Source of the DNA: Ulota crispa
Lineage: Eukaryota; Streptophyta; Bryopsida; Orthotrichales; Orthotrichaceae
Direction: 5' to 3'
Assembly (NCBI GenBank): GCA_963920765.1
Contig: OY987244.1
Location: 14,510,501-14,574,500 of the forward strand
DNA length: 64,000 nucleotides
Both the position numbers and the translations under genes were made by a program. This document shows positions 1 to 64,000 of this stretch, in pieces. The number at the start of each line of letters is the position of its first letter. Position 1 is the first letter of the stretch. The notes beneath the pieces were generated by a model, which did no database searches, was not told the origin of the DNA, and saw only the letters and a list, made by a program, of their open reading frames with translations.

Positions 1-56
1 AAATAAGAGCAGTGAATTAGACTTGATAATAGAGGCATGGAATATATCCTAAGGGA

Positions 57-461
57 ATTGATATGTGTACCACACCCTTTGAGCTATTGTACCACACTCT
101 CGAGATAGATTTTAGATTTCTACCATCAAAAAGTTGAATTTGAAAATTTGGAATTCAGATTTGGACTCAGAGACCATGATTTAGTCTAGAACCATAAAAG
201 AAGTTGGAATTCAACAACACCCAATGAAAAAGTTTAGCTAGAGAGAAAAGTGTTACTTTTACTTTTGTTTGTAGAAAAAGATAAGCTTTTTCATTGGGTG
301 TTGTTGAATTCCAACTTCTTTTATGGTTCTACACTAAATCATGGTCTCTTAGTCCAAATTTGAATTCCAAATTCTCAAATTTAGCTTTTTGATGGTAGAA
401 ATCTAAAGTTTATCCTTGGGGTGTGGTACAATAGTTCAAAGGGTGTGGTACACATATCAAT
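57..461. repeat. Foldback element with 175-bp arms
   Basis: Arms 57-234 and 283-461 are near-perfect inverted repeats around a spacer of about 48 bp. They start ATTGATATGTGTACCACACC and meet at CACCCAATGAAAAAG / CTTTTTCATTGGGTG. No target duplication was recognised. Confidence 0.88.
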
Positions 462-1019
462 GCCCAGATCATAATCTGAGGATTCCCTGTCACCACCCTG
501 ATAAAGGTAGGCACACCCATCAGCGACCACCTCCCAATATCGCACTTTAGTTTTTGGTTGTTCTCCACCCACTATTGAACCTAAAGTGGAGCACTAAATG
601 CCACTTGCACAAGCAAATCCTACCACATGTCATTTGTTAAGTTGCTTTGAGGCAGTTGGGATTGGGACCATCCTGTGCATTTATAGGAACACACTCAAGC
701 ACTTCCAAGGGTAGTTTAGAGTTACCTATAGGATCCTTTGAGTTGCAACTTTGCCATTAATATAAAATATTCTACAATATTTTTTTCCACAAAAATTAAG
801 TTCCTTGATAGCTTGTTGAAAGGTTAACCCTATGGGTTTTTTTCTGGAATCTTCCGAGACCTTGAGGTGCCCCAAAATCTTAAATGGTTGAGTACAAGTG
901 TGCCTACCTTACGAGGAATGGACTCCTTCTCACCCCAACGTCCAGAACTCACTATGGAGCTACTTCAAGAGTACAACTCGGCATTACTACAAAATTGTAG
1001 AGACAACAATTATATCTTA

Positions 1020-1318
1020 GGGCATCTCCACCAGTCTGGGGCTGGGCTCTTTTGAAGTTTTCCATCTGTTTTTATGAGGCCTCAAGCCCCTTGATCTCCA
1101 ACCATGCTCCTCTAAAAGGTGGCCTTACATTCCAACTTGCCCCAATTGACCACTTATCAAGGAAAGTAAAGGATAAAGTTCACTAAATTTAGGGTGAATA
1201 GTGGCTTGAAGAGTGGCTTGCTAGACTTGCTATAACAAAGTGGTTGAGAGGGTTTTGAGAGGAGCCTCAAAACTTTTCATTCACTTTGAGTGAGTCTGAG
1301 CCATCGATGGAGATGCCC
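1020..1318. mobile_element. TTA-flanked MITE, GGGCATCTCC termini (PIF/Harbinger-like)
   Basis: Terminal repeats GGGCATCTCCACC / GATGGAGATGCCC, flanked by TTA at 1017-1019 and 1319-1321. Length 299 bp. A 3-bp TTA/TAA duplication fits PIF/Harbinger MITEs. No coding capacity. Confidence 0.8.
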
Positions 1319-1389
1319 TTATTGTCATAAATTAGAATGATAAATCCAACTCGGCATACTACATGATTACTAATTTTAGAGCTCAAGAA

Positions 1390-1740
1390 TTCTTAGTGAG
1401 TGAGTCACGAAGTGAAAGTGGGGTAGAAAGCATAAATAGGGGGCTTCAAACATCAACTTTTTCAAGTGACTCATGTCACGATTCACCTTAGTGAATTCAC
1501 TAGTGAACAGCGAGGTGAGTCACTTTTGGAATTCACTCCTAACGTGATACACGTTAGGAGTAAATTTCATAAACTCACTTTTGTGTGGCTCATTCTCTCC
1601 AATATCTCAAATGCTCAAACCCCCGTCTTGTGCACAAAACCCTAATTACAAACTCACGGATCTATTAGAGCGTGCAAGTGAAAGAAAAATAATTCACTAG
1701 TGAGCAAGAATCCTGTTAGGAATAAGAAACTCGTAGGCCA
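1390..1740. repeat. Dispersed repeat, partner of the 30590-30890 intronic copy
   Basis: Contains the same blocks in the opposite orientation: TAGGGGGCTTCAAACATCAA, GTGACTCATGTCACGATTCACC, CTTGTGCACAAAACCCTAAT and AATTCACTAGTGAGC. It also has a local palindrome, CTCCTAACGTG..CACGTTAGGAG, around 1536-1561. Likely a non-autonomous element of unknown class. Confidence 0.6.
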
Positions 1741-2562
1741 GATTTTATGTTTGAACCCCTAATATTTGCACCTGTTATGAGCCCTATAAAGAGCAGATTT
1801 AGTCAATCAACTCAAATTATCTTAGGAGTCGAAAGGTTTGTGACGTAGACTTGGTGAGCTTTTTCCTCATTTGATTGCAGGATTGAAAATTTGGGAAGGA
1901 GGCACCTTTTGGTAGACTCTGTTATTTTGGAAGGTAGTGTGCTCAAATTCTGCTCGCACATTTAGCTGAGCTGCAGCTTATTGCATGATTGTTCATCCAT
2001 CCAGAAAAAAAACTCTGGACGGGTAATTACACCAAAATCACCATATGTTGTGGATGAATAATGACTGTGATTTATAGTAATTTTGTCAAGTAGAAAACTT
2101 GTTTGTTGTTTCCAAGTTTTCCGGTTCCTGGGTCAACATGGAAGATTGTTCTCATGGTAACCTTACCCATACCTGAGCATTTAAGAGTGTAGGGTACTTC
2201 AAGGTCTTGGAAATTTTAATTTCTTTTTTATAGAGTTAGCCTTTCAACAAGCTATTATGGAACATTATTTTTGTGAGTTGAAAAATGTATTGTAAAATAT
2301 TTTATATGAAATGCAAAGTTACAGCTCATAGGGGCCCTAGAAGGAACCTCTAGACTACCCTTGAAAGTGCTTGGATATGTTCCTATACATGAACTTGACG
2401 GTCCCAATCCTAACCCTCCCAAACTAGCTCCTAAGTTGACATGTAGTTGGATTTGCATGTGCAAGTAGCATTCATTGCTCCACTTTGGGTTCACAATGAT
2501 CAGTGAACACCTCAAAAGTAGGGGTCGATTGTGGAGACCGCTTAGGTGTGGGTAATGTTACC

Positions 2563-2947
2563 TTAACGTCTAAACGTCAAGCTGATCACTCATTGTGACT
2601 GCCCCTCTACATTAGGATTATAACAACACTAAAGTGATGTGGGAAATGCCCACACATTATGATATTGTTTTTGAAAGTTGCATAAGTCAACTGTGCATAT
2701 TGCTCTCACAAAAATTGCAAGAAGGGTAGCATGGAACCTAGCACCATCTTTGTGAATCTTCTCACAATTTGGGTGACTTGAAAATATGAGTGCATTTAGT
2801 GAGGTTGTTTTTGCTTTCCATGATAAATCATGTCTCGGTGATCACTTCTAAAAACTATTAGATGAAAAACAACATTTTCCATCCTACAGTATATATTTTT
2901 TGTTATCCATCAAACAAAAAATGTTTACCTTGGCATTTATGGGTTAA
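2563..2947. mobile_element. TTAA-flanked MITE, 0.28-0.39 kb family
   Basis: TTAA at 2563-2566 and 2944-2947; ends CGTCTAAACG / GGCATTTATGGG. Internal blocks match 18157-18433 and 59296-59668 (TTGTGAATCTTCTCACAATT; GTGATCACTTCTA). Its right TTAA also serves the next element. Confidence 0.75.
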
Positions 2948-3172
2948 CTCCTAAACATCCCATGAGCATGAGCATAGTACATACGTTGTTGAATAATTAA
3001 CATTAACTACCAACAAAAAAATTGAGTTTAGGATCTCAAATAGCTCAGAACCACATTGATCTATATTCCAACTTTTTTTTGTTGATCTCAAATAAAGGTG
3101 TAGATCCATTTCCAAATACAATACCTTGTATTGTACTAGCTGCAAAGGCTCTTTCAGACGCTTGGTGGTTAA
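2944..3172. mobile_element. TTAA-flanked MITE, 0.23 kb family
   Basis: Begins TTAACTCCTAAAC and ends ...TGGTGGTTAA. The interior (CTACCAACAAAAA, ACATTGATCTATATTC, GTTGATCTCAAATAAAGGTG) matches 41388-41617. It abuts the previous element through a single shared TTAA. Confidence 0.72.
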
Positions 3173-3619
3173 TCTGATACCTCAAACTCAAACAGAGGTT
3201 GCGGTACTTGTTTTGGAATGTTGTGATGTGATTGGTGTGAGGAGATTTTGTGATGGTATGGGTGGACTTTGAATCTAATTAAGACTGTGTGATCTCTCGG
3301 TATCAGGCTTGCTGTTGGGGTTGTTGTTAGCACAATAGTAGTAGTTATTTTTTTAAAGTCTTTTGAGGCCCTTGTAATACTCATATTACAATGGGCATTT
3401 GGGGCTGTTCATGAGGTCATTTGGGCTGGGATTTTGGTTTAAAAGGTCCCAATTTTTCATGCCTCGCCTCCTTATGTAGAGCCGTCCTAAGATTAATTGC
3501 ATAACCGTGCGTTGGGCCACCATATTTTGCTTCAAGCACTAAGCCCTGCATGCTTTGGGCACCTTGGAAGGAGCCGTAAAATGAAGAAGTTGTGTGGAGC
3601 AACATGTTTTTGCTTGGGT

Positions 3620-4562
3620 TTAACCCCTATAGGACCAAGGGTGTTTTTCAAGAAAAAACAAACTGCAAACTTTTAGTGCATTGCCCAAAATTGAAAATAA
3701 AAATACTTTTTCTCAATTTCAACCGTACAAAGTGTGTAAAACATATAAATTATCATGTGCAAAAAACTTAGCTCATTTGACCATGCAGATTGTAAGATTA
3801 TAACGTTTGAAGTGAGAAAAACAACTTTTTTTCAATCCTGCAAAACAAGGTCAATAGACTTTGAGCCTTCCTAGAGTAAAAGTTTTTGCTCTATACAAAA
3901 TTGAGCTTTTGACCATTCATAAGTATATGATGTTAGGTTCACTCACGAGAATTTTCAGAAGTAAATATAGAATCTAGCTTATTCTAAATCACCATGCAAT
4001 GCAAGGAGGTTTAGTAAATCGGCAATGCATTAGTCATTCTTTCATGATTTCTTGTGCAATGAGAAATTCCTTTTTTTGAAATTTGAACTGTAAAAAAGTT
4101 AGAGACAAACATCCGGAATATGTGAAAAAAAATTCAAGAGCTTTGGATTTATAGATTGAAAGATAATAGGGCCTAAAGTTAGAGGAATTGCTTTTTTTGA
4201 AATTGCCTAAACATAGTTAACAAAGTTTGACTCCCTTCAAAATGTGATGTGAGAGCTCAATTTTTATTTTATTTTTTGACAATTGTTCACCATGTTTTTT
4301 TAGTTACATATTTGCCAAATTTCAAAAGTTGATGAGAGTCTTAGCATTAGATTTTCCAAAGATGCTCAAACTGCCCAATTTCTTTTGGGCAACATAACTT
4401 TTGAACCGGGCATCCAATTGGGGAAAAATTTACATTTCCACTTGAGAGATACATATTTATATCTTATATAACAATTTTGAAAACATCCAATAAAATTGAC
4501 CCCAAATGACCATACCCAAGTTGTCAAGTGGCTGTTGAACAAACAGCCACTTTGTCCTTTAA
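3620..4562. mobile_element. TTAA-flanked MITE, 0.94 kb family A (reverse copy)
   Basis: Begins TTAACCCCTATAGGACCAAG. The interior is the reverse complement of 8892-9855 (the same CACCATGCAATGCAAGGAGG stretch in both). The far end has lost its terminal GGGG: GCCACTTTGTCCTTTAA. Confidence 0.82.
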
Positions 4563-6433
4563 TCTCTTCCAAAGCCTGGATTTTTTTGCCTGGATTTTTT
4601 TCTCTGATTTAGAGGCAGTTAGGATATCAATAAGTGGAGGGAGGTCATGCTAGTTAGGTCTTCCTAAGTAGAGTCGAGTGAATCGTTCACCCAAAAATTA
4701 GTTCTGAATTTAGATAAGTATTTTGAGAGAGTCCACAGCAGGGTTTTCTTTTTGTATTTGTCGAGGTAGAGCGACTCACACCCTGGACCTCACGCAGGTA
4801 AGGAAAAATTGCCTATAATTGGAAAGAATGAATGAGGTGTGCTTGTTCATCCAATATATTACTAATACAAGCTACTTTCATTCAAAAACTGGCAAATCTG
4901 GTGTGTGAGGAAGGAGGGACTTGGCAAATTCATCCACTTTTTTCCTGAAATTTCTTAGTATATTGGGAGCCGGTGACAATTTCAAGTAAGATTCTGGCAA
5001 AAGTTCGCCAAAAAAAAAACCCTAGTCCACACTCTTGAGGCAATTCACACTACTTCCCATGTCCCGTTCAAATTTGTGAATTTGATTAGTGTAGAGTCAA
5101 AACTAAATGGGACTTAGTGATTTGCACTACATCCCATGTTGTGGTTATTGGCATTTTGTTTACATGGCAACTTTTTCTAGAAGTTTTGGTGCCGAAGAAG
5201 GTGGGGCTTCTCTCAAATTTTGGATTAACCATTTTGTTAAACTTAACTTTTAGCCCAAGTCCCACTAATATATTTACCTAAGAGATATTTAAGATTTTCT
5301 TGGGAATTCTTTGTTACCCTTAATAACCCAACTAAACTGGAATCTCACGTTGAAGTGAAACTGACAAAGATGGAATGTGGGACATAGTGTGAACCGCCTC
5401 TTGGACTACATCTTATGGAATGAAGTTAATTCAATTGGCTTAACCTTTCATGTGCTATCCTTTAGTACCAGTTCAATGACATATTGGTTGTTTCAAAATG
5501 AACGCACTCTTCACCTTGAACTGATCGACTAACTTAACTTGGTTTACTATTCATCTATTTTAGTACATTGAATTTTTACAGTATTCCATTTTATTAAACC
5601 AATTTGTTCTCTAAATTTTTATGTTGGTTTCTTAGACAACTTTACAATATGGATACTTCAACTCTAAATTGATCGATTCAGTTTTTGTAAAAAATAAAAA
5701 TATAATCTCAAACCAAAGAGACATAAAGAGGGGAATGTTATATTGTGTGCAAAGACTTGTGAGTCGTGAGCTGTGAGCTTATATTTCTTGTCAAAATACT
5801 AAACTTCACTTATAATCATGTACATAGGGTTCTGTAATTGTGCATTTTAAACTTTTATCATTTGAAAAACTTATCATTTTTCAAAATTTTATTGATTTTG
5901 AGTTAAGGATTGGGTCTCGATTATTGAATCTTGGCTCACCGCTCATGGCTTACCGTTTCACACTCTCAAGATAGTGTTGTTCAACAATTGTCTTCATGAA
6001 ATGAGGTTGGGTCAAGGTTTGACAAGGAAATAGCTTTGCCCCTCAAACCTTTGGGCAAAATCCTAAAATTTGGGATGCAATGTAAATAAATGTGCTTGTG
6101 CTGCCTTACAAGCAAAGAAAAGTATAGATTCCATCATAACTTTTTTTTACATATTGAAAAGGTTTGAAAATTGTTGAATTGGAAAGATACTCTTCAAACA
6201 CACATTCTCTAAATTTTTTGTGAAGAAATGTTGATTATTCTATAAGTGATAGTGTGCCCCAAATTGTTGTGTTGTTGAAAATGCTATTTGGTCTGTTAGG
6301 TGTTAAAATTTGGCCATACAGTTGGAAATTAAAACTACAAACTAAAGATCCGTGGGTAAAGGAAATCCAGTGATTACTTGAATTTTGGAATTTAGTATGG
6401 AACCTTTTATTAATCAAAATTTATGTTACATAT
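4563..6433. other. Gene-free AT-rich spacer with an inverted-repeat element
   Basis: No supported gene. Holds the 5036-5402 element. A 4730-5030 stretch (CGAGGTAGAGCGACTC, GGCAAATCTGG, CTGGCAAAAGTTCGCC) has relatives at 50905-51080 and, reversed, 58150-58240, so it is dispersed repeat DNA. The remainder shows nothing I can name. Confidence 0.5.
5036..5402. mobile_element. MITE-like inverted-repeat element
   Basis: The left end GAGGCAATTCACACTACTTC and the right end ...GACATAGTGTGAACCGCCTC are imperfect inverted repeats of about 28 bp. The interior also repeats CACTA(C/T)ATCCCATG. The target duplication is not clear. Confidence 0.55.
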
Positions 6434-6583
6434 CACTACAAGGAAACTGTTAAAAGTGACAAAAATATATCCAAATCAACATGACTAAATGTATAGAAAA
6501 TGTCCAATTTAACATTTTTTTTGTCATTTAAAACACATTTAGTCAATTTGGACATGTCAATTAAGATGCAATTTCTTGTAGTG
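6434..6583. mobile_element. CACTA-type MITE, 150 bp
   Basis: Ends CACTACAAGGAAAC / ATTTCTTGTAGTG with a TAT duplication at 6431-6433 and 6584-6586. Terminal CACTA and a 3-bp duplication are diagnostic of the CACTA (En/Spm) superfamily. Non-coding. Confidence 0.85.
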
Positions 6584-8030
6584 TATTGTAAAAACGTCAA
6601 AATCAGGACCCACTTGAGTTCGAGATAATTCATTGAGTTCATTAACGTTGTATTTCTAAGACCATCAAGCTTGAATATGATTTTTGTCAAAGGTAGAGCA
6701 AATCGAACTACGGAATCGGTCATTTATATACATGAAGTTTTGTTATTTATGTTTGATAGGTAACTATAATAGAAACACGTTCTCCAATGAATCATACCAT
6801 GAGGCATACCACATATTGTATTTGATATGGATTGTGACTCGCCATTCGTAAACTTGCAAGAACCTGGTTCTATTGCATGTGAGGTTTTTATAAATACAAG
6901 ATAGGATGTAAATATAGAAAATATATTTTTGAGATGAAAATTTGATGGGTACTTTGCATTGTTTGAGTGTAAAACTAAAAAGCCATTATATTGGAACCAT
7001 ATGTGTGTCTTTCTTGATTCGCCAACCACCCAAATAAACAAAATCAATCCCAAAGTCCGAGTTTACAATTTAAGGATTTTAAACCAATGTGATCTTTGGT
7101 AACTTTGTTAGGCTAATTTTCAAAAAGCCAAAAGTGGATCATAACTTTTTGAAAAGCATTAACTTCTATGACCATGATGGGTAACAAATAGATTTCGTTA
7201 CAACAGGGAATGACGCGGACTTTGGCCTAATTATAAATTCAATTCAATTTTCTAATTCTATCTCAATCAAATATTGCTAAAACTTGAGATACTCCAAGCT
7301 ATGCTCCTTTGGCAAAAGATTCGATGCCAAGAAACTCTTAAGAAAAAATAATTTCAACAAAGATATTGCAAATATGCCAACAAACTCAAAGTATTCATAA
7401 TAAATGTAGTTATATGATACTCTTCACCAATTATATAAAAACCTTTATTTGAACTAAAAAAATACTGAAATGCCTCAATTTTGTTTCCAGAAAATTAGGC
7501 AATTCAATATCATTAGCTAAAATAAGAAATGGTTTGTTATTTAACCCTTGAACGGCTTGAAGACCCTTTCTCGTTATATGTACAAGTTTAATATGTATTA
7601 ATCATGATCACATAATGTTTCAATTTTTATTGTGAAACCCTTAATTATCAACCACTATCACAAAATGCTTCAATCTTTGATGTTGTTTTGCACTTCTTGA
7701 AATTTGGTGAAGAGAATATTTAACTGATACAAACTTGTATCTCCAATGCCCTAGCGCCATTCAGGGATTAAGCCTATGCTCTTGGATTTTTATTGTCCTA
7801 TATTGATATGTCCCTTGCTCAATCCTTTATTGTCCACATGGAATAAAATGTCCATTTTTATACAATATTAGTCAAACAAAAGTAATCTTGAAGGTTGGAT
7901 AAAGTCCTATTATTGCTCTTAGAAATAGAAAATCCATTCTATACATATTGTTGGAATTGCTTCAACAAGAAATCAGTTCCTTTATAAGCTTTTCAAGAAA
8001 AAAATATACATTTTATCCTAAGATTTGTCA
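6584..8030. other. Gene-free spacer with weak open frames
   Basis: AT-rich. The minus strand between 7053 and 6724 is open for 109 codons and includes a residue run ICGMPHGMIHWRTCFYYSYL, which could be an old exon relic. I recognise no family and see no exon partners. Otherwise nothing identifiable. Confidence 0.35.
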
Positions 8031-8765
8031 CCCTAAAGGCCCAAGCACTATTATTTGACAACATATGGATTTTGGGCAACTCCTACTAGTGGATGTTTCA
8101 TCTTTTTTCTTTGAAATTTCACACATGTTGTGCCCAAGGGATAGCTTTGAGGTCCAAAATATTTCATAACTTTTGACTACATGGTTCAAAAGTTATTGCA
8201 TGATATGTTGTTTTCTTTGAACTCTGGGCAGCCTGGGCAGCTCAAAAAACTTCTTTAAAAATGACATTTTCTTGAATTTTTTTTTGGAGTTGGGGTTTTA
8301 GACTTACATGTACATGGGAAGCTTTGAAACATTGGATTTCAATAAGTGAGGCAAAAGTTACAAGAAGTTTTAGTTTGCAAGTAGGTATGGAGTCCTTCTA
8401 AACCATACCTACCTGCAAACTAAAACTTCTTGTAACTTTTGCCTCACTTATTGAAATCCAATGATTCAAAGCTTCCCATGTACATGTAAGTCTAAAAACC
8501 CAACTCCAAAAAATAATTCAAGAAAATGTCATTTTTAGATTTTTGAGCTGCCCAGGCTGCCCAAAGTTCAAAGAAAACAACATATCATGCAATAACTTTT
8601 GAACCATGTAGTCAAAAGTTATGAAATATTTTGGACCTCAAAGCTATCCCTTGGGCACATCATGTGTGAACATTTCAAAGAAAAAAGATGAAACATCCAC
8701 TTGTAGTGAGCTGCCCAAAATCCATTTTGTCCCTTGAAGGGACAAGTGGGCTTTTAGGGGGTTAA
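8031..8765. mobile_element. Large foldback element with CCCTAAAGG ends
   Basis: Arms of about 325 bp (8065-8390 and 8403-8725) are near-identical inverted repeats around a 12-bp centre (AGTCCTTCTA core). The outer ends are CCCTAAAGGCCCAAG (8031) and CTTTTAGGGGGTTAA (8765), so it carries termini of the TTAA group. The interior (GCAGCCTGGGCAGCTCA, CTTTGAGGTCCAAAATATTT) is related to the 0.94-kb elements at 40451 and 54772. Confidence 0.85.
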
Positions 8766-8891
8766 ACATAATCAAAAAACTCCATTTGGCATAAGCACCT
8801 CAAAATTTGTATGCAAAGCTTGGCCTTGCCCACTTTTGAACATGCAAACCACTTGTCCTTTTTGAAAAGCTTGCTTGGACATTTCTTTTTG

Positions 8892-9855
8892 TTAACCCCT
8901 AAAGGACCAAGTGGTTGTTCAACAGCCACTTCAGAACTCGGGTAGGGTCATATGAAGTTAACTTTTATTGGGTGTTCTCAAAATTGTTACATAAGATGCA
9001 AATATGTATCCCGTAAGTGGAGATGTAATTTTTTTCCAATTTGATGTCCGCTTCAAAAGTTATGTTACCTAAAAGAATTTGGGCAGCTCAGGTAGCTCAA
9101 GCATCTTTGCAGAATCTTATGCTAAAACTCTCATTAACTTTTGAAATTTGGCAAGTATATAACTAAAAAAAACATAATGTGCAATTGTCAAAAAATAATA
9201 ATAATAAAACTCTCACATCACATTTAGAAGGGAGTGAAACTTTGTTAACTATATTTGGGCAATTTCAAGAAGAAAAAAATCCTCTAACTTTAGGCCCTAT
9301 TATCTTTCAATCTATAAATCCAAAAATCTTGAAACTTTTTTTCACATATTTTGAATGATTGTCTCTAACTTCTCACCATTCAAATTTCAAATAAAATACT
9401 TCCTCATTGCACAAGAAATCATGAAAGAATGACTAATGTATTGCCAATTCACTAAACCTCCTTGCATTGCATGGTGATTTAGAATAAGCTAGATTCTATC
9501 TTTGCATCTGAAAATTTTCATGAGTGAACCTAACATCATATACTTGTGAATGGTCAAAAAGCTCAAATTTGTGTAGAGCAAAAATTTTACTCTAGGAAGG
9601 CTCAAAGTTTGCTAACCTTATTTTGCAGGAATGAAAAAAAGCTATTTTTGTCACTTCAAACATTATAATCTTACAATCCACATGATCAATTGGGCTGAAT
9701 TTTTTTGCACATGTTAACTTATCTATTTGACACACTTTTGTGCTGTTGGAATTGAGAATTTTTTTTTTTGTTTTTTCAATTTTGTGCAATGCACTAAAAG
9801 TTGGCAGTTTCTGAGGTTTTTTCTCGAAAAACACCCTTGGTCCTTTAGGGGTTCA
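8892..9855. mobile_element. TTAA-flanked MITE, 0.94 kb family A (forward copy)
   Basis: Begins TTAACCCCTAAAGGACCAAG, ends CTTGGTCCTTTAGGGG followed by TTCA (one base off TTAA). Sub-terminal GTTGTTCAACAGCCAC is palindromic. It provides the empty-site sequence for the nested copy at 47012-47926: GCTAAAACTCTCAT near 9120. Confidence 0.88.
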
Positions 9856-10764
9856 TTAAGCTTTTTAGTTATGGAATTGCAGAATCGGGGTTTGATACAA
9901 TTTATGGAGACATGTACAGTTGAATTGTCTTCAAACCCTATAGTCACTTTGATAAATTGAGTGACAACAAATAATTTCAAATGGTACATTTTAAAATTGT
10001 GTGGGGTTGGTTCATGGTACCTTATTGCCAACTACACTAAATAGTGCAACTAGGTTGCTTTAACAATGAGGTTGCCTTACCTTGGAAAAACATTTTAGAG
10101 AAAATGAAAAATAGGGACATGAAAATGAAATATATTGCAAATAGGGGCACAATTTTTAAATAATCACAAGTAGGGGCATAATTTCAAAATAATTTGTAAA
10201 TTTTTGTAAGTTTTTGTTATTTTTTGTAATTTTTTTTGGTTTGGACATTGGTTGATTTAGATGCATCACATTAAATGTTAATTAACTTCCAAAAAATTTA
10301 GAGTTCTCTCCAAAAGTTGCCATCCCCTTTACTAAAATTTCTGTATTTAGGCTTGATTTGAAGAAGCCCTTAAGTGTTTTGAAAGCTCACTAACATGTCA
10401 TGTGATGTACCTAAACCAACTAATTTCCAAACCATTTACAAAAAATTTAAAAATTATTTTGAAATTGTGCCCCTCATTGTAATATTTTTCATTTTCATGC
10501 CTCCATTTGTAATTTCCTCATTACTTCATGACTCATTGCTTGGTCACTTGGAGGCACATGCAACTCTTTCATATAAGGATCTCATAGGGTTTACATCTTA
10601 GATGTAGCTAGTTTGTTTTCTATAGCATTGTTGTTGCTAGGCCCTTATTGTTGTTTAATGCTAAGATAATTAATGAAATTTATTGCAGTATTAGTAGGAA
10701 TTTTCATAGTGTAAATTGTCAAAAAAATTAGTGTGGGGCAACCTAAATGCACTATTTAGTGTAC
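9856..10764. other. Gene-free AT-rich spacer
   Basis: Short T/A runs and GTAATTTTTTG-type simple sequence near 10200. No gene, RNA or bounded element seen. Confidence 0.4.
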
Positions 10765-11664
10765 TGAACCCTAAATGCTTGAGGCACTATGTTTAGGTGT
10801 TTAGGAAATGTTGAGACCTTGTTGAAGGTAAAGATTTTATTTTATTTTTAATTCTTTTTTTGGAGAAGATGCAATCTAAAGTTAGCTTCAATGCTCAATT
10901 TTTATGTCCTCCATATTAAGTTCCAATTGTTTTTGGTGGAAGATAACCTGCAAGCATGCCTCTTGCACATCAAAAAGTGCAATGAATAGTGTTACTAAAG
11001 AGCCTATGACAAGTTGCCACATTGAAAAGATGAGTAACAAATTGAGAATAAAGTGAAGATTTCCCTTAGGCACTCCCTTGGACAGTGAAGGCCCTTTTAT
11101 TGAAAATTCATCATTTAACAAAATCCAAATGTGTTTTTGGGCTAATTTCACTTCGAATGTCTTTGTTGTACAAGTTAGAATTCATTCACAATTGAGTTTT
11201 CTTTCATTCATAATGATTTTTGGTTAATAATTGCAACTAAACATTTTCTTTGTAACAGGTGGTAGCTATTTAACAATTGCATTGCAAGCACATTTGTAAA
11301 ATTGTGATCATGGATTTGGAAGGGGAGTCATTAGCTTTGAAGTAACAACAACAAACACCAAAACATTGTAAGTGGTTGTTTCGCAATTTTCTACTTGAAA
11401 GTTGCCCATTTTGCATTAGAAGATTCAGATAGCTCTAAGGAAACCAAAAAAAACTGTACTCATGCACACTTAACCCCAAATATCTTAACATCTACATGAC
11501 TTTTTTAGGAATTTTTTTGGCAACACTATCTACAAGCCTTGAGGTTCAAGATCATGTTGTTACAAATTTTTGTCAATATTTAATAATAATCTTACAAGGA
11601 CAGTTCCAAAACAAAAAAGGCCATCCTAAATTGAGAAAAGCACCTTCAGGCATTTAGGAGTTAA
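10765..11664. mobile_element. TTAA-group MITE, 0.9 kb 'ATGCC' family
   Basis: Left end CCCTAAATGCTTGAGGCAC after TGAA; right end ...CAGGCATTTAGGAG then TTAA (11661-11664). The interior is the reverse complement of the 42137-43014 copy. It shares its right TTAA with the following element. Confidence 0.75.
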
Positions 11665-12573
11665 CCCTTTAACAACCACACCCATTTTCACAAAATCCAC
11701 TCAAAACAGGGGTTGTAAGCTTAGATTTGGAGTTGACTCAAATATTGACCCATTTTCAATAATCCAACCGTACAAATGGGAAGTACACCTTGTTTATTGT
11801 AAAGCACCAAAATTTCAGCTAGATCTACCATTGGAGGTGAAATATTATAATGATTGAGTGAGCCGTATGCAGAAAATCTCTTGTGTTTCATTCTTTTATA
11901 GTTTTGAATGTTAACCTTTCATGCAAGCTTTGATTGAGAAGAGCCTTACATTTCTAGAAAGCAAGGTTTCCCACCTTTCCAACAAGACTAGTTTCACATA
12001 AAATAGACAAAAATAGCAATCACAAGGTGTAGCTAAGTGGACAAAAATGGTCAAAAATCCCACTTTCTTTGCTACTTTAAAAAGGTTCTACATGAAATTT
12101 AATAACTGTAATGGAAAATCCAATCGGTGAAAACAATCAAGAATTGGCCTTAAATGTAAGATGACAAATTTTAAAACCAAAATGACAACAACATTTTAGT
12201 AGATTTTCAAATACTACAATTATACTACTACCAAATATGAAAACAATACAAGCATATTTCTTAAGCAATTTGAATTTTTTTAGAATTGTGCAGTTGAAAT
12301 TTGACATTCTTCTTGCATACTTGATATATTGTGTTGTTGCTTTGATCCATATTTGACAAAAATTGGATACATATTTTGAAGCCATGCCGTATAAACACCA
12401 TTATTTGTCAACTCACATACCCAATTGCATTGTTATTTTTTAGATGTATACAAAATTCTTGTGATCACATGCGTACTTCAAAACCAAACTCCAAATTATT
12501 GAACAATTTCAACCTACAAGCCAAAAGTATTCCCAGCGACCAAAATATGGTCGCGTGGTCCTTAAAGGGTTAA
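11661..12573. mobile_element. TTAA-flanked MITE, 0.91 kb 'CGACCAC' family, copy 1
   Basis: TTAA at 11661-11664 and 12570-12573; ends CCCTTTAACAACCAC / GTGGTCCTTAAAGGG. Very similar over its whole length to 47012-47926, with only scattered substitutions and small gaps, so these two copies moved relatively recently. Confidence 0.9.
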
Positions 12574-12889
12574 ATTCGGCTAAATGTGGAATGATCCTCC
12601 TTTTACTGACACATGCATTGTTCTGTTTCTCAAACAGCCCTCAGATCTAGCTAAAATTTTGGGGGCAGATTGTCACCAGTATTTTAGCTCGTTTTGAAAA
12701 CTGGTTACCCTAACACTAATAAAAAAAATGGGTTAAAAAATGGATGGAATTCACCATCCTTGAATGAAAAATACGGACAATAGCTGGTTTTTTGAAATGG
12801 CCATGCACACGTAACAGAGTCTGTCCATTTTTTCCCTTTCCCACTTGCAATCAGGGCTGCGTGTTGCTCCACCAATGGCCAAAACCAAA

Positions 12890-13140
12890 ACAGTTCCCCG
12901 CGGAAATGGTTCCCAACAATGTGCGGGGAAAACCGGCTGCTAAGCTTAGTTCATTGTTAGTCGATGGAACTGGAAAAAAAATTAGCTGCATTTTGAAATT
13001 GCCAGCAAAAAGTTAGTTAGATCTCATTAAAAAAATCTAAATATAGTATATTACTATGTAAATTTTAAAAATATATCGTTTAAGTACAAAAAATGACTAT
13101 TTTTAGCTGTGAAGTCCAAAAAAATTTCCAAACACTTGTT
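12890..13140. repeat. Dispersed repeat, partner at 60945-61190
   Basis: Shares GGAAAAAAAATTAGCTGCA, TTTGAAATTGCC(A/G)GCAAAAA, the TATTA.TATGTAAATTT stretch and GTGAAGTCCAAAAAAATT with 60945-61190 in the same orientation. Boundaries not resolved. Confidence 0.6.
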
Positions 13141-13249
13141 CCCAACTGAATTAATCTTTTCCAACAAAGAACCATCAAAAGCACACCAAATAGCGTCATT
13201 CCAAGGAGAAGAAACACCTTTCTATTGAAAATATCAACATAATAACACT

Positions 13250-13990
13250 AGATAGTACTGAACAGAAACCTAAACCAACATTCATCCACCAAAATTCATC
13301 CACGACAACCTCCACAGGGTTTTTTTTTACTGTAGCTGCACAAGGAATGTATAGACGTGTCCTCCAAAGTGAGGTAAAAATCTCGAGGGGCCGCATTACA
13401 TTTGTGTATTTCAAACCTTACTGTATTGAATCTAGCTGTTTATCGCCAGAAAAAAAAACCCTGCCCTCCACCGGCTTCCGTCGGTATCCGTCCAACGAGA
13501 ACCGAAACCCTCCTCTCACGTACACAACTTCCCACCATTCATCCTTAAATACCGTAACGACAGAAACCTGGTCCAACATTCATCTACCCAAATTCGTCCA
13601 CAACAATCCACAACCAGCTTCCGTCCATGTCCGTCCAACGAGACCACCTCTCAAGCACAACTTCCCACTATTTATTCTCAAATGCCGCAACGACAACCAG
13701 CCCCCCAACGAACGAACTCGGTCAAACCTCATCCAACGAGTTCATCAATCCGACCCGTTCCACCCAGAGTTCCTCCATAAACATTCATCCACAACGTGCT
13801 CGCAGAAGACCGGACGAACGCGGCCAAACCTCGTCCGACGATCATCGTCGAAATCCAGGCATCCCCCTACCGAGAAGTCTCGGCAGTCGTCCATTTCGAA
13901 CAGCAAGCTCGGATGAAACAAACGTCCGTCAGAGCTCTATCCGACGAGAATCGTCGGGACCCTCTCGGCTGAAGGGCAGCCCTATCCAGT
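13250..13990 (+). repeat. Degenerate tandem repeats upstream of DXS
   Basis: A C/A-rich stretch repeats CATTCATCC(A/T)CC, TTCGTCCACAAC and CGTCCAACGAG motifs. Two approximate 145-bp copies run 13476-13620 and 13617-13750 (CTTCCGTC...CGTCCAACGAGA...CAACTTCCCAC...), and part of the unit recurs at 13257-13318. Reading frames of 120-190 codons exist in two phases but encode only low-complexity peptide, so I treat this as promoter-proximal repeat DNA. Confidence 0.6.
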
Positions 13991-14112
13991 GATCCAGTGT
14001 TATCAGAACGGAGGAAGAGCATAAGAGGGATTCAAATGGGCATTGCGCGCAATCTTTTTGCCCTGACGACTCGGGATCTCTGCTCTCGCTCTCTCTCGCA
14101 ATCTCTCGCAAA

Positions 14113-14636
14113 TCCGCTGCGAAGCTCTGATCTCATTCTGCGCTTTTCAATATTGCGCTTGAAGTTGTAGCCGTAGCTTTGCGATAAGTTATTGCGCTTG
14201 AAGTCCTCGCAAATCCGCTGCGGAGCTCTGATCTCAGACTGTGCTTTGAAATATTGCGCTTAAAGGTTTTGCCGTAGCTTTTATCTCAGCTTGCGCTTTG
14301 CAATATTGCGCTTCAAGTCTTAGCCATAGCTTTGCAAATATTTCGCTTGAAATCTTAGCCGGAGCTTTGCATTATCGCGCTTGAAGTCTTAGCCGTAGCT
14401 TTGCGATATTGCGCTTGAATTCTTAGCCGAAGCTCTGATCTCAGCCTGCGCTTTGCAATATTGCGCTTGAAGATTTGCCCGGAGCTTTGCAATATCGCGC
14501 TTGAAGTGTTAGCCGTAACTTAGCTTTGCAATATTGCGCTTGAAGTCTTAGCCTGCGCTTTGCAATATTGCGGTTGAAGTCTTAGCTTGTGCTTTGCGAT
14601 ATTGCGCTTGAAGATTTGTCCGGAGATTTGCAGTTT
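14113..14636 (+). repeat. DXS 5'-leader minisatellite (about 35-bp units)
   Basis: About 12 diverged copies of a unit containing AATATTGCGCTTGAAGTCTT plus AGCCGTAGCTTTGC lie end to end and stop just before the DXS ATG at 14645. Some units carry an inserted CTCTGATCTCAG stretch. The array probably forms the 5' UTR and/or core promoter, since no other leader sequence fits between it and the start codon. Confidence 0.88.
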
Positions 14637-14644
14637 GCGTCGCT

Positions 14645-17600
14645 ATGGCTGCCATGGCTGCTACTCAAGCTATGGCGCTGAACAACACGCTCGCAGCAAC
14701 ATCAACGGCGCCATCGCTTCGAGCGGACACCTCCCGCTTTCTCAACTCGCGCAAGCCGAATTCCGGCGCACGCCTCCGGGCCAATGTATGTGGCCTTTCC
14801 CATTTTGTTGTGTTTTCGGGGGTTTGCCCCTTCGCATTGGATTTACTGTGTTGATGTTTTGGTGTTTCAGGGGAAAAGCAAGGTTATGGCGGCTAGTTCG
14901 TTGCCGGATAACGCCTCGGAGTACTTTGCTGAGCAGCCGCCGACGCCGCTTCTGGACACCATTAACTATCCAATCCACATGAAGAATCTCACCGTGCGGG
15001 TAAGTTCGTCTCGCAAGCTCTTTTTGCAATTGCGCGGGTTTTAATGTGTTTGTTTGTTTTAGGAATTGAAACAACTGGCTGATGAAGTGATTCGTTGGAG
15101 CTCTCATTGCAATTCCGAGGGTTTTAATTCGTGTATTTGTTTCAGGAATTGAAACAACTGGCTGATGAATTGAGAGCGGAGACTATTTTCACGGTTTCTA
15201 AGACCGGTGGCCATCTCGGCTCTAGCTTGGGCGTGGTGGAGCTCACCGTGGCGCTGCATCATGTGTTTAATTGCCCGGAGGACAAGTTCTTGTGGGATGT
15301 TGGCCATCAGGTCTGCGCTTTTCTCATTCTTACTTGTTTTGGATTGACAGAGAAAGAGCTGAAAAGCAGCAATGTAGCTGGTTGTCTAGTTTTCTAGCTG
15401 GAAATACGTTGACAGATTACGAAGCATTTGATTGTTGCTGCTGTGGAGCACATTTACCGAAGACTCCACGTTCTGCGCTTTGTGTAGACATTTTTGGGGT
15501 AGAGCGATCCCTAAAAGACTCCATTTACTGTGAGAGAATGTACCGATGATGCAGATTTCAGGGTGACAGTGCTCCCGTTTTAGCTCTACAGTGTTTATTT
15601 TTGTCCGTTACGTATCACAGTATTCTTGTTGTTTTGTCGTTTGGTAGCTAGTTGCCATAAGAACCAAATTCCCTATGATTGTTCTATGCCAATTCCAGTT
15701 GAATCTCGCAAATCATGAATAGTATAAGTAAATTGTTTGTATTCCGCTAGAATCGTGGTATCAGCGTGATGCTTTTTCCATTCCCACCACCCTAATCGTG
15801 CTGTCCAGAAATCAGGGAAGACTGGATCTCGTGTTTTTTTATTGTCAGAGTATATTAAGCTTTTGGGAATCAATCACTTGTCAGAGGAAAATCCGGCGCG
15901 AATCTTACTGTTGCTTTTTAGGGCTTTGGTGATCGGTCAGTTGATATGATTGTGGTATTTATGGTTGGACCAGGCCTACCCGCACAAAATCCTGACTGGG
16001 AGAAGGGGTAAAATGCACACCTTGAGGCAAACTGATGGCCTGTCAGGGTTTGTCAAGAGGGCTGAGAGTGAATACGACGCTTTTGGAGCTGGCCACAGTT
16101 CTACCAGCATATCCGCGGGCTTAGGTCGGTGAATACCTACTTTTTTTGGAATTTTTGGATTACACTCTTGGTCATGTATGTTTAGAATTGAAGGAGATTC
16201 TAAAGGTGGCGGGGCTTTGATACAATCCAGGAATGGCTGTCGGAAGAGACTTGAAAGGCAACAAGAATAACGTGATTTCTGTGATCGGCGATGGAGCTAT
16301 GACTGCTGGGCAAGCCTACGAGGCGATGAACAATGCCGGGTATCTGGATTGCAACATGATCGTGATCCTGAACGACAACAAGCAAGTGTCTCTACCCACG
16401 GCTACTCTCGACGGCCCTGCTCCTCCTGTTGGTGCTTTGAGTAGCGCTCTTAGCCGGCTTCAGTCGAGCAGACCGCTTCGTGAGCTCCGTGAAGTTGCAA
16501 AGGTAAGTCAACTCCTTTTAGTTCTTGCTTTCTGAACTTTTCAGATTTCAGTAGGAAAACGTGCCATTTTTTCGTGTTATTCACGTTATTTATTGTTTGT
16601 CAATCCAGGGTGTGACCAAGCAAATTGGAGGCTCAGCGCACGCTTTAGCCTCGAAGGTTGATGAGTATGCTCGAGGTATGATTAGTGGCTCTGGATCCAC
16701 GCTTTTCGAGGAGCTCGGTCTGTACTACATTGGCCCTGTCGATGGCCACAACCTTGACGATTTGGTGACAATCTTGCGGGAGGTCAAGAACACCTCCACT
16801 ACCGGACCAGTGCTGATTCACCTCGTGACGGAGAAGGGGCGAGGTTATCCTTATGCTGAAAGAGCAGCGGACAAGTACCATGGTCAGCTCTTTTTCACAT
16901 CAAACGCACTTATTACTTCGCATTGACGATTGTTCGAGACTTATAAGCTTTGTGTACTTTAGCTCTTTGACCTACTTTTTTTACTAGTATCGTTCTTGCC
17001 TAACGAAGCGAGAATGAGTTATGGTCTGCAGGTGTTGTGAAGTTCGATCCAGCAACTGGGAAGCAGAAGAAGGTAAAAACTGCAACGCAAGCCTATACGA
17101 CTTACTTTGCCGAGGCACTGATAGCTGAGGCAGAAGTGGACAAGAGCGTGATTGGAATTCATGCCGCTATGGGAGGTGGTACAGGCATGAACATGTTTGC
17201 AAAGCGGTTCCCAGACAGGTGTTTTGATGTAGGCATTGCGGAGCAGCATGCTGTTACGTTTGCTGCAGGGCTAGCTTGCGAAGGTCTGAAGCCCTTCTGC
17301 AGTATCTACTCTTCCTTCCTTCAACGAGGGTATGATCAGGTGAGCTGCGCAATGAAAATACAGCATTTGCAAATGTTTTATTCGGCTTTTTCGTCGTGCA
17401 GTTTTCGTACCTTTTTTGTATATATTTTTCATCGTGGTGTTGTTGCAGGTCGTACACGACGTGGATCTGCAGAAGTTGCCCGTTCGATTTGCAATGGACC
17501 GTGCTGGCCTGGTTGGAGCTGATGGACCAACTCACTGCGGGGCTTTTGACGTGACTTACATGGCCTGCTTGCCGAACATGGTTGTTATGGCTCCTGCGGA

Positions 17601-18768
17601 CGAAGCTGAGCTGTTCCACATGGTGGCTACTGCTGGTGTTATTGATGACCGACCTAGTTGTTTCAGGTATCCGAGAGGCAACGGAATCGGCGTTCAGTTG
17701 CCCTTAAACAACAAGGGCATTCCCATCGAGGTACATATACATATATACTCATTATTTTCAAGCACTTGAGAGTTCATTATCTTGTTTTTCATGTTTTTTG
17801 CATTGTTTTTACTTTCGTGGCGTTTTTGAGTGCAGCTTGGCAAAGGACGAATCTTGCTGGAAGGCACGGAGGTTGCACTCTTGGGATACGGTACCATGGT
17901 ACAGAACTGCCTTGCAGCTCACGCTCTGCTTGCCGAGTTGGGAGTGTCAGCGACCGTCGCTGATGCTCGGTTCTGCAAGCCCCTTGACCGCGACCTCATT
18001 CGGCAGCTTGCGAAGAACCACCATGTGCTCATCACCGTGGAGGAGGGTTCAATTGGTGGCTTCGGTTCTCATGTTGTGCAGTTCATGGCTTTGGACGGAC
18101 TTCTCGATGGCAAGCTCAAGGCAAGTCTATCATCCATTTGAATTTTGCTTTCATGTTTAACCCCTAGACGCCAGGCTGGTCAGTTACATTTTATTACTGT
18201 TTTCAGAAGTTGCAGAAATCAATAGTGCATGCTCTCCTCATGAAAACTATGGGCAGCATGGGGTTAAAAAGACTGTTTTATGAATCTTCTCACAATTTGG
18301 GTCACCGTTTTTTTGCCTTCCATGATAGACCATGTCTTCGTGATCACTTCTAGAAAAAAATCAGCCATTCTACATAGTATTTTTTTGTTACCCATTAGTA
18401 GGAAAAACGTCTGGCTCGGCGTTTATGGGTTAATAACTCTTTTCATACCTTTGAGTTGTGAAATAGTCTGAATTGCCGAAATGCTCATTTACACATCTCT
18501 AGTGGTCATAGATCTCTGGAAGTATTGTTATGTATTAGATACTTTTGTGTGTATGTTGTTTGTGCCGTTGCAACTGTGAACCTGTTCTTACGGATTTTGC
18601 TTTGGTTGTTCTTAACAGTGGAGGCCACTGGTGCTTCCTGACCGCTACATCGAACACGGCGCTCCCAAGGACCAGTATGCTGAAGCAGGTTTAACTGCCG
18701 GTCACATTGCAGCCACGGCGTTGAATGTTCTTGGGAAAACAAGAGAAGCGCTGCAAGTGATGTCGTGA
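14645..18768 (+). CDS. DXS: 1-deoxy-D-xylulose-5-phosphate synthase, plastid precursor (10 exons)
   Basis: Joins pyruvate and glyceraldehyde 3-phosphate with thiamine diphosphate, the entry step of the plastid MEP isoprenoid pathway. Exons: 14645-14785, 14871-14999, 15146-15310, 15974-16124, 16231-16502, 16609-16882, 17032-17339, 17449-17730, 17836-18120, 18619-18768. They join in frame to 718 aa, the usual plant DXS length. Residues 1 to about 55 are Ala/Ser/Thr/Arg-rich with few acids, as in a chloroplast transit peptide. Visible motifs: [16 protein letters not shown] across exons 3/4, the thiamine-diphosphate signature GDGAMTAGQ (215-223) with downstream NN (229-230), the transketolase glutamate in [10 protein letters not shown] (E448), and [13 protein letters not shown] in exon 8. 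The start is the first ATG opening the transit peptide. Introns are GT-AG except the last (18121-18618), which begins GC and carries a MITE. Intron 2 holds a duplicated acceptor. Function is near certain; the class (DXS1/2/3) is not resolved. Confidence 0.97.
15063..15170 (+). repeat. Duplicated splice acceptor and exon start in DXS intron 2
   Basis: The sequence around the start of exon 3 is present twice, 83 bp apart: an AG followed by GAATTGAAACAACTGGCTGA at 15063 and again at 15146. The flanking text (TGCAATT..., GGGTTTTAAT..., TGTTT) is repeated too, so this is an approximate 83-bp tandem duplication. Only the second copy continues into ...[18 protein letters not shown]. Use of the first acceptor shifts frame and meets TGA at 15150-15152. 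Confidence 0.9.
18121..18618 (+). other. GC-AG intron of DXS
   Basis: Exon 9 ends ...GGCAAGCTCAAG and the intron starts GCAAGT. Exon 10 begins TGG (W) after ...CTTAACAG. Only the GC donor keeps phase 0 and gives the conserved [15 protein letters not shown] junction. The nearest GT, five bases downstream, would break the frame. AG|GCAAGT is the well-known strong GC-donor context. A TTAA-flanked 277-bp element makes up over half of the intron. Confidence 0.9.
18157..18433. mobile_element. TTAA-flanked MITE inside DXS last intron
   Basis: TTAA at 18157-18160 and 18430-18433. Imperfect terminal inverted repeats CCCCTAGACGCC / GGCGTTTATGGG. Internal text (TGAATCTTCTCACAATTTGGGT, then a CCATGATA..CCATGTCTTCGTGATCACTTCTA stretch) matches the elements at 2563-2947, 34510-34877 and 59296-59668, placing it in the 0.28-0.39 kb family. 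Confidence 0.85.
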
Positions 18769-19890
18769 GAGCTTCTGTGAATTGCTTCCCATTTTTGGAT
18801 TTTTTTTTGGAGCAAGGATGTCCCAGTGTAATGCGCAAATTCTTCGTTTTTGGGACTTGCTAGCGCATTGAAAAGGTTATATAGTAGGTTATGGCAACTC
18901 CTAAATTTGGGGTTGCCAGTAAGTTAGGCCTTCAGGGGAGTTCGGATGTGTGCCCTTTTGTTAGTTGTAGACTTGTAGTGCATGGAAGTTAAAAGCGAAG
19001 GCTAAATTTTGTACTCTACAAATCTCTTGTAAATTATGTCTGCTGGTCGCTTTTTCTATTAATAAGTGAAACTGGGGCACAATCTGACCCCCACCCATTT
19101 ATTTCGTGTTTGGTAAATATCTGCACTTTTGTTAGTGGAATGGTTGCACTGATAGCTCCGCTTGCACTACTTTGGTTATTTTGCTATGATACAGCATTTT
19201 CTGTGAAGAAAACCTAGTTGATTGAAATGTGTGAACTTGGATAACAAAGAACTAAGTAGGTTTTGAAGACCATGGTCAAAATACCATTGAATTTCACAAC
19301 TGGAATAAAGCAGAAATCGAATTGAATTTGGGATAGGGTTGCAGCAAATTGGTTTTGGTAGAATATTTTGTTTCTAAATTTTTGAGGTGCAAGGAGGATG
19401 GCATCAAAAAAGCAAAAGCCTTGTATTAGGTATTTTTTTACTGTAAGATTTACATGCTTCAAAATACTCCAAAGTGAAGAAGTCACTACTTGCTACTAGG
19501 AAGAGAAGCAATACATAGTTGGTAAAACAAAGAGTCCATCAACTTGAATATTGCTATAGAAAAAAATCCATCATCTTGGATATTGTTGTAAAAGGTAGTA
19601 GTAGAGTCCAAAAGTTAAAAATAATTAAAACATAGGAACAACAAAATCTCTTCTAAAGAGGTACTAAAGAAGTATGAGGAGGTAGCAAGTGTAAGAACAA
19701 AATGCACTTGCAAAGCGGGAGTATCACTTTTCGGAATTAAGAGGGCAATGAAATTGGCTTTGCATGAAATCAAGGCTACCCAACTTAATTTCAAAATTGG
19801 GAAGGATGTTGCACTGATCGAATGTCCAATGAGGCAAAAATAGAGGTGCCAAAAGAATAGGTTCATCACCAACAAACCATTTTGTTGCCA

Positions 19891-20209
19891 AGGTAGGAGG
19901 CTCATATCCCGCTCAGGCGTCCACCTTCTTAAATGTATTTCATGTGTACATGCTGTTTTTCAAAAGTTTCAAAAATGTATAAACTGAGTACATTTGAGGA
20001 GGTGAGCAGTTTGAGAGCCCTATGGCCTTTTTACTTCAAATTTTTATAACTAATTCCACAAAGTTCCAAAAAATATGAAACAACTTAAGTTAGATGTCAA
20101 TTCTTCTTGTCTTTCAATGAAAATTTATTGAAAAATAGTTCAAGAAGTTTCACCTCCCCAAAATTCAGTTTCAGCCCTTCCATGGTCCATTCATGAGCCT
20201 CCTACCCTA
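19891..20209. mobile_element. MITE, AGGTAGGAGGCTCAT termini
   Basis: AGGTAGGAGGCTCAT (19891) and ATGAGCCTCCTACC (ending about 20207) are inverted repeats. The same ends, flanked by TA, bound the larger 50218-50824 element. Confidence 0.65.
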
Positions 20210-20228
20210 TTAGTGGAATGTGATCTAA

Positions 20229-20573
20229 GAGCATCTCCACAAGCATTGTAAAATGCTAGATTAGGGAGATTTTTGGATGAGAAGGAAGCAATTAATGCAA
20301 GGACTAGTCAAAGAATTTTAAATTGCATGGCAATATTTGCATTTTTTGAGTGCACAACAACTCCTTCAAATACTACTTTTTCTTCTACAAAAATAGGTTA
20401 CATACATTAGTCTATGATGAATGATGTAATTGCTTTTGCAAACAAGGAGACTTGTCATTGGTTGAAATTTAATTTATTGAGTTGGGCTGGTGAAGGAACA
20501 AGTGATCAACACTCGAAACAAAAACACCATCTTTCCTAATGATGAATATTTTGGAGGTTGTTTGGAGATGCTC
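20229..20573. mobile_element. TAA-flanked MITE, GAGCATCTCC termini
   Basis: Ends GAGCATCTCCAC / GGAGATGCTC with TAA at 20226-20228 and 20574-20576. Length 345 bp. The interior (AGCAATTAATGC.AGGAC, ACAACTCCT.C.AATACTACTTTT) matches 51976-52322. Confidence 0.85.
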
Positions 20574-20659
20574 TAATAGCACTAATTTGGATCACATTTT
20601 TTCTTGAGTTCATTAGGTTCATTGTGCACTTATGCTAATGGGCAAAGGCTTATTAGTGA

Positions 20660-20977
20660 TAAGGTAGGAGCACCCATAAACGTCAAACTAAGGGTTTTGA
20701 ACATGATGACTATTAGCAAACAACTAGCAAATTATAGGATCCTATTAGGAACATAAAAAAAATGAGTTTGCACTTTTGAATGTATTACTTGGATACTGTG
20801 AGAATAAGTTGTGAATTTTTAAAGAGCAAACTGCCATTGCACCCATAACCACTTTCAAGATTTCATGTTCACATGATGAACATTCTTGTAATTACATCTA
20901 TTCATTTCCACAGATTTTCCAAGATTTCAGAGGTGACAATTATAGGGACACTGACGCTTATGGGTGCTCCTACCTTA
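20660..20977. mobile_element. TA-flanked MITE, AAGGTAGGAGCACCCATAA family, copy 1
   Basis: AGGTAGGAGCACCCATAAAC and the reverse complement CTTATGGGTGCTCCTACCT between TA dinucleotides. Related copies: 35247-35563 (reversed) and 52384-52704. TA duplication and short length fit Tc1/mariner-derived (Stowaway-like) MITEs. Confidence 0.85.
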
Positions 20978-23923
20978 ACATTGTGGAATCCAAGTTCAAT
21001 AGCATCATTTGTGAATTTGGTGGGTTTTTGGCTAAATTGTTCCAAGAAAAATGCAAGTATAACGATAACAAACTACATAGTTTCAATTTTGAGAGCCGAT
21101 TTGGAAGCGCTATAGAGGGTTTTGAGTAAAATGTTGCACTTTCACTTTTGCTAGTTGATATAAAGACCCTCTCACGTTATTGTTGAAAAGGAATATATCT
21201 TTCACTAAGAAGTAGAGGATTGTCCTAATTTTTTGATTATGGTAATTAATAAGTTGAAACAAGTTTTTTATCTTGCAATTTTGCAATTAGTAGTGTGAAA
21301 AGTTATTTTTCTAGGTTTGGCAGTTGTATGCTCGGTTGTATGTATGGCAATTATTTTGGGTTTTTGTTTTTGTTTATTGTTTTAATACTTGCCTAAGTGG
21401 TTATGCTTTTTTTTTTGCTTTTTGTAAGATATTTTGTCAAGATTACAAATTGCAAGTTGCAAATCCTGTTTCCAAATTCCACAAAAATCTAAGTTTATTA
21501 CAAAATTTTAGCAAGTTTAGAGTTATGATTTCAAAAATTTAGAAAGAACTCCAATCATTTACAAGATTTTTGCAAAACAGAATTCATTACAATTTTTCAA
21601 AACATTTTACAAAATTTGCTTCTAGTTTTAAGAAGCTTCTATGATCTATTTACACGTAGACTTAGTGGTTTTGTTGATGATGCATAGTAATTCTCAAGAT
21701 CCTAAATTCATAATTATTGGTGGTTGTCATATAAATGACACAAGCCCCATTAAGCAGATATGGTTGACTATAATAAAACAACTCCAAGTAGTGGTTAATT
21801 AGCCACACTAAGTTAGTGCCTTATGAATAAACAATGTGTATCAAATAATGAACAATCATAATTCACTTACTTGAGTGCACTTGTTTTCCTAAACATTGAA
21901 AAGAATAACGCATGTTCATAATAGATTCAACAAACAGGGAGTTGACATTTTGGAAAATATTTCCAAAAATAGAAAAAAATTAGTACTTTTCCTGCAATCA
22001 CATTTGTAAATTGAAGGTTTTGAGTTTATTTCTTCACATATACATTGTCTAATGTGTAAGCAATAGCAAGCGTAGTAGGTTAAAGACATCTTACATACAA
22101 CATATAAACCTTCTTTAGATGTATAGTTGTCAAATTTGTCATGACACAAGTGAGGCATACTACCTTGTGCAAAAATTTGGTAATAATTGCTTGATTTTCT
22201 TCGGAAGAACTCTCAAACTTCTACTAATTAATTATTATCTGCTTTTTATAATACAATGGGCATTATTTCCTTTAAAAATATGCTAGCAATGAAAATGTTG
22301 TTCAAAAATGGCATTCAATGGTGGAACATACAAAGTTGTTCAATGTAATAAGGAGTATATGACATTTGATGTTTAGAGGGAATTTTTTGAAAATCTTACA
22401 TACATAGGAAAGCACAATCAATGTTTTGATTTAGAAGTATCCATTTATTTTATTTTTAAAGAAGTGTCTACAAGAATTGTCTAGGACATATAGTGAGGTT
22501 TTTCTTATGTGTAGTGTGGTTCTTTTTTGTTCTTGTGCAACTTGCAAGAGTTTCTTTTGTTTGATCATTTTTGCCTAATTAATCTACAAAATCATCTAAG
22601 TGAGAAGTGTGTGTTTTCTTGTTGTATATCTATATGTTCTTGGCTAATTATTTGAACGTTAAAGGCATTGATAGCTTGCTCTATGCTCTATTCTAAATTT
22701 GTCAATTTCCAATGATAATTTTGGTTAAGTTGATCAATTTTTTTTTATATTTTCAACAATCACATGACTCATAATTTGAATTGCAAATCTTGTCATTCAA
22801 ATTGTCCTCATTGTTAACTCTCCACAATTGAGCCAAATTTTGCACCACTATCTAAAGTGCTTGAGGCTCACTAAATGATTATTTCACCTCCTTTTGTGCA
22901 TTTTCTTGTATTTTGGCAAACCATTTGCACTTCTTGAATGTCTTAGGGCTCTTCAATTGTTTTTGCAAGATTGTCCAATCATAATATATTCCATTAGCTC
23001 ACATATAGCATTTACTATACACAGGATGTTGACTAAGAATTTGGGATTTAGATCAACATTGCAAAGCAAATGCAATGAACAATCGTAATGAATGTGGAAA
23101 TCCAATGAATACATATCATATCTACAAATTTAAAGTGATAGTCAATAATCAAGCTATTGCCATCATCTTTATCATAATACTCCTTGTGCCATCCTAAAAG
23201 ATTGTTTTTCCAAATCCTTATACTTGTCCAAATGTGCTCAAAAATCCATGCAATTCATCACTTGCATTTGTTGAAATACATTTGTAGTACTAGGATAAGG
23301 TATCCTTCATTCAAAATGTTGCCAACTACACTTATAAATGATTTGAAGCATTTCATATTCATAAACTCTCCAACTCAAAAGTACTTTTTTTTACGTCTAC
23401 AATTGTTCTACTTGCAAAAGTCTTCATTATAGTGGTGCTTTCTATAATGGAATTAAAACCAATTTGCCTAAGTCTGTCTCATTTTTCTTACAAAAAGTAA
23501 GGTAGTGTGCTCTAAAATCTCATCTAAAAGCAACACTTTCATGTAAAGAGCCCCTCAAATAGATATGAAGTGGTCCTTGAATGGACCTCTTTAAGTCATA
23601 AAAAGAAAGGTGTATTCCATTGCAAGAGCCAATCATATTTCTTGGTTTCACCTCATATCTTCATAAGTTACAAGGGAATGGGTTATAGAAGCCCTAGAGT
23701 CACAAATAGGTGTTTACTACATTAAACTTTGAAAATTCATCAGCAATTCAATAATGTTTCAAAAAATATGAAAAAAATTGTTGTTACATTTGGCGACTCA
23801 TTTCTATTTATCTAAAGATTAGACAAAAAATATTCATGTCCCAAAAAGCACATGAAAAAGCAGCCCAGTTCTTAAATTGACGGTTTTAGAGCATGATACC
23901 GTAAGTGTTGGTGTGACGTACTA
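20978..23923. other. Gene-free AT-rich spacer
   Basis: No bounded gene. Open frames are short and low-complexity; phrases such as TTTACAAAATTT recur. No element boundaries recognised. Confidence 0.4.
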
Positions 23924-24657
23924 GGGTGATTGCAAGAATGACATGTACTACATTCTGTCCCCCTCACCTATTGCGGCTTGTTTTTTGCTTGTAACTTTTG
24001 CAAAAGAAGTCATATTGACTTGTCCTTTTAGGATAACGTGAACATGCAAGTTATTGATGTTCAATGATTTTTTGGTATTTTTTAAATTATTTTGCTATTT
24101 TTAAGCAGCCCCAAAATTGGTGTCTACCTTGGCTATTTTGGGGGTTTTTAGTACTATTTTGGGTCCAAAAAGCTTTTCTAGGGTTATAAATCAAGGATGT
24201 TGTTTATGAAGCATGCTTACATGCATTTGTAGAAGGGTTTTGCAAAATTATGAATTCCATGGCATCTACATTGTCTCAAAGTGGGCATCCTATCTCCTTT
24301 CATTGGCAAAATACAAAGAAATTCCTCAGCAAAGCAATTGGACCTTGTGAATGTGTTTAATGGGTTCTCAAATGGCTTATATTTATTTTAATTTTTTTAA
24401 ATTATTTTACTATTTTCTAAAAAGCAAGAAAGAAATTGGCTTTTAATTGGTAATTTTTGTCCCTCTATTTTTGTGCATAACTTTTAGAATAAAATTTTGC
24501 TAGATCTGAATTTTCACAAGTATGCTATTTTAAGTGCTTTAAAAATTTTCCATATTTTATTTTATTTAAAAAAATTATTTCAAAAGCTCATAGTACTACA
24601 TAGTACTACCAATCTTATGAGTGTTTTGAGACAAAACTGGCATATCATTCTTGCAAC
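23924..24657 (+). repeat. 0.73-kb dispersed repeat, inverted partner at 62262-62985
   Basis: Runs from GGGTGATTGCAAG to CATTCTTGCAAC and is present in reverse complement at 62262-62985. Common blocks: AGGGCTATAAAT-type text, CCCAAAATAGTACTAAAAACCCC (reversed), TAGTACTAC. No terminal structure was resolved, so the class is unknown. Confidence 0.7.
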
Positions 24658-25214
24658 TACCCACTAGTGCATCATGAACCTTTGCAAACCGTTCTTTGAA
24701 CATCCAGTATCTTTTAAAAAGTATTTCAATTGAAGAAACAAGAATGGCATCAAAATAAATCTCTTCAAATGCAAATATGTGTCCCCCAACAAAGTCTTGC
24801 AACACATTTATTTCGTGTTCGAAGCTAAAAGCCACTGTGCTTCAAAAGGCTTGTTGTCAATTGCAAATCACAGCCACTTTTACATGTAAACAAATTACTC
24901 ACATCTCACCTTGCTTTTAAACCAAAGGCAAGACAATCTTTCAACCATGTTAAGTTGGCCATGGGTATGAATGTGCTTCACAACCTCAACAACGAAAGGG
25001 CTTCAAAACTATGAAATAGAACTTGTACTTGGAGCTATTCCACTCTCAGTTACTAGCTATCATTATGAAAACCAAAAGTACTTATCATACTTATTGTCAC
25101 ATTGTCTCAAAGTAAAGATGCTAGAACAAGGTGCCATATTTAATTGCTTGTGGACTATTAAAGTCTATAAGTAACAATTTAGACTTGTTTTAGTTTGCAA
25201 AACAACATCAAAAA

Positions 25215-25585
25215 CTTACGAAGATTGGGACATTCTTGCAAAACATTGAGAGACGCTTGTAAACATTGAGACATAATTGCAAAAACAGTGAGAGATGCTT
25301 GCTAACATCAAGAGATACTTGGAAAACATTGGGTGGTGCTTGCAAAGCGAAAGGAGATACGTGCAAAACAGTGAGAGATGCTTGCAAACATCAAGACATA
25401 CTTATAAAACATTAAGAGACGCTTGCAAACATTGAGACATACATGCAAAACAACAAGAGATACTTGCAAAACAATGAAAGACGCTTGCAAAACGAGGAGA
25501 GATGCTTGCAAACATTAAAAGATACTTGCAAATGTGAAGAAACGCTTGCAAATGTTAAGAGATTCTTGCAAAACATTGAGAATTC
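25215..25585 (+). repeat. 20-22-bp minisatellite upstream of the glycine-rich gene
   Basis: About 16 tandem copies of a 20-22-bp unit, GAGAGA(C/T)GCTTGCAAACATT with variation, run from 25215 to about 25585. The array ends roughly 575 bp before the ATG at 26159. No coding potential is apparent. Confidence 0.85.
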
Positions 25586-26158
25586 TTCTGTTTTTTTACG
25601 GACATAGAAAGTCCATAGTTACATGAATAGCCCGTAACTTAAGTACTTAAAACACTTCATCAAACAAGTGTTCTTAGAAAATACCTCCATATGCCACTCA
25701 ACCAATTCAATTATGGAAACACCGTTAGAGCTCCTGACAGCACAATCATTATCGATTTCATTGTGCACATGCAACGAAAGAAAGAGCAGAGACACGAGTA
25801 AGTTACAGGAGCAGAGAGGACAGAGACAAGTCCCCGCGTGCCAACTGCCAACTTGCCCCAGTCATCAATCACCATAAAAGCTGCAAAGCCTCAGGCACAG
25901 TACACCAGTGGCCAAATTTGTCAAACCACCACCGAGTCCCTGTCTGTCTGTCTCTCTAGCAATCATTCGGCGACTCTGAAAGCGGTGGATTGCCCAGACA
26001 ACCGCGTTTCCAGCTGCATAAATCGCCATGCCATCTCCACTTCCACTTCAGTAGCACTGTCTAGCACCTTCAATTCCATTCCATTCTCTTGTAGTGCTCA
26101 AGTCTCACACATCTAGACTCACTCACACATCCAGCCAGTCATTGCGGTTGTGGTCGCA
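25586..26158 (+). promoter_or_regulatory. Upstream/leader region of the glycine-rich gene
   Basis: This non-repetitive, pyrimidine- and CA-rich stretch contains CTGTCTGTCTGTCTCTC near 25938 and ends in CACTCACACATCCAGCCAGTCATTG before the ATG. It is a plausible promoter plus 5' UTR by position. A weak TATA-like GCATAAAT lies at 26017. The transcription start is not determinable. Confidence 0.4.
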
Positions 26159-26910
26159 ATGGGATCTTCACGGAGCTCTAGATGCTGGCTGTCATGCATT
26201 CTGGTGGCGCTCCTCGTGTGCCACGCCTTCGTTGTGCCCTCTCTGGCCAGGCCTCTCGACAATGCTCAGAAGCGCCTCTTGGTTGCTGACCCGGTGAGTC
26301 ATCCATTTGACCGATTGCCTCATTACAAGAATCAACAATATTGTGTTGATTTGGACATCTTAGGACATTTTGAACATAGCTTTTTTGACCACTTGATTGA
26401 TTAGGACCCATTTTCTACTAGTGTCCCTTCTCTTTGCACCTGGCTTCACTACTGTCGCCGTTCCCTTCCATACTTCGTCGTACTATGTCATTTAAGTTTA
26501 TATCTGCGTTTCGATGCACTCGTGGAGCCTGCCGTTGAGAACAAGCGGAACTGTGAAGGAGTTTTGAGCAATGAGCGTGCGCGTTGATTAAGCTTGTGAT
26601 TGTGTGTAAATGTTGTGATCTCTGAAGACTCTTCATCTTTAGTACGAACAACTGATGATCTTCGTGTGCTGATTGCCTGAATGACTGATTGACTGAGTGG
26701 TGCGGTGCCGGTTCATTGTTACAGACCTTCAGCTCGCAGAAATCGGTGAGCACTCAAGGCTTTGGTTGGGGACGGGGACCAGGACGAGGACGGGGTGGCG
26801 GCGGCGGCGGAGGCGGAGGAGGGGGAGGGGGAGGTGGAGGCGGGGGCGGAGGCGGCGGGGGTGGTGGTGGAGGAGGAGGGGGAGGTGGCGGTGGCGGTGG
26901 AGGCCGCTAA
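26159..26910 (+). CDS. Secreted glycine-rich (poly-Gly) protein, two exons
   Basis: Exon 1 (26159-26293, 45 codons) encodes an N-terminal signal peptide: a basic/serine start, hydrophobic core LSCILVALLVCHAFVV, then a likely cleavage after SLA (about residue 30). The donor is CCG|GTGAGT. Exon 2 (26725-26910) follows an ACAG acceptor in the same phase and encodes TFSSQKSVSTQGFGWGRGPGR followed by an almost unbroken run of about 40 glycines, then Arg and stop; total 106 aa. The architecture (signal peptide, short spacer, poly-Gly tail) is that of plant glycine-rich proteins, usually extracellular and wall-associated. The GGN array can change length by slippage. The same DNA in the +1 frame gives an Arg/Trp-rich peptide, which is rejected because only the Gly frame joins exon 1. 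Function beyond a probable structural role is unknown. Confidence 0.78.
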
Positions 26911-29159
26911 ACTGAATTAAAACTGTAAGTCACCTTTACATACAACTCCATTGTAACTTGCTTCAGCCATGGCAGCACTGCACTGCACCCGTCTCCTTGC
27001 AAATGCCAACACAATTTTTCACAAACATTGCTCCTGACAGCCACTTTTGTGCAACCACGCGTACCTATGCTTATCTCATACTTTGTTTCTGCATTCCTCG
27101 ACCTTTTTCATGATACTTTTTTGCAGTTTCCTTGAGTACTAGTCTCGCTGCCTTCTTCAAAAATATTTTGCTCTTAACCATGCTCTTGAATCGGGAAAGG
27201 CAACATACAGAGTTAAGCAAGCTGATGTACACTTTGGTGACATGAGCAGTGCTGTTGCAATGTAGTGATGAGCAGGACGGACGAACCAAGTCTTTGGACT
27301 CATATTCAACTGGAGTAATGGACATATTACTGGTGGTGGAGAAGGAGGAATTGGAGTGAGTGAGTGAGTGAGTGCTAGAGTTGTTGCGGAAATGGCTTGA
27401 CCTGCACACGACTTGGTGTTTTGATTTGCCTTCTGAATTGGTTGTTGTTGAAGTACAGCAATAAAGTTCAAAAACTTCTTGGGTGTAGACGAGAAGACAG
27501 TGTGAAAGGTATCCAAGAGTAGGAACAGGTTGAGTAGGCACTGCTACTGTACGTGGCTGTGTTTTTTTGCCGGGTAAGTTAATGCAGTCATGTATTGATT
27601 GCCAACGAAATAAAATGGGGACTCCCGATTTACTGTTCCCAAGTGTGCATTTCTCATATAGAAACTTAGAGTAACTCCAGCGTTGCACTTGACACGTCAA
27701 GAGATAATATCTATTTGTGTTTGAAGGGCCTTCCAAAATTCTTGTTTTTCTCCCCAACGCGATATTCATTAGAAGGGGAAAAACATGTGTACCATTTTGT
27801 ATTTCACCTTAGTCCCAAATAGCCACCTTAAATTAGATTCGAAGGTATCAGATTTAGTTGGAGCCACTAAGGTTTTTTCCCTCACAAATTTCTCCTCTTA
27901 GCCCTTAGGTGAGGCCACGTGTACCAAAAAAAATGCTGGAGTTTGAATTAGGGTGACCACCCTAATCCTGCAAAAGTCCCACTTTGTAGGCTTTTTCACT
28001 TTTTAATGAATATTGCATTCCCCGGTACTTTAAATGTGGCTCTTGCACTTCAAGCATGTCTCATAAACAGTTGTTTGACCATTCACCAAGGGGAATATAG
28101 AATAAAACTCACTGAACTTAATAAATAGTGTTTTGAAGGGCAATTGCTTTGACACTTTAAGATAGAGTGCCATGAGGACGACATTAGGGATGCTCTTGAT
28201 AAATGCATATTTTCTTGCTGATACATGTCATGTTAATTGGTGCCAAATACCAACCCAAATGCCATATGGGCACATTTAACTACTTATGGACTATTCATGT
28301 AATTATGGACTTTCTAAGAGCTTGACCATTGTACTTATCAATGGTTTAACTATTCATCTACCTTAAATATGGCATGAATACATGATTGCCTTGACCACAG
28401 CAAAAAAATATAACAAATATGGATTAATTAGGTACCATGTCCTCATTCGATTTTCTTCAAGTTTTGTTTTTGAAATGAAGCTTCATTTTATATTGTTTTC
28501 TTGTTCAATTTTAGATGCACAAACATTTTGACCCCTAAATACTGTGGCATTAACTTTAGGGGATGATGAAGTGATTCTAGAATATCTATTATCCTTTGCA
28601 CAATGAACTCTTCATCCATCTAAATTTCATCAATTATCTTACTATTCAAACTATATTTAAATTGTATAAATTCTCAAAACTACAGTTTACTGGGACTTCA
28701 TAAATCAAGGGTTGAAAATATGAAATCTGAACACATACATTTTGTCATTCTAACATTAGCCTCAAAAAACGTGCTTAGAACATGAAGTTTTAAATGTTTT
28801 AACGCATAAGTGGATGTGGGGTTTTTCAAGTAAAATCCATTGCCTTATTCAAAATCTTCATTATTTAGGATATCAATTGTTCTAGAAGGAATCAGAATTA
28901 TAAATTTTAGAATCTATTTATAAGTATGGGTCATAGAAATTGAAGATCTGACTTTTTTAAAGGCAAAATTCAAATTCAAAACCTACAACTATATTTCAAA
29001 CACCAACAACAAATTATACTCCAAAGTGTTATTTGTTATACATTAAATCAAGAGATGAGTCAAACCGCAAGTACCTCTGAATGTTCCAAACTTCCAAATC
29101 TTATATAGTTTTTAAACTGTTTCTATTTGTTCTTTTCTATCCAAAAAAAATTCAAAAAA
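26911..29159. other. Spacer downstream of the glycine-rich gene
   Basis: The first part is probable 3' UTR. The minus strand from 27769 to 27071 is open for 232 codons but encodes Ser/Thr-rich text with no family I recognise. 27757-27970 is a relative of the 33938-34181 element (TTCGAAGGTATCAGATTTAG in both, opposite orientation). The rest is AT-rich without named content. Confidence 0.4.
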
Positions 29160-29631
29160 TATCACTCCCTTTGTCTCACGATAAGCGGCCCATTGAAAAC
29201 TTGTGTCTTTTTTCAACAATTTTGAGAAAATTGTATGGATCTAATTGGGCCCAATTTTTAAGGAGGTAAACATACCCATTCCTAACCCGGCGACCCTTTA
29301 GCAATTTCCACCCCTTAGCAATTTCGACCCCTAGCAATTTTGACCCCTTAGCAATTTCGACCCCTTAGCAATTTTGATCCCTTAGCAATTTCGACCCCTA
29401 TGTATCTAGGGTGCTCATTGCAAAATCAAAATGAACACCATGGGTACACAGGGGTTGGAATTGCTAAAGGGTCGGGAATGGATATGTCTACCTTAGGTTG
29501 CAATGAACATATATGATATGTAGTGAATGGGTAATATAAAGATTGGACCCTTATGTAAACTATAATTTACAAAATGATCATAAAAGTACATGAGTTTCCA
29601 ACGGGCCACTTATTATGAGACAGAGGGAGTA
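29160..29631. mobile_element. TA-flanked Stowaway-like MITE, CTCCCT...GGGAG termini
   Basis: TCACTCCCTTTGTCTCACG at the left and GAGACAGAGGGAG then TA at the right, with further inverted text ATAAGCGGCCCATTG / CAACGGGCCACTTAT. The ends resemble the CTCCCTCCGT(C)..ATAAGTGG termini of plant Tc1/mariner MITEs. A second MITE (29259-29495) is nested inside. Confidence 0.75.
29259..29495. mobile_element. Nested TA-flanked MITE with internal minisatellite
   Basis: Ends AGGTAAACATACCCATTCC / GGAATGGATATGTCTACC between TA dinucleotides. The interior contains about six tandem 16-18-bp units, CCCCTTAGCAATTTCGA. Terminal family as at 32067-32169. Confidence 0.7.
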
Positions 29632-29735
29632 AAATGTAAGTAAAAAAATGGCCACCTTGAAAGTGGCAACTAATGCACCACTCCCTTCATTTTTATGTTA
29701 GAACGACGTCAGAATACCGCCTTGAATAAACGTCT

Positions 29736-29990
29736 GAGTAACTCTATTCGTCCAATCAGCTCGGTTCGCCCAATCGGCTCTGTTCGTCCAGTCGGTTCTG
29801 TTCATCCTATCGGCTCTGTTCATCCAATCGGATCTGTTCATCCAATCGACTATGTTCATCCAATCGACTATGTTCATCCAATCGACTATGTTCATCCAAT
29901 CTGGTCTATTCGTCCAATCGCCTCTGTTCATCCGATCAGCTATATTCATCCCGTCGTCTCTGTTCATCCAAGCGGCTCTGTTTTACCCTA
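29736..29990 (+). repeat. 18-bp minisatellite upstream of the complex I-like gene
   Basis: About 14 copies of an 18-bp unit (consensus GTTCATCCAATCGGCTCT) run from about 29736 to 29990, ending 130 bp before the ATG at 30120. Because 18 is divisible by 3, frames on both strands stay open and encode repeats of about six residues (VHPIGS on the + strand, from an ATG at 29695 to a stop at 29991). Likely promoter or 5' UTR sequence rather than a gene. Confidence 0.85.
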
Positions 29991-30119
29991 ATTTCCTCCG
30001 CCATAGCCAGATTCGCAGAGCAAAGCGGAAGAGACCGCGACGACAACGTTGCACGCATCAATCCGCGAATTGCACTGCGTTTGTATGTGTGGAAGGCATT
30101 TGCAGCAGCAGCAGCAGCG

Positions 30120-31287
30120 ATGGGAGGGGCTCCTCACGACGCGCACTACCCGGGCTACCCCACGCAGGTGTGGAGTCCCACGGGAGGGTGGTGGTGTCAC
30201 CCCAAGCTCTGGCGTCGAAACACGGCCATCGCCTTCGTTGGAATCTTCGCTGTCTGCGTTCCCATTGCCATCAAGTCGGCGCAACTGGAGGTAAGCATCA
30301 CCATGGCGATGGTCGATTCTCCAAGTCAGGATGTGTGTTAATCACTCTCGGTTGATTAGAGTATTGTTGATGTTCCACTTTAACAGAATTTAGGTCTTTC
30401 CAAGAGCAACCGATATTAAACCCTAAAAAATCTTCAAGAGCCTTAGATTGAGTGGATTGGCATGTTTCTTAATCTGCAACAGCGCGTACAAAAGCCATTT
30501 CAAACCCTACATAGCAAATTTTAATCGGGACGCTGTGAATCGTAACATGGATTGTAGTTTATTAGTAGTGCATTTTTTTTATAGCTTCCTATCGATGGGG
30601 GTTTCTCACCTCACAGGATCCGAGTTCACTAGTGAATTATTTTTGTTTACTCGCATGCCTAAAGTAGTGAATTTGCGATTAGGGTTTTGTGCACAATTCG
30701 GGGTATGAGCGTCTGAGACACCCATGAGAGGTTGAGCCGCGCAAAAGCGAGTTTTTGAGGTTCACTTCTAGAGGTGACTCACCTCGATGTTCACTACAGT
30801 AGTGAATTCATCAAGGTGAATTGCGACATGAGTCACCTGAAAAATTGATGGTTGAAGCCCCCTAATGATTCAGCTCAGAATTGAGCAAGAAGTGAAAAAA
30901 AATGATTTGCTCATTGGCTCTTTGTGTCTACTGTCATTTTTAATGCACAACTTTGATTACTTTTCGTGATTTCAATGTTAAGGAAGGAATACTACAGCTT
31001 ATTAGAAACACATTTTCAGTAGCTTTCCAATAGTGCAATTATCGATCATGTCATTTTAGGTTACTAGAACTTCATGTATACATTCCAGGTTAGTAAGTGG
31101 CAGATTTGTGCATTGACATTCTGAAAAACCCTAAGGGAATCGGCTTACGATTCTTCCTGGACTTATATTGTTATCTGAACGCTCCGCTTGGTGTGTGCAG
31201 CAACGGCCTTTGATGCCTATCAGGCCTATACCATCTCAAATGTGGTGCAAGAACTTTGGAGATCCAGAGGATGCCAAATCTGAGTGA
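30120..31287 (+). CDS. Small single-span protein, complex I accessory subunit-like (ESSS/NDUFB11-type)
   Basis: Exon 1 is 30120-30290 (57 codons) and exon 2 is 31201-31287 (28 codons plus stop), joined across GAG|GTAAGC and TGTGTGCAG in phase 0, giving 85 aa. The protein starts MGGAPHDAHYPGYPTQVWSP, has a WWCHPKLWRRNTA basic/aromatic stretch, then one membrane segment (AIAFVGIFAVCVPIAI, residues about 36-51). It ends with QRPLMPIRPIPSQMWCKNF and an acidic tail. I recall this layout from small plant mitochondrial proteins annotated as complex I (NADH:ubiquinone oxidoreductase) membrane-arm accessory subunits. The family assignment is from memory and is less secure than the gene model. An 18-bp minisatellite lies 130 bp upstream, and a dispersed repeat sits in the 910-bp intron. 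Confidence 0.82.
30590..30890. repeat. Dispersed repeat in the intron of the complex I-like gene
   Basis: Reverse-oriented relative of 1390-1740. Shared blocks are GAGTTCACTAGTGAATTATT, TTAGGGTTTTGTGCACAA, GTGACTCACCTCG, CATGAGTCACCTGA and GAAGCCCCCTA. It contains several short palindromes built on GTGACTCAC and TTCACTAGTGAA. No long terminal repeats were resolved. Confidence 0.6.
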
Positions 31288-33937
31288 TGTCAATGAAGGC
31301 TAAGGCCTCGGATTGCCGTGGCTGTGTTTAGCAGCAAGTATGTGAATTGGTAGTGAGGTAGCTTATCTTGGATGAAATTGAAGGCAGTCTACGTTTCCAC
31401 GGCTTTATTGCAACAGTGTTGATGCTGTGAATGTGGTCACTAAGTCCTATATGGTGGCTTTTGCTTAGCGCTTTCACAACAAATTTAAGTCGATGCTCCC
31501 TTAGAAAGGATGAGCAGTTTCAATAATATAAACTAGGGTGTAAAGTTAAGTGCGTCTGCGCTCCTTATATATGCATATTTGCACAAGCAATATCTGTTGT
31601 AGATTTTTTCAAAGTGAGTCGTGTTTTATTTCTTACATGTCTGGCTAGGCTTGAAACTTTTTTGTACTCTTATTACGTGAGATATTGCTTCTTTGTCTTT
31701 GCAGGAACTTAAGTTAGGCAAGATACAGGAGATGTCTGCATGGAAATGCTTTTTCATAACTATTTGTCAGTTGTGCAGTTGGAAGGTTTCAGGACCCACA
31801 GCTGTCAAGCTGGTTGGATGGTTTCAGGCTTTTAAGACTAAAATTTCATATTATGGGTTACCTAGTCTATGCTGCTGACAGTTTGGATCACACTGGACCT
31901 GATTGCATTTCAGGCAATGCTGAGATCCCTTTAGATTGCCTTGTGAACAAGCTTAGTTTGTGATGGTTTGTTCATGTGATGGAGTAGAGAGTTTGAAATG
32001 TGGATAGATTTGTTGATTGGTTGGTAGGATGTCCTACAAGGTTCTTCAAATTGCTTTGAAATGGTCTAAGGTAGACATACCCATAATGTAGTGTTTAAGA
32101 AATCCGATCCTATGTACCCAGATTGTTCATTTTAGTTCTGAAATGACCGAATTGGGTGTGTCTACCTTAAGTGATGTTAAACTTGACTACTGATAACTGA
32201 ATCAATTGATTAAAATATAGGCATAATGGAATATCCACATGCGTTGGTTTTAGATGAAGGATGGATGTACGAGAGATAGTCTCCCTACGAGATTGTACTA
32301 TAAATATGCAAATGCAAAAAACCATACTGTTCCTCCTCTTTAGTATGACACGCTAGGTTAACCAGGAGACTGGTTCGTTATTGAAGGTTGTATTATCAAA
32401 GATCTTTTGAAATAAAATTTTCTGATACAATTAAAATTGAATTGTTTTTGTTGATTTCATGAAATGAAGACATATTGGTTTGAATTAAACCTTTGTGTTG
32501 AAGAATTAAGTCAGTGTAAATCTAGAGCTCTTTGATAATGTCTATTGAGGCTGGCTATGAACATTTTGTTGAGTTTGTTCATGAGATGGTGTTTCACAAT
32601 CAAGAATTGTGAAGCTTAAAAATCGTGAAGAATTTTCTTATGGGATAACAATTTGGCATTATGGCATTATGACTAGCCGTGATAAGATTTGCAATAGGTG
32701 GCCACACCTCATGAGCACTAACTTGATTAGGTGGTTTTGGGTGGTTCCTTGTTTAAGTGAAGATTCAAAGAACTTGATATGCTTCATGCCATATTAACAA
32801 TTTCAACCAGGTTTAACGACGTCTTCACCTTCCAGTTGTACATGTTCTTCTACCAATATTTATTCATTCTTGAGTTTTAGCCTAAAATGAGACTTGAAAG
32901 TTCATATACAACCTATTGCAATGTTTGTTTTTCACACTCATATAGTCTTGAACATCCTTCAACTATTTTGTATGTCTAAGATCCATACAGTTGCATACTT
33001 TATAACATCATGTAATGGCTTGTCTTACATTAGGCATCATTTTTTTAAGTTTTATTGTTGTTGGATTCTATTTGCACAATCCCACTATACCATGTAATCA
33101 AGAGCTTTTATATTTTTGTGGATCTTGCCAAATATAATTTACCTCTATTATATAACAACTTAAGTGTAACAAATGTCATGTTACAAACATTATAATTGTA
33201 TCATTGAGTTAAATTGGAACAAATTTGAATTACAAAGCTTGGTTGACTAGAAATGCGTGGTGTGATTGAGTTTGTCATGTTATTTGTGCATTGTATTATC
33301 AAATGTCCTTTATTAAGGTTAGACTGTATCAATATTTTGCATCTACAAAAACTATAAGTATGAAGTGAGTTCATGGAAATTTAAAGAGTAGATAATTGAA
33401 ATTGTAAAATGTTCAACTAATTTTGGACTATCCAAAATCCTTGAATATTAATCTAGAAAGATAAAGTTTGAAGATGTATGTAAAAGATTGAAATATATAT
33501 CTTCCAATTTTATGCATATATAATATGGAAAACAATGAGAGATCTATGCATGGAAAATTCCCTCAACATTGAAAGATTTTAAGATGTTTTTCACATATAA
33601 TCTAAAATTGTATGAATAGTCCAAATTTAGTTAAGTGATTTACTAATTAGCAAAGGCATCCAATATAAGTTAGATCTCACGTGCATGATTTGAACCAAAC
33701 CCAATCAATGGAGAAGCTAAACCCTATTTATGCACACAAAATCCAATACACTACATATGTTCACCAAAATTGAATATGCCAATCATTTGTAAATACTTTC
33801 CTATTGACTATCAAAAATCACAAACAAACTATGTACATGTCCAAAATGCCATCATTTTTCAACTTCCATTGGGTTATTTTTTGTGTGCACTAGATTGTTT
33901 TTTTTTCTACACTATGTTGTTTTCCATCTACACTAAA
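31288..33937. other. Spacer downstream of the complex I-like gene
   Basis: The first few hundred bases are probable 3' UTR. Then AT-rich DNA with one bounded element (32067-32169). No other gene seen. Confidence 0.4.
32067..32169. mobile_element. 103-bp TA-flanked MITE
   Basis: TA-AGGTAGACATACCCA ... TGGGTGTGTCTACCT-TA; the smallest copy of the AAGGTAGACATACCCA terminal family. Confidence 0.8.
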
Positions 33938-34181
33938 CCCGACATTTGTTAATTTGGGAAAAATCATACATTTTGGGACTTTCAAAATTTGATATGAAGG
34001 ATTTAGGTGGCCTCCTAAAACCTACACGTGCCCTCACATGAGAGGAGGAATCTGCGAGGGAAAAAATCTTATTGGCTCAAACTAAATCTGATACCTTCGA
34101 ATCTGGTTTAAAGTAACTTTTTGGGTTTCAAGTGGAATACAAAATGGGACACCTATTTTTCCCAAATTAACGAATATCAGG
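33938..34181. mobile_element. MITE, TTAATTTGGGAAAAAT termini
   Basis: CCGACATTTGTTAATTTGGG and its imperfect inverse CCCAAATTAACGAATATCAG bound 244 bp. The interior is shared with 27757-27970 in the opposite orientation. A 21-bp phrase, CTATGTTGTTTTCCATCTA, occurs on both sides (33912, 34199) and is too long to be a simple target duplication. Confidence 0.65.
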
Positions 34182-34509
34182 TTACTAGGTTGTTTTCCTA
34201 TGTTGTTTTCCATCTATTGTTCAATACAATTCATCTTAAAATAAATTTAAACTAATTATTTTGAATATTGCATCATGTTGAATTACATGTCAATGTCTAG
34301 ACTTGAAATAAACATGTCATATCTATATTGACTAAAAATGAACATGGCTTTAAAAATGATGTCATAATCATATTTTGTTGCCACTACAATGCATAAACAG
34401 GGTCTAGTCTCCATGGCCTCCACCATCTTCTAAGCCTCAACTTCCAACGTCCAACCTATACAATCTCCACATGTATTTTTAGTTTTTTTTGCATACTACA
34501 AAGGGACCT

Positions 34510-34877
34510 TTAAATCCTAAATGCATAGCTAGTCATTGTGATTGTCCCACTACAATAGTACTACAGTGGTCTAGCAAGTGCCCAATTGCCAAAATCAATA
34601 ATACATGTTGTCCTTGTGAAAATTGCAAATTGTCAATTGCCAAAATCAATAGTGCCTGTTGTCCTCATGAAAATTGCAAAAAGAGCAGCGTAGGACTTGA
34701 CATTGTGTCTATAAATCTTCTCTCAATTTGAGTTATCTAAAAAAATGTGTGCATTTACCATGTATTTGTGATTGCTTCTAAAAAAATCAAATGATACAAT
34801 TTTTCTCCATCCTTAAGATTGTTGTTGTTTTTTATATCTAGTATGCAAACCCGTCCACCTAGGCATTTAGGGGTTAA
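34510..34877. mobile_element. TTAA-flanked MITE, 0.28-0.39 kb family
   Basis: TTAA at 34510-34513 and 34874-34877; ends ATCCTAAATGC / GCATTTAGGGG. The interior (TCATGAAAATTGCAA, CTATAAATCTTCTC, TGTGATTGCTTCTA) matches 59296-59668. A 60-bp internal segment is duplicated (CAATTGCCAAAATCAATA at 34585 and 34635). Confidence 0.75.
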
Positions 34878-35246
34878 AACATGAGAGCTTGAGAACACTT
34901 CCATCTATGGTAAGTTGTATTAGATTTTTTTACTAAAACTTATTATTTTGTAATAATTTGTTTGATATTATTAAAATGTAGTTACCTCTTATGAATCTCT
35001 ATATACTAGTTTGTTGCCCCTGATTTAGCAAGTCTAAATGAACAATGGTGACTCCATTTAGCATAGGTTAAGGTTTGTATATATAAAAATTCCATTTGGC
35101 ATAGGTTAAGGTTTACATTAAAAAAAATCCATTCCTACAACTTTTACACTTCTACTTTTGTATTCTACTCTATTTTTACCTTAGACATTGAATTAATTTT
35201 TTTTACTCTAATTAAACTTGTACTCTACTCTATTTTTAACTGCATC

Positions 35247-35563
35247 TAAAGTATGTACACCCATAAGCACTAGTGTCCTCATAACCGTCACCTTTGAAAT
35301 CTTGGAAAATATGTGGAAGTGAATAGATGTAATGACAAGGATGTACAACATGTGAACATGAAATCTTAAAGTGGTTATGGGTGCAATGGCAGTTTGCTCT
35401 TTAAAAATTCACAACCTACTCTGCGAGTATCCAAATAATACATTCAAAAGTGCAAACTCATTATTTTTCTGTTCCTAATAGGATCTTATAATTTGCTAGC
35501 TGTTTATTGATACTCATCATGTTCAAACCCCTTAGTTTCACGCTTATGGGTGAACACACCTTA
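35247..35563. mobile_element. TA-flanked MITE, AAGGTAG..CACCCATAA family, copy 2 (reversed)
   Basis: Reverse-oriented relative of 20660-20977: ACACCCATAAGC at the left, CGCTTATGGGTGAACACACC at the right, TA at both ends, and the shared CATTCAAAAGTGCAAACTCA. It abuts the next TTAA element. Confidence 0.82.
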
Positions 35564-35792
35564 ACCCATGAAGGGCCCTTGGGCTTTAGAGATACAGCAC
35601 CAAGTAAGGTCGCAATTAATATTTAGAAGTTTGAATCAATTAAAAATTAATTGTTATAACCATACATATTGAAAGGTTGTATGATGGTAGTTACATAATT
35701 TTTTTTGAAAAGCCCTCAAAGTAGCTCAAATACGTCTGTACATACGGCCGTACATACGACCGCAAAGGACTTTCGGGCCGTTCAGGGGTTAA
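35561..35792. mobile_element. TTAA-flanked MITE upstream of the helicase gene
   Basis: TTAA at 35561-35564 and 35789-35792; ends CCCATGAAGGGCCC / GGGCCGTTCAGGGG. Contains CATACGGCCGTACATACG near 35738. A split relative occupies 43575-43702 and 46115-46177. It sits about 510 bp before the helicase start codon. Confidence 0.85.
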
Positions 35793-36305
35793 CTAAAAAT
35801 GGATTCATTGAAGCTTAGATTCAATAAGTTTTGCTATCTGCATGCAGGACCTACCAAACCACCAACGACTTTCATCCAAAGTTCATCCAAACTCGAGCAG
35901 CAGAGTGCGGCCGAAGAAGATCTCACTAGTAGTATACGACGCCCAACGGCCGGCTCATGGCAACGAAGAAAAATCCACCAGCTTAGCATCATCACTCGAC
36001 GATCCCAATCGCTACCAACTGATCGAGGCGTGCCATCGCCATCAGAGAATCGCAACGCTTGTTCCAGCAGCACAATTTCAAGCCCAATTTTGCAGCATTT
36101 GGAGCACTAGCAACTGAGAACGTTCAAACCCTAACCTAGGAGGCTGGCATCCTATTCTCTCTCTCTCCTTTTAGGGTTGCTTTGCGCTTTAGTAGATCTA
36201 GGTCATTGCTATTGTAGATGAGATTTGAAGGCCGAGGAGCAGTGTGGTGCAGTTCTGGTTTGGAGTAGAGTGCGACGTTGTTTAGTAAAGCAAGATACCA
36301 CAGCC
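35793..36305 (+). promoter_or_regulatory. Helicase promoter and 5' leader with short uORF
   Basis: The sequence between the TTAA element (ends 35792) and the helicase ATG is GC-richer than the spacer. It holds CT-rich TCTCTCTCTCC near 36155, a typical plant leader feature. A 16-codon uORF runs 36218-36268 (ATGAGATTTGAAGGC...TAG), 37 bp before the main start, and could damp translation. The promoter position is inferred. Confidence 0.5.
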
Positions 36306-38800
36306 ATGCCTTATGTCCCTCCGCATCTTAGGGCGGGAGCCGCCCCGGTAGGAGCAGCAGGCCGAGGAGGAGGATATGGCGGCAACAGTAGTAGCTATGG
36401 CGCGAGCAAGAGATCGGAAGTGGTGTCGGGGAACGGCAGTGGCAGCAGCAGCTATGGCAATGGACGGGAGAGTTCAACGGTGCGCGGAGGAGTAGGGCAT
36501 CCGGAGTTCGTGTGGCCGGCATGGCAACCTTCGGAGCGCGTGCGGAAGCTCCAACCCGAGCAGATTACCGAGGTGCGAGCTCGCTTGAACGTGGACGTCG
36601 AGATTACACCAGATACCGACCCCGCGCCAGCTCCAATCGAGTCGTTCGAGGATATGTGTCTTCATTTGAGCATTATGAAAGACGTGACGTTTCATAATTA
36701 CACGACGCCGACTCCGATTCAAGCGCAAGCGCTGCCAGTGGCGCTCTCCGGACGCGATTTGCTCGGTTGTGCTGAAACCGGGTCCGGTAAGACGGCTGCT
36801 TTTTCTTTGCCTATGATTCAGCATTGTCTTGCTCAGCCGCCGATTCGACGAGGCGATGGTCCGTTGGCTTTGGTGTTGGCTCCGACTCGAGAGCTCGCGC
36901 AGCAGATCGAGAAAGAGGTGAAAGCGTTCAGTCGGTCGTCGGAAGGGTTCAAGACGTCGATTGTGGTTGGCGGGACGAACATTTACGAGCAACGGTCTGA
37001 GCTTCGTGCTGGTGTGGAGATCGTGGTGGCCACTCCTGGCAGGTTTATTGATCACTTGCAGCAGGGAAACAGCTCCCTTTCGAGAGTTTCTTATGTTGTC
37101 TTGGATGAGGCTGACAGGATGCTGGACATGGGCTTTGAACCTCAAATTAGGGAGGTGATGAGAAGCCTTCCGAAGAAGCACCAAACGCTCCTGTTTAGCG
37201 CCACCATGCCGGAGGAGATTGAAGCTCTGGCTCAGGAGTACTTGACTAACCCTATTCGGGTGAAAGTCGGCCGAGTCAGTAGCCCTACTGCTAATGTTAC
37301 TCAGAACCTGGAAAAGATACTTGAAAAAGAGAAGATCGACAGTTTGCTTGCGTTGCTTGTTGATGAACACTCGCAGTCTCTTGACTCCAATCTACCGCCT
37401 CCTCTTACTATTGTGTTTGTGGAACGTAAAGCTCGGTGTGATGAGGTTACGGATGCCTTGGTTGAGCAAGGATTGAAAGCTACTGCTCTTCATGGAGGGA
37501 GGAGCCAGCATGAACGAGAAGGCGCTCTCAGGGACTTTCGAAAGGGTACTACGAATATTCTTGTGGCAACTGATGTTGCATCGCGAGGATTGGACGTTAC
37601 AGGTATTTCTTGAACTTAATTGCATTTTTTAGGTTTTAGATCACTAGAAAATGCATGTGTAATGCAACAGTAACTTGGAGTGTAGTGCGTTTGACTGCAT
37701 GCACTTGCCTTGAAAGAGTTTCAATATTTCAGCAGCCTCTGTTTGTTGAGCACAGGTACCTCGTTTGAACTTAAATGCCTTTTTAGGTTTTAAATCATTA
37801 GAAAATGCGTGTGTAATGCAACAGCAACTTGGGGTGTAGTGCGTATGGTTATATGCACTTGCCTTTGAAGAGTTTTGGTAATTCAGCAGCCTCTGTTTTT
37901 TAAACATTATAGTAAGCTTAAAGCTCATTTTGTCTACAGGGTTTTAGATCTATCCAATTTGTGATTTTCTCTGCTGGTTCAGATTCAGTTTTTCTTCTAT
38001 CCTTTTAAGAAGCAAGTGTTCATCTCATGCGAAGCTGATGTCGGGGCTTTTAGATTTCGTAGTTGAACAGGCTCATCATTTGAGAGTGTAAATATTGGTC
38101 TAACGCGGCTTCGTTTTTTTCTCTACTTCATTTTCCTGGTTTTACCTCTGTTTGTCAACAGAATGGGAACCACCGAGGGGTTATCAACTTAGGATTTGTT
38201 TTTAAGATGGTTCTGATTGACTGTTGTCGCTGAAGTGGTTCTAATTAGTATGGTTCTCCAGTATTGAGATTGCTACCATTATGTGAAACTTGGAAGTTCC
38301 GGTAATCGTTTTGGCTTCATCGTTCATGATTAAGCTCCATCTTTTTCACACTCGCTTGTGACTGTCGGTTATGGGGAAGTTCACGACTTAATCAAATTTG
38401 TGGAACTTGGTTGACAGGTGTTGCGCATGTGATCAATTTGGACCTTCCAAAAACCATGGAGGACTACGTACACCGGATTGGACGAACGGGTCGTGCGGGA
38501 GCCTCTGGACGAGCAACCTCGTTCTACACTGAGCGAGATGTTTTCCTTGTCGCTCAAATCCGAAGGGCAATCACTGAAGCAGAATCAGGGAACACCATGG
38601 CCTTTGCCACGGGTAAAGCTGCCAGGAGGAAGGAGAGGGAGCAGGCAGCAGCCTTTAGGGAGGGGAGGCTTGCCCCTCTTGGAGTGGCTCAAGTCGGTGC
38701 CACGACAGTTCGTGTGGATGATAAGTACAAGCACATGCTCACTTCTTCAACGGACACTAAGAAAGGCGAAGGGGCTGCAGATGACGCGTGGGAAGACTAG
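36306..38800 (+). CDS. DEAD-box ATP-dependent RNA helicase
   Basis: ATP-driven RNA unwinding/remodelling enzyme. Exon 1 is 36306-37602 and exon 2 is 38418-38800; the G|GT codon split restores [14 protein letters not shown], giving 559 aa. The N-terminus is [14 protein letters not shown], then a Gly/Ser-rich arm to about residue 65. The core follows: Q-motif TTPTPIQ (133-139), motif I AETGSGKT (156-163), Ia PTRELAQQ (193-200), Ib TPGR (243-246), II DEAD (267-270), III SAT (298-300), [20 protein letters not shown], and [10 protein letters not shown] (451-458). The tail ends GAADDAWED. All motifs are intact. The start is the first in-frame ATG; the reading frame is open back to about 36225 without another ATG. 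Most of the protein is in one exon; the 815-bp intron falls just before the conserved [10 protein letters not shown] stretch. It resembles the DDX3/DDX5-like plant groups; the subgroup is not assigned. Confidence 0.96.
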
Positions 38801-40102
38801 TGTTGAGTTTGGTCCATCAGGTTTTTGCTCTCTTCACAGCAGTTGACGGTGATTAGCGGAGGATGTTGAAATGTTCTAACGCCCTTTATACGTTGAGATC
38901 TCAAAGCAAGTGTGGGATTTACGGACTAGAGTCTTGTCCTCGCTTCGTTTCAACAGCTCAAGTCCCCCCTTGGGGGGCTTGAGCCAGCTGTCCTTTTAGC
39001 TGCCATGGGACTGAAAAGTAAGCAAAGTTACAGCCCTGTGCAAGTGAACACCGGAAATGCAATATCGTCATGCACGCTTCTTATGTCTTTCCTACTCTGA
39101 TGCCAATTGCGCTGAAGCTTATATGGTCCTTTGTTGATAAAGTTTGTCAGATTGGGGCATGTGGGCTGTTTTGTTATATCTGCAAGAATTGTTCTCCATT
39201 CAATCAATTTAGGCAAGGGATACTACTTCCATCACTTTAAGGATTTTAACATAAGTAGAAGTGAAATTCGGGAGATGTATAGAGCTGTGGGGGGGATACT
39301 TGCCTATTAGAGCCAAAATCTATTAAGACCAAATTTTCGTCATTAGGTAAGAGTCTCTAGTTCAATTTTTAAGTGGAGGTTGTAGAGCACTAACAGTGAC
39401 CTAGAACAAAAAATAATCGGCCATTCTGTAGACATTTTACCCAAGTCTTGCTTACACCACTGACTAATAAATCTAAGTGTCTGGATAGACGGCTTGCTGT
39501 TGGAACCACTGGTCAGTGTAGCAGATGAGATCAGGCCAACAACAGTTCTAATGTGAGGTTCAAGAAACTCCATTGCAGATGCTGTTGGATGAACCTCATG
39601 TTCACCTTGAAAAAGGGTTGCTTTTTATTTAAGTCCAACTGAAAAAATGAAGTCTAGGAAATCCAATTTTGTCCTTTTTTTTTTTCCATATTTTCAGAAT
39701 GTGAATGATTGGACATTTCACTATTAGTATGTCTTTGGACATGATTGGAGACCTTGGAAACGGTTTGAATTTTTTCTTGAAGTTCAGAATCTTCAGATCA
39801 CTTCTGTGTTTTTGAGAACTGACTCGGCCTACTAGTCTGCTGGTCCAATAACGATGGAATTTTCAGTACTTGTTATAAGAGCATGTAATGTATTCGATGG
39901 AAATGTTTTGAAAGCTGCACTCTTGATGGATTTTAATACGTCTTTTATGTTGAAAACTTTGAAAACAAGTACGGTGCTATTGGTGGAAAGGTTTGAGAGA
40001 ATGTCAAAAATGATGTTGAGACTTACAGGATGGATGAAAAAAGGAGAGAGTCCTGGCAAGGTTCAAAATAAAACAAGAGAAGAGTTCATGGATATCTCTG
40101 AA
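38801..40102. other. Spacer downstream of the helicase gene
   Basis: Begins with probable 3' UTR (including the 38955-38986 hairpin). The rest has no supported gene. Confidence 0.4.
38955..38986 (+). other. Strong hairpin downstream of the helicase gene
   Basis: GCTCAAGTCCCCCC-TT-GGGGGGCTTGAGC: a stem of about 14 bp with one internal mismatch and a 2-base top, about 155 bp after the stop codon, so probably in the 3' UTR. In a plant nuclear gene this is not a bacterial-type terminator; its role is unknown. Confidence 0.6.
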
Positions 40103-40372
40103 GTTTGCCATATTTGTATAAATACCCTTGGTTTTTCAGAAATTGCACAAATACCTTTGTGGACTATAATTTTCAGGCGTTTGTTCTATTCTGCATTCCA
40201 ATTCTTTCTCCCTTGTGTGTATGCTGCTTCTTTTATGTTATATTGCACTCCTTGCTTTAACATTGGTCATAAAAAAAAATTGTGCATAACAAAACAAACA
40301 TTTGAAAATTGTGATCCAAGGGTATTTGTGCAATTTCTGAAAAATCAAGGTTATCTATACAAATATGGCAAA
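40103..40372. mobile_element. MITE with about 55-bp terminal inverted repeats
   Basis: TTTGCCATATTTGTATAAAT...CAGAAATTGCACAAATACC (40103-40157) is mirrored by GGTATTTGTGCAATTTCTGA...CAAATATGGCAAA (40320-40372). The length and quality of the inverted repeats suggest a foldback or Mutator-like MITE. No duplication identified. Confidence 0.78.
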
Positions 40373-40450
40373 GGGTATTCATCAAAATTTCCCAATAAAA
40401 CAATTATAGAAGAAAAAAGCTTCTTCAAGGTTCAACTATTTTTCCATTGT

Positions 40451-41391
40451 TTAACCCCTAAAGGACCAATTGTCCCCTTGGGGGACAAATGGACCTCGGG
40501 CATGTACCTATGACTAAACCAACTTTTATAAAATTTTGAAACTTTTGAGGTTGGTGGGGAACTCAAAGATGTACGTGCACATCTAGTTTTTTCTTCATTC
40601 CGACATTTATTGAAGACGTCATGCATGAATTTCTGAAAAACAAGGGAGAGCAGGCAATCTAGGCAACCCAAAAAACTTCTTCAAATTTTGCATTTTTTAC
40701 AAATAAAAATCTCACATTGGTTCTTTAAATTTTTATATATGCGGAAAGCTTTGAATCATTAAATTTTGATTGATGAGTGAGAAGTTTTAGTTTGGTGGTA
40801 CGTATGGGGCTCCCAAACCTCCATTCTTTTTGCCCCTTGTAAAGTTTGGTTCTTTATTTTATTTTTTTACTTTTTATTTTTTGAATTATAGTAGACTAAG
40901 ATTCCTTGGTTTTCACCATTTGGATCAAAGTAATTCATATTTCTGAATTTTACATAAAACCTCCAATCTTGCCTAGTGTATATGCAAATTTCATGGCCTT
41001 ACAGCATTGCAAGATTTTATAAAGTACACTTCACACCTCCAATTCATTTGAAAATTCTCCCACATTTACCTAACATGATCTTCTACATGGAAAAAATAAA
41101 CCTCAACTTTGTGGAGAGTACTTATTTTGATATTGGAGCAATTAAAGGCTTCTGAAATTTTTGGCAGCATAGAAAAAAACTTTTTTCCTCACTTTAGATG
41201 TCAACATCTCACTCCTTTACATCTAGAATGAGCTGATTTTGTTTTCACAAGTACCTCTCATAGTCTAGACAAGGATCCTATGGTTGGATTTCCCATAAAA
41301 ACTTTTTTCCTAACTTTGTACTCATTCCCTCAATAGTAGAAGTTTTCAACGATTTTCACATAAAAATGGGCTTGGTTCTTTAGGAGTTAAC
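40451..41391. mobile_element. TTAA-flanked MITE, 0.94 kb 'TTGTCCCC' family
   Basis: TTAACCCCTAAAGGACCA ... GGTTCTTTAGGAGTTAA. Sub-terminal hairpin TTGTCCCCTTGGGGGACAA. Relatives: 43891-44811 and 54772-55713. Its right TTAA is shared with the next element. Confidence 0.88.
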
Positions 41392-41617
41392 CCTTAGAGG
41401 ACGAAGCTACTATAATACATAATATGTACGCTGATGTATAATTGACATTTGCTACCAACAAAAAGTTTTAATTTGGGATCTTAACTACCTCATTAGAACA
41501 GCATTGATCTATATTCTAACTTCTTTATTGACCTCAAATGTAGTAAAGGTGTGGATGCACTCCAAATACCCCATATGGTATTGGTTGCAAAGGGCTGCTT
41601 TGTCCTTTAGGGGTTAA
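41388..41617. mobile_element. TTAA-flanked MITE, 0.23 kb family
   Basis: TTAACCCTTAGAGGACGAAGC ... GCTTTGTCCTTTAGGGGTTAA. Shares its interior with 2944-3172 (ACATTGATCTATATTC-type text, AAAGGTGTGGAT). Confidence 0.85.
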
Positions 41618-42136
41618 CCCTAAATTACCACAGCGACAAAGAACGTCCTTGCTCATACACGGGACCGTGTATCCACGGTGACCCTAGCACTTAAGGGTAG
41701 GTGAAGGCCTAAACTACACTATTTAGCAACAAGAGTTTTAAAACTTTAAAACCTTACATCTGTATCTAAATTTTAGATGGTTTTTGTATTGTATGGTTCA
41801 TCTTTGTATTCCGCAGGCAACAAAAATTTTGATTTCTTGGAGAGTGATTATGTATAGGGCAATGCCCGAGGAGGAGGGGATTGTGGGGAAAAAAGTGCTG
41901 ACAAGGAGGGCGGAACCTGATGAGGAGGCGCTTTTTTTCTAGCAATCCCCGACAACAAAAGTGTTGCCCAACGTAAATCACGAGCAGAAAGGATGAGAAA
42001 TCAAGGATGAGAGTTGCTGCCAGATGAGAAATCCGTAATGCCCAATTATGCAAGACAACTTGCAGAATTGAGCATTACGCCGCAGAACCCACCCCGCAAA
42101 TGAACAGCAGAAATCCTGGGAGTGGTTTACAATCAC
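41618..42136. other. Spacer with GC-richer patch
   Basis: 41830-41940 reads ATGTATAGGGCAATGCCCGA.. for 31 codons before TAG and is GC-richer than its surroundings. There is no family match or exon partner, so not called as a gene. Confidence 0.3.
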
Positions 42137-43014
42137 TTAACCCCTAAATGCCCAAGGCTACCTTTATTGTTTCGAGAAGGCATTTTGGAAGTTCTTGAAG
42201 TGCAAATGTAAGATCATTATTAAACATAATAAGAAAATTGTAACTTTTAGGACCTTGAATTTTAAGGCTTTTAGATGTTGTAGTCAAAAAAAATCCAAAA
42301 AGCTATGCAAATGTTAAGATATTTGTAATTGAGTGTGGATGAGTATGGAATTTATTGTTTTTTTTTGTAGCCACCTAAAATTTGTTATATCAAGATGGCA
42401 ACTTTTGTGTACAAAATTGGGAAACAATCACTTATAAAGATTTAGTATTTATTATTGTTACTTCAAAAAATAACAACTCTTCCAAGTCCATAAAAAGAAT
42501 TTCACAAATGAGCTTGTGATGCAAGAGTCAAAGAGCTACTACCTAACACAAAGAGAATTTTTAACTCCAATTATAGGCCAAATTTTATTTTGAATAAAGA
42601 GAATTCAATGGTGGATGAATTCTAATTCTTATAAAAGAGACATTCCAAGTGTAATTAGTCTAAAACACATCTAGATTTTATAAGATGATGAATGTTTTTA
42701 TAAAAGACCTCTCACTACCAAGGGGGAGATCTTGAATTTATTTTCAACTTGCTACTTATTTTTCCAAAGTGGCAACTTCTCCAGTGACACTTTTTAACAC
42801 GTTTTTCAATGCGTATTAAGCATGCTTGCACTTTTGCTTCCCAAAAAATAGTTGGAATATAATATGGAGAATATTCAAATTAAACATTGAAACTAACCAT
42901 AGACTACAATTTTTCCAAAAAAATGTAAAAGAAAACGTTCAAAATTTTGCCTCCAATAAGATCTCAAAATTTCTTGAACACCAAAATTTGGTGCCTTGGG
43001 CATATAAGGATTAA
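42137..43014. mobile_element. TTAA-flanked MITE, 0.9 kb 'ATGCC' family
   Basis: TTAACCCCTAAATGCCCAAG ... TTGGGCATATAAGGATTAA. The interior is the reverse complement of 10765-11664. Confidence 0.82.
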
Positions 43015-43707
43015 AAGTTTCAAACTTATGATATCGGTTATAATCATTTTTATTTAATTCTTTTCTAATTTCAAGACTTACAAAAATCATATAGTTTCAT
43101 CTATGAAAAATACGTGTAGTAAATTTTATTTTAATAAATTCTCATTGTTAAATTCTATATGAAAGTGCAATTTCACTTTGTCAATAGTACTAGATCACGA
43201 AAGGATAAAATATGATATAAATGGAATCCATTATTTGAGGTAAACAGTGTATCTAATGATGGAGTGCAGGTCACAAGTAACCATTGGCGTCCTATTGCTT
43301 TTTCAATTGAAAAAAGTAACTTAATTATTTTTTCAGATTCATTTCAAATTGTACAAGATTGAAATCAGGGATGGTGAATCAGGGTTTTTTTTAACTGACA
43401 CAGATAGCGAAGCATGACTTTGTGTTCACTTATCATAAGACGATTTTTTCGAGGGAAGAGAAGTTATTAGTTGCATGATAGATTTGGTAAAAAATGTGTC
43501 AATTAAAAAAAACGCTGATGGTGATCCCTACATCTAACTAAACCAACAATTTCCTAATTTGGTTAGATTGTTGTTTAATTCCTGAAAGGCTCTTGGGCTC
43601 TAGAGCGACGGTACCAAATACGGTCACATTTAATATTCAGAAGTTTGGATCACCTCAAAATTAACTGTTACAATCATACATATTGAAAAGTTGTATGATG
43701 GTGGGTG

Positions 43708-46109
43708 TGTAGTAGGAATTAGGATAATTTAAATAAGGATAACCCTAGTCTATAGTTAAGTTCAATCAAGGAGATTGGTTAATAGTTTATTGCTAGTTTT
43801 TTCAACTTCCATAAAACCCAAGGATAATTTCTCAATAACCGGATCATGGCTACTAGATTCCTAATTACTATTAGGATGCTCTTTGCTTTATTAACCCCTA
43901 AAGGACCATTGTCCCTACGAGAGACAAATGGGGTTTTGGGTAGGTACCTACGACCTCAATTTGTGTCTTATTTTTTTGAAACTTTTTTTGAAGATAGAAA
44001 ATCACATTAGCTTTTGGGGAATCTAATATTTATTCCAATCAATGCTAGGGAGCAAAAGTTATGCCCAAATAAGCACAAATTTGGGGAGTCCAAGCAAGAA
44101 TTTTTTTTTACAAAAACTTGAGTTTTATTTTTATTTTTATTTCTCATAGATTATATCTTTGTCTACAGCAAAAGCTTTGATTCATTCCATTTGGACTAGT
44201 TATGAGAAAGTCATGGACAATCTTGTTTTTTGGGCCATTCAAGCATCTTCTTGGAAAAATAACATAAACTTCATTTTTGAATGCAATTTTAACATTTTTC
44301 CAAAAGAAATTGTTGGAGAGGTGAAGTTTGCTTTCTAGAACAACCTCGCCATTGGGATTATAGAGTTTCAAATCCATTGCAAGGTTATTACTAATTTAAG
44401 TTTTTGTTCAATCTCATACCTTCTTCTACCTAATGTTATTTTAAAGAATGAAAATTAAGTTTTTTTTGTTTTTTTTTTTTTCCCAAGATTCCCAACTGAA
44501 CTTCCACAAAAAAATAAAGTTCCAAACTTTGTGGCGCAAAAATTTTAAGTTAAAAAAGTTCAAAGTTAAATAATCTAGTCATGCAAGGTGCAAAAAACTT
44601 TGTTTTTGACACTTTGAATGCAAACATCTTCCAATCTGTGCGGTCAAAGTTCTTGAGTTTTGTATGACACATTCTCATACTAGTCTAGTATAAGATCCTA
44701 TGGTTAGATATGCAATAAGACCAATTTTCCAACTTTTTGACTCTTTGCCATAGAAGTGACAATATTGAGTCTCTTTTTACAAAATAAAGGCCACGGTCCT
44801 TTAGGGGTTAAAACCCCAAGTAGGTAAGAGTAGTTCAAATTTGGTTTGCATCTTTAATCTCCCACTTGGTCTTCAAGCTTTCTTTCTTTTCCGGCTTCAA
44901 TCTTTATCTTTTCCAAGTTGGCCTCAATCTTCTTGAATTGGCTCTAGAGCTTAGTTTCTTTTTACTCCAAGTCAAAAAATTTATCTCCAATCACGGAGCT
45001 TTCATTTTCCAAATTGATCTCTCATTTTCTCTCAATACTTCTCTTTAGCTTCCCAATCAACTGGTTTATTCAATCATTCCCAATTAGGCTTATGTCACTC
45101 TCTCAGTACCCACATCCTTCCAACTCGGCTAGTAACTCTCACTCACTCATAATTTGGCTTTTCTATGCCCTCTTGACTTAGCTTTCCAACTTGGTTTTTA
45201 TATTCTCTCGGTCACTTCCAATTTGGTTCAAATTCACTCCCTAGTAATGTTCTCTCTTTCTAAACCACTCGAAGTTATCTCACAAACTAGGAATTGATTA
45301 CTCAGTCCTTTCATAATCCAAATTGCTTCAAATCAATCTCAGGTTATTAGTGTTATCACTCCCATTTGATGTAGAATATTCCCTCACTTCCTATTGGATC
45401 TCGCATTCAACTACAACGACACCAAACAAACCAATTTGATCAAACATCATTCCAAGCTCTAATTCTTACTCGGTATTCTTGCCTCGAATAGAAAGAATTA
45501 TACATGCATACAATTTCATACACAATCAAGCAAATTGGATCAGATTCTTGCAGTCATACAAGCTCCTAGTTGCAACACATTAATCAATCCTCCATACACA
45601 TTCTCTCAGTGGAATTTCTGGACTCTTCCACTTAACTTTCAAATCAGTCTCGTCTCTCAAGACAACACTTTGATCCAAACTCTCAATTAGAATACAAACT
45701 CAAATACACACAATCCTTCTCACAATTCAGCTCAATCCAAATTGAACATTCAACATTACAATCATTCACACATCCAACTTGCATCACATGCATACTCAAA
45801 TTAACACAACCAATTAGCAAACACATTACTATTCATATAACAAGCAAAAAGAAATATACAACCAACTCGGGCGGACTCGCAAGCTCATCTAGCTTTCTCT
45901 TCCTATTTGTAGTCTTTGTCAACCCTATTAGAATCTCCCTTCTAGACCTTTCACAAAACTTGTCGACTCTTAGCCGATTTGGTTCTTTTTCAATCTCATG
46001 ACCTAATTGAGTACTTTTAACCACCAATTTGCACTTAACTACCCAAAAATTAGGGAAATAGCACCTATTTGTCAAATTTCAGCTTTTAATTACAATTGGG
46101 CATTCTACA
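43708..46109. mobile_element. Probable solo LTR with 5-bp duplication, carrying a nested MITE
   Basis: Starts TGTAGTAGG, ends TTCTACA, and is flanked by GGGTG at 43703-43707 and 46110-46114. No second copy of either end and no gag/pol reading frame lie inside. Removing the nested TTAA element leaves about 1.48 kb, a usual LTR size. The CT-rich 44850-45800 part has TCTCTCA- and TCCAA-type text. Confidence 0.75.
43891..44811. mobile_element. TTAA-flanked MITE nested in the solo LTR
   Basis: TTAACCCCTAAAGGACCATT ... CACGGTCCTTTAGGGGTTAA, perfect TTAA at both ends. Same family as 40451-41391 and 54772-55713. Confidence 0.9.
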
Positions 46110-46437
46110 GGGTGCATAAAAAAAATTGGAAAGCCTTCAGACGGCCGCAAAGGGCTTTTGTGACATTCAAAGGTTAGGCAATTAATGTATTATTGGTGTA
46201 AGGACTACATCAGAAGGCTTTTCCTACATATTTTGAAATTCTATCAAAGTAGTTACAAATACTAACCTTCAACTATAGTCAAAGTTGGATGAAAATGACC
46301 AAGTAGATGAAAATTTGGTGAATTAAAGTTGAGCTTATAACCCAAATCCAATACTTTCAGAGATAAACATTGCCATGAAGCAATGTTTATGCCATGGAGA
46401 AGTTTGAATTATCATTAGAAGAAAATTATGTTTTAAA

Positions 46438-46530
46438 TGACTAGTTCACAACAACCTCAAATGTCCTAAATGACTATACAATGACTTAATTACAAATGTT
46501 TAACATTTGCAGCTGTTGTGAACTAGTCGT
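46438..46530. mobile_element. Small foldback MITE, GACTAGTTCACAACA ends
   Basis: GACTAGTTCACAACA (46439) and TGTTGTGAACTAGTC (to 46527) are perfect inverted repeats. The interior TCCTAAATGACTATACAA resembles the CACTA-type MITE at 58737-58882. Confidence 0.72.
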
Positions 46531-46779
46531 GTAGGATGCATTTTTCTTTTGATGCATCACTTCTAAGGAAAACATAAACAAGCACAAGCTTGTACTCTTT
46601 GATTGACAATAAATCAAATACGTGAATCTTCAATTGATTTTGAAAGTATTGATGTTTAGGTTGCTCTTGAACTCTTGAAGTGAATCCACTACCACAATGG
46701 CAATATAGTAGCATGCCATTTCTTAACTTTGCATTTGGAGGGGTGCCCTTTGTATTGATTTTGCACAAATAGATGTGAT

Positions 46780-48633
46780 TTAACCCCTAAAGGACCAAGT
46801 GTTTGTTCAACGGACATTTGAGAACTCACGTAAGGTCATACAAAGTCAAGTTTTATTGGATGTTCTCAAAATTGTTACACAAGGTGTAAATATGTATCCC
46901 CTAGGTGGAAATGTTTTTTTTCCCCCAATTGGATGCTCAAATCAAAAGTAACATTGCCTAAAAGAATTTGGGCAGCTCATGCAATTTGGGCATCTTTGGA
47001 AAGTCTATTGCTTAATCCTTTAACGACCACACCCATTTTCACAAAATCCACTAAAAACAGGGGCTGTAAGCTTAGATTTGGAATGGACCCATTTTCAATA
47101 ATCCAACCGTACAAATGGGAAGTACACCTTGTTTATTGTAAAGCACCAAAATTTCAGCTAGATCTACCATTGGAGGTGAAATATTATAATGATTGAGTGA
47201 GCTGTATGTAGAAAATCTCTTGTGCTTCATTCTTGTATAGTTTTGAATGTTAACCTTTCATGCAAGCTTCGATTGAGAAGAGCCGTACATTTCTAGAAAG
47301 CAAGGTTTCCCACCTTTCCAACAAGACTAGTTTCACACAAAATAGACAAAAATAGCAATGACAAGGTGTAGCTAAGTGGACAAAAATGGTCAAAAATCCC
47401 ACTTTCTTTGCTACTTTAAACAGGTTCTACATGAAATTTAATAACTGTAATGGAAAATCCAATTGATGAAAACAATCAAGAATTGGCCTTAAATGTAAGA
47501 TGACAAATTTTAAAGCCAAAATGACAACAACATTTTAGTAGATTTTCAAATACTACAATTATACTACTACCAGAAATGAAAACAATACAAGCGTATTTCT
47601 TAAGCATATTTCTTAAGCAATTTGAATTTTTTAGAATTGTGCAGTTGAAATTTGACATTCTTCTTGCATACTTGATGTATTGTGTTGTTGCTTTGATCCA
47701 TATTTGACAAAAATTGGATACGTATTTTGAAGCCTTGCCGTATAAACACCATGATTTATCAACTCACATATCCAATTGCATTGTTATTTTTTTAGATAGA
47801 TGCAAAATTCTTGTGATCACATGCGTACTTCAAAACCAAATTCCAAATTATTGAGCGATTTCAACCTATAGGCCAAAAACCACTCCCAATGACCAAAATA
47901 TGGTTGCGTGGTCCTTAAAGGGTTAAACTCTCATCAAATTTTGAAATTTGGCATGTATGTAACTAATAGAATATAGTATACAATTGTCAAAAAAAAAGTG
48001 AGTTCTCAAATCACATTCTAAGAGGAGTCAAACTTTATTAACTTTGTTTGGGCAGTTTCAAAAACAGTAATCTCTTCTAACATCATGCCCTATTATCTTG
48101 CTATCTCTAATCTCAAAGTTCTTAAAACTTTATTCACATATTCCAAATGTTTGACTCTAACTTTTTACCATTCAAATTTCAAATAAAGAACTTCCTCATT
48201 GCACAATAAATCATGAAAAAATGACTAGTGTTTTACCAATTCACTTAACCTCCTTGCATTGCAAGATGATTTAGAATAAGCTAAATTCTATATTTATTTT
48301 TGAAAATTTTCATGAATGAATCTAACATCATATAGTTATGAATGGTCAAAAACCTTGTTTTTGTGTAGAGCAAAGATTTTACTCCAAGAGGGCTTGAAGT
48401 TTGCTGACCTTTTTTTGCAAAAATGAAAAAAAAGTTGTTTTTCTCACTTTAAACGTGATAATCTTTCAATCCGTACAGTCAAATGGGCTGAAATTTTTAC
48501 CACACATTGAATAAATATTTTACTATGGTTTTGTATGGTTGAAGTTTCCAAATAATGTTTTGATCAACATACCCAAGAAAACGCTGTTTTTGAATTGTTT
48601 CTTGAAAAATGCCCTTGGTCCTTTATGGGTCAA
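46780..48633. mobile_element. TTAA-group MITE family A, interrupted by a second MITE
   Basis: TTAACCCCTAAAGGACCAAG at the left, CCTTGGTCCTTTATGGGTCAA at the right. Without the nested 47012-47926 insertion it is about 0.94 kb and collinear with 8892-9855. Confidence 0.88.
47012..47926. mobile_element. Nested TTAA-flanked MITE, 'CGACCAC' family, copy 2
   Basis: TTAA at 47012-47015 and 47923-47926; ends TCCTTTAACGACCAC / GTGGTCCTTAAAGGG. The host reads ..TCTATTGC[TTAA]ACTCTCATC.. across the site; uninterrupted copies read GCTAAAACTCTCAT (9120) and the equivalent reverse near 4345. This shows precise insertion with a TTAA duplication. Confidence 0.93.
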
Positions 48634-48866
48634 CAGTAGCTTGGCTAAACTTGAATGAAGGTTACTGGATAATATAATTTTGTGGATGAAAGTTCAGCGA
48701 ATGGTCCTCCTATCTGATTTTTTCATAACATGCATGCCATAGAGAATGCGCGTCGCTCGTTGAATGGTTAGGACGCGTTTAGAATCCCTAAGTTTAAGGA
48801 CAGCAGCTCTTGCGTAGCCATAAAGCTTTTCACTCCGATATTTTTTCTTAGTTTAGGATTAATGGC

Positions 48867-49788
48867 TTAACCCCTAAAGGACCAAGCAAAGTTTTCACCA
48901 AAAACTCTTCAAAACTGTCATTTTTAGAGCATCAACCAAATTCAAATACAAAAATATTTTTATGCATATGTGACTGTGGGATCTTGTAGAATTGTGGTTT
49001 TATAAAATGTGGAAAAAAATTCAGAGTTTTTCACCATGTGGATTGGAAGTTAGAATGGTTTGAATATCCAAAAATGTTTTTTGAAAAACTGGGCAACTAC
49101 CCTTCAGAAGGTGAAATTCCTAAGGAAAAAAGGCCATGTGGGTGGTGCTTCTCTAAATTCCTTATTCCACCGAAGTAAAGTACATGTCAAAAAAGTTTCA
49201 AATCATTTGGAGTTGTATAACATATAGAAAAAAATTAGTAAGTAAAAAGAAGTAAAGAGTGATTCAAAACACTAAATTGTGAAAAATTTAATAATGGAAA
49301 TAAAAAATGCCGATCCCAATGGTCATAATGTTGTCATAAACAGTCTTCATCCTTTGGTTTTGTTCTTTTTCCAAAATAATGAAAATTGAATAAAATAAAG
49401 GACTTCAAAGTTTATTTTGGAGTAGAGAATCCATAACTGCCTTCAAACAAAAAATCCTCATAACTTTCATCTCGTTGATCCAAACAGAATGATTTCAAGC
49501 TTCCTACATTCACAACAATCTCCTAAACCAATTTTTAAAATTTGTTTTTGAAAAAATTGTTTTTTAAAAATCTACCCAGGCTGTCCGCCGAACGTAAAAA
49601 ACAACATATTAGGCTATAACTTTTTACTCATAACTCCAAGTGTCATGAAATTTAGTGCATATGAAAGGTTAACCTCATCCCCACATTCTATTAAAATTTT
49701 AGCCTAAAATATGAAAAGCTCCAATCACAGGTACTTGCCCAAAATTGCTATGTTTCTAAAAAAGGGGGTTTGGTCCTTTAGGGGTTAA
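48867..49788. mobile_element. TTAA-flanked MITE, 0.92 kb 'CCAAGCAAAG' family
   Basis: TTAACCCCTAAAGGACCAAG ... TTGGTCCTTTAGGGGTTAA. The interior is the reverse complement of 57207-58132. Confidence 0.9.
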
Positions 49789-50217
49789 GCTACCTATTTC
49801 AGGAAGAGCATCTCTATCATGTTTGACAATATTTTGGTCCTACGAGAGTAGGGTTTTTTCTTTATTTTTTCGTTGGTAAGAACATCACCACCGCAAATGC
49901 AAGAATAGATGCAAATGCTATTGTTGAGGGAAGGGAGATTTTTTAGGTTTTATTGCATCCACGCCAAAGCCTTTCCACATTTTTTGGGCAACACTATAAG
50001 CTCCCGTTCACACTACTCTCCAGGTCTTTTGCATTCACACTACAATTGTTCCTGCTTGTTTCCTATCCCGGTGTTGGAGAGAAAAAACGACAAAGTAGCG
50101 TGAATGCGCGGTGGAAGAGCTCCTGAAAGGGCGGATCCGGTACATGAAATGCCCCGCGTGGTAGCCCGAGAATTCTCTAGTCGCGTTCAATATTGCAGAA
50201 ATACGGTGGAGATGACC
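49789..50217. other. Spacer with GC-rich patch
   Basis: Bounded by GAGCATCTCTATC (49806) and GGTGGAGATGACC (about 50214), possibly an old GAGCATCTCC-type MITE. The patch 50040-50200 is GC-rich; a 64-codon frame (49909-50103) has no recognisable family. Confidence 0.35.
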
Positions 50218-50824
50218 TAAGGTAGGAGGCTTGTGAATGGACCATCTAAGGGAAAGTGCACTTTTGTGGAAAAATCACGGCAGCTTGGAAAAATTGCAAT
50301 ATTTTTGGTAGAAAGTCAAAGAAGAAACACTTCTATGGCCATTTAAATTGATTTTTTTTAATTGATATGAATTAACTATAATTAATCAAAGCAAAAGGTG
50401 CATAGGTAGCTATTCTTAATCATAGGTGGTTGCATTCATGATGCAAATGCGGCTTGTAAATGGAGCACATGAGTCCTAAAAGCAACCACTACAAAGCCAA
50501 TAATGCTCCAACAAGGCTCTTAAAGCATGCAAGCACCCATTCCATATTCCAATGCTCAAATCATGATTGAACACATGTTTTCATTTATTTTAGTATGACG
50601 TATATCTATATTTTATTGAAAGACAAATCCAAACACAATTATAACCAACAAGCACGCACAATAGTGACTCATGTCACTCTCTTAATTTCCTAAAATGATG
50701 CTTACGCAAGTAAAATTTCTAAACATAAAAAAATGAGATCCATTCAAAAACCTCTATATAATGTTTTTGTGACCCTACATGGTTAGTTCAAAATGCCTGG
50801 TCTGAGTTAGAGCCTCCTACCTTA
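50218..50824. mobile_element. TA-flanked MITE, AGGTAGGAGGC termini
   Basis: TA-AGGTAGGAGGCTTG ... AGAGCCTCCTACCT-TA, 607 bp. Same terminal type as 19891-20209. Confidence 0.7.
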
Positions 50825-51325
50825 GAGCAACCAGCACCCACCAAGGCAAGCAAGTAAGGAATAAATGGACAGAAGTCGATACAGTAGTCGACATGTACAT
50901 GTTCATCCATAAACTCTGCTAGTGTTGGTAAGCCTCATCCAACATTTGGCAAATTTGGTATTTGCCAGGGGACAGATTTGGCGATTTTATCCATATAGTC
51001 ACTGAATGTGACAATTTGATGTAAGGTTTAGGCAAATTTTCACTAGGAAAAAACCCCGTGCGAGATTCATGCAAGTGTGGGGCCAGTTTCCAAGCAGGGG
51101 TAACAGTAATTTGTCCCCTATTTTATTTTATTGCTGTTCAGTTATAATCTTCTCTAGAATTTTTGGACCAAAGAAGGGTCTCTAAATCCAAATCTTAATT
51201 CAAAATTCTCAAATTCCATCTTTAGAGAGGAAATTTTTGAAATATCAGAATTTTTGACATTTGAAAAAGAATTTTAGCCTCACACCGCGAAACAAGGCAG
51301 ATGGCGCTAGTAGGACCAATATACT

Positions 51326-51972
51326 GCTTGCCCTCCACCACATTGGTAGGAAATCATCATGAGGAAACATGGTGATTTTCCTTTTACGTATTGACCTACA
51401 AATTTCCCCATATGTGCAAGTAGTCAAAATAGTGCTCAACCAATAACATGTCTCCTTGGTTCAAAAAGTAAATAGATTCTTCATCATTGCTTACCCAAAC
51501 TATTCATTGATTAAAGAAAAGCAGTATTTAGAGGAATTGTTATGCACCTAAAAAAATACAAATTTTGCAATGCAAGAAAGAATGTTTTAACACCATATTC
51601 ATTAGAATGGGAGATTGGGCACCTCTCATAATAACCATGTTGATCTCAACTTGAATTGGCAATTTCCATTAAAAATAGAGTTTTCAGCTAAATTGACATA
51701 AAACCTTCTAATTTTAGGTCAAATTTGAAAAGTTTTAAATAAAACCTTCTAATTTTAAATTAATTTTGAAAGATTTTATTGCAATTTAGCTCGACTTGAG
51801 CTAAATTGCAATAAAACCTTTTGTCATATTTCCTTTCAATTACCTCTCAATTCAGTGGAAATCTTCCATTTTAATGAATATGGTGTTTTTTGGGGGTCCA
51901 AGCATTAATTGCTCTCTTTTCATATAAAAGCGGCCCCAATCATGGTGTTGCACAATACAAGTGAAGATGCTC
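51326..51972. mobile_element. Reversed GAGCATCTCC-type MITE carrying a nested element
   Basis: Reverse relative of 20229-20573 and 51976-52322, ending GAAGATGCTC just before the TAA that starts the next copy. The left end is degraded (CCCTCCACCACATTGG). Interrupted by 51589-51886. Confidence 0.65.
51589..51886. mobile_element. Nested MITE, ACACCATATTCATTA termini
   Basis: ACACCATATTCATTAGAATG and its inverse CATTTTAATGAATATGGTGT bound about 298 bp. The neighbouring uninterrupted copy (about 52045-52075, reverse) shows the empty site GAATGTTTT|GGACGGTCC, suggesting a T-rich duplication (TTTT). Confidence 0.78.
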
Positions 51973-51975
51973 TAA

Positions 51976-52322
51976 GAGCATATACACCTCCACTTGTCCT
52001 GCAAAACCCTATGTTAGGGACACTTTTGGATGAAAAGAGAGCAATTAATGCTTGGACCGTCCAAAACATTCTTTCTTGCATTGCAAAATTTGTATTTTTT
52101 AGGTGCATAACAACTCCTCTAAATACTACTTTTCTTTAATCAATGAATAGGTTGAGTAAGCAATAATGGAATCTATTTACTTTTTGAAACAAGGAGGCTT
52201 GTTATTGGTTGAACACTATTCTATCTAATTATAGGGGTGAAGGAAATTCTCACTTCAAGACGGGAAACGAGATTCAAGATGTTTCCCCAAGATGAGAAAC
52301 TACATGTGTGGTGGAGATGCTC
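51976..52322. mobile_element. TAA-flanked MITE, GAGCATCTCC family, copy 2
   Basis: GAGCATATACACCTCC ... GGTGGAGATGCTC with TAA at 51973-51975 and 52323-52325. It lies head-to-head with the reversed copy on its left, separated only by TAA. Confidence 0.83.
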
Positions 52323-52383
52323 TAAAGCCCCAATGAATAATGGATGGACGACCTCCCTAAGAAGGGCCTTTGTCTACACTAAA

Positions 52384-52704
52384 TAAGGTAGCATCACTTA
52401 TAACAGTCAAATTAAGGGTTTTGAACGTGATGATTATTAATAAACATCTAGCAAATTATACAGTCCTATTAGCAAGACAAAAAAATGAGTTTGCGCTTTT
52501 GAATGTATTATTTGGATATTGTGAGAATAAGTTCTAAATTTTTAAAGAGCCAACTGCAATTGCACCTAATACCAACATACACTAAAGTTTCATGTTCACA
52601 TACTGTACATCCTTGTAATTACATCTATTTACTTCCACATATTTTCCAAGATTTTAGAGGTGATGGTTGTGGGAACACTGATGCTTATGGATGCTGCGAC
52701 CTTA
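52384..52704. mobile_element. TA-flanked MITE, AAGGTAG..CACCCATAA family, copy 3
   Basis: TA-AGGTAGCATCACTTATAA ... CTTATGGATGCTGCGACCT-TA, collinear with 20660-20977 throughout, with more diverged ends. Confidence 0.8.
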
Positions 52705-52925
52705 GTACATTTGGGTTGCCTTAGCAACTAGGTTGCCTTAACAACTAGGTTGCCTTACCTTAGAAAGTTGCCTCATGAATGATCCGTTGCTTGGCCACTT
52801 AGTGGTGCATAAAAATCTCTACATACTAAGCTTTCAGATGGTTTTCAACTTGGACGCGCTAGAATTTTTTTTGCAACTTTTTTGTTGTTGCCAAGCTTTT
52901 TTTAACTTGTTTATTGCACTAAATA

Positions 52926-54771
52926 CTAACCTCTAAAGGACAATTGTCCGTTGAATAGACAATTGAAAATTTGGGTAGGTTCCTAGGAAGTCAATTTTAG
53001 GTGGATATTTTTGAAATTTGGAGACAACATGTATACAATGAATACCTTTGTGTAAAAAAAACCCCTTTGATCACATGCCCAAATAAAAAGTCGTGATGCT
53101 TGAAATGATGCAAACTACTTGCACAACATGGAGGAAACAAAAAAATTGCCCAAAATTAGCTTCAATGGTAATCTTGGTGGGGTCTAGGTGAGGGCCTTGG
53201 TGAGGGGTCTTGGCAAAGGTCTTTGTAGGGGTTTTGGCAAGAGACTTGGCAAATTGTTTTTTATCCTATTAGACCTAACATGTTGAACGTGTTTGTCATG
53301 TATGTTCATGAGTGTAAGAATGGTGAAGAGTAGCAAAGGAAAAATGATGCATCTCCAATTTTGTTTACAATTATGCAAAAATTGTTTGCATGACTGGAGA
53401 GGGCAAAATTACTAGAAACCACTAAGCTGCAATGAATATTGTTACTTCTCAACCTCTAGTTTGAGAGGAAATTATGTGGTTTGCAATAATGGCAAGACAC
53501 AATCTCACAAATTTTGCCAAAATTGCAATGGCAAGTATATGTGTGGCCGTAGAGGATGATTTGAAAAATATCATGATAATCTTCACCCTCAAAGCAAAGA
53601 AATTGCAAATGATCTTTTAATTTTTAGTTTTTGTGTTTAAATATTTTTAGGAGACAATCTAAGCCATTTGTAATGAAATTTTTAGCAACTAGCAATTTGT
53701 TTAGAAAACTAAATCAAGCAAATCTTATAGTTTATTATTGAATAATGGGATTAACACAAAGTTTATCTCTTTATTGAACAAAAGGACATTTAGGAAGTCA
53801 ATCTTCCCATCTATCTTGCTTAATTTATGCATGAGACTTCAAGATTATGAATTGTGGCAAAGCTTGAATTAGTATAATTTTGCAAGGTTTTGTGATTTTC
53901 TAATATATATTTTTTGACTACTGTAGGTTCATAGCAGATTTGGCAAAATAATTCAGAAAAGCTTAGCCGAATAATTCCAGATTCCATTCTTCAAAAGTGT
54001 CCAATGTCAAATAAATCAAAAACTTGAAACTCCGAAAAGTGAAAAAATCAGTAGCTATGCATACTAATGCTGTAACTAATTCCAGAAGGCAGGGACCATT
54101 CCAGGAGGGCTGCAAACTCTGCGCTTAGTTACTTACATCCACCTAACAAACTGCTGAAATCTTAGGGTTATTTTAGGGCTAGCCAACATAGATGGATGAT
54201 TTTGAATAAAATAATCTTCCCATATCCTACCAGAAAAAGTGGTTAACTGCCGAATATTAGTATTTTTTTTGAAAGAGCCAAAGCGTTATTTAATTAAAAA
54301 AGTAATGCCAAATGATTTTTTCTCAAAAATTATTAAATTTGGCAGTGAACTGCCGTATTTGCTATGAACCTACAGTACTAGAGTAAATGAGGTTACATCA
54401 TTTTACTATTTAGATTTGTGAAAAAATAAATTTTGACTATGCAAGAAATTTTTAAAGATTGGCTAGTGTATAGTTGTTTCCTTTGACCACCTTGTAATTT
54501 TAGCTCATTTGACATAAGTTAGGCATCTCAATTATATCTGAAATTTTGACTAGTTGAACCTAACATCATATATTCATGAATGCCTAAGGGGGCTCAAAAT
54601 CTGCTCTTCCTTTTGGGCAGGGCCAAAAAGTATATATTTGTAAAATTATGAATGTTATAATCTTTTAATACTTGTGGTCACATGGGCTAAAGTAAATGCC
54701 ACACATTGACTTACCCCTTTTTTAACTCTTTTTTGCGGTTGGAATGCAAAAGAAAAGTTTTGATTTTGGAT
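52926..54771. mobile_element. Truncated TTAA-group element(s) with nested insertion
   Basis: Starts CTAACCTCTAAAGGACAATTG; 54480-54770 resembles the right half of 8892-9855 (AACCTAACATCATATA.TC.TGAATG) but lacks the GGTCCTTTAGGGG end. Interrupted by 53920-54376. Whether this is one element or two remnants is unclear. Confidence 0.5.
53920..54376. mobile_element. MITE, ACTGTAGGTTCATAGCA termini, 3-bp ACT duplication
   Basis: ACTGTAGGTTCATAGCAGAT and its inverse TTGCTATGAACCTACAGT, flanked by ACT at 53917-53919 and 54377-54379. 457 bp, non-coding. Superfamily uncertain. Confidence 0.8.
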
Positions 54772-55713
54772 TTAACCCCTAAAGGATTGTTTGTCCATTC
54801 GGGGACAAGTGGATTTTGGGCATGTACCTATGGTTAAACTATTTTGTGCAATTTTTTGAAACTTTTATTGTAGGTGGGGAATTCAAAGATCTATGTGGGC
54901 ATCTAATTTTTTCTTCATTTTGACATTTGACGAAGAAATTATGCATGATTTCATGAAAATTTGGGGAGGACTGCCCGTTTGGGCAGCCCAAAAATTTCTT
55001 TAAAAATTACATTTTCTGAATTTTGTTTTTTGAAATTGATTCTTTAGATTTTTTTATACATGAGAAGCTTTGAATCATTCAATTTCAATCAATGAAATGA
55101 AAGTTATGAGGAGTTTTTGTTTGCGGGTAGTTATGAATTCTCTACTCTAAAATAAACTTTGAAGTCCTTTATTATACTCAACTTTCATTATTTTGGAAAA
55201 AATAAATAAACCTAAGGAAGTAGATTGTTTATTACAACATTGTAACTGTTGGGATTTGCATTTTTCATTTTAATAATTAAATTCTTAGCAATTTAGTGAT
55301 TTGACTCATTCTCTACTTCTTTTTACTTACTATTTTTTTTTCTCATGGGTTGTATAGTTCCAATTGATTTGAAAATTCTCCCACATATAACTAACTTGAT
55401 CTCCTACATGGGAAAAATAAAACCTCAACTTTGCGTACATTAATTTTTTTGATATAAGAGTGGTCAAAGACTTCTAAATTTCTGGGCAGAAGGGAAAAAA
55501 ACTTTTTTTTTGCACTTTAAATGTAAATATCTCACTCCTCTCCATCAAAATTGACTTTATTTTTTCCCACAAGTTCCTCTAGCAATCTAGAGCAAGATCC
55601 TACGGCTGGATTTTAAAAAAAAAACAAATTTTCTTACTTTTTTACTCATTCCCCAGAAGTGGCAATTATCAATTACTTAACTTGAAAAAAAGGCTAAGTC
55701 CTTTAGGGGTTAA
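54772..55713. mobile_element. TTAA-flanked MITE, 0.94 kb 'TTGTCC' family
   Basis: TTAACCCCTAAAGGATTGTT ... AAGTCCTTTAGGGGTTAA, perfect TTAA at both ends. Collinear with 40451-41391. Confidence 0.88.
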
Positions 55714-57206
55714 AATAAATCTTCCAAAAGTGGCAGTTTTGGACTTTGTTTCCTTCTGAAACACCCTTTCGGGTATGGCTTTTCTCCTTTTCAGCCAAAT
55801 TTTTAATAAGTATGCACCTAACATTGCCTGTATTTATATATTAAAATTATACATTCTTTTGACAATGTAGCATATTATTTTCAGCACAACCGATTTTCTT
55901 TGCTTCTTAAATGACCAACAATACACTAGTGGCCAATTTTCCTTCACATTGACCCAAATTCAAGAATTGAGAAATCAAATACCTTTGGACATGCTCAGAA
56001 ATGACCCAATTACAAGAATTTTGAGTAATCGAATTGGTACGGATGTACAGCCGTAATGGAGTAGGTGCACTTTTTAGAGCATAAGATATTAAGGTCCCCC
56101 GAAGGCCATAATCCATTTATAGGGCATGTGAATGTGCTTTTTCTCCCTCTTGCAGAGAATGTTGGAGGGAGGGCTTGAAAGAGGCCCCCAGCCAAACAGG
56201 GACTGGCAACGAATGTCCTTTCTATTTTCTAACTTGGGATAAGAGACACTGCCCTCGGTGTCAGGCTTCTCTGTTTCTATTTTTTTTAGGAGGGTGGTTC
56301 ATGGAGACCACATGCTACGTCAGCACGTCTCCATTATGCTTTTTGTGACAGTGTCTACTACTCTACTGTCTACAGTACCAGGGTTGATTATGAAAAATAA
56401 AAATAAAAACAAAAATAAAATTTTAAAATTTTAAAATTTTAAAATGATATTGTCGTAGGAACTACAGCCCTTAGGGTCACTTTACACTAGGGGTCAAGGT
56501 CATGAAAACTTGGGGCCATTTAGGCAAAATTTCAGCTCAAATGGCCTAAAGAACAGTCCCAAGTGCCCATTATAATACGATTATAGTGGGAGTTAACTTT
56601 CTTGTATGTAAAGGCTTTGAGGCCAAAAAGTTGAGGCTAATATAGTAAACTTTGATAATTTCAAGAGATAAGGAATTAAAAAAGAAACTAAGGATAATTG
56701 TTTATATTTTTACTCCATCCTGCACTGTTGAGTATCTCAAAAGAATGTTTTTTATTCAAAAATAATATTTTAATAAAATACAACAACGGCACCAAGGTCA
56801 AGGATTGGTTTCACATGTTTAGGAGACCTAATTTTTGGAATTGGGACCATGTCAAATTTTTTCTTTTAAAGATTAAAAAGTGTTCTAAAAATTTAGACTT
56901 CACTCCTAAGGCCTTTGAGGTTGTTTTCAAAATACAAACTAATCAGATTCCATAATTGGGTGTGTCTGTGGCTGGAAGCCAGCCTCAATTTATAGTATGA
57001 AGCGCCTTTGCACTACTGCAGTTCCTTGAATTGTCAATCACTTGCTATTAGGGAAAATGTTCTTGGCAAAATCTGCCTAAATCTGACCTCAAACTTTGAC
57101 TGGTGGTTACAACACTAGAAGATTTTGGTGAAAAAATGGATGACATTGCTAAATCCTTCTTTAGCTAAGCACCAAGTTTGCTAAATTTTGGATGAAGTTT
57201 ATTAGT
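55714..57206. other. Gene-free spacer
   Basis: Contains A/T simple sequence around 56391-56446 (AAAATAAAA and TTTTAAAA units). No gene or bounded element identified. Confidence 0.4.
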
Positions 57207-58132
57207 ATAACCCCTAAAGGACCAAACCCCCTTTTTTAGTAACATGGCAATTTTGGGCAGGTACTTGTGATTGGAGACTTTCATATTTTAAGCTGAAATT
57301 TTAATAGAATGTGGGAACAAGGTTTGTTTTTCATATGCGCAAAATTTCATGACATTTGGAATTACGAGTAAAATGTTATAGCCTAATATGTTTTTTTTTT
57401 TTTTCACTTGGCAGGTAGCTTGGACAAATTTTTAAAAATCACTTTTTTCAAAAACAAAAATTTGAAATTGGTTAAGGAGATTTATGTGAAAGTGGGAAGC
57501 TTTTAATCATTCTGTTTTTATCAATGACATGAAAGTTGTGAGGAGTTTTTGTTTGCGGGAAGTTATAGATTCTCTACTCTAAAATAAACTTTGAAGTCCT
57601 TTATTTTACTCATTTTTCATTATTTTGGAAAAGAAACAAAGCCAAAGGATGTAGGTTGTATATTACAACATTACGAGCATTGGGATTGAGGTTTTTCATT
57701 TCCATAATTAAATTCTCAAAAATTTAGTGTTTTGAATCATTCTCTACTTCTTTTTACTTACTATTTTCTTCCCATATGTTATATAATTCCAAATTATTTG
57801 AAACTTTTTTGACATGTACCCTACTTAGGCGGAATAAGGAATCTAGAGAAGCACCACCCACACGGCCTTTTTTCCTTAGAAATTTCACCTTTTGAAGGGT
57901 AACTGTTTAGATTCTCACAAGATGTTTTTGAATATTCAAATTGATGTATCTTCCAATCCACGCGGTGGAACATTCTGAATGTTTTTCCAAATATTCTCAA
58001 GCTATCCTAATACAAGATCCTACAGTTACATGCGGATAAATGTGTTTTTGTTTTCAAATTTGGTTGATGCTTTAAAAATGACAGTTTTGAAGGGTTTTTA
58101 ATGAAAGTTTTGCTTGGACCTTTACGGGATAA
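57207..58132. mobile_element. TTAA-group MITE with ATAA at both ends
   Basis: ATAA-CCCCTAAAGGACCAAACC ... GCTTGGACCTTTACGGG-ATAA. Reverse relative of 48867-49788. The flanks are ATAA at 57207-57210 and 58129-58132. Confidence 0.87.
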
Positions 58133-58691
58133 ATAGCATTTATGGATGAACGTGCACATGTCTTAAATTCTGTCCAGGTCTATTCAAATTTTCCCTCGAG
58201 TGCGTGTCGCTCTACCACCGAAAATACAAAAATCAATCATAACTTACTTTGAGAATTTAGTGTTGACTTGGGAAACAGTGGGAACTGCCCCTAAATTCCC
58301 AACAACAAGAAAAAGAAATTATTTTTTTCTTTTTCTTTTGGGTGGCGGAGGGTGTTGAACAGCGAGCCCCACATAATGTGAGGAATCTGCCGTGCAGCGT
58401 GTGGAGGGCACTCACTCCCCTTCGGCCCTTCCCTTCCCAAAAGCAGTGGTTGAGATGCACTTCCACAAGTGTCCTTCATGGAGCCCCATGGGGTCATGGC
58501 ACCCTTCCTTGGTAGTGGAAAATGGCATGGTATCAAAGTAGTATAGCACGTTTTGATATTTTTATGTAAATGAAAAGCTCTTAACAAAGTCCATCTATTT
58601 ATACTTTGTAAACAATTTCAAATACTAGAATCCATGTAGATAGAGACCCAATTGTCTATCTAACCACATTGATGGATCATTTGTCAACATT

Positions 58692-59239
58692 TAAGGTAGC
58701 AACATCCATAAGCGTTGTGTCCCCATGGCCGTCACGCATCAGTAAAAAAACAAGTCCTAAATAACTAAGTGACAATGACTGCAATGACTATACAACAACT
58801 ACATAATAACTATAAAATGACTGAACAGTCATGGTTTAGTCATTGTCATTTAGTCATTTAGGACTTGTTTTTTTTACTAGTGACGTGACAGTGGCAAGTG
58901 CTAATCAATATAAAAACAAATGGTTGTGGGTGACTGAGTGATGGTTATGGGGAATGAAGTGATGGTTGTGGGTGACTAGCATGAGGTTTTGAGTACCCAT
59001 CTCACTATTTAAGAACCAACAAGCCTTGTTTTTAGCATCTCTTACACATGGTTCCTACAATTTCAGTGATTTTGGACTTTGAAAAATCTTTGTGAACAAA
59101 TGCTTGCAGTTGGAACCTTGAAGTTGATGCCAATATTTTTGGTTTCCACTTCCTAACTTACAGTATTTTTTCAAAGTTAGCCAATTGTTTTACCTACTCC
59201 ATAACCCTTATTTCCATGCTTATGGGTGCGCTTACCTTA
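58692..59239. mobile_element. TA-flanked MITE, AAGGTAG..CATAAGCG termini, with nested CACTA MITE
   Basis: TA-AGGTAGCAACATCCATAAGC ... GCTTATGGGTGCGCTTACCT-TA. Larger than its relatives because 58737-58882 has inserted near the left end. Confidence 0.75.
58737..58882. mobile_element. CACTA-type MITE, 146 bp, nested
   Basis: Right end ACTTGTTTTTTTTACTAGTG (inverse CACTAGTAAAAA), left end CATCAGTAAAAAAACAAGTC; ACG duplicated at 58734-58736 and 58883-58885. Confidence 0.78.
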
Positions 59240-59295
59240 ATCCCAATATCTTGAAAACAATTCATATTTCAATCCCAAGTCTTCTTGTACTACCA

Positions 59296-59668
59296 TTGAC
59301 CCTTAAACGCCTGGTTGGTCAATATGACCAACCCCTCTACAATGGTTCTATTGTGCTTTGCAATTGTCCACTCATTATAATACTATCTTTAAAAGTTGCA
59401 ATACTTAATAGTGCATAATGACCTCATGAAAATTGTAAGAAGGACAACATAGAACCAAATACCATATCCCTAAATCTCCTCACAGTTTAAATTACTTAAA
59501 ATTTTGAGTGCATCTAATGAGTTAATTTTTTGTCTTCTATGATGGGCCATGTGTTTATGATCACTTCTGGAAAAAGAAGAAGATGAAAAATAACTTTTTC
59601 CATTCCACAAAGCGTTTTTCTGATATGCAGCGGGCGTGTTTTTGTCCACCTTAGCGTTTAGGAGTTAA
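59296..59668. mobile_element. TTAA-group MITE, 0.28-0.39 kb family
   Basis: TTGA-CCCTTAAACGCCTGG ... CCTTAGCGTTTAGGAG-TTAA. Contains TTGGTCAATATGACCAACC palindrome. Related to 2563, 18157 and 34510 copies. Confidence 0.78.
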
Positions 59669-60944
59669 GGATAGTAAATGAAAGTTGTTTACACTACGTC
59701 TTATCTTCCAACCTTACAAGCTTCAATTTAAAGCCAGATTTCAACTTTTGTTTGGTTATAACAAGAAATACATGTATTAAATAAAAAATAAAATATAAGA
59801 CTTGAATATCCTGTGCAATAGAATTGTAGATTAGGACGTGGCTTCAAGCTAAAATTTGTTTTTTTGTTTTTTGGTAAGATAGGATCTGCTAAAATAGTCC
59901 TTTTAAGGTTTGTTTTGGCTTTTTGGAAAGCGTGCTCACCTTCAAACAATGTTGGGTCAGATTTCCTTTGAAGGAAAAAGAACTTTTGTTTAATTTGTTT
60001 TTATTCATATTTTATAAACTCTTTTAAAATCGGTTGGATATTTTTGAAGTTAGAACGATATAAGTTTCTAAGAGAGTTCTAATCCTATATCCTATATATA
60101 CAGGCATATGCCTTGCATGAGTAGGACACGTCTAAGTAATGCAGCATTCAACTTTATAAAAATTGATATCTTACAAATCAATTGGTCTAGAATCCAATCA
60201 AATCAATATCTCACAATTGATCTACAATCTAATCCACATGCACCATCATTTTGGTCCTCTTTAGAGACCAACAATACCAATTACTTTCATCAAGATGCTA
60301 CTCTTTTATATTTGCTAGGAGGCACTTGGCGTTTTATTGATTTCTACCACATGATTGGAGAGTGTTTGGTATTTGTATTTGGGACATCCTTTATTGTTTC
60401 ACCTTCCACCCAAAAAAATTACAAATTCTTGAAAATGGACATGGTTGGAGGGCACTTGGTGTTCTATATCTTGAGCGGCTTTTGTTGCTTCAACTTACAA
60501 CAAAAAGCTCTAGAAGATTCTAGAAAAGGGCGCACTTAGAAAATCCTCCCACTTAATAGTATAGATTGCGTGAAGAGCCCAATATGCACCTTTGTGTTAG
60601 GGGACTATTTTTGAGCTCAAACTATTTTAATACCTTCTATCTTACATCTCACTCTTGGACCAAGATCCCAATTTTTTTAATCCCTAAACATCCCCAAGGT
60701 ATCGTATGTGCCGCATCGTAGAATACTTCTATGGTGGTGTGCGGTGTATAGGAGGTCAAACCATATAAAGGCAACCAAATCGTACCATGTCGATGCAGTT
60801 GCACAGGTCTAGCAATTTGCTTGCAAGTTTTTGGAGAAGATCGACTGCATGAGTGACGTAGTTGTGGATGCACTTGAGTTTGTATAAACGCAAGAGGTGA
60901 CCCAAAGGATAGTAGAGGGTGGTTGCTACATGTGTGGCAGGGTC

Positions 60945-61190
60945 AATGTGCGGGAATAACCAGCGGCTAGTTCAAAGTTTAGCCAATGGAATTGGGAAAA
61001 AAACTAGTTGCACTTTGAAATTGCCGGCAAAAAAACTGCTTAGGTTTTACTTAAAATTTTAAATATTGTATATTAATATGTAAATTTAGAAAGATGTCTT
61101 GCACAATTTGGGAAAAAAAACCAATAAAATTGAAAATGTCGGTTTTTAGCTAGTGAAGTCCAAAAAAATTCATGAACACTAGGCGGGGTA
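60945..61190. repeat. Dispersed repeat, partner of 12890-13140
   Basis: Same orientation as 12890-13140; shares GGGAAAAAAACTAGTTGCA-type text, TTTGAAATTGCCGGCAAAAA and GTGAAGTCCAAAAAAATT. Confidence 0.6.
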
Positions 61191-62261
61191 CGCATCAGAA
61201 ATAGCATATAAACTGCTAAATTGTAGAAGATGGCGGGTGGGCGCAGTGATTGGAGAGAACACGGGTTAGCATTTCAAGCTATTTTGAAGCACCAAGTATG
61301 CCAAATGAAAAACTAAGGTGCATACAACCATTTGCCGATTGCCTACAATCGCAAGGATCTTATATGGGCTCATACCTCCACTTAGAGATTGAGCAATACT
61401 GTCGAGGGTGGCCAGATTTTGAGAACTTGCAGGTTCAATGGTTATTGCTTCAATTCTTAGGAACCATTAGTGACATTGGCTCAACATTTATCAAGTTATC
61501 ACTTTTTGAGTTCAGAAAAACAATTTGCAATGAGGAGTTCTTTGGTATCAATGAGCAATTTCATTGCAAAAGGTTCAATCATTTGAGGTACGCTTGCTTG
61601 TGTGTAAGATTATTGCAATCGGAATTTTGACTAGCAAAAAGTCTTCATATAAGCTTGCAATTCATTATTGATGTGTTTCAAAAACTCTATGATGCTGTAT
61701 GGTGGCTTTGCCAGAACATTCTATAGTTGTATATGCCCTATCCCTTTGCCACATCACAAGCTCAAGTGAAACACATAAGTACAATGTTTGCTTCATTGAC
61801 AACTTGCTCATTGACTTCTGATACGGCCAAATACTCTGTTGGTTGAGACCTAGTAATTCAATTCCATACATCTCCAACGTAGAAACTAACCGTTCCAATT
61901 TAAGACACCAAGACAAATGTGGTCACAAAAGTAGGAATTCTAGCAAATGCAATAAAGGCAATGCATGGTTTAGACTTGAAAAATGGTTCTCTAGAAAATA
62001 TCCATATTACTGTAGTTTCCTTTTTGATCTTATGTTGATAACTACTCCCGCCACAAACGTCGCACCCAATGCCAATTTGGGAGGTCGTAGTCCACGTTGC
62101 CATGTACCCTGAGACCCAATTATCCTTTGGGTGCACAACCCTGCAGCAAACATACATACATCATAGACTTTGGATGTATAAACTTTGCTCAATCTCTACA
62201 GATTGATTGGCTACAATGGTCGAGCACCTCAAATCATTGGAGAGAGCATTGATATAAGGAT

Positions 62262-62985
62262 AGTTGCAAGAAACACTTCATAGTTTTGTCTCAAACACCC
62301 TTAGTACTGGTAGTATTAGGTAGTACTATGAGCTTTTGAAACTTTTTTTTATAGATAAAACAAAATATGGAAAATTTGTAAAGCACTTAAAATAGCATGC
62401 TCGTGAAAATTCAAACCTAGAAATTTTTTATTCTAAAATTTATGCATAAAACAAAATCACCAACAAAAAGCCAATTTCTTTCTTGCTTTTTAGAAAATAG
62501 TAAAATAATTCAAAAAAATTAAATAAAATTTGGCCATTTGAGAACCCATTAAACACATTCACATGGTACAATTGCTTTGCTATGGAACTTCTTTAGATTT
62601 TGCCAATGAAGGGAGATAGGATGCCCACTTTGAGACAATGTAGATGCCATGGAATTTATAATTTGCAAAACCCTTCTACATATGCATGTAGGCATGCTCC
62701 ATAAACAACATCCCTAATTTATAGCCCTAGAAAAGCTTTTTTGGACCCAAAATAGTACTAAAAACCCCCAAAATGGCCAAGGTAGACACCTATTTGGGGG
62801 ATGTTCAAAAATAGTAATATACTTTTAAAATAACTGCAAAAATTATGGAAGGTTTGTAACTATGACATGTACCTTTTTCTAAAATTTCAGCTCAAAAGAA
62901 CATGTTGCGCAAAAGTTACAAGCCAAAAAGCACCTGCAGGAGGTGAAGGGGACAAAAAATAGTACAAGTGTTTCTTGCAATCACC
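62262..62985 (-). repeat. 0.73-kb dispersed repeat, inverted copy of 23924-24657
   Basis: Reverse complement of 23924-24657 over its length, with small gaps. Runs from AGTTGCAAGAAACAC to CTTGCAATCACCC. Confidence 0.7.
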
Positions 62986-63207
62986 CACAAGCTCCACCAA
63001 ATGCTAGCCCAATCCATGAAATGCAACACCTCTGAATACACTCTAAACCTCTTGTATTGACCACAATGGCACACTAGGTCATTTAGAGGTTAATCCCAAG
63101 ATTTCCAATAAGTGTTGTCATGTAGGTATTTCTAAGTGAACCAATAATCATAGCCTAGAATTTGAGTACAAAGCTGTCTCAATTCCAACCCTTCAATTAG
63201 TTCACTT

Positions 63208-63861
63208 TTAACCCCTAAATGCCCAAGGCACCACATTTTGGTGTCAACAACACTTTAAACTTTTGCAAAATTTAACTAAGTTTATATTTTAAGTAGTTAA
63301 TGTTTTTGAACTATTCTTTTTGAAGTCTAGTATTGGCATCAAAAATTTGATTTTGAAAAAAAATTATCATGACTTTTCTATTCAAGATTTTATCCAAGGG
63401 TGTCCATTGCAATCTTGACATTTTTAGTGTTGAGAGCTCTTCAAAATGAGCCTCAAATACACTAGATCCTACATAAAATTTTACACTACAAATTCATTTA
63501 AAAATTTTGAAGAAGAAATTTTAAAAAGCTGTAAGTTGATTGGAATTATGCATGTAATGTTCCTTAACTTCATATCTTTTTGGTGACCATGTTTTTAGGT
63601 TTGACATGTGAAAGGCGGAATGAAAGACTTCAAGTCATTTTTGCAATTTTAACACCCTTTTGATCAAATGTTATAATCTTTCAATCCAAAAGAGACGTTG
63701 ATGAGTTTTCTTTTCCTAAGTGATCTTTAACATATCTAGTTCAAATTTGTACACTTACAATTTTAAAAAAACTTATACAACTGATCAAAAATTTGGGTTT
63801 TTGTTCAATTTAGAACAAATTCCTCAGAGCTCAAAATAGGCCTTAGGCATTTAGGGGTTAA
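63208..63861. mobile_element. TTAA-flanked MITE, 0.65 kb 'ATGCC' type
   Basis: TTAACCCCTAAATGCCCAAG ... CCTTAGGCATTTAGGGGTTAA, perfect TTAA at both ends; interior not closely related to the 0.9-kb copies by eye. Confidence 0.88.
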
Positions 63862-64000
63862 GAAACATATAAGATTTGCTACTTTATATGAATCTCCTCT
63901 ATCAACGAACTAAAAGTGGAATTCACAATGTGTTTTTTGTTCTAATTCTTCATATCCTAGTGTGATGATAGATTACAATTTTATTGGATTATGGAGGGAA

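Follow-up and report, generated by a model that had tools for sequence, protein, structure and literature searches.

TTAA-associated MITEs in the moss Ulota crispa and their piggyBac-type partner elements

Elements in the window

The window, by which we mean the whole 64,000-nucleotide stretch analysed (contig OY987244.1 of Ulota crispa), contains about 23 elements that together cover 23.1% of its length. A preliminary description had proposed a TTAA-associated MITE assemblage here and listed 21 element starts. Reading all 21 revealed an exact TTAA at 17 and a one-base variant at three (TGAA at 10765, ATAA at 57207, TTGA at 59296); only the start at 8031, where the element spans about 8026-8765, is without TTAA, and the start given as 41388 actually lies at 41387. 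Allowing up to four mismatches to the 20-mer TTAACCCCTAAAGGACCAAG, 24 sites were found on both strands of the window, against none on the single scanned strand of five first-order random 64-kb sequences (the same strand gave 4 sites at five mismatches). With 17 exact TTAA starts and 24 sites versus none at random, the assemblage is confirmed. Its uninterrupted two-ended elements measure 231-964 bp, and exact ends number in the thousands genome-wide, as expected of MITEs. The starts CCCCTAAA and CCCTTTAA described earlier do not apply to all elements; for example, those at 2563 and 34510 start with CGTCTAAA and ATCCTAAA.

Grouping the elements manually from a self-BLAST of the window gave at least eight groups, where at least five unrelated internal families had first been proposed. 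Some relationship exists among families 1, 4 and 5, as the ends of all three resemble those of one piggyBac clade. The elements are given below by family, with matches to long piggyBac elements from elsewhere in the genome; those without an assigned strand are called unoriented.

8892..9855, plus strand: family 1 MITE, 964 bp, TTAA on the left and TTCA on the right; it aligns at 60-63% to both ends of the 8.3-8.5 kb piggyBac elements, with its first 147-172 bases at the 5′ end and its last 438-481 (stopping two bases before its own end) at the 3′ end
3620..4565, minus strand: family 1 MITE with a decayed right terminus, 85% to 9853-8900; it matches the 8.3-8.5 kb piggyBac elements over 431-448 bases at their 3′ end, with no match at their 5′ end
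46780..48633, plus strand: family 1 MITE split by 47012-47926 (self-BLAST and nested-insertion alignment); left out of the comparison with long piggyBac elements
47012..47926, unoriented: family 2 MITE with CCCTTTAA-type ends, inserted in a family 1 element and displaying the TTAA duplication
11661..12573, unoriented: family 2 MITE with 47012-47926 as its sister (95% of 901 aligned columns); its only match, to the L024 piggyBac element, covers 89 columns at an end (65%)
10765..11664, plus strand: family 3 MITE, TTAA common with 11661; aligns with the 5746-bp L013 piggyBac element over 254 bases at the 5′ end (62%) and 585 at the 3′ end (77%)
42137..43014, minus strand: family 3 MITE; aligns to the 3′ end of the L013 element over 598 bases (73%), with no 5′ match to it at the threshold used
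63208..63861, unoriented: 654-bp MITE with CCCCTAAATGCC ends; its first 56 bases agree with the 5′ end of the L013 element; sister at L010 8901-9554, 82%
48867..49788, minus strand: family 4 MITE, 83% to 58132-57208; aligns at 63-69% with the 8.3-8.5 kb piggyBac elements, over 109-217 bases at their 5′ end and 119-158 at their 3′ end
57207..58132, plus strand: family 4 MITE; piggyBac 5′ end over 109-110 bases, 3′ end over 158-159
40451..41390, plus strand: family 5 MITE; piggyBac 5′ end over 188-190 bases, 3′ end over 508-555, at 70-77%
54772..55713, plus strand: family 5 MITE; piggyBac 5′ end over 186-216 bases (75-82%), 3′ end over 355-382 (76-77%)
43891..44811, plus strand: family 5 MITE; piggyBac 5′ end over 144-148 bases (74%), 3′ end over 334 (63-65%)
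52926..53019, plus strand: fragment with the family 5 / piggyBac 5′ end (self-BLAST, comparison with long elements)
8026..8765, minus strand: foldback element whose right side carries a piggyBac-like 5′ end and whose left end lacks TTAA
2563..2947, unoriented: family 6 short MITE, TTAA at both ends
18157..18433, unoriented: family 6 short MITE, TTAA at both ends
34510..34877, unoriented: family 6 short MITE, TTAA at both ends
59296..59668, unoriented: family 6 short MITE, TTGA on the left and TTAA on the right
35561..35792, unoriented: family 7 short MITE, CCCATGAAGGGCC / CCCCTGAACGGCC, TTAA at both ends
43575..43707, unoriented: family 7 fragment (self-BLAST)
41387..41617, unoriented: family 8 short MITE, TTAA at both ends; sister at L009 4372-4613, 83%
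2944..3148, unoriented: family 8 fragment, TTAA common with 2563-2947 (self-BLAST); right end not found

The pieces at 43575-43707 and 52926-53019 were absent from the earlier list, which had also given 46780 and 47012 as two starts; 46780-48633 is in fact one element with 47012-47926 nested inside it. Within families, aligned columns differ by between 5% (family 2) and 48% (one family 5 pair), which suggests that the window elements are mostly old. A scan of the window against Rfam at gathering thresholds returned no matches.

piggyBac transposases and their termini

The same 274.8-Mb genome contains at least 120 matches to DDE_Tnp_1_7 (PF13843), a domain with no match in any of 14 control genomes. 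A stop lies inside 110 of the 120 transposase matches listed. None of the at least 120 listed lies within the window, which agrees with the initial reading that no transposase is encoded there. The catalytic aspartates of piggyBac are D268, D346 and D447; all three are present in 19 of 24 loci, with at least one missing in L011, L016, L017, L018 and L022. A 363-aa open piece matches Trichoplusia ni piggyBac (PDB 6x67, 1.8e-17) and piggyBat (PDB 9c0f, 1.2e-11), and its IDE, LDN and GVDxxDQ align to IDE, CDN and GVDTLDQ of piggyBac. In the L012 and L030 pieces, cysteines are clustered toward the C-terminus.

Two long elements of 8255 and 8506 bp, belonging to the TTAACCCCTAAAGGACC end class, carry piggyBac transposase sequence with internal stops, and their terminal inverted repeats start with CCC and are identical at 17/17 and 16/17 bases, TTAA included. 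The TTAACCCCTAAAGGACC 3′ end lies downstream in all five L012-clade loci examined (one mismatch at L012, none at L030-L032, two at L033). A matching 5′ end was present upstream in both of the two loci, out of these five, that were followed in that direction, and homology between the two begins within 2 bases of it. A point against comes from L034, where 80 bp upstream of the adopted 5′ end there is another exact 17-mer end. Each of five transposase clades has its own terminus class: CCCTTTAA, for example, is the terminus read at the clade of L014, L022, L024 and L028, of which two loci have it at both ends. L010 and L019 are 90% identical over 5029 bp and bounded by piggyBac-type ends. Among the 24 loci, L016 and L017 had no convincing ends, and L012, L020-L023, L028, L031 and L033 had one end only. 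Genome-wide, the exact 17-mer occurs 8154 times and exact termini number over 12,000; the 17-mer had no match in viral contigs.

Since such ends are common, a plain test that asked whether the transposase is flanked by matching ends did not reach significance and was not taken as evidence: 12 of 19 loci were positive, compared with 47% among 4000 random window positions and with 158 among 342 cross-locus pairs. Several of the ten long elements (5.0-8.5 kb) compared with the window MITEs are thus delimited by end pairs only. Two candidates were set aside. L026, considered as an autonomous family 4 element, is actually a piggyBac element that sits inside a family 4 MITE (at TTCA/TCAA), and L009, picked for a 3357-bp end pair, has separate short elements inside.

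Origin of the window elements

Copies of families 1, 4 and 5 are partly made of the ends of the 8255- and 8506-bp elements (109-217 bp of the 5′ end, 119-555 bp of the 3′ end), and the family 3 copy at 10765-11664 contains both ends of the 5746-bp L013 element. The both-end sharing of families 1, 3, 4 and 5 with long elements excludes the transposase region. The suggestion that these are piggyBac-type MITEs is therefore supported, with partners that have matching termini and DDE_Tnp_1_7 present in the genome. Such partners were found for the main class CCCCTAAAGGACC and for CCCCTAAATGCC; for CCCTTTAA the agreement extends only to short termini. By family, a partner with DDE_Tnp_1_7 was found for 1, 3, 4 and 5 only, with stops inside the match, and because of these stops the partners would be parents in kind and not necessarily working elements. 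Several window copies likely derive from the long piggyBac elements that have these ends and lie elsewhere in the genome. We are highly confident that the best explanation is that the window elements are non-autonomous members of the piggyBac superfamily. Families 1, 3, 4 and 5 probably arose through internal deletion of long piggyBac elements; each clade's transposase would have recognised its own terminus class, excised the MITEs and re-inserted them at TTAA.

A possible but improbable alternative is that the MITEs formed de novo and only took on piggyBac-like ends, with no internal deletion. The middles of families 4 and 5, which are unmatched in the parent elements compared, speak for it, as does a 350-bp internal block that these two families have in common at 82% while their ends are more diverged. 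However, two L013 end pieces account for most of 10765-11664 (254 + 585 of its 900 bases), and 5′ and 3′ pieces of long elements likewise cover much of the copies of families 1 and 5. Far less credible is an origin from another TTAA-targeting superfamily, Sola3 or Kolobok, with only a superficial piggyBac resemblance of the ends. Both also use TTAA, and families 2, 6, 7 and 8 have no proven parent among the ten piggyBac elements compared (none at all for families 6, 7 and 8, none beyond the end match for family 2). Against this, copies of families 1, 3, 4 and 5 have 109-598 bases in common with piggyBac-transposase elements, starting at or a few bases from the terminus, and the CCCTTTAA class is itself read at a piggyBac clade.

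TTAA as the duplicated target

The duplication of TTAA was borne out by a nested insertion, empty copies and a core test. The element at 47012-47926 is inserted in a sister of 8892-9855, which is longer by precisely this element and 4 bp. Three empty copies align gap-free across the nested junction over 51 bases around it; against this, they read TAAA, TAAA and TAAG at the site. Neighbouring elements clearly have one TTAA in common at 2944, 11661 and 41387, and perhaps also at 41614 and 63090, each of which has one doubtful neighbour. When termini were picked by a 13-mer without TTAA (up to three mismatches; 40 sites, chance sites included), the preceding four positions were T, T, A and A in 30, 31, 29 and 29 of the 40, with no comparable base bias further out. 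Genome-wide, an exact TTAA precedes 3038 of 3614 (84%) exact 16-mer cores. TTAA is a 4-bp target duplication and does not belong to the inverted repeat.

The opposite reading places TTAA within the inverted repeat, as raised at the outset, and the true duplication at TA (mariner-like) or farther out. As TTAA is a palindrome, a single copy per end is compatible with both readings, but we give this one almost no credence: adjacent elements have a single TTAA in common, the nested insertion already refutes it for that case, the outer T and A are conserved as much as the inner TA, and exact direct repeats directly beyond TTAA did not exceed 2 bp in any of the 25 intervals examined, some of which have one sure end only. 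Duplications of TA or outside TTAA were accordingly rejected on the nested insertion, the core test and the interval scan.

Comparison with known systems

piggyBac is usually regarded as a superfamily of animals, some fungi and protists, and T. ni piggyBac has a TTAA target and ends starting with CCC. The superfamily found here is known; its host and scale are unusual. A plant genome that has at least 120 transposase matches, spread over several clades, together with more than 12,000 exact termini is a data resource, in which transposase lineages can be matched one to one with their ends in a host history separate from those of insects and vertebrates. For plant TE annotation, it represents a class that would be given the wrong label wherever a scheme starts from the usual plant superfamilies. 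There is perhaps an even chance that mosses host a deep, home-grown piggyBac radiation, with many long-coexisting lineages that have their own terminal codes and have become a main MITE producer of the genome. If so, piggyBac is no marginal visitor in land plants.

Among plants, a C-fern repeat catalogue lists piggyBac with 1230 copies, 122,417 bp and 0.00% (PMC6890710), and an angiosperm MITE superfamily list includes it as a bare mention (PMC10004981); the label is the same as here, but in these passages it is a trace or a mention, with no autonomous partner. Another plant paper contains no occurrence of piggyBac (PMC12550479). Kolobok elements likewise use TTAA. The long-lived Kolobok T2-MITEs of Xenopus, described in a paper that contains TTAA 23 times (PMC6004289), belong to a different transposase superfamily. 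'piggyBac-like' and TTAA are frequent in a paper on coral MITEs, which differ in having an animal host (PMC2872659). Much like T. ni piggyBac and piggyBat (6x67, 9c0f), the moss transposase has aligned IDE, DN and GVDxxDQ motifs, and its elements have the TTAA target and CCC-start ends of T. ni piggyBac. They differ from the latter in their plant host, in their distant sequence (E 1.8e-17 over 297 residues) and in size, at 5.0-8.5 kb versus the 2472 bp given for T. ni piggyBac in PMC10803768.

TTAA-flanked elements in the window

The preliminary description listed 21 element starts with CCC(C)TAAA-type ends, mostly beside TTAA; an exact TTAA is present at 17 of them, a one-base variant at three and neither at one. 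The 20-mer TTAACCCCTAAAGGACCAAG has 24 sites at up to four mismatches on both strands of the window, compared with none at up to four mismatches and four at five in five first-order random sequences of window length, read on one strand only. Plus and minus termini are mostly paired at a spacing of 231 to 964 bp, and about 23 manually delimited elements, one of them nested, occupy 14,786 of 64,000 bases (23.1%). At least eight family groups and one foldback element were distinguished.

Element groups of the window, from manually grouped self-BLAST matches (foldback listed separately)
Family 1: 3620-4565, 8892-9855, 46780-48633
Family 2: 11661-12573, 47012-47926
Family 3: 10765-11664, 42137-43014; 63208-63861 with common ends
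Family 4: 48867-49788, 57207-58132
Family 5: 40451-41390, 54772-55713, 43891-44811
Family 6: starts 2563, 18157, 34510, 59296
Family 7: starts 35561, 43575
Family 8: starts 41387, 2944
Foldback element: 8026-8765

Over aligned columns, identity is 95% within family 2, 73% to 87% within families 1, 3 and 4, 63-73% within family 6 and 52-67% within family 5. An internal block of about 350 bp (55029-55377, 57461-57806, 49193-49503) is common to families 4 and 5 at 82% identity; their ends are more diverged than this block, as if blocks had been exchanged between families.

Another repeat family, bounded by inverted ends of the GGTAGGAGCACCCATAA type, lies at 20657-20980, 35247-35564 and 52394-52693 (82-87% alike), and element 35561 is located at the TTAA of one end of such a copy. 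Long foldbacks occur at 53-465 (187-nt arms, 91%) and at 51333-52316 (nested arms, 71-100%), the latter related to 20221-20982, and an 18-bp tandem repeat at 29742-29982 has 13.4 copies with two frames open. The window also contains a gene for a DEAD-box helicase and an exon encoding Transket_pyr, the latter resembling plant DXS.

TTAA as the duplicated target

TTAA is the duplicated target of these elements. Family 2 element 47012-47926 is inserted within a family 1 copy, and its removal together with one TTAA yields a sequence that aligns gap-free, over 51 bases around the junction, to three copies lacking the insertion (window copies 8892 and 3620 and one in genomic stretch L024, the last two aligned by eye). 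Opposite the occupied TTAA, two empty copies read TAAA and one TAAG, and the target site is therefore four bases long, but no empty allele is TTAA. A single TTAA is clearly common to adjoining elements at 2944, 11661 and 41387; 41614 and 63090 are similar, with one neighbour doubtful. Immediately beyond TTAA, exact direct repeats do not exceed 2 bp in any of the 25 intervals examined, some of which have only one sure end. Selection independent of TTAA, by the 13-mer CCCCTAAAGGACC, gave 40 window sites at up to three mismatches, chance sites included; the four preceding bases are T (30/40), T (31/40), A (29/40) and A (29/40), and no comparable bias extends beyond these positions at the same sites. 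Genome-wide, the exact 16-mer CCCCTAAAGGACCAAG occurs 3614 times, 3038 of them (84%) with an exact TTAA in front.

piggyBac transposases and their termini

A profile search of the genome to which the window belongs (274,817,297 bases, 157 contigs) with Pfam DDE_Tnp_1_7, the piggyBac transposase domain, returned at least 120 matches, all above the family cut-off (best 1.3e-73); this is a lower bound from 116 scored candidates among 528, with a few genes doubly counted. None was found in 14 control genomes. At least one stop lies inside 110 of the 120 matches listed, and none of those listed falls inside the window, in agreement with the earlier statement that it encodes no transposase. One locus supplies an open piece of 363 residues that matches T. 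ni piggyBac (6x67) at 1.8e-17 and piggyBat (9c0f) at 1.2e-11. Its IDE, LDN and GVDVADQ align with IDE, CDN and GVDTLDQ of T. ni piggyBac; these motifs carry the catalytic aspartates, all three of which are kept in 19 of 24 loci compared. At L025:111-7605, paired ends of the TTAACCCTTGCAYGWCC type, spanning 7495 bp, enclose a transposase, with an open frame of 563 codons over two piggyBac matches by the genome search versus 309 codons with GIDVVDQ by script.

In 10-kb stretches extracted at 19 transposase matches, a simple test for matching end pairs was not significant (12/19 loci versus 47% of 4000 random window positions; 158/342 pairs matching in a cross-locus control), because such ends are common. 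Ends were therefore taken from homology boundaries. Loci L010 and L019 share 5029 bp at 90% identity, with boundaries in L010 at TTAACCCCTCATCGCC and TTAACCCTTCATTGCC and a 5′ end in L019 of TTCACCCC; a second group, with ends CCCCTAAATGCC, comprises L013, L023 and L029. For the main end class, TTAACCCCTAAAGGACC, genome transposases were ranked by similarity to that of L012 and four relatives at 53-56% identity were chosen (L030-L033). An end of this class lies downstream of the transposase in 5/5 loci, with one mismatch in L012, none in L030, L031 and L032 and two in L033, and homology among L030-L033 ends at the 3′ terminus or at most 3 bases from it. In the two of five loci followed upstream, the 5′ ends are TTAACCCCTAAAGGACCATTGTCCC and TCAACCCCTAAAGGACCATTGTCCC, and homology between the two loci starts at most 2 bases from these ends; one of the two, L034, has an additional exact end 80 bp upstream of the 5′ end.

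Long piggyBac elements bounded by these 5′ and 3′ ends, positions hand-computed
C8:11097229-11105483, 8255 bp
C3:27054300-27062805, minus strand, 8506 bp

Terminal bases, TTAA included, are identical at 17/17 positions in the 8255-bp element and 16/17 in the 8506-bp element. Stops inside the transposase matches of both may reflect introns or decay. Elsewhere, at L026:1231-7684, a piggyBac element lies within a family 4 MITE at TTCA/TCAA rather than TTAA, possibly a non-canonical target.

Judged from a FastTree tree of 24 loci, with classes assigned by eye and several loci having one end only, each multi-member transposase clade appears to have one terminus class of its own. No ends were found for L016 and L017 of this set.

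Transposase clades, terminus class and support
L012/L030-L033: CCCCTAAAGGACC, 0.988
L013/L023/L029: CCCCTAAATGCC, 0.999
L014/L022/L024/L028: CCCTTTARNGACC, 1.0
L011/L021/L026: CCCCTRAGCRCC, 0.994
L010/L019: CCCYTCATYGCC, 1.0

Relation of the window MITEs to piggyBac elements

Ten long elements were compared in all, with lengths counted in MITE bases; the ends of L013 are backed by L023 and L029, and those of L014, L024, L011, L015, L018 and L027 were taken from end pairs. Against the 8255-bp and 8506-bp elements, family 5 matches over 144-216 bases at the 5′ end (70-82%) and 334-555 at the 3′ end (63-77%), and family 4 over 109-217 and 119-159 bases (62-69%). Family 1 copy 8892 matches them over 147-172 bases 5′ and 438-481 bases 3′ (60-63%) and copy 3620 at the 3′ end only (431-448 bases, 62-63%), copy 46780 being outside this comparison. 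The foldback 8026-8765 bears their 5′ end. In family 3, copy 10765 aligns with both ends of the 5746-bp L013 element (254 bases 5′, 585 bases 3′) and copy 42137 with its 3′ end only (598 bases). For family 2 the sole match is to an end of the L024 element, over 89 columns at 65%, and none of the ten elements matches families 6, 7 or 8. The first observation holds, as does, for the classes tested, the piggyBac affiliation proposed with it, with a partner found for the main classes and none for the smaller ones.

Genome-wide scale

Exact ends number 8154 for TTAACCCCTAAAGGACC, 3363 for TTAACCCCTAAATGCCC and 669 for TTAACCCTTTAAGGACC, and the reversed sequences occur nowhere in the genome. The window holds seven exact first-class ends in 64 kb, and is richer in this class than the genome average of one in 34 kb. 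Because exact ends are only a minority of the window ends, the true element number is probably, in rough terms, in the tens of thousands.

A 79-bp element (L010:1621-1699) consists almost entirely of a short palindrome and two ends of the CCCCTAAATGCCC type. Further 79-bp exact end pairs of this type include, among the places listed, C1:241512-241590, C1:531562-531640 and C1:3362792-3362870, the inner sequence being known from L010 alone.

Plastid-type sequences

A matK gene is found in contig C157, with copies also in larger contigs; matK-like sequences in large, presumably nuclear contigs lie at C7:6541578-6542525, C9:15070410-15070988, C2:10311078-10311404 and C10:1926472-1926852, and one large-contig copy has an open frame of 522 codons. 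For rpoA there is one match in the genome, in contig C2 (open frame 360 codons), and none in C157. Nuclear transfer of plastid rpoA is typical for mosses, so this pattern points to a probable moss host.

Comparison with piggyBac in other plants

Among the papers listed by full-text searches covering few subscription papers, no title or start of abstract describes piggyBac elements in a moss. A P. patens transposon paper has no occurrence of piggyBac (PMC7466625), a moss genome paper has only the word 'piggybacking' (PMC10619864), and the main text of a 207-genome MITE survey has neither TTAA nor piggyBac (PMC12550479). In other plants, piggyBac is at trace level in C-fern (PMC6890710), is among the angiosperm MITE superfamilies listed (PMC10004981) and is named in a review as one of the plant superfamilies (PMC10794571). 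The window MITEs are a known kind of element in an unusual host, at an unusual scale.
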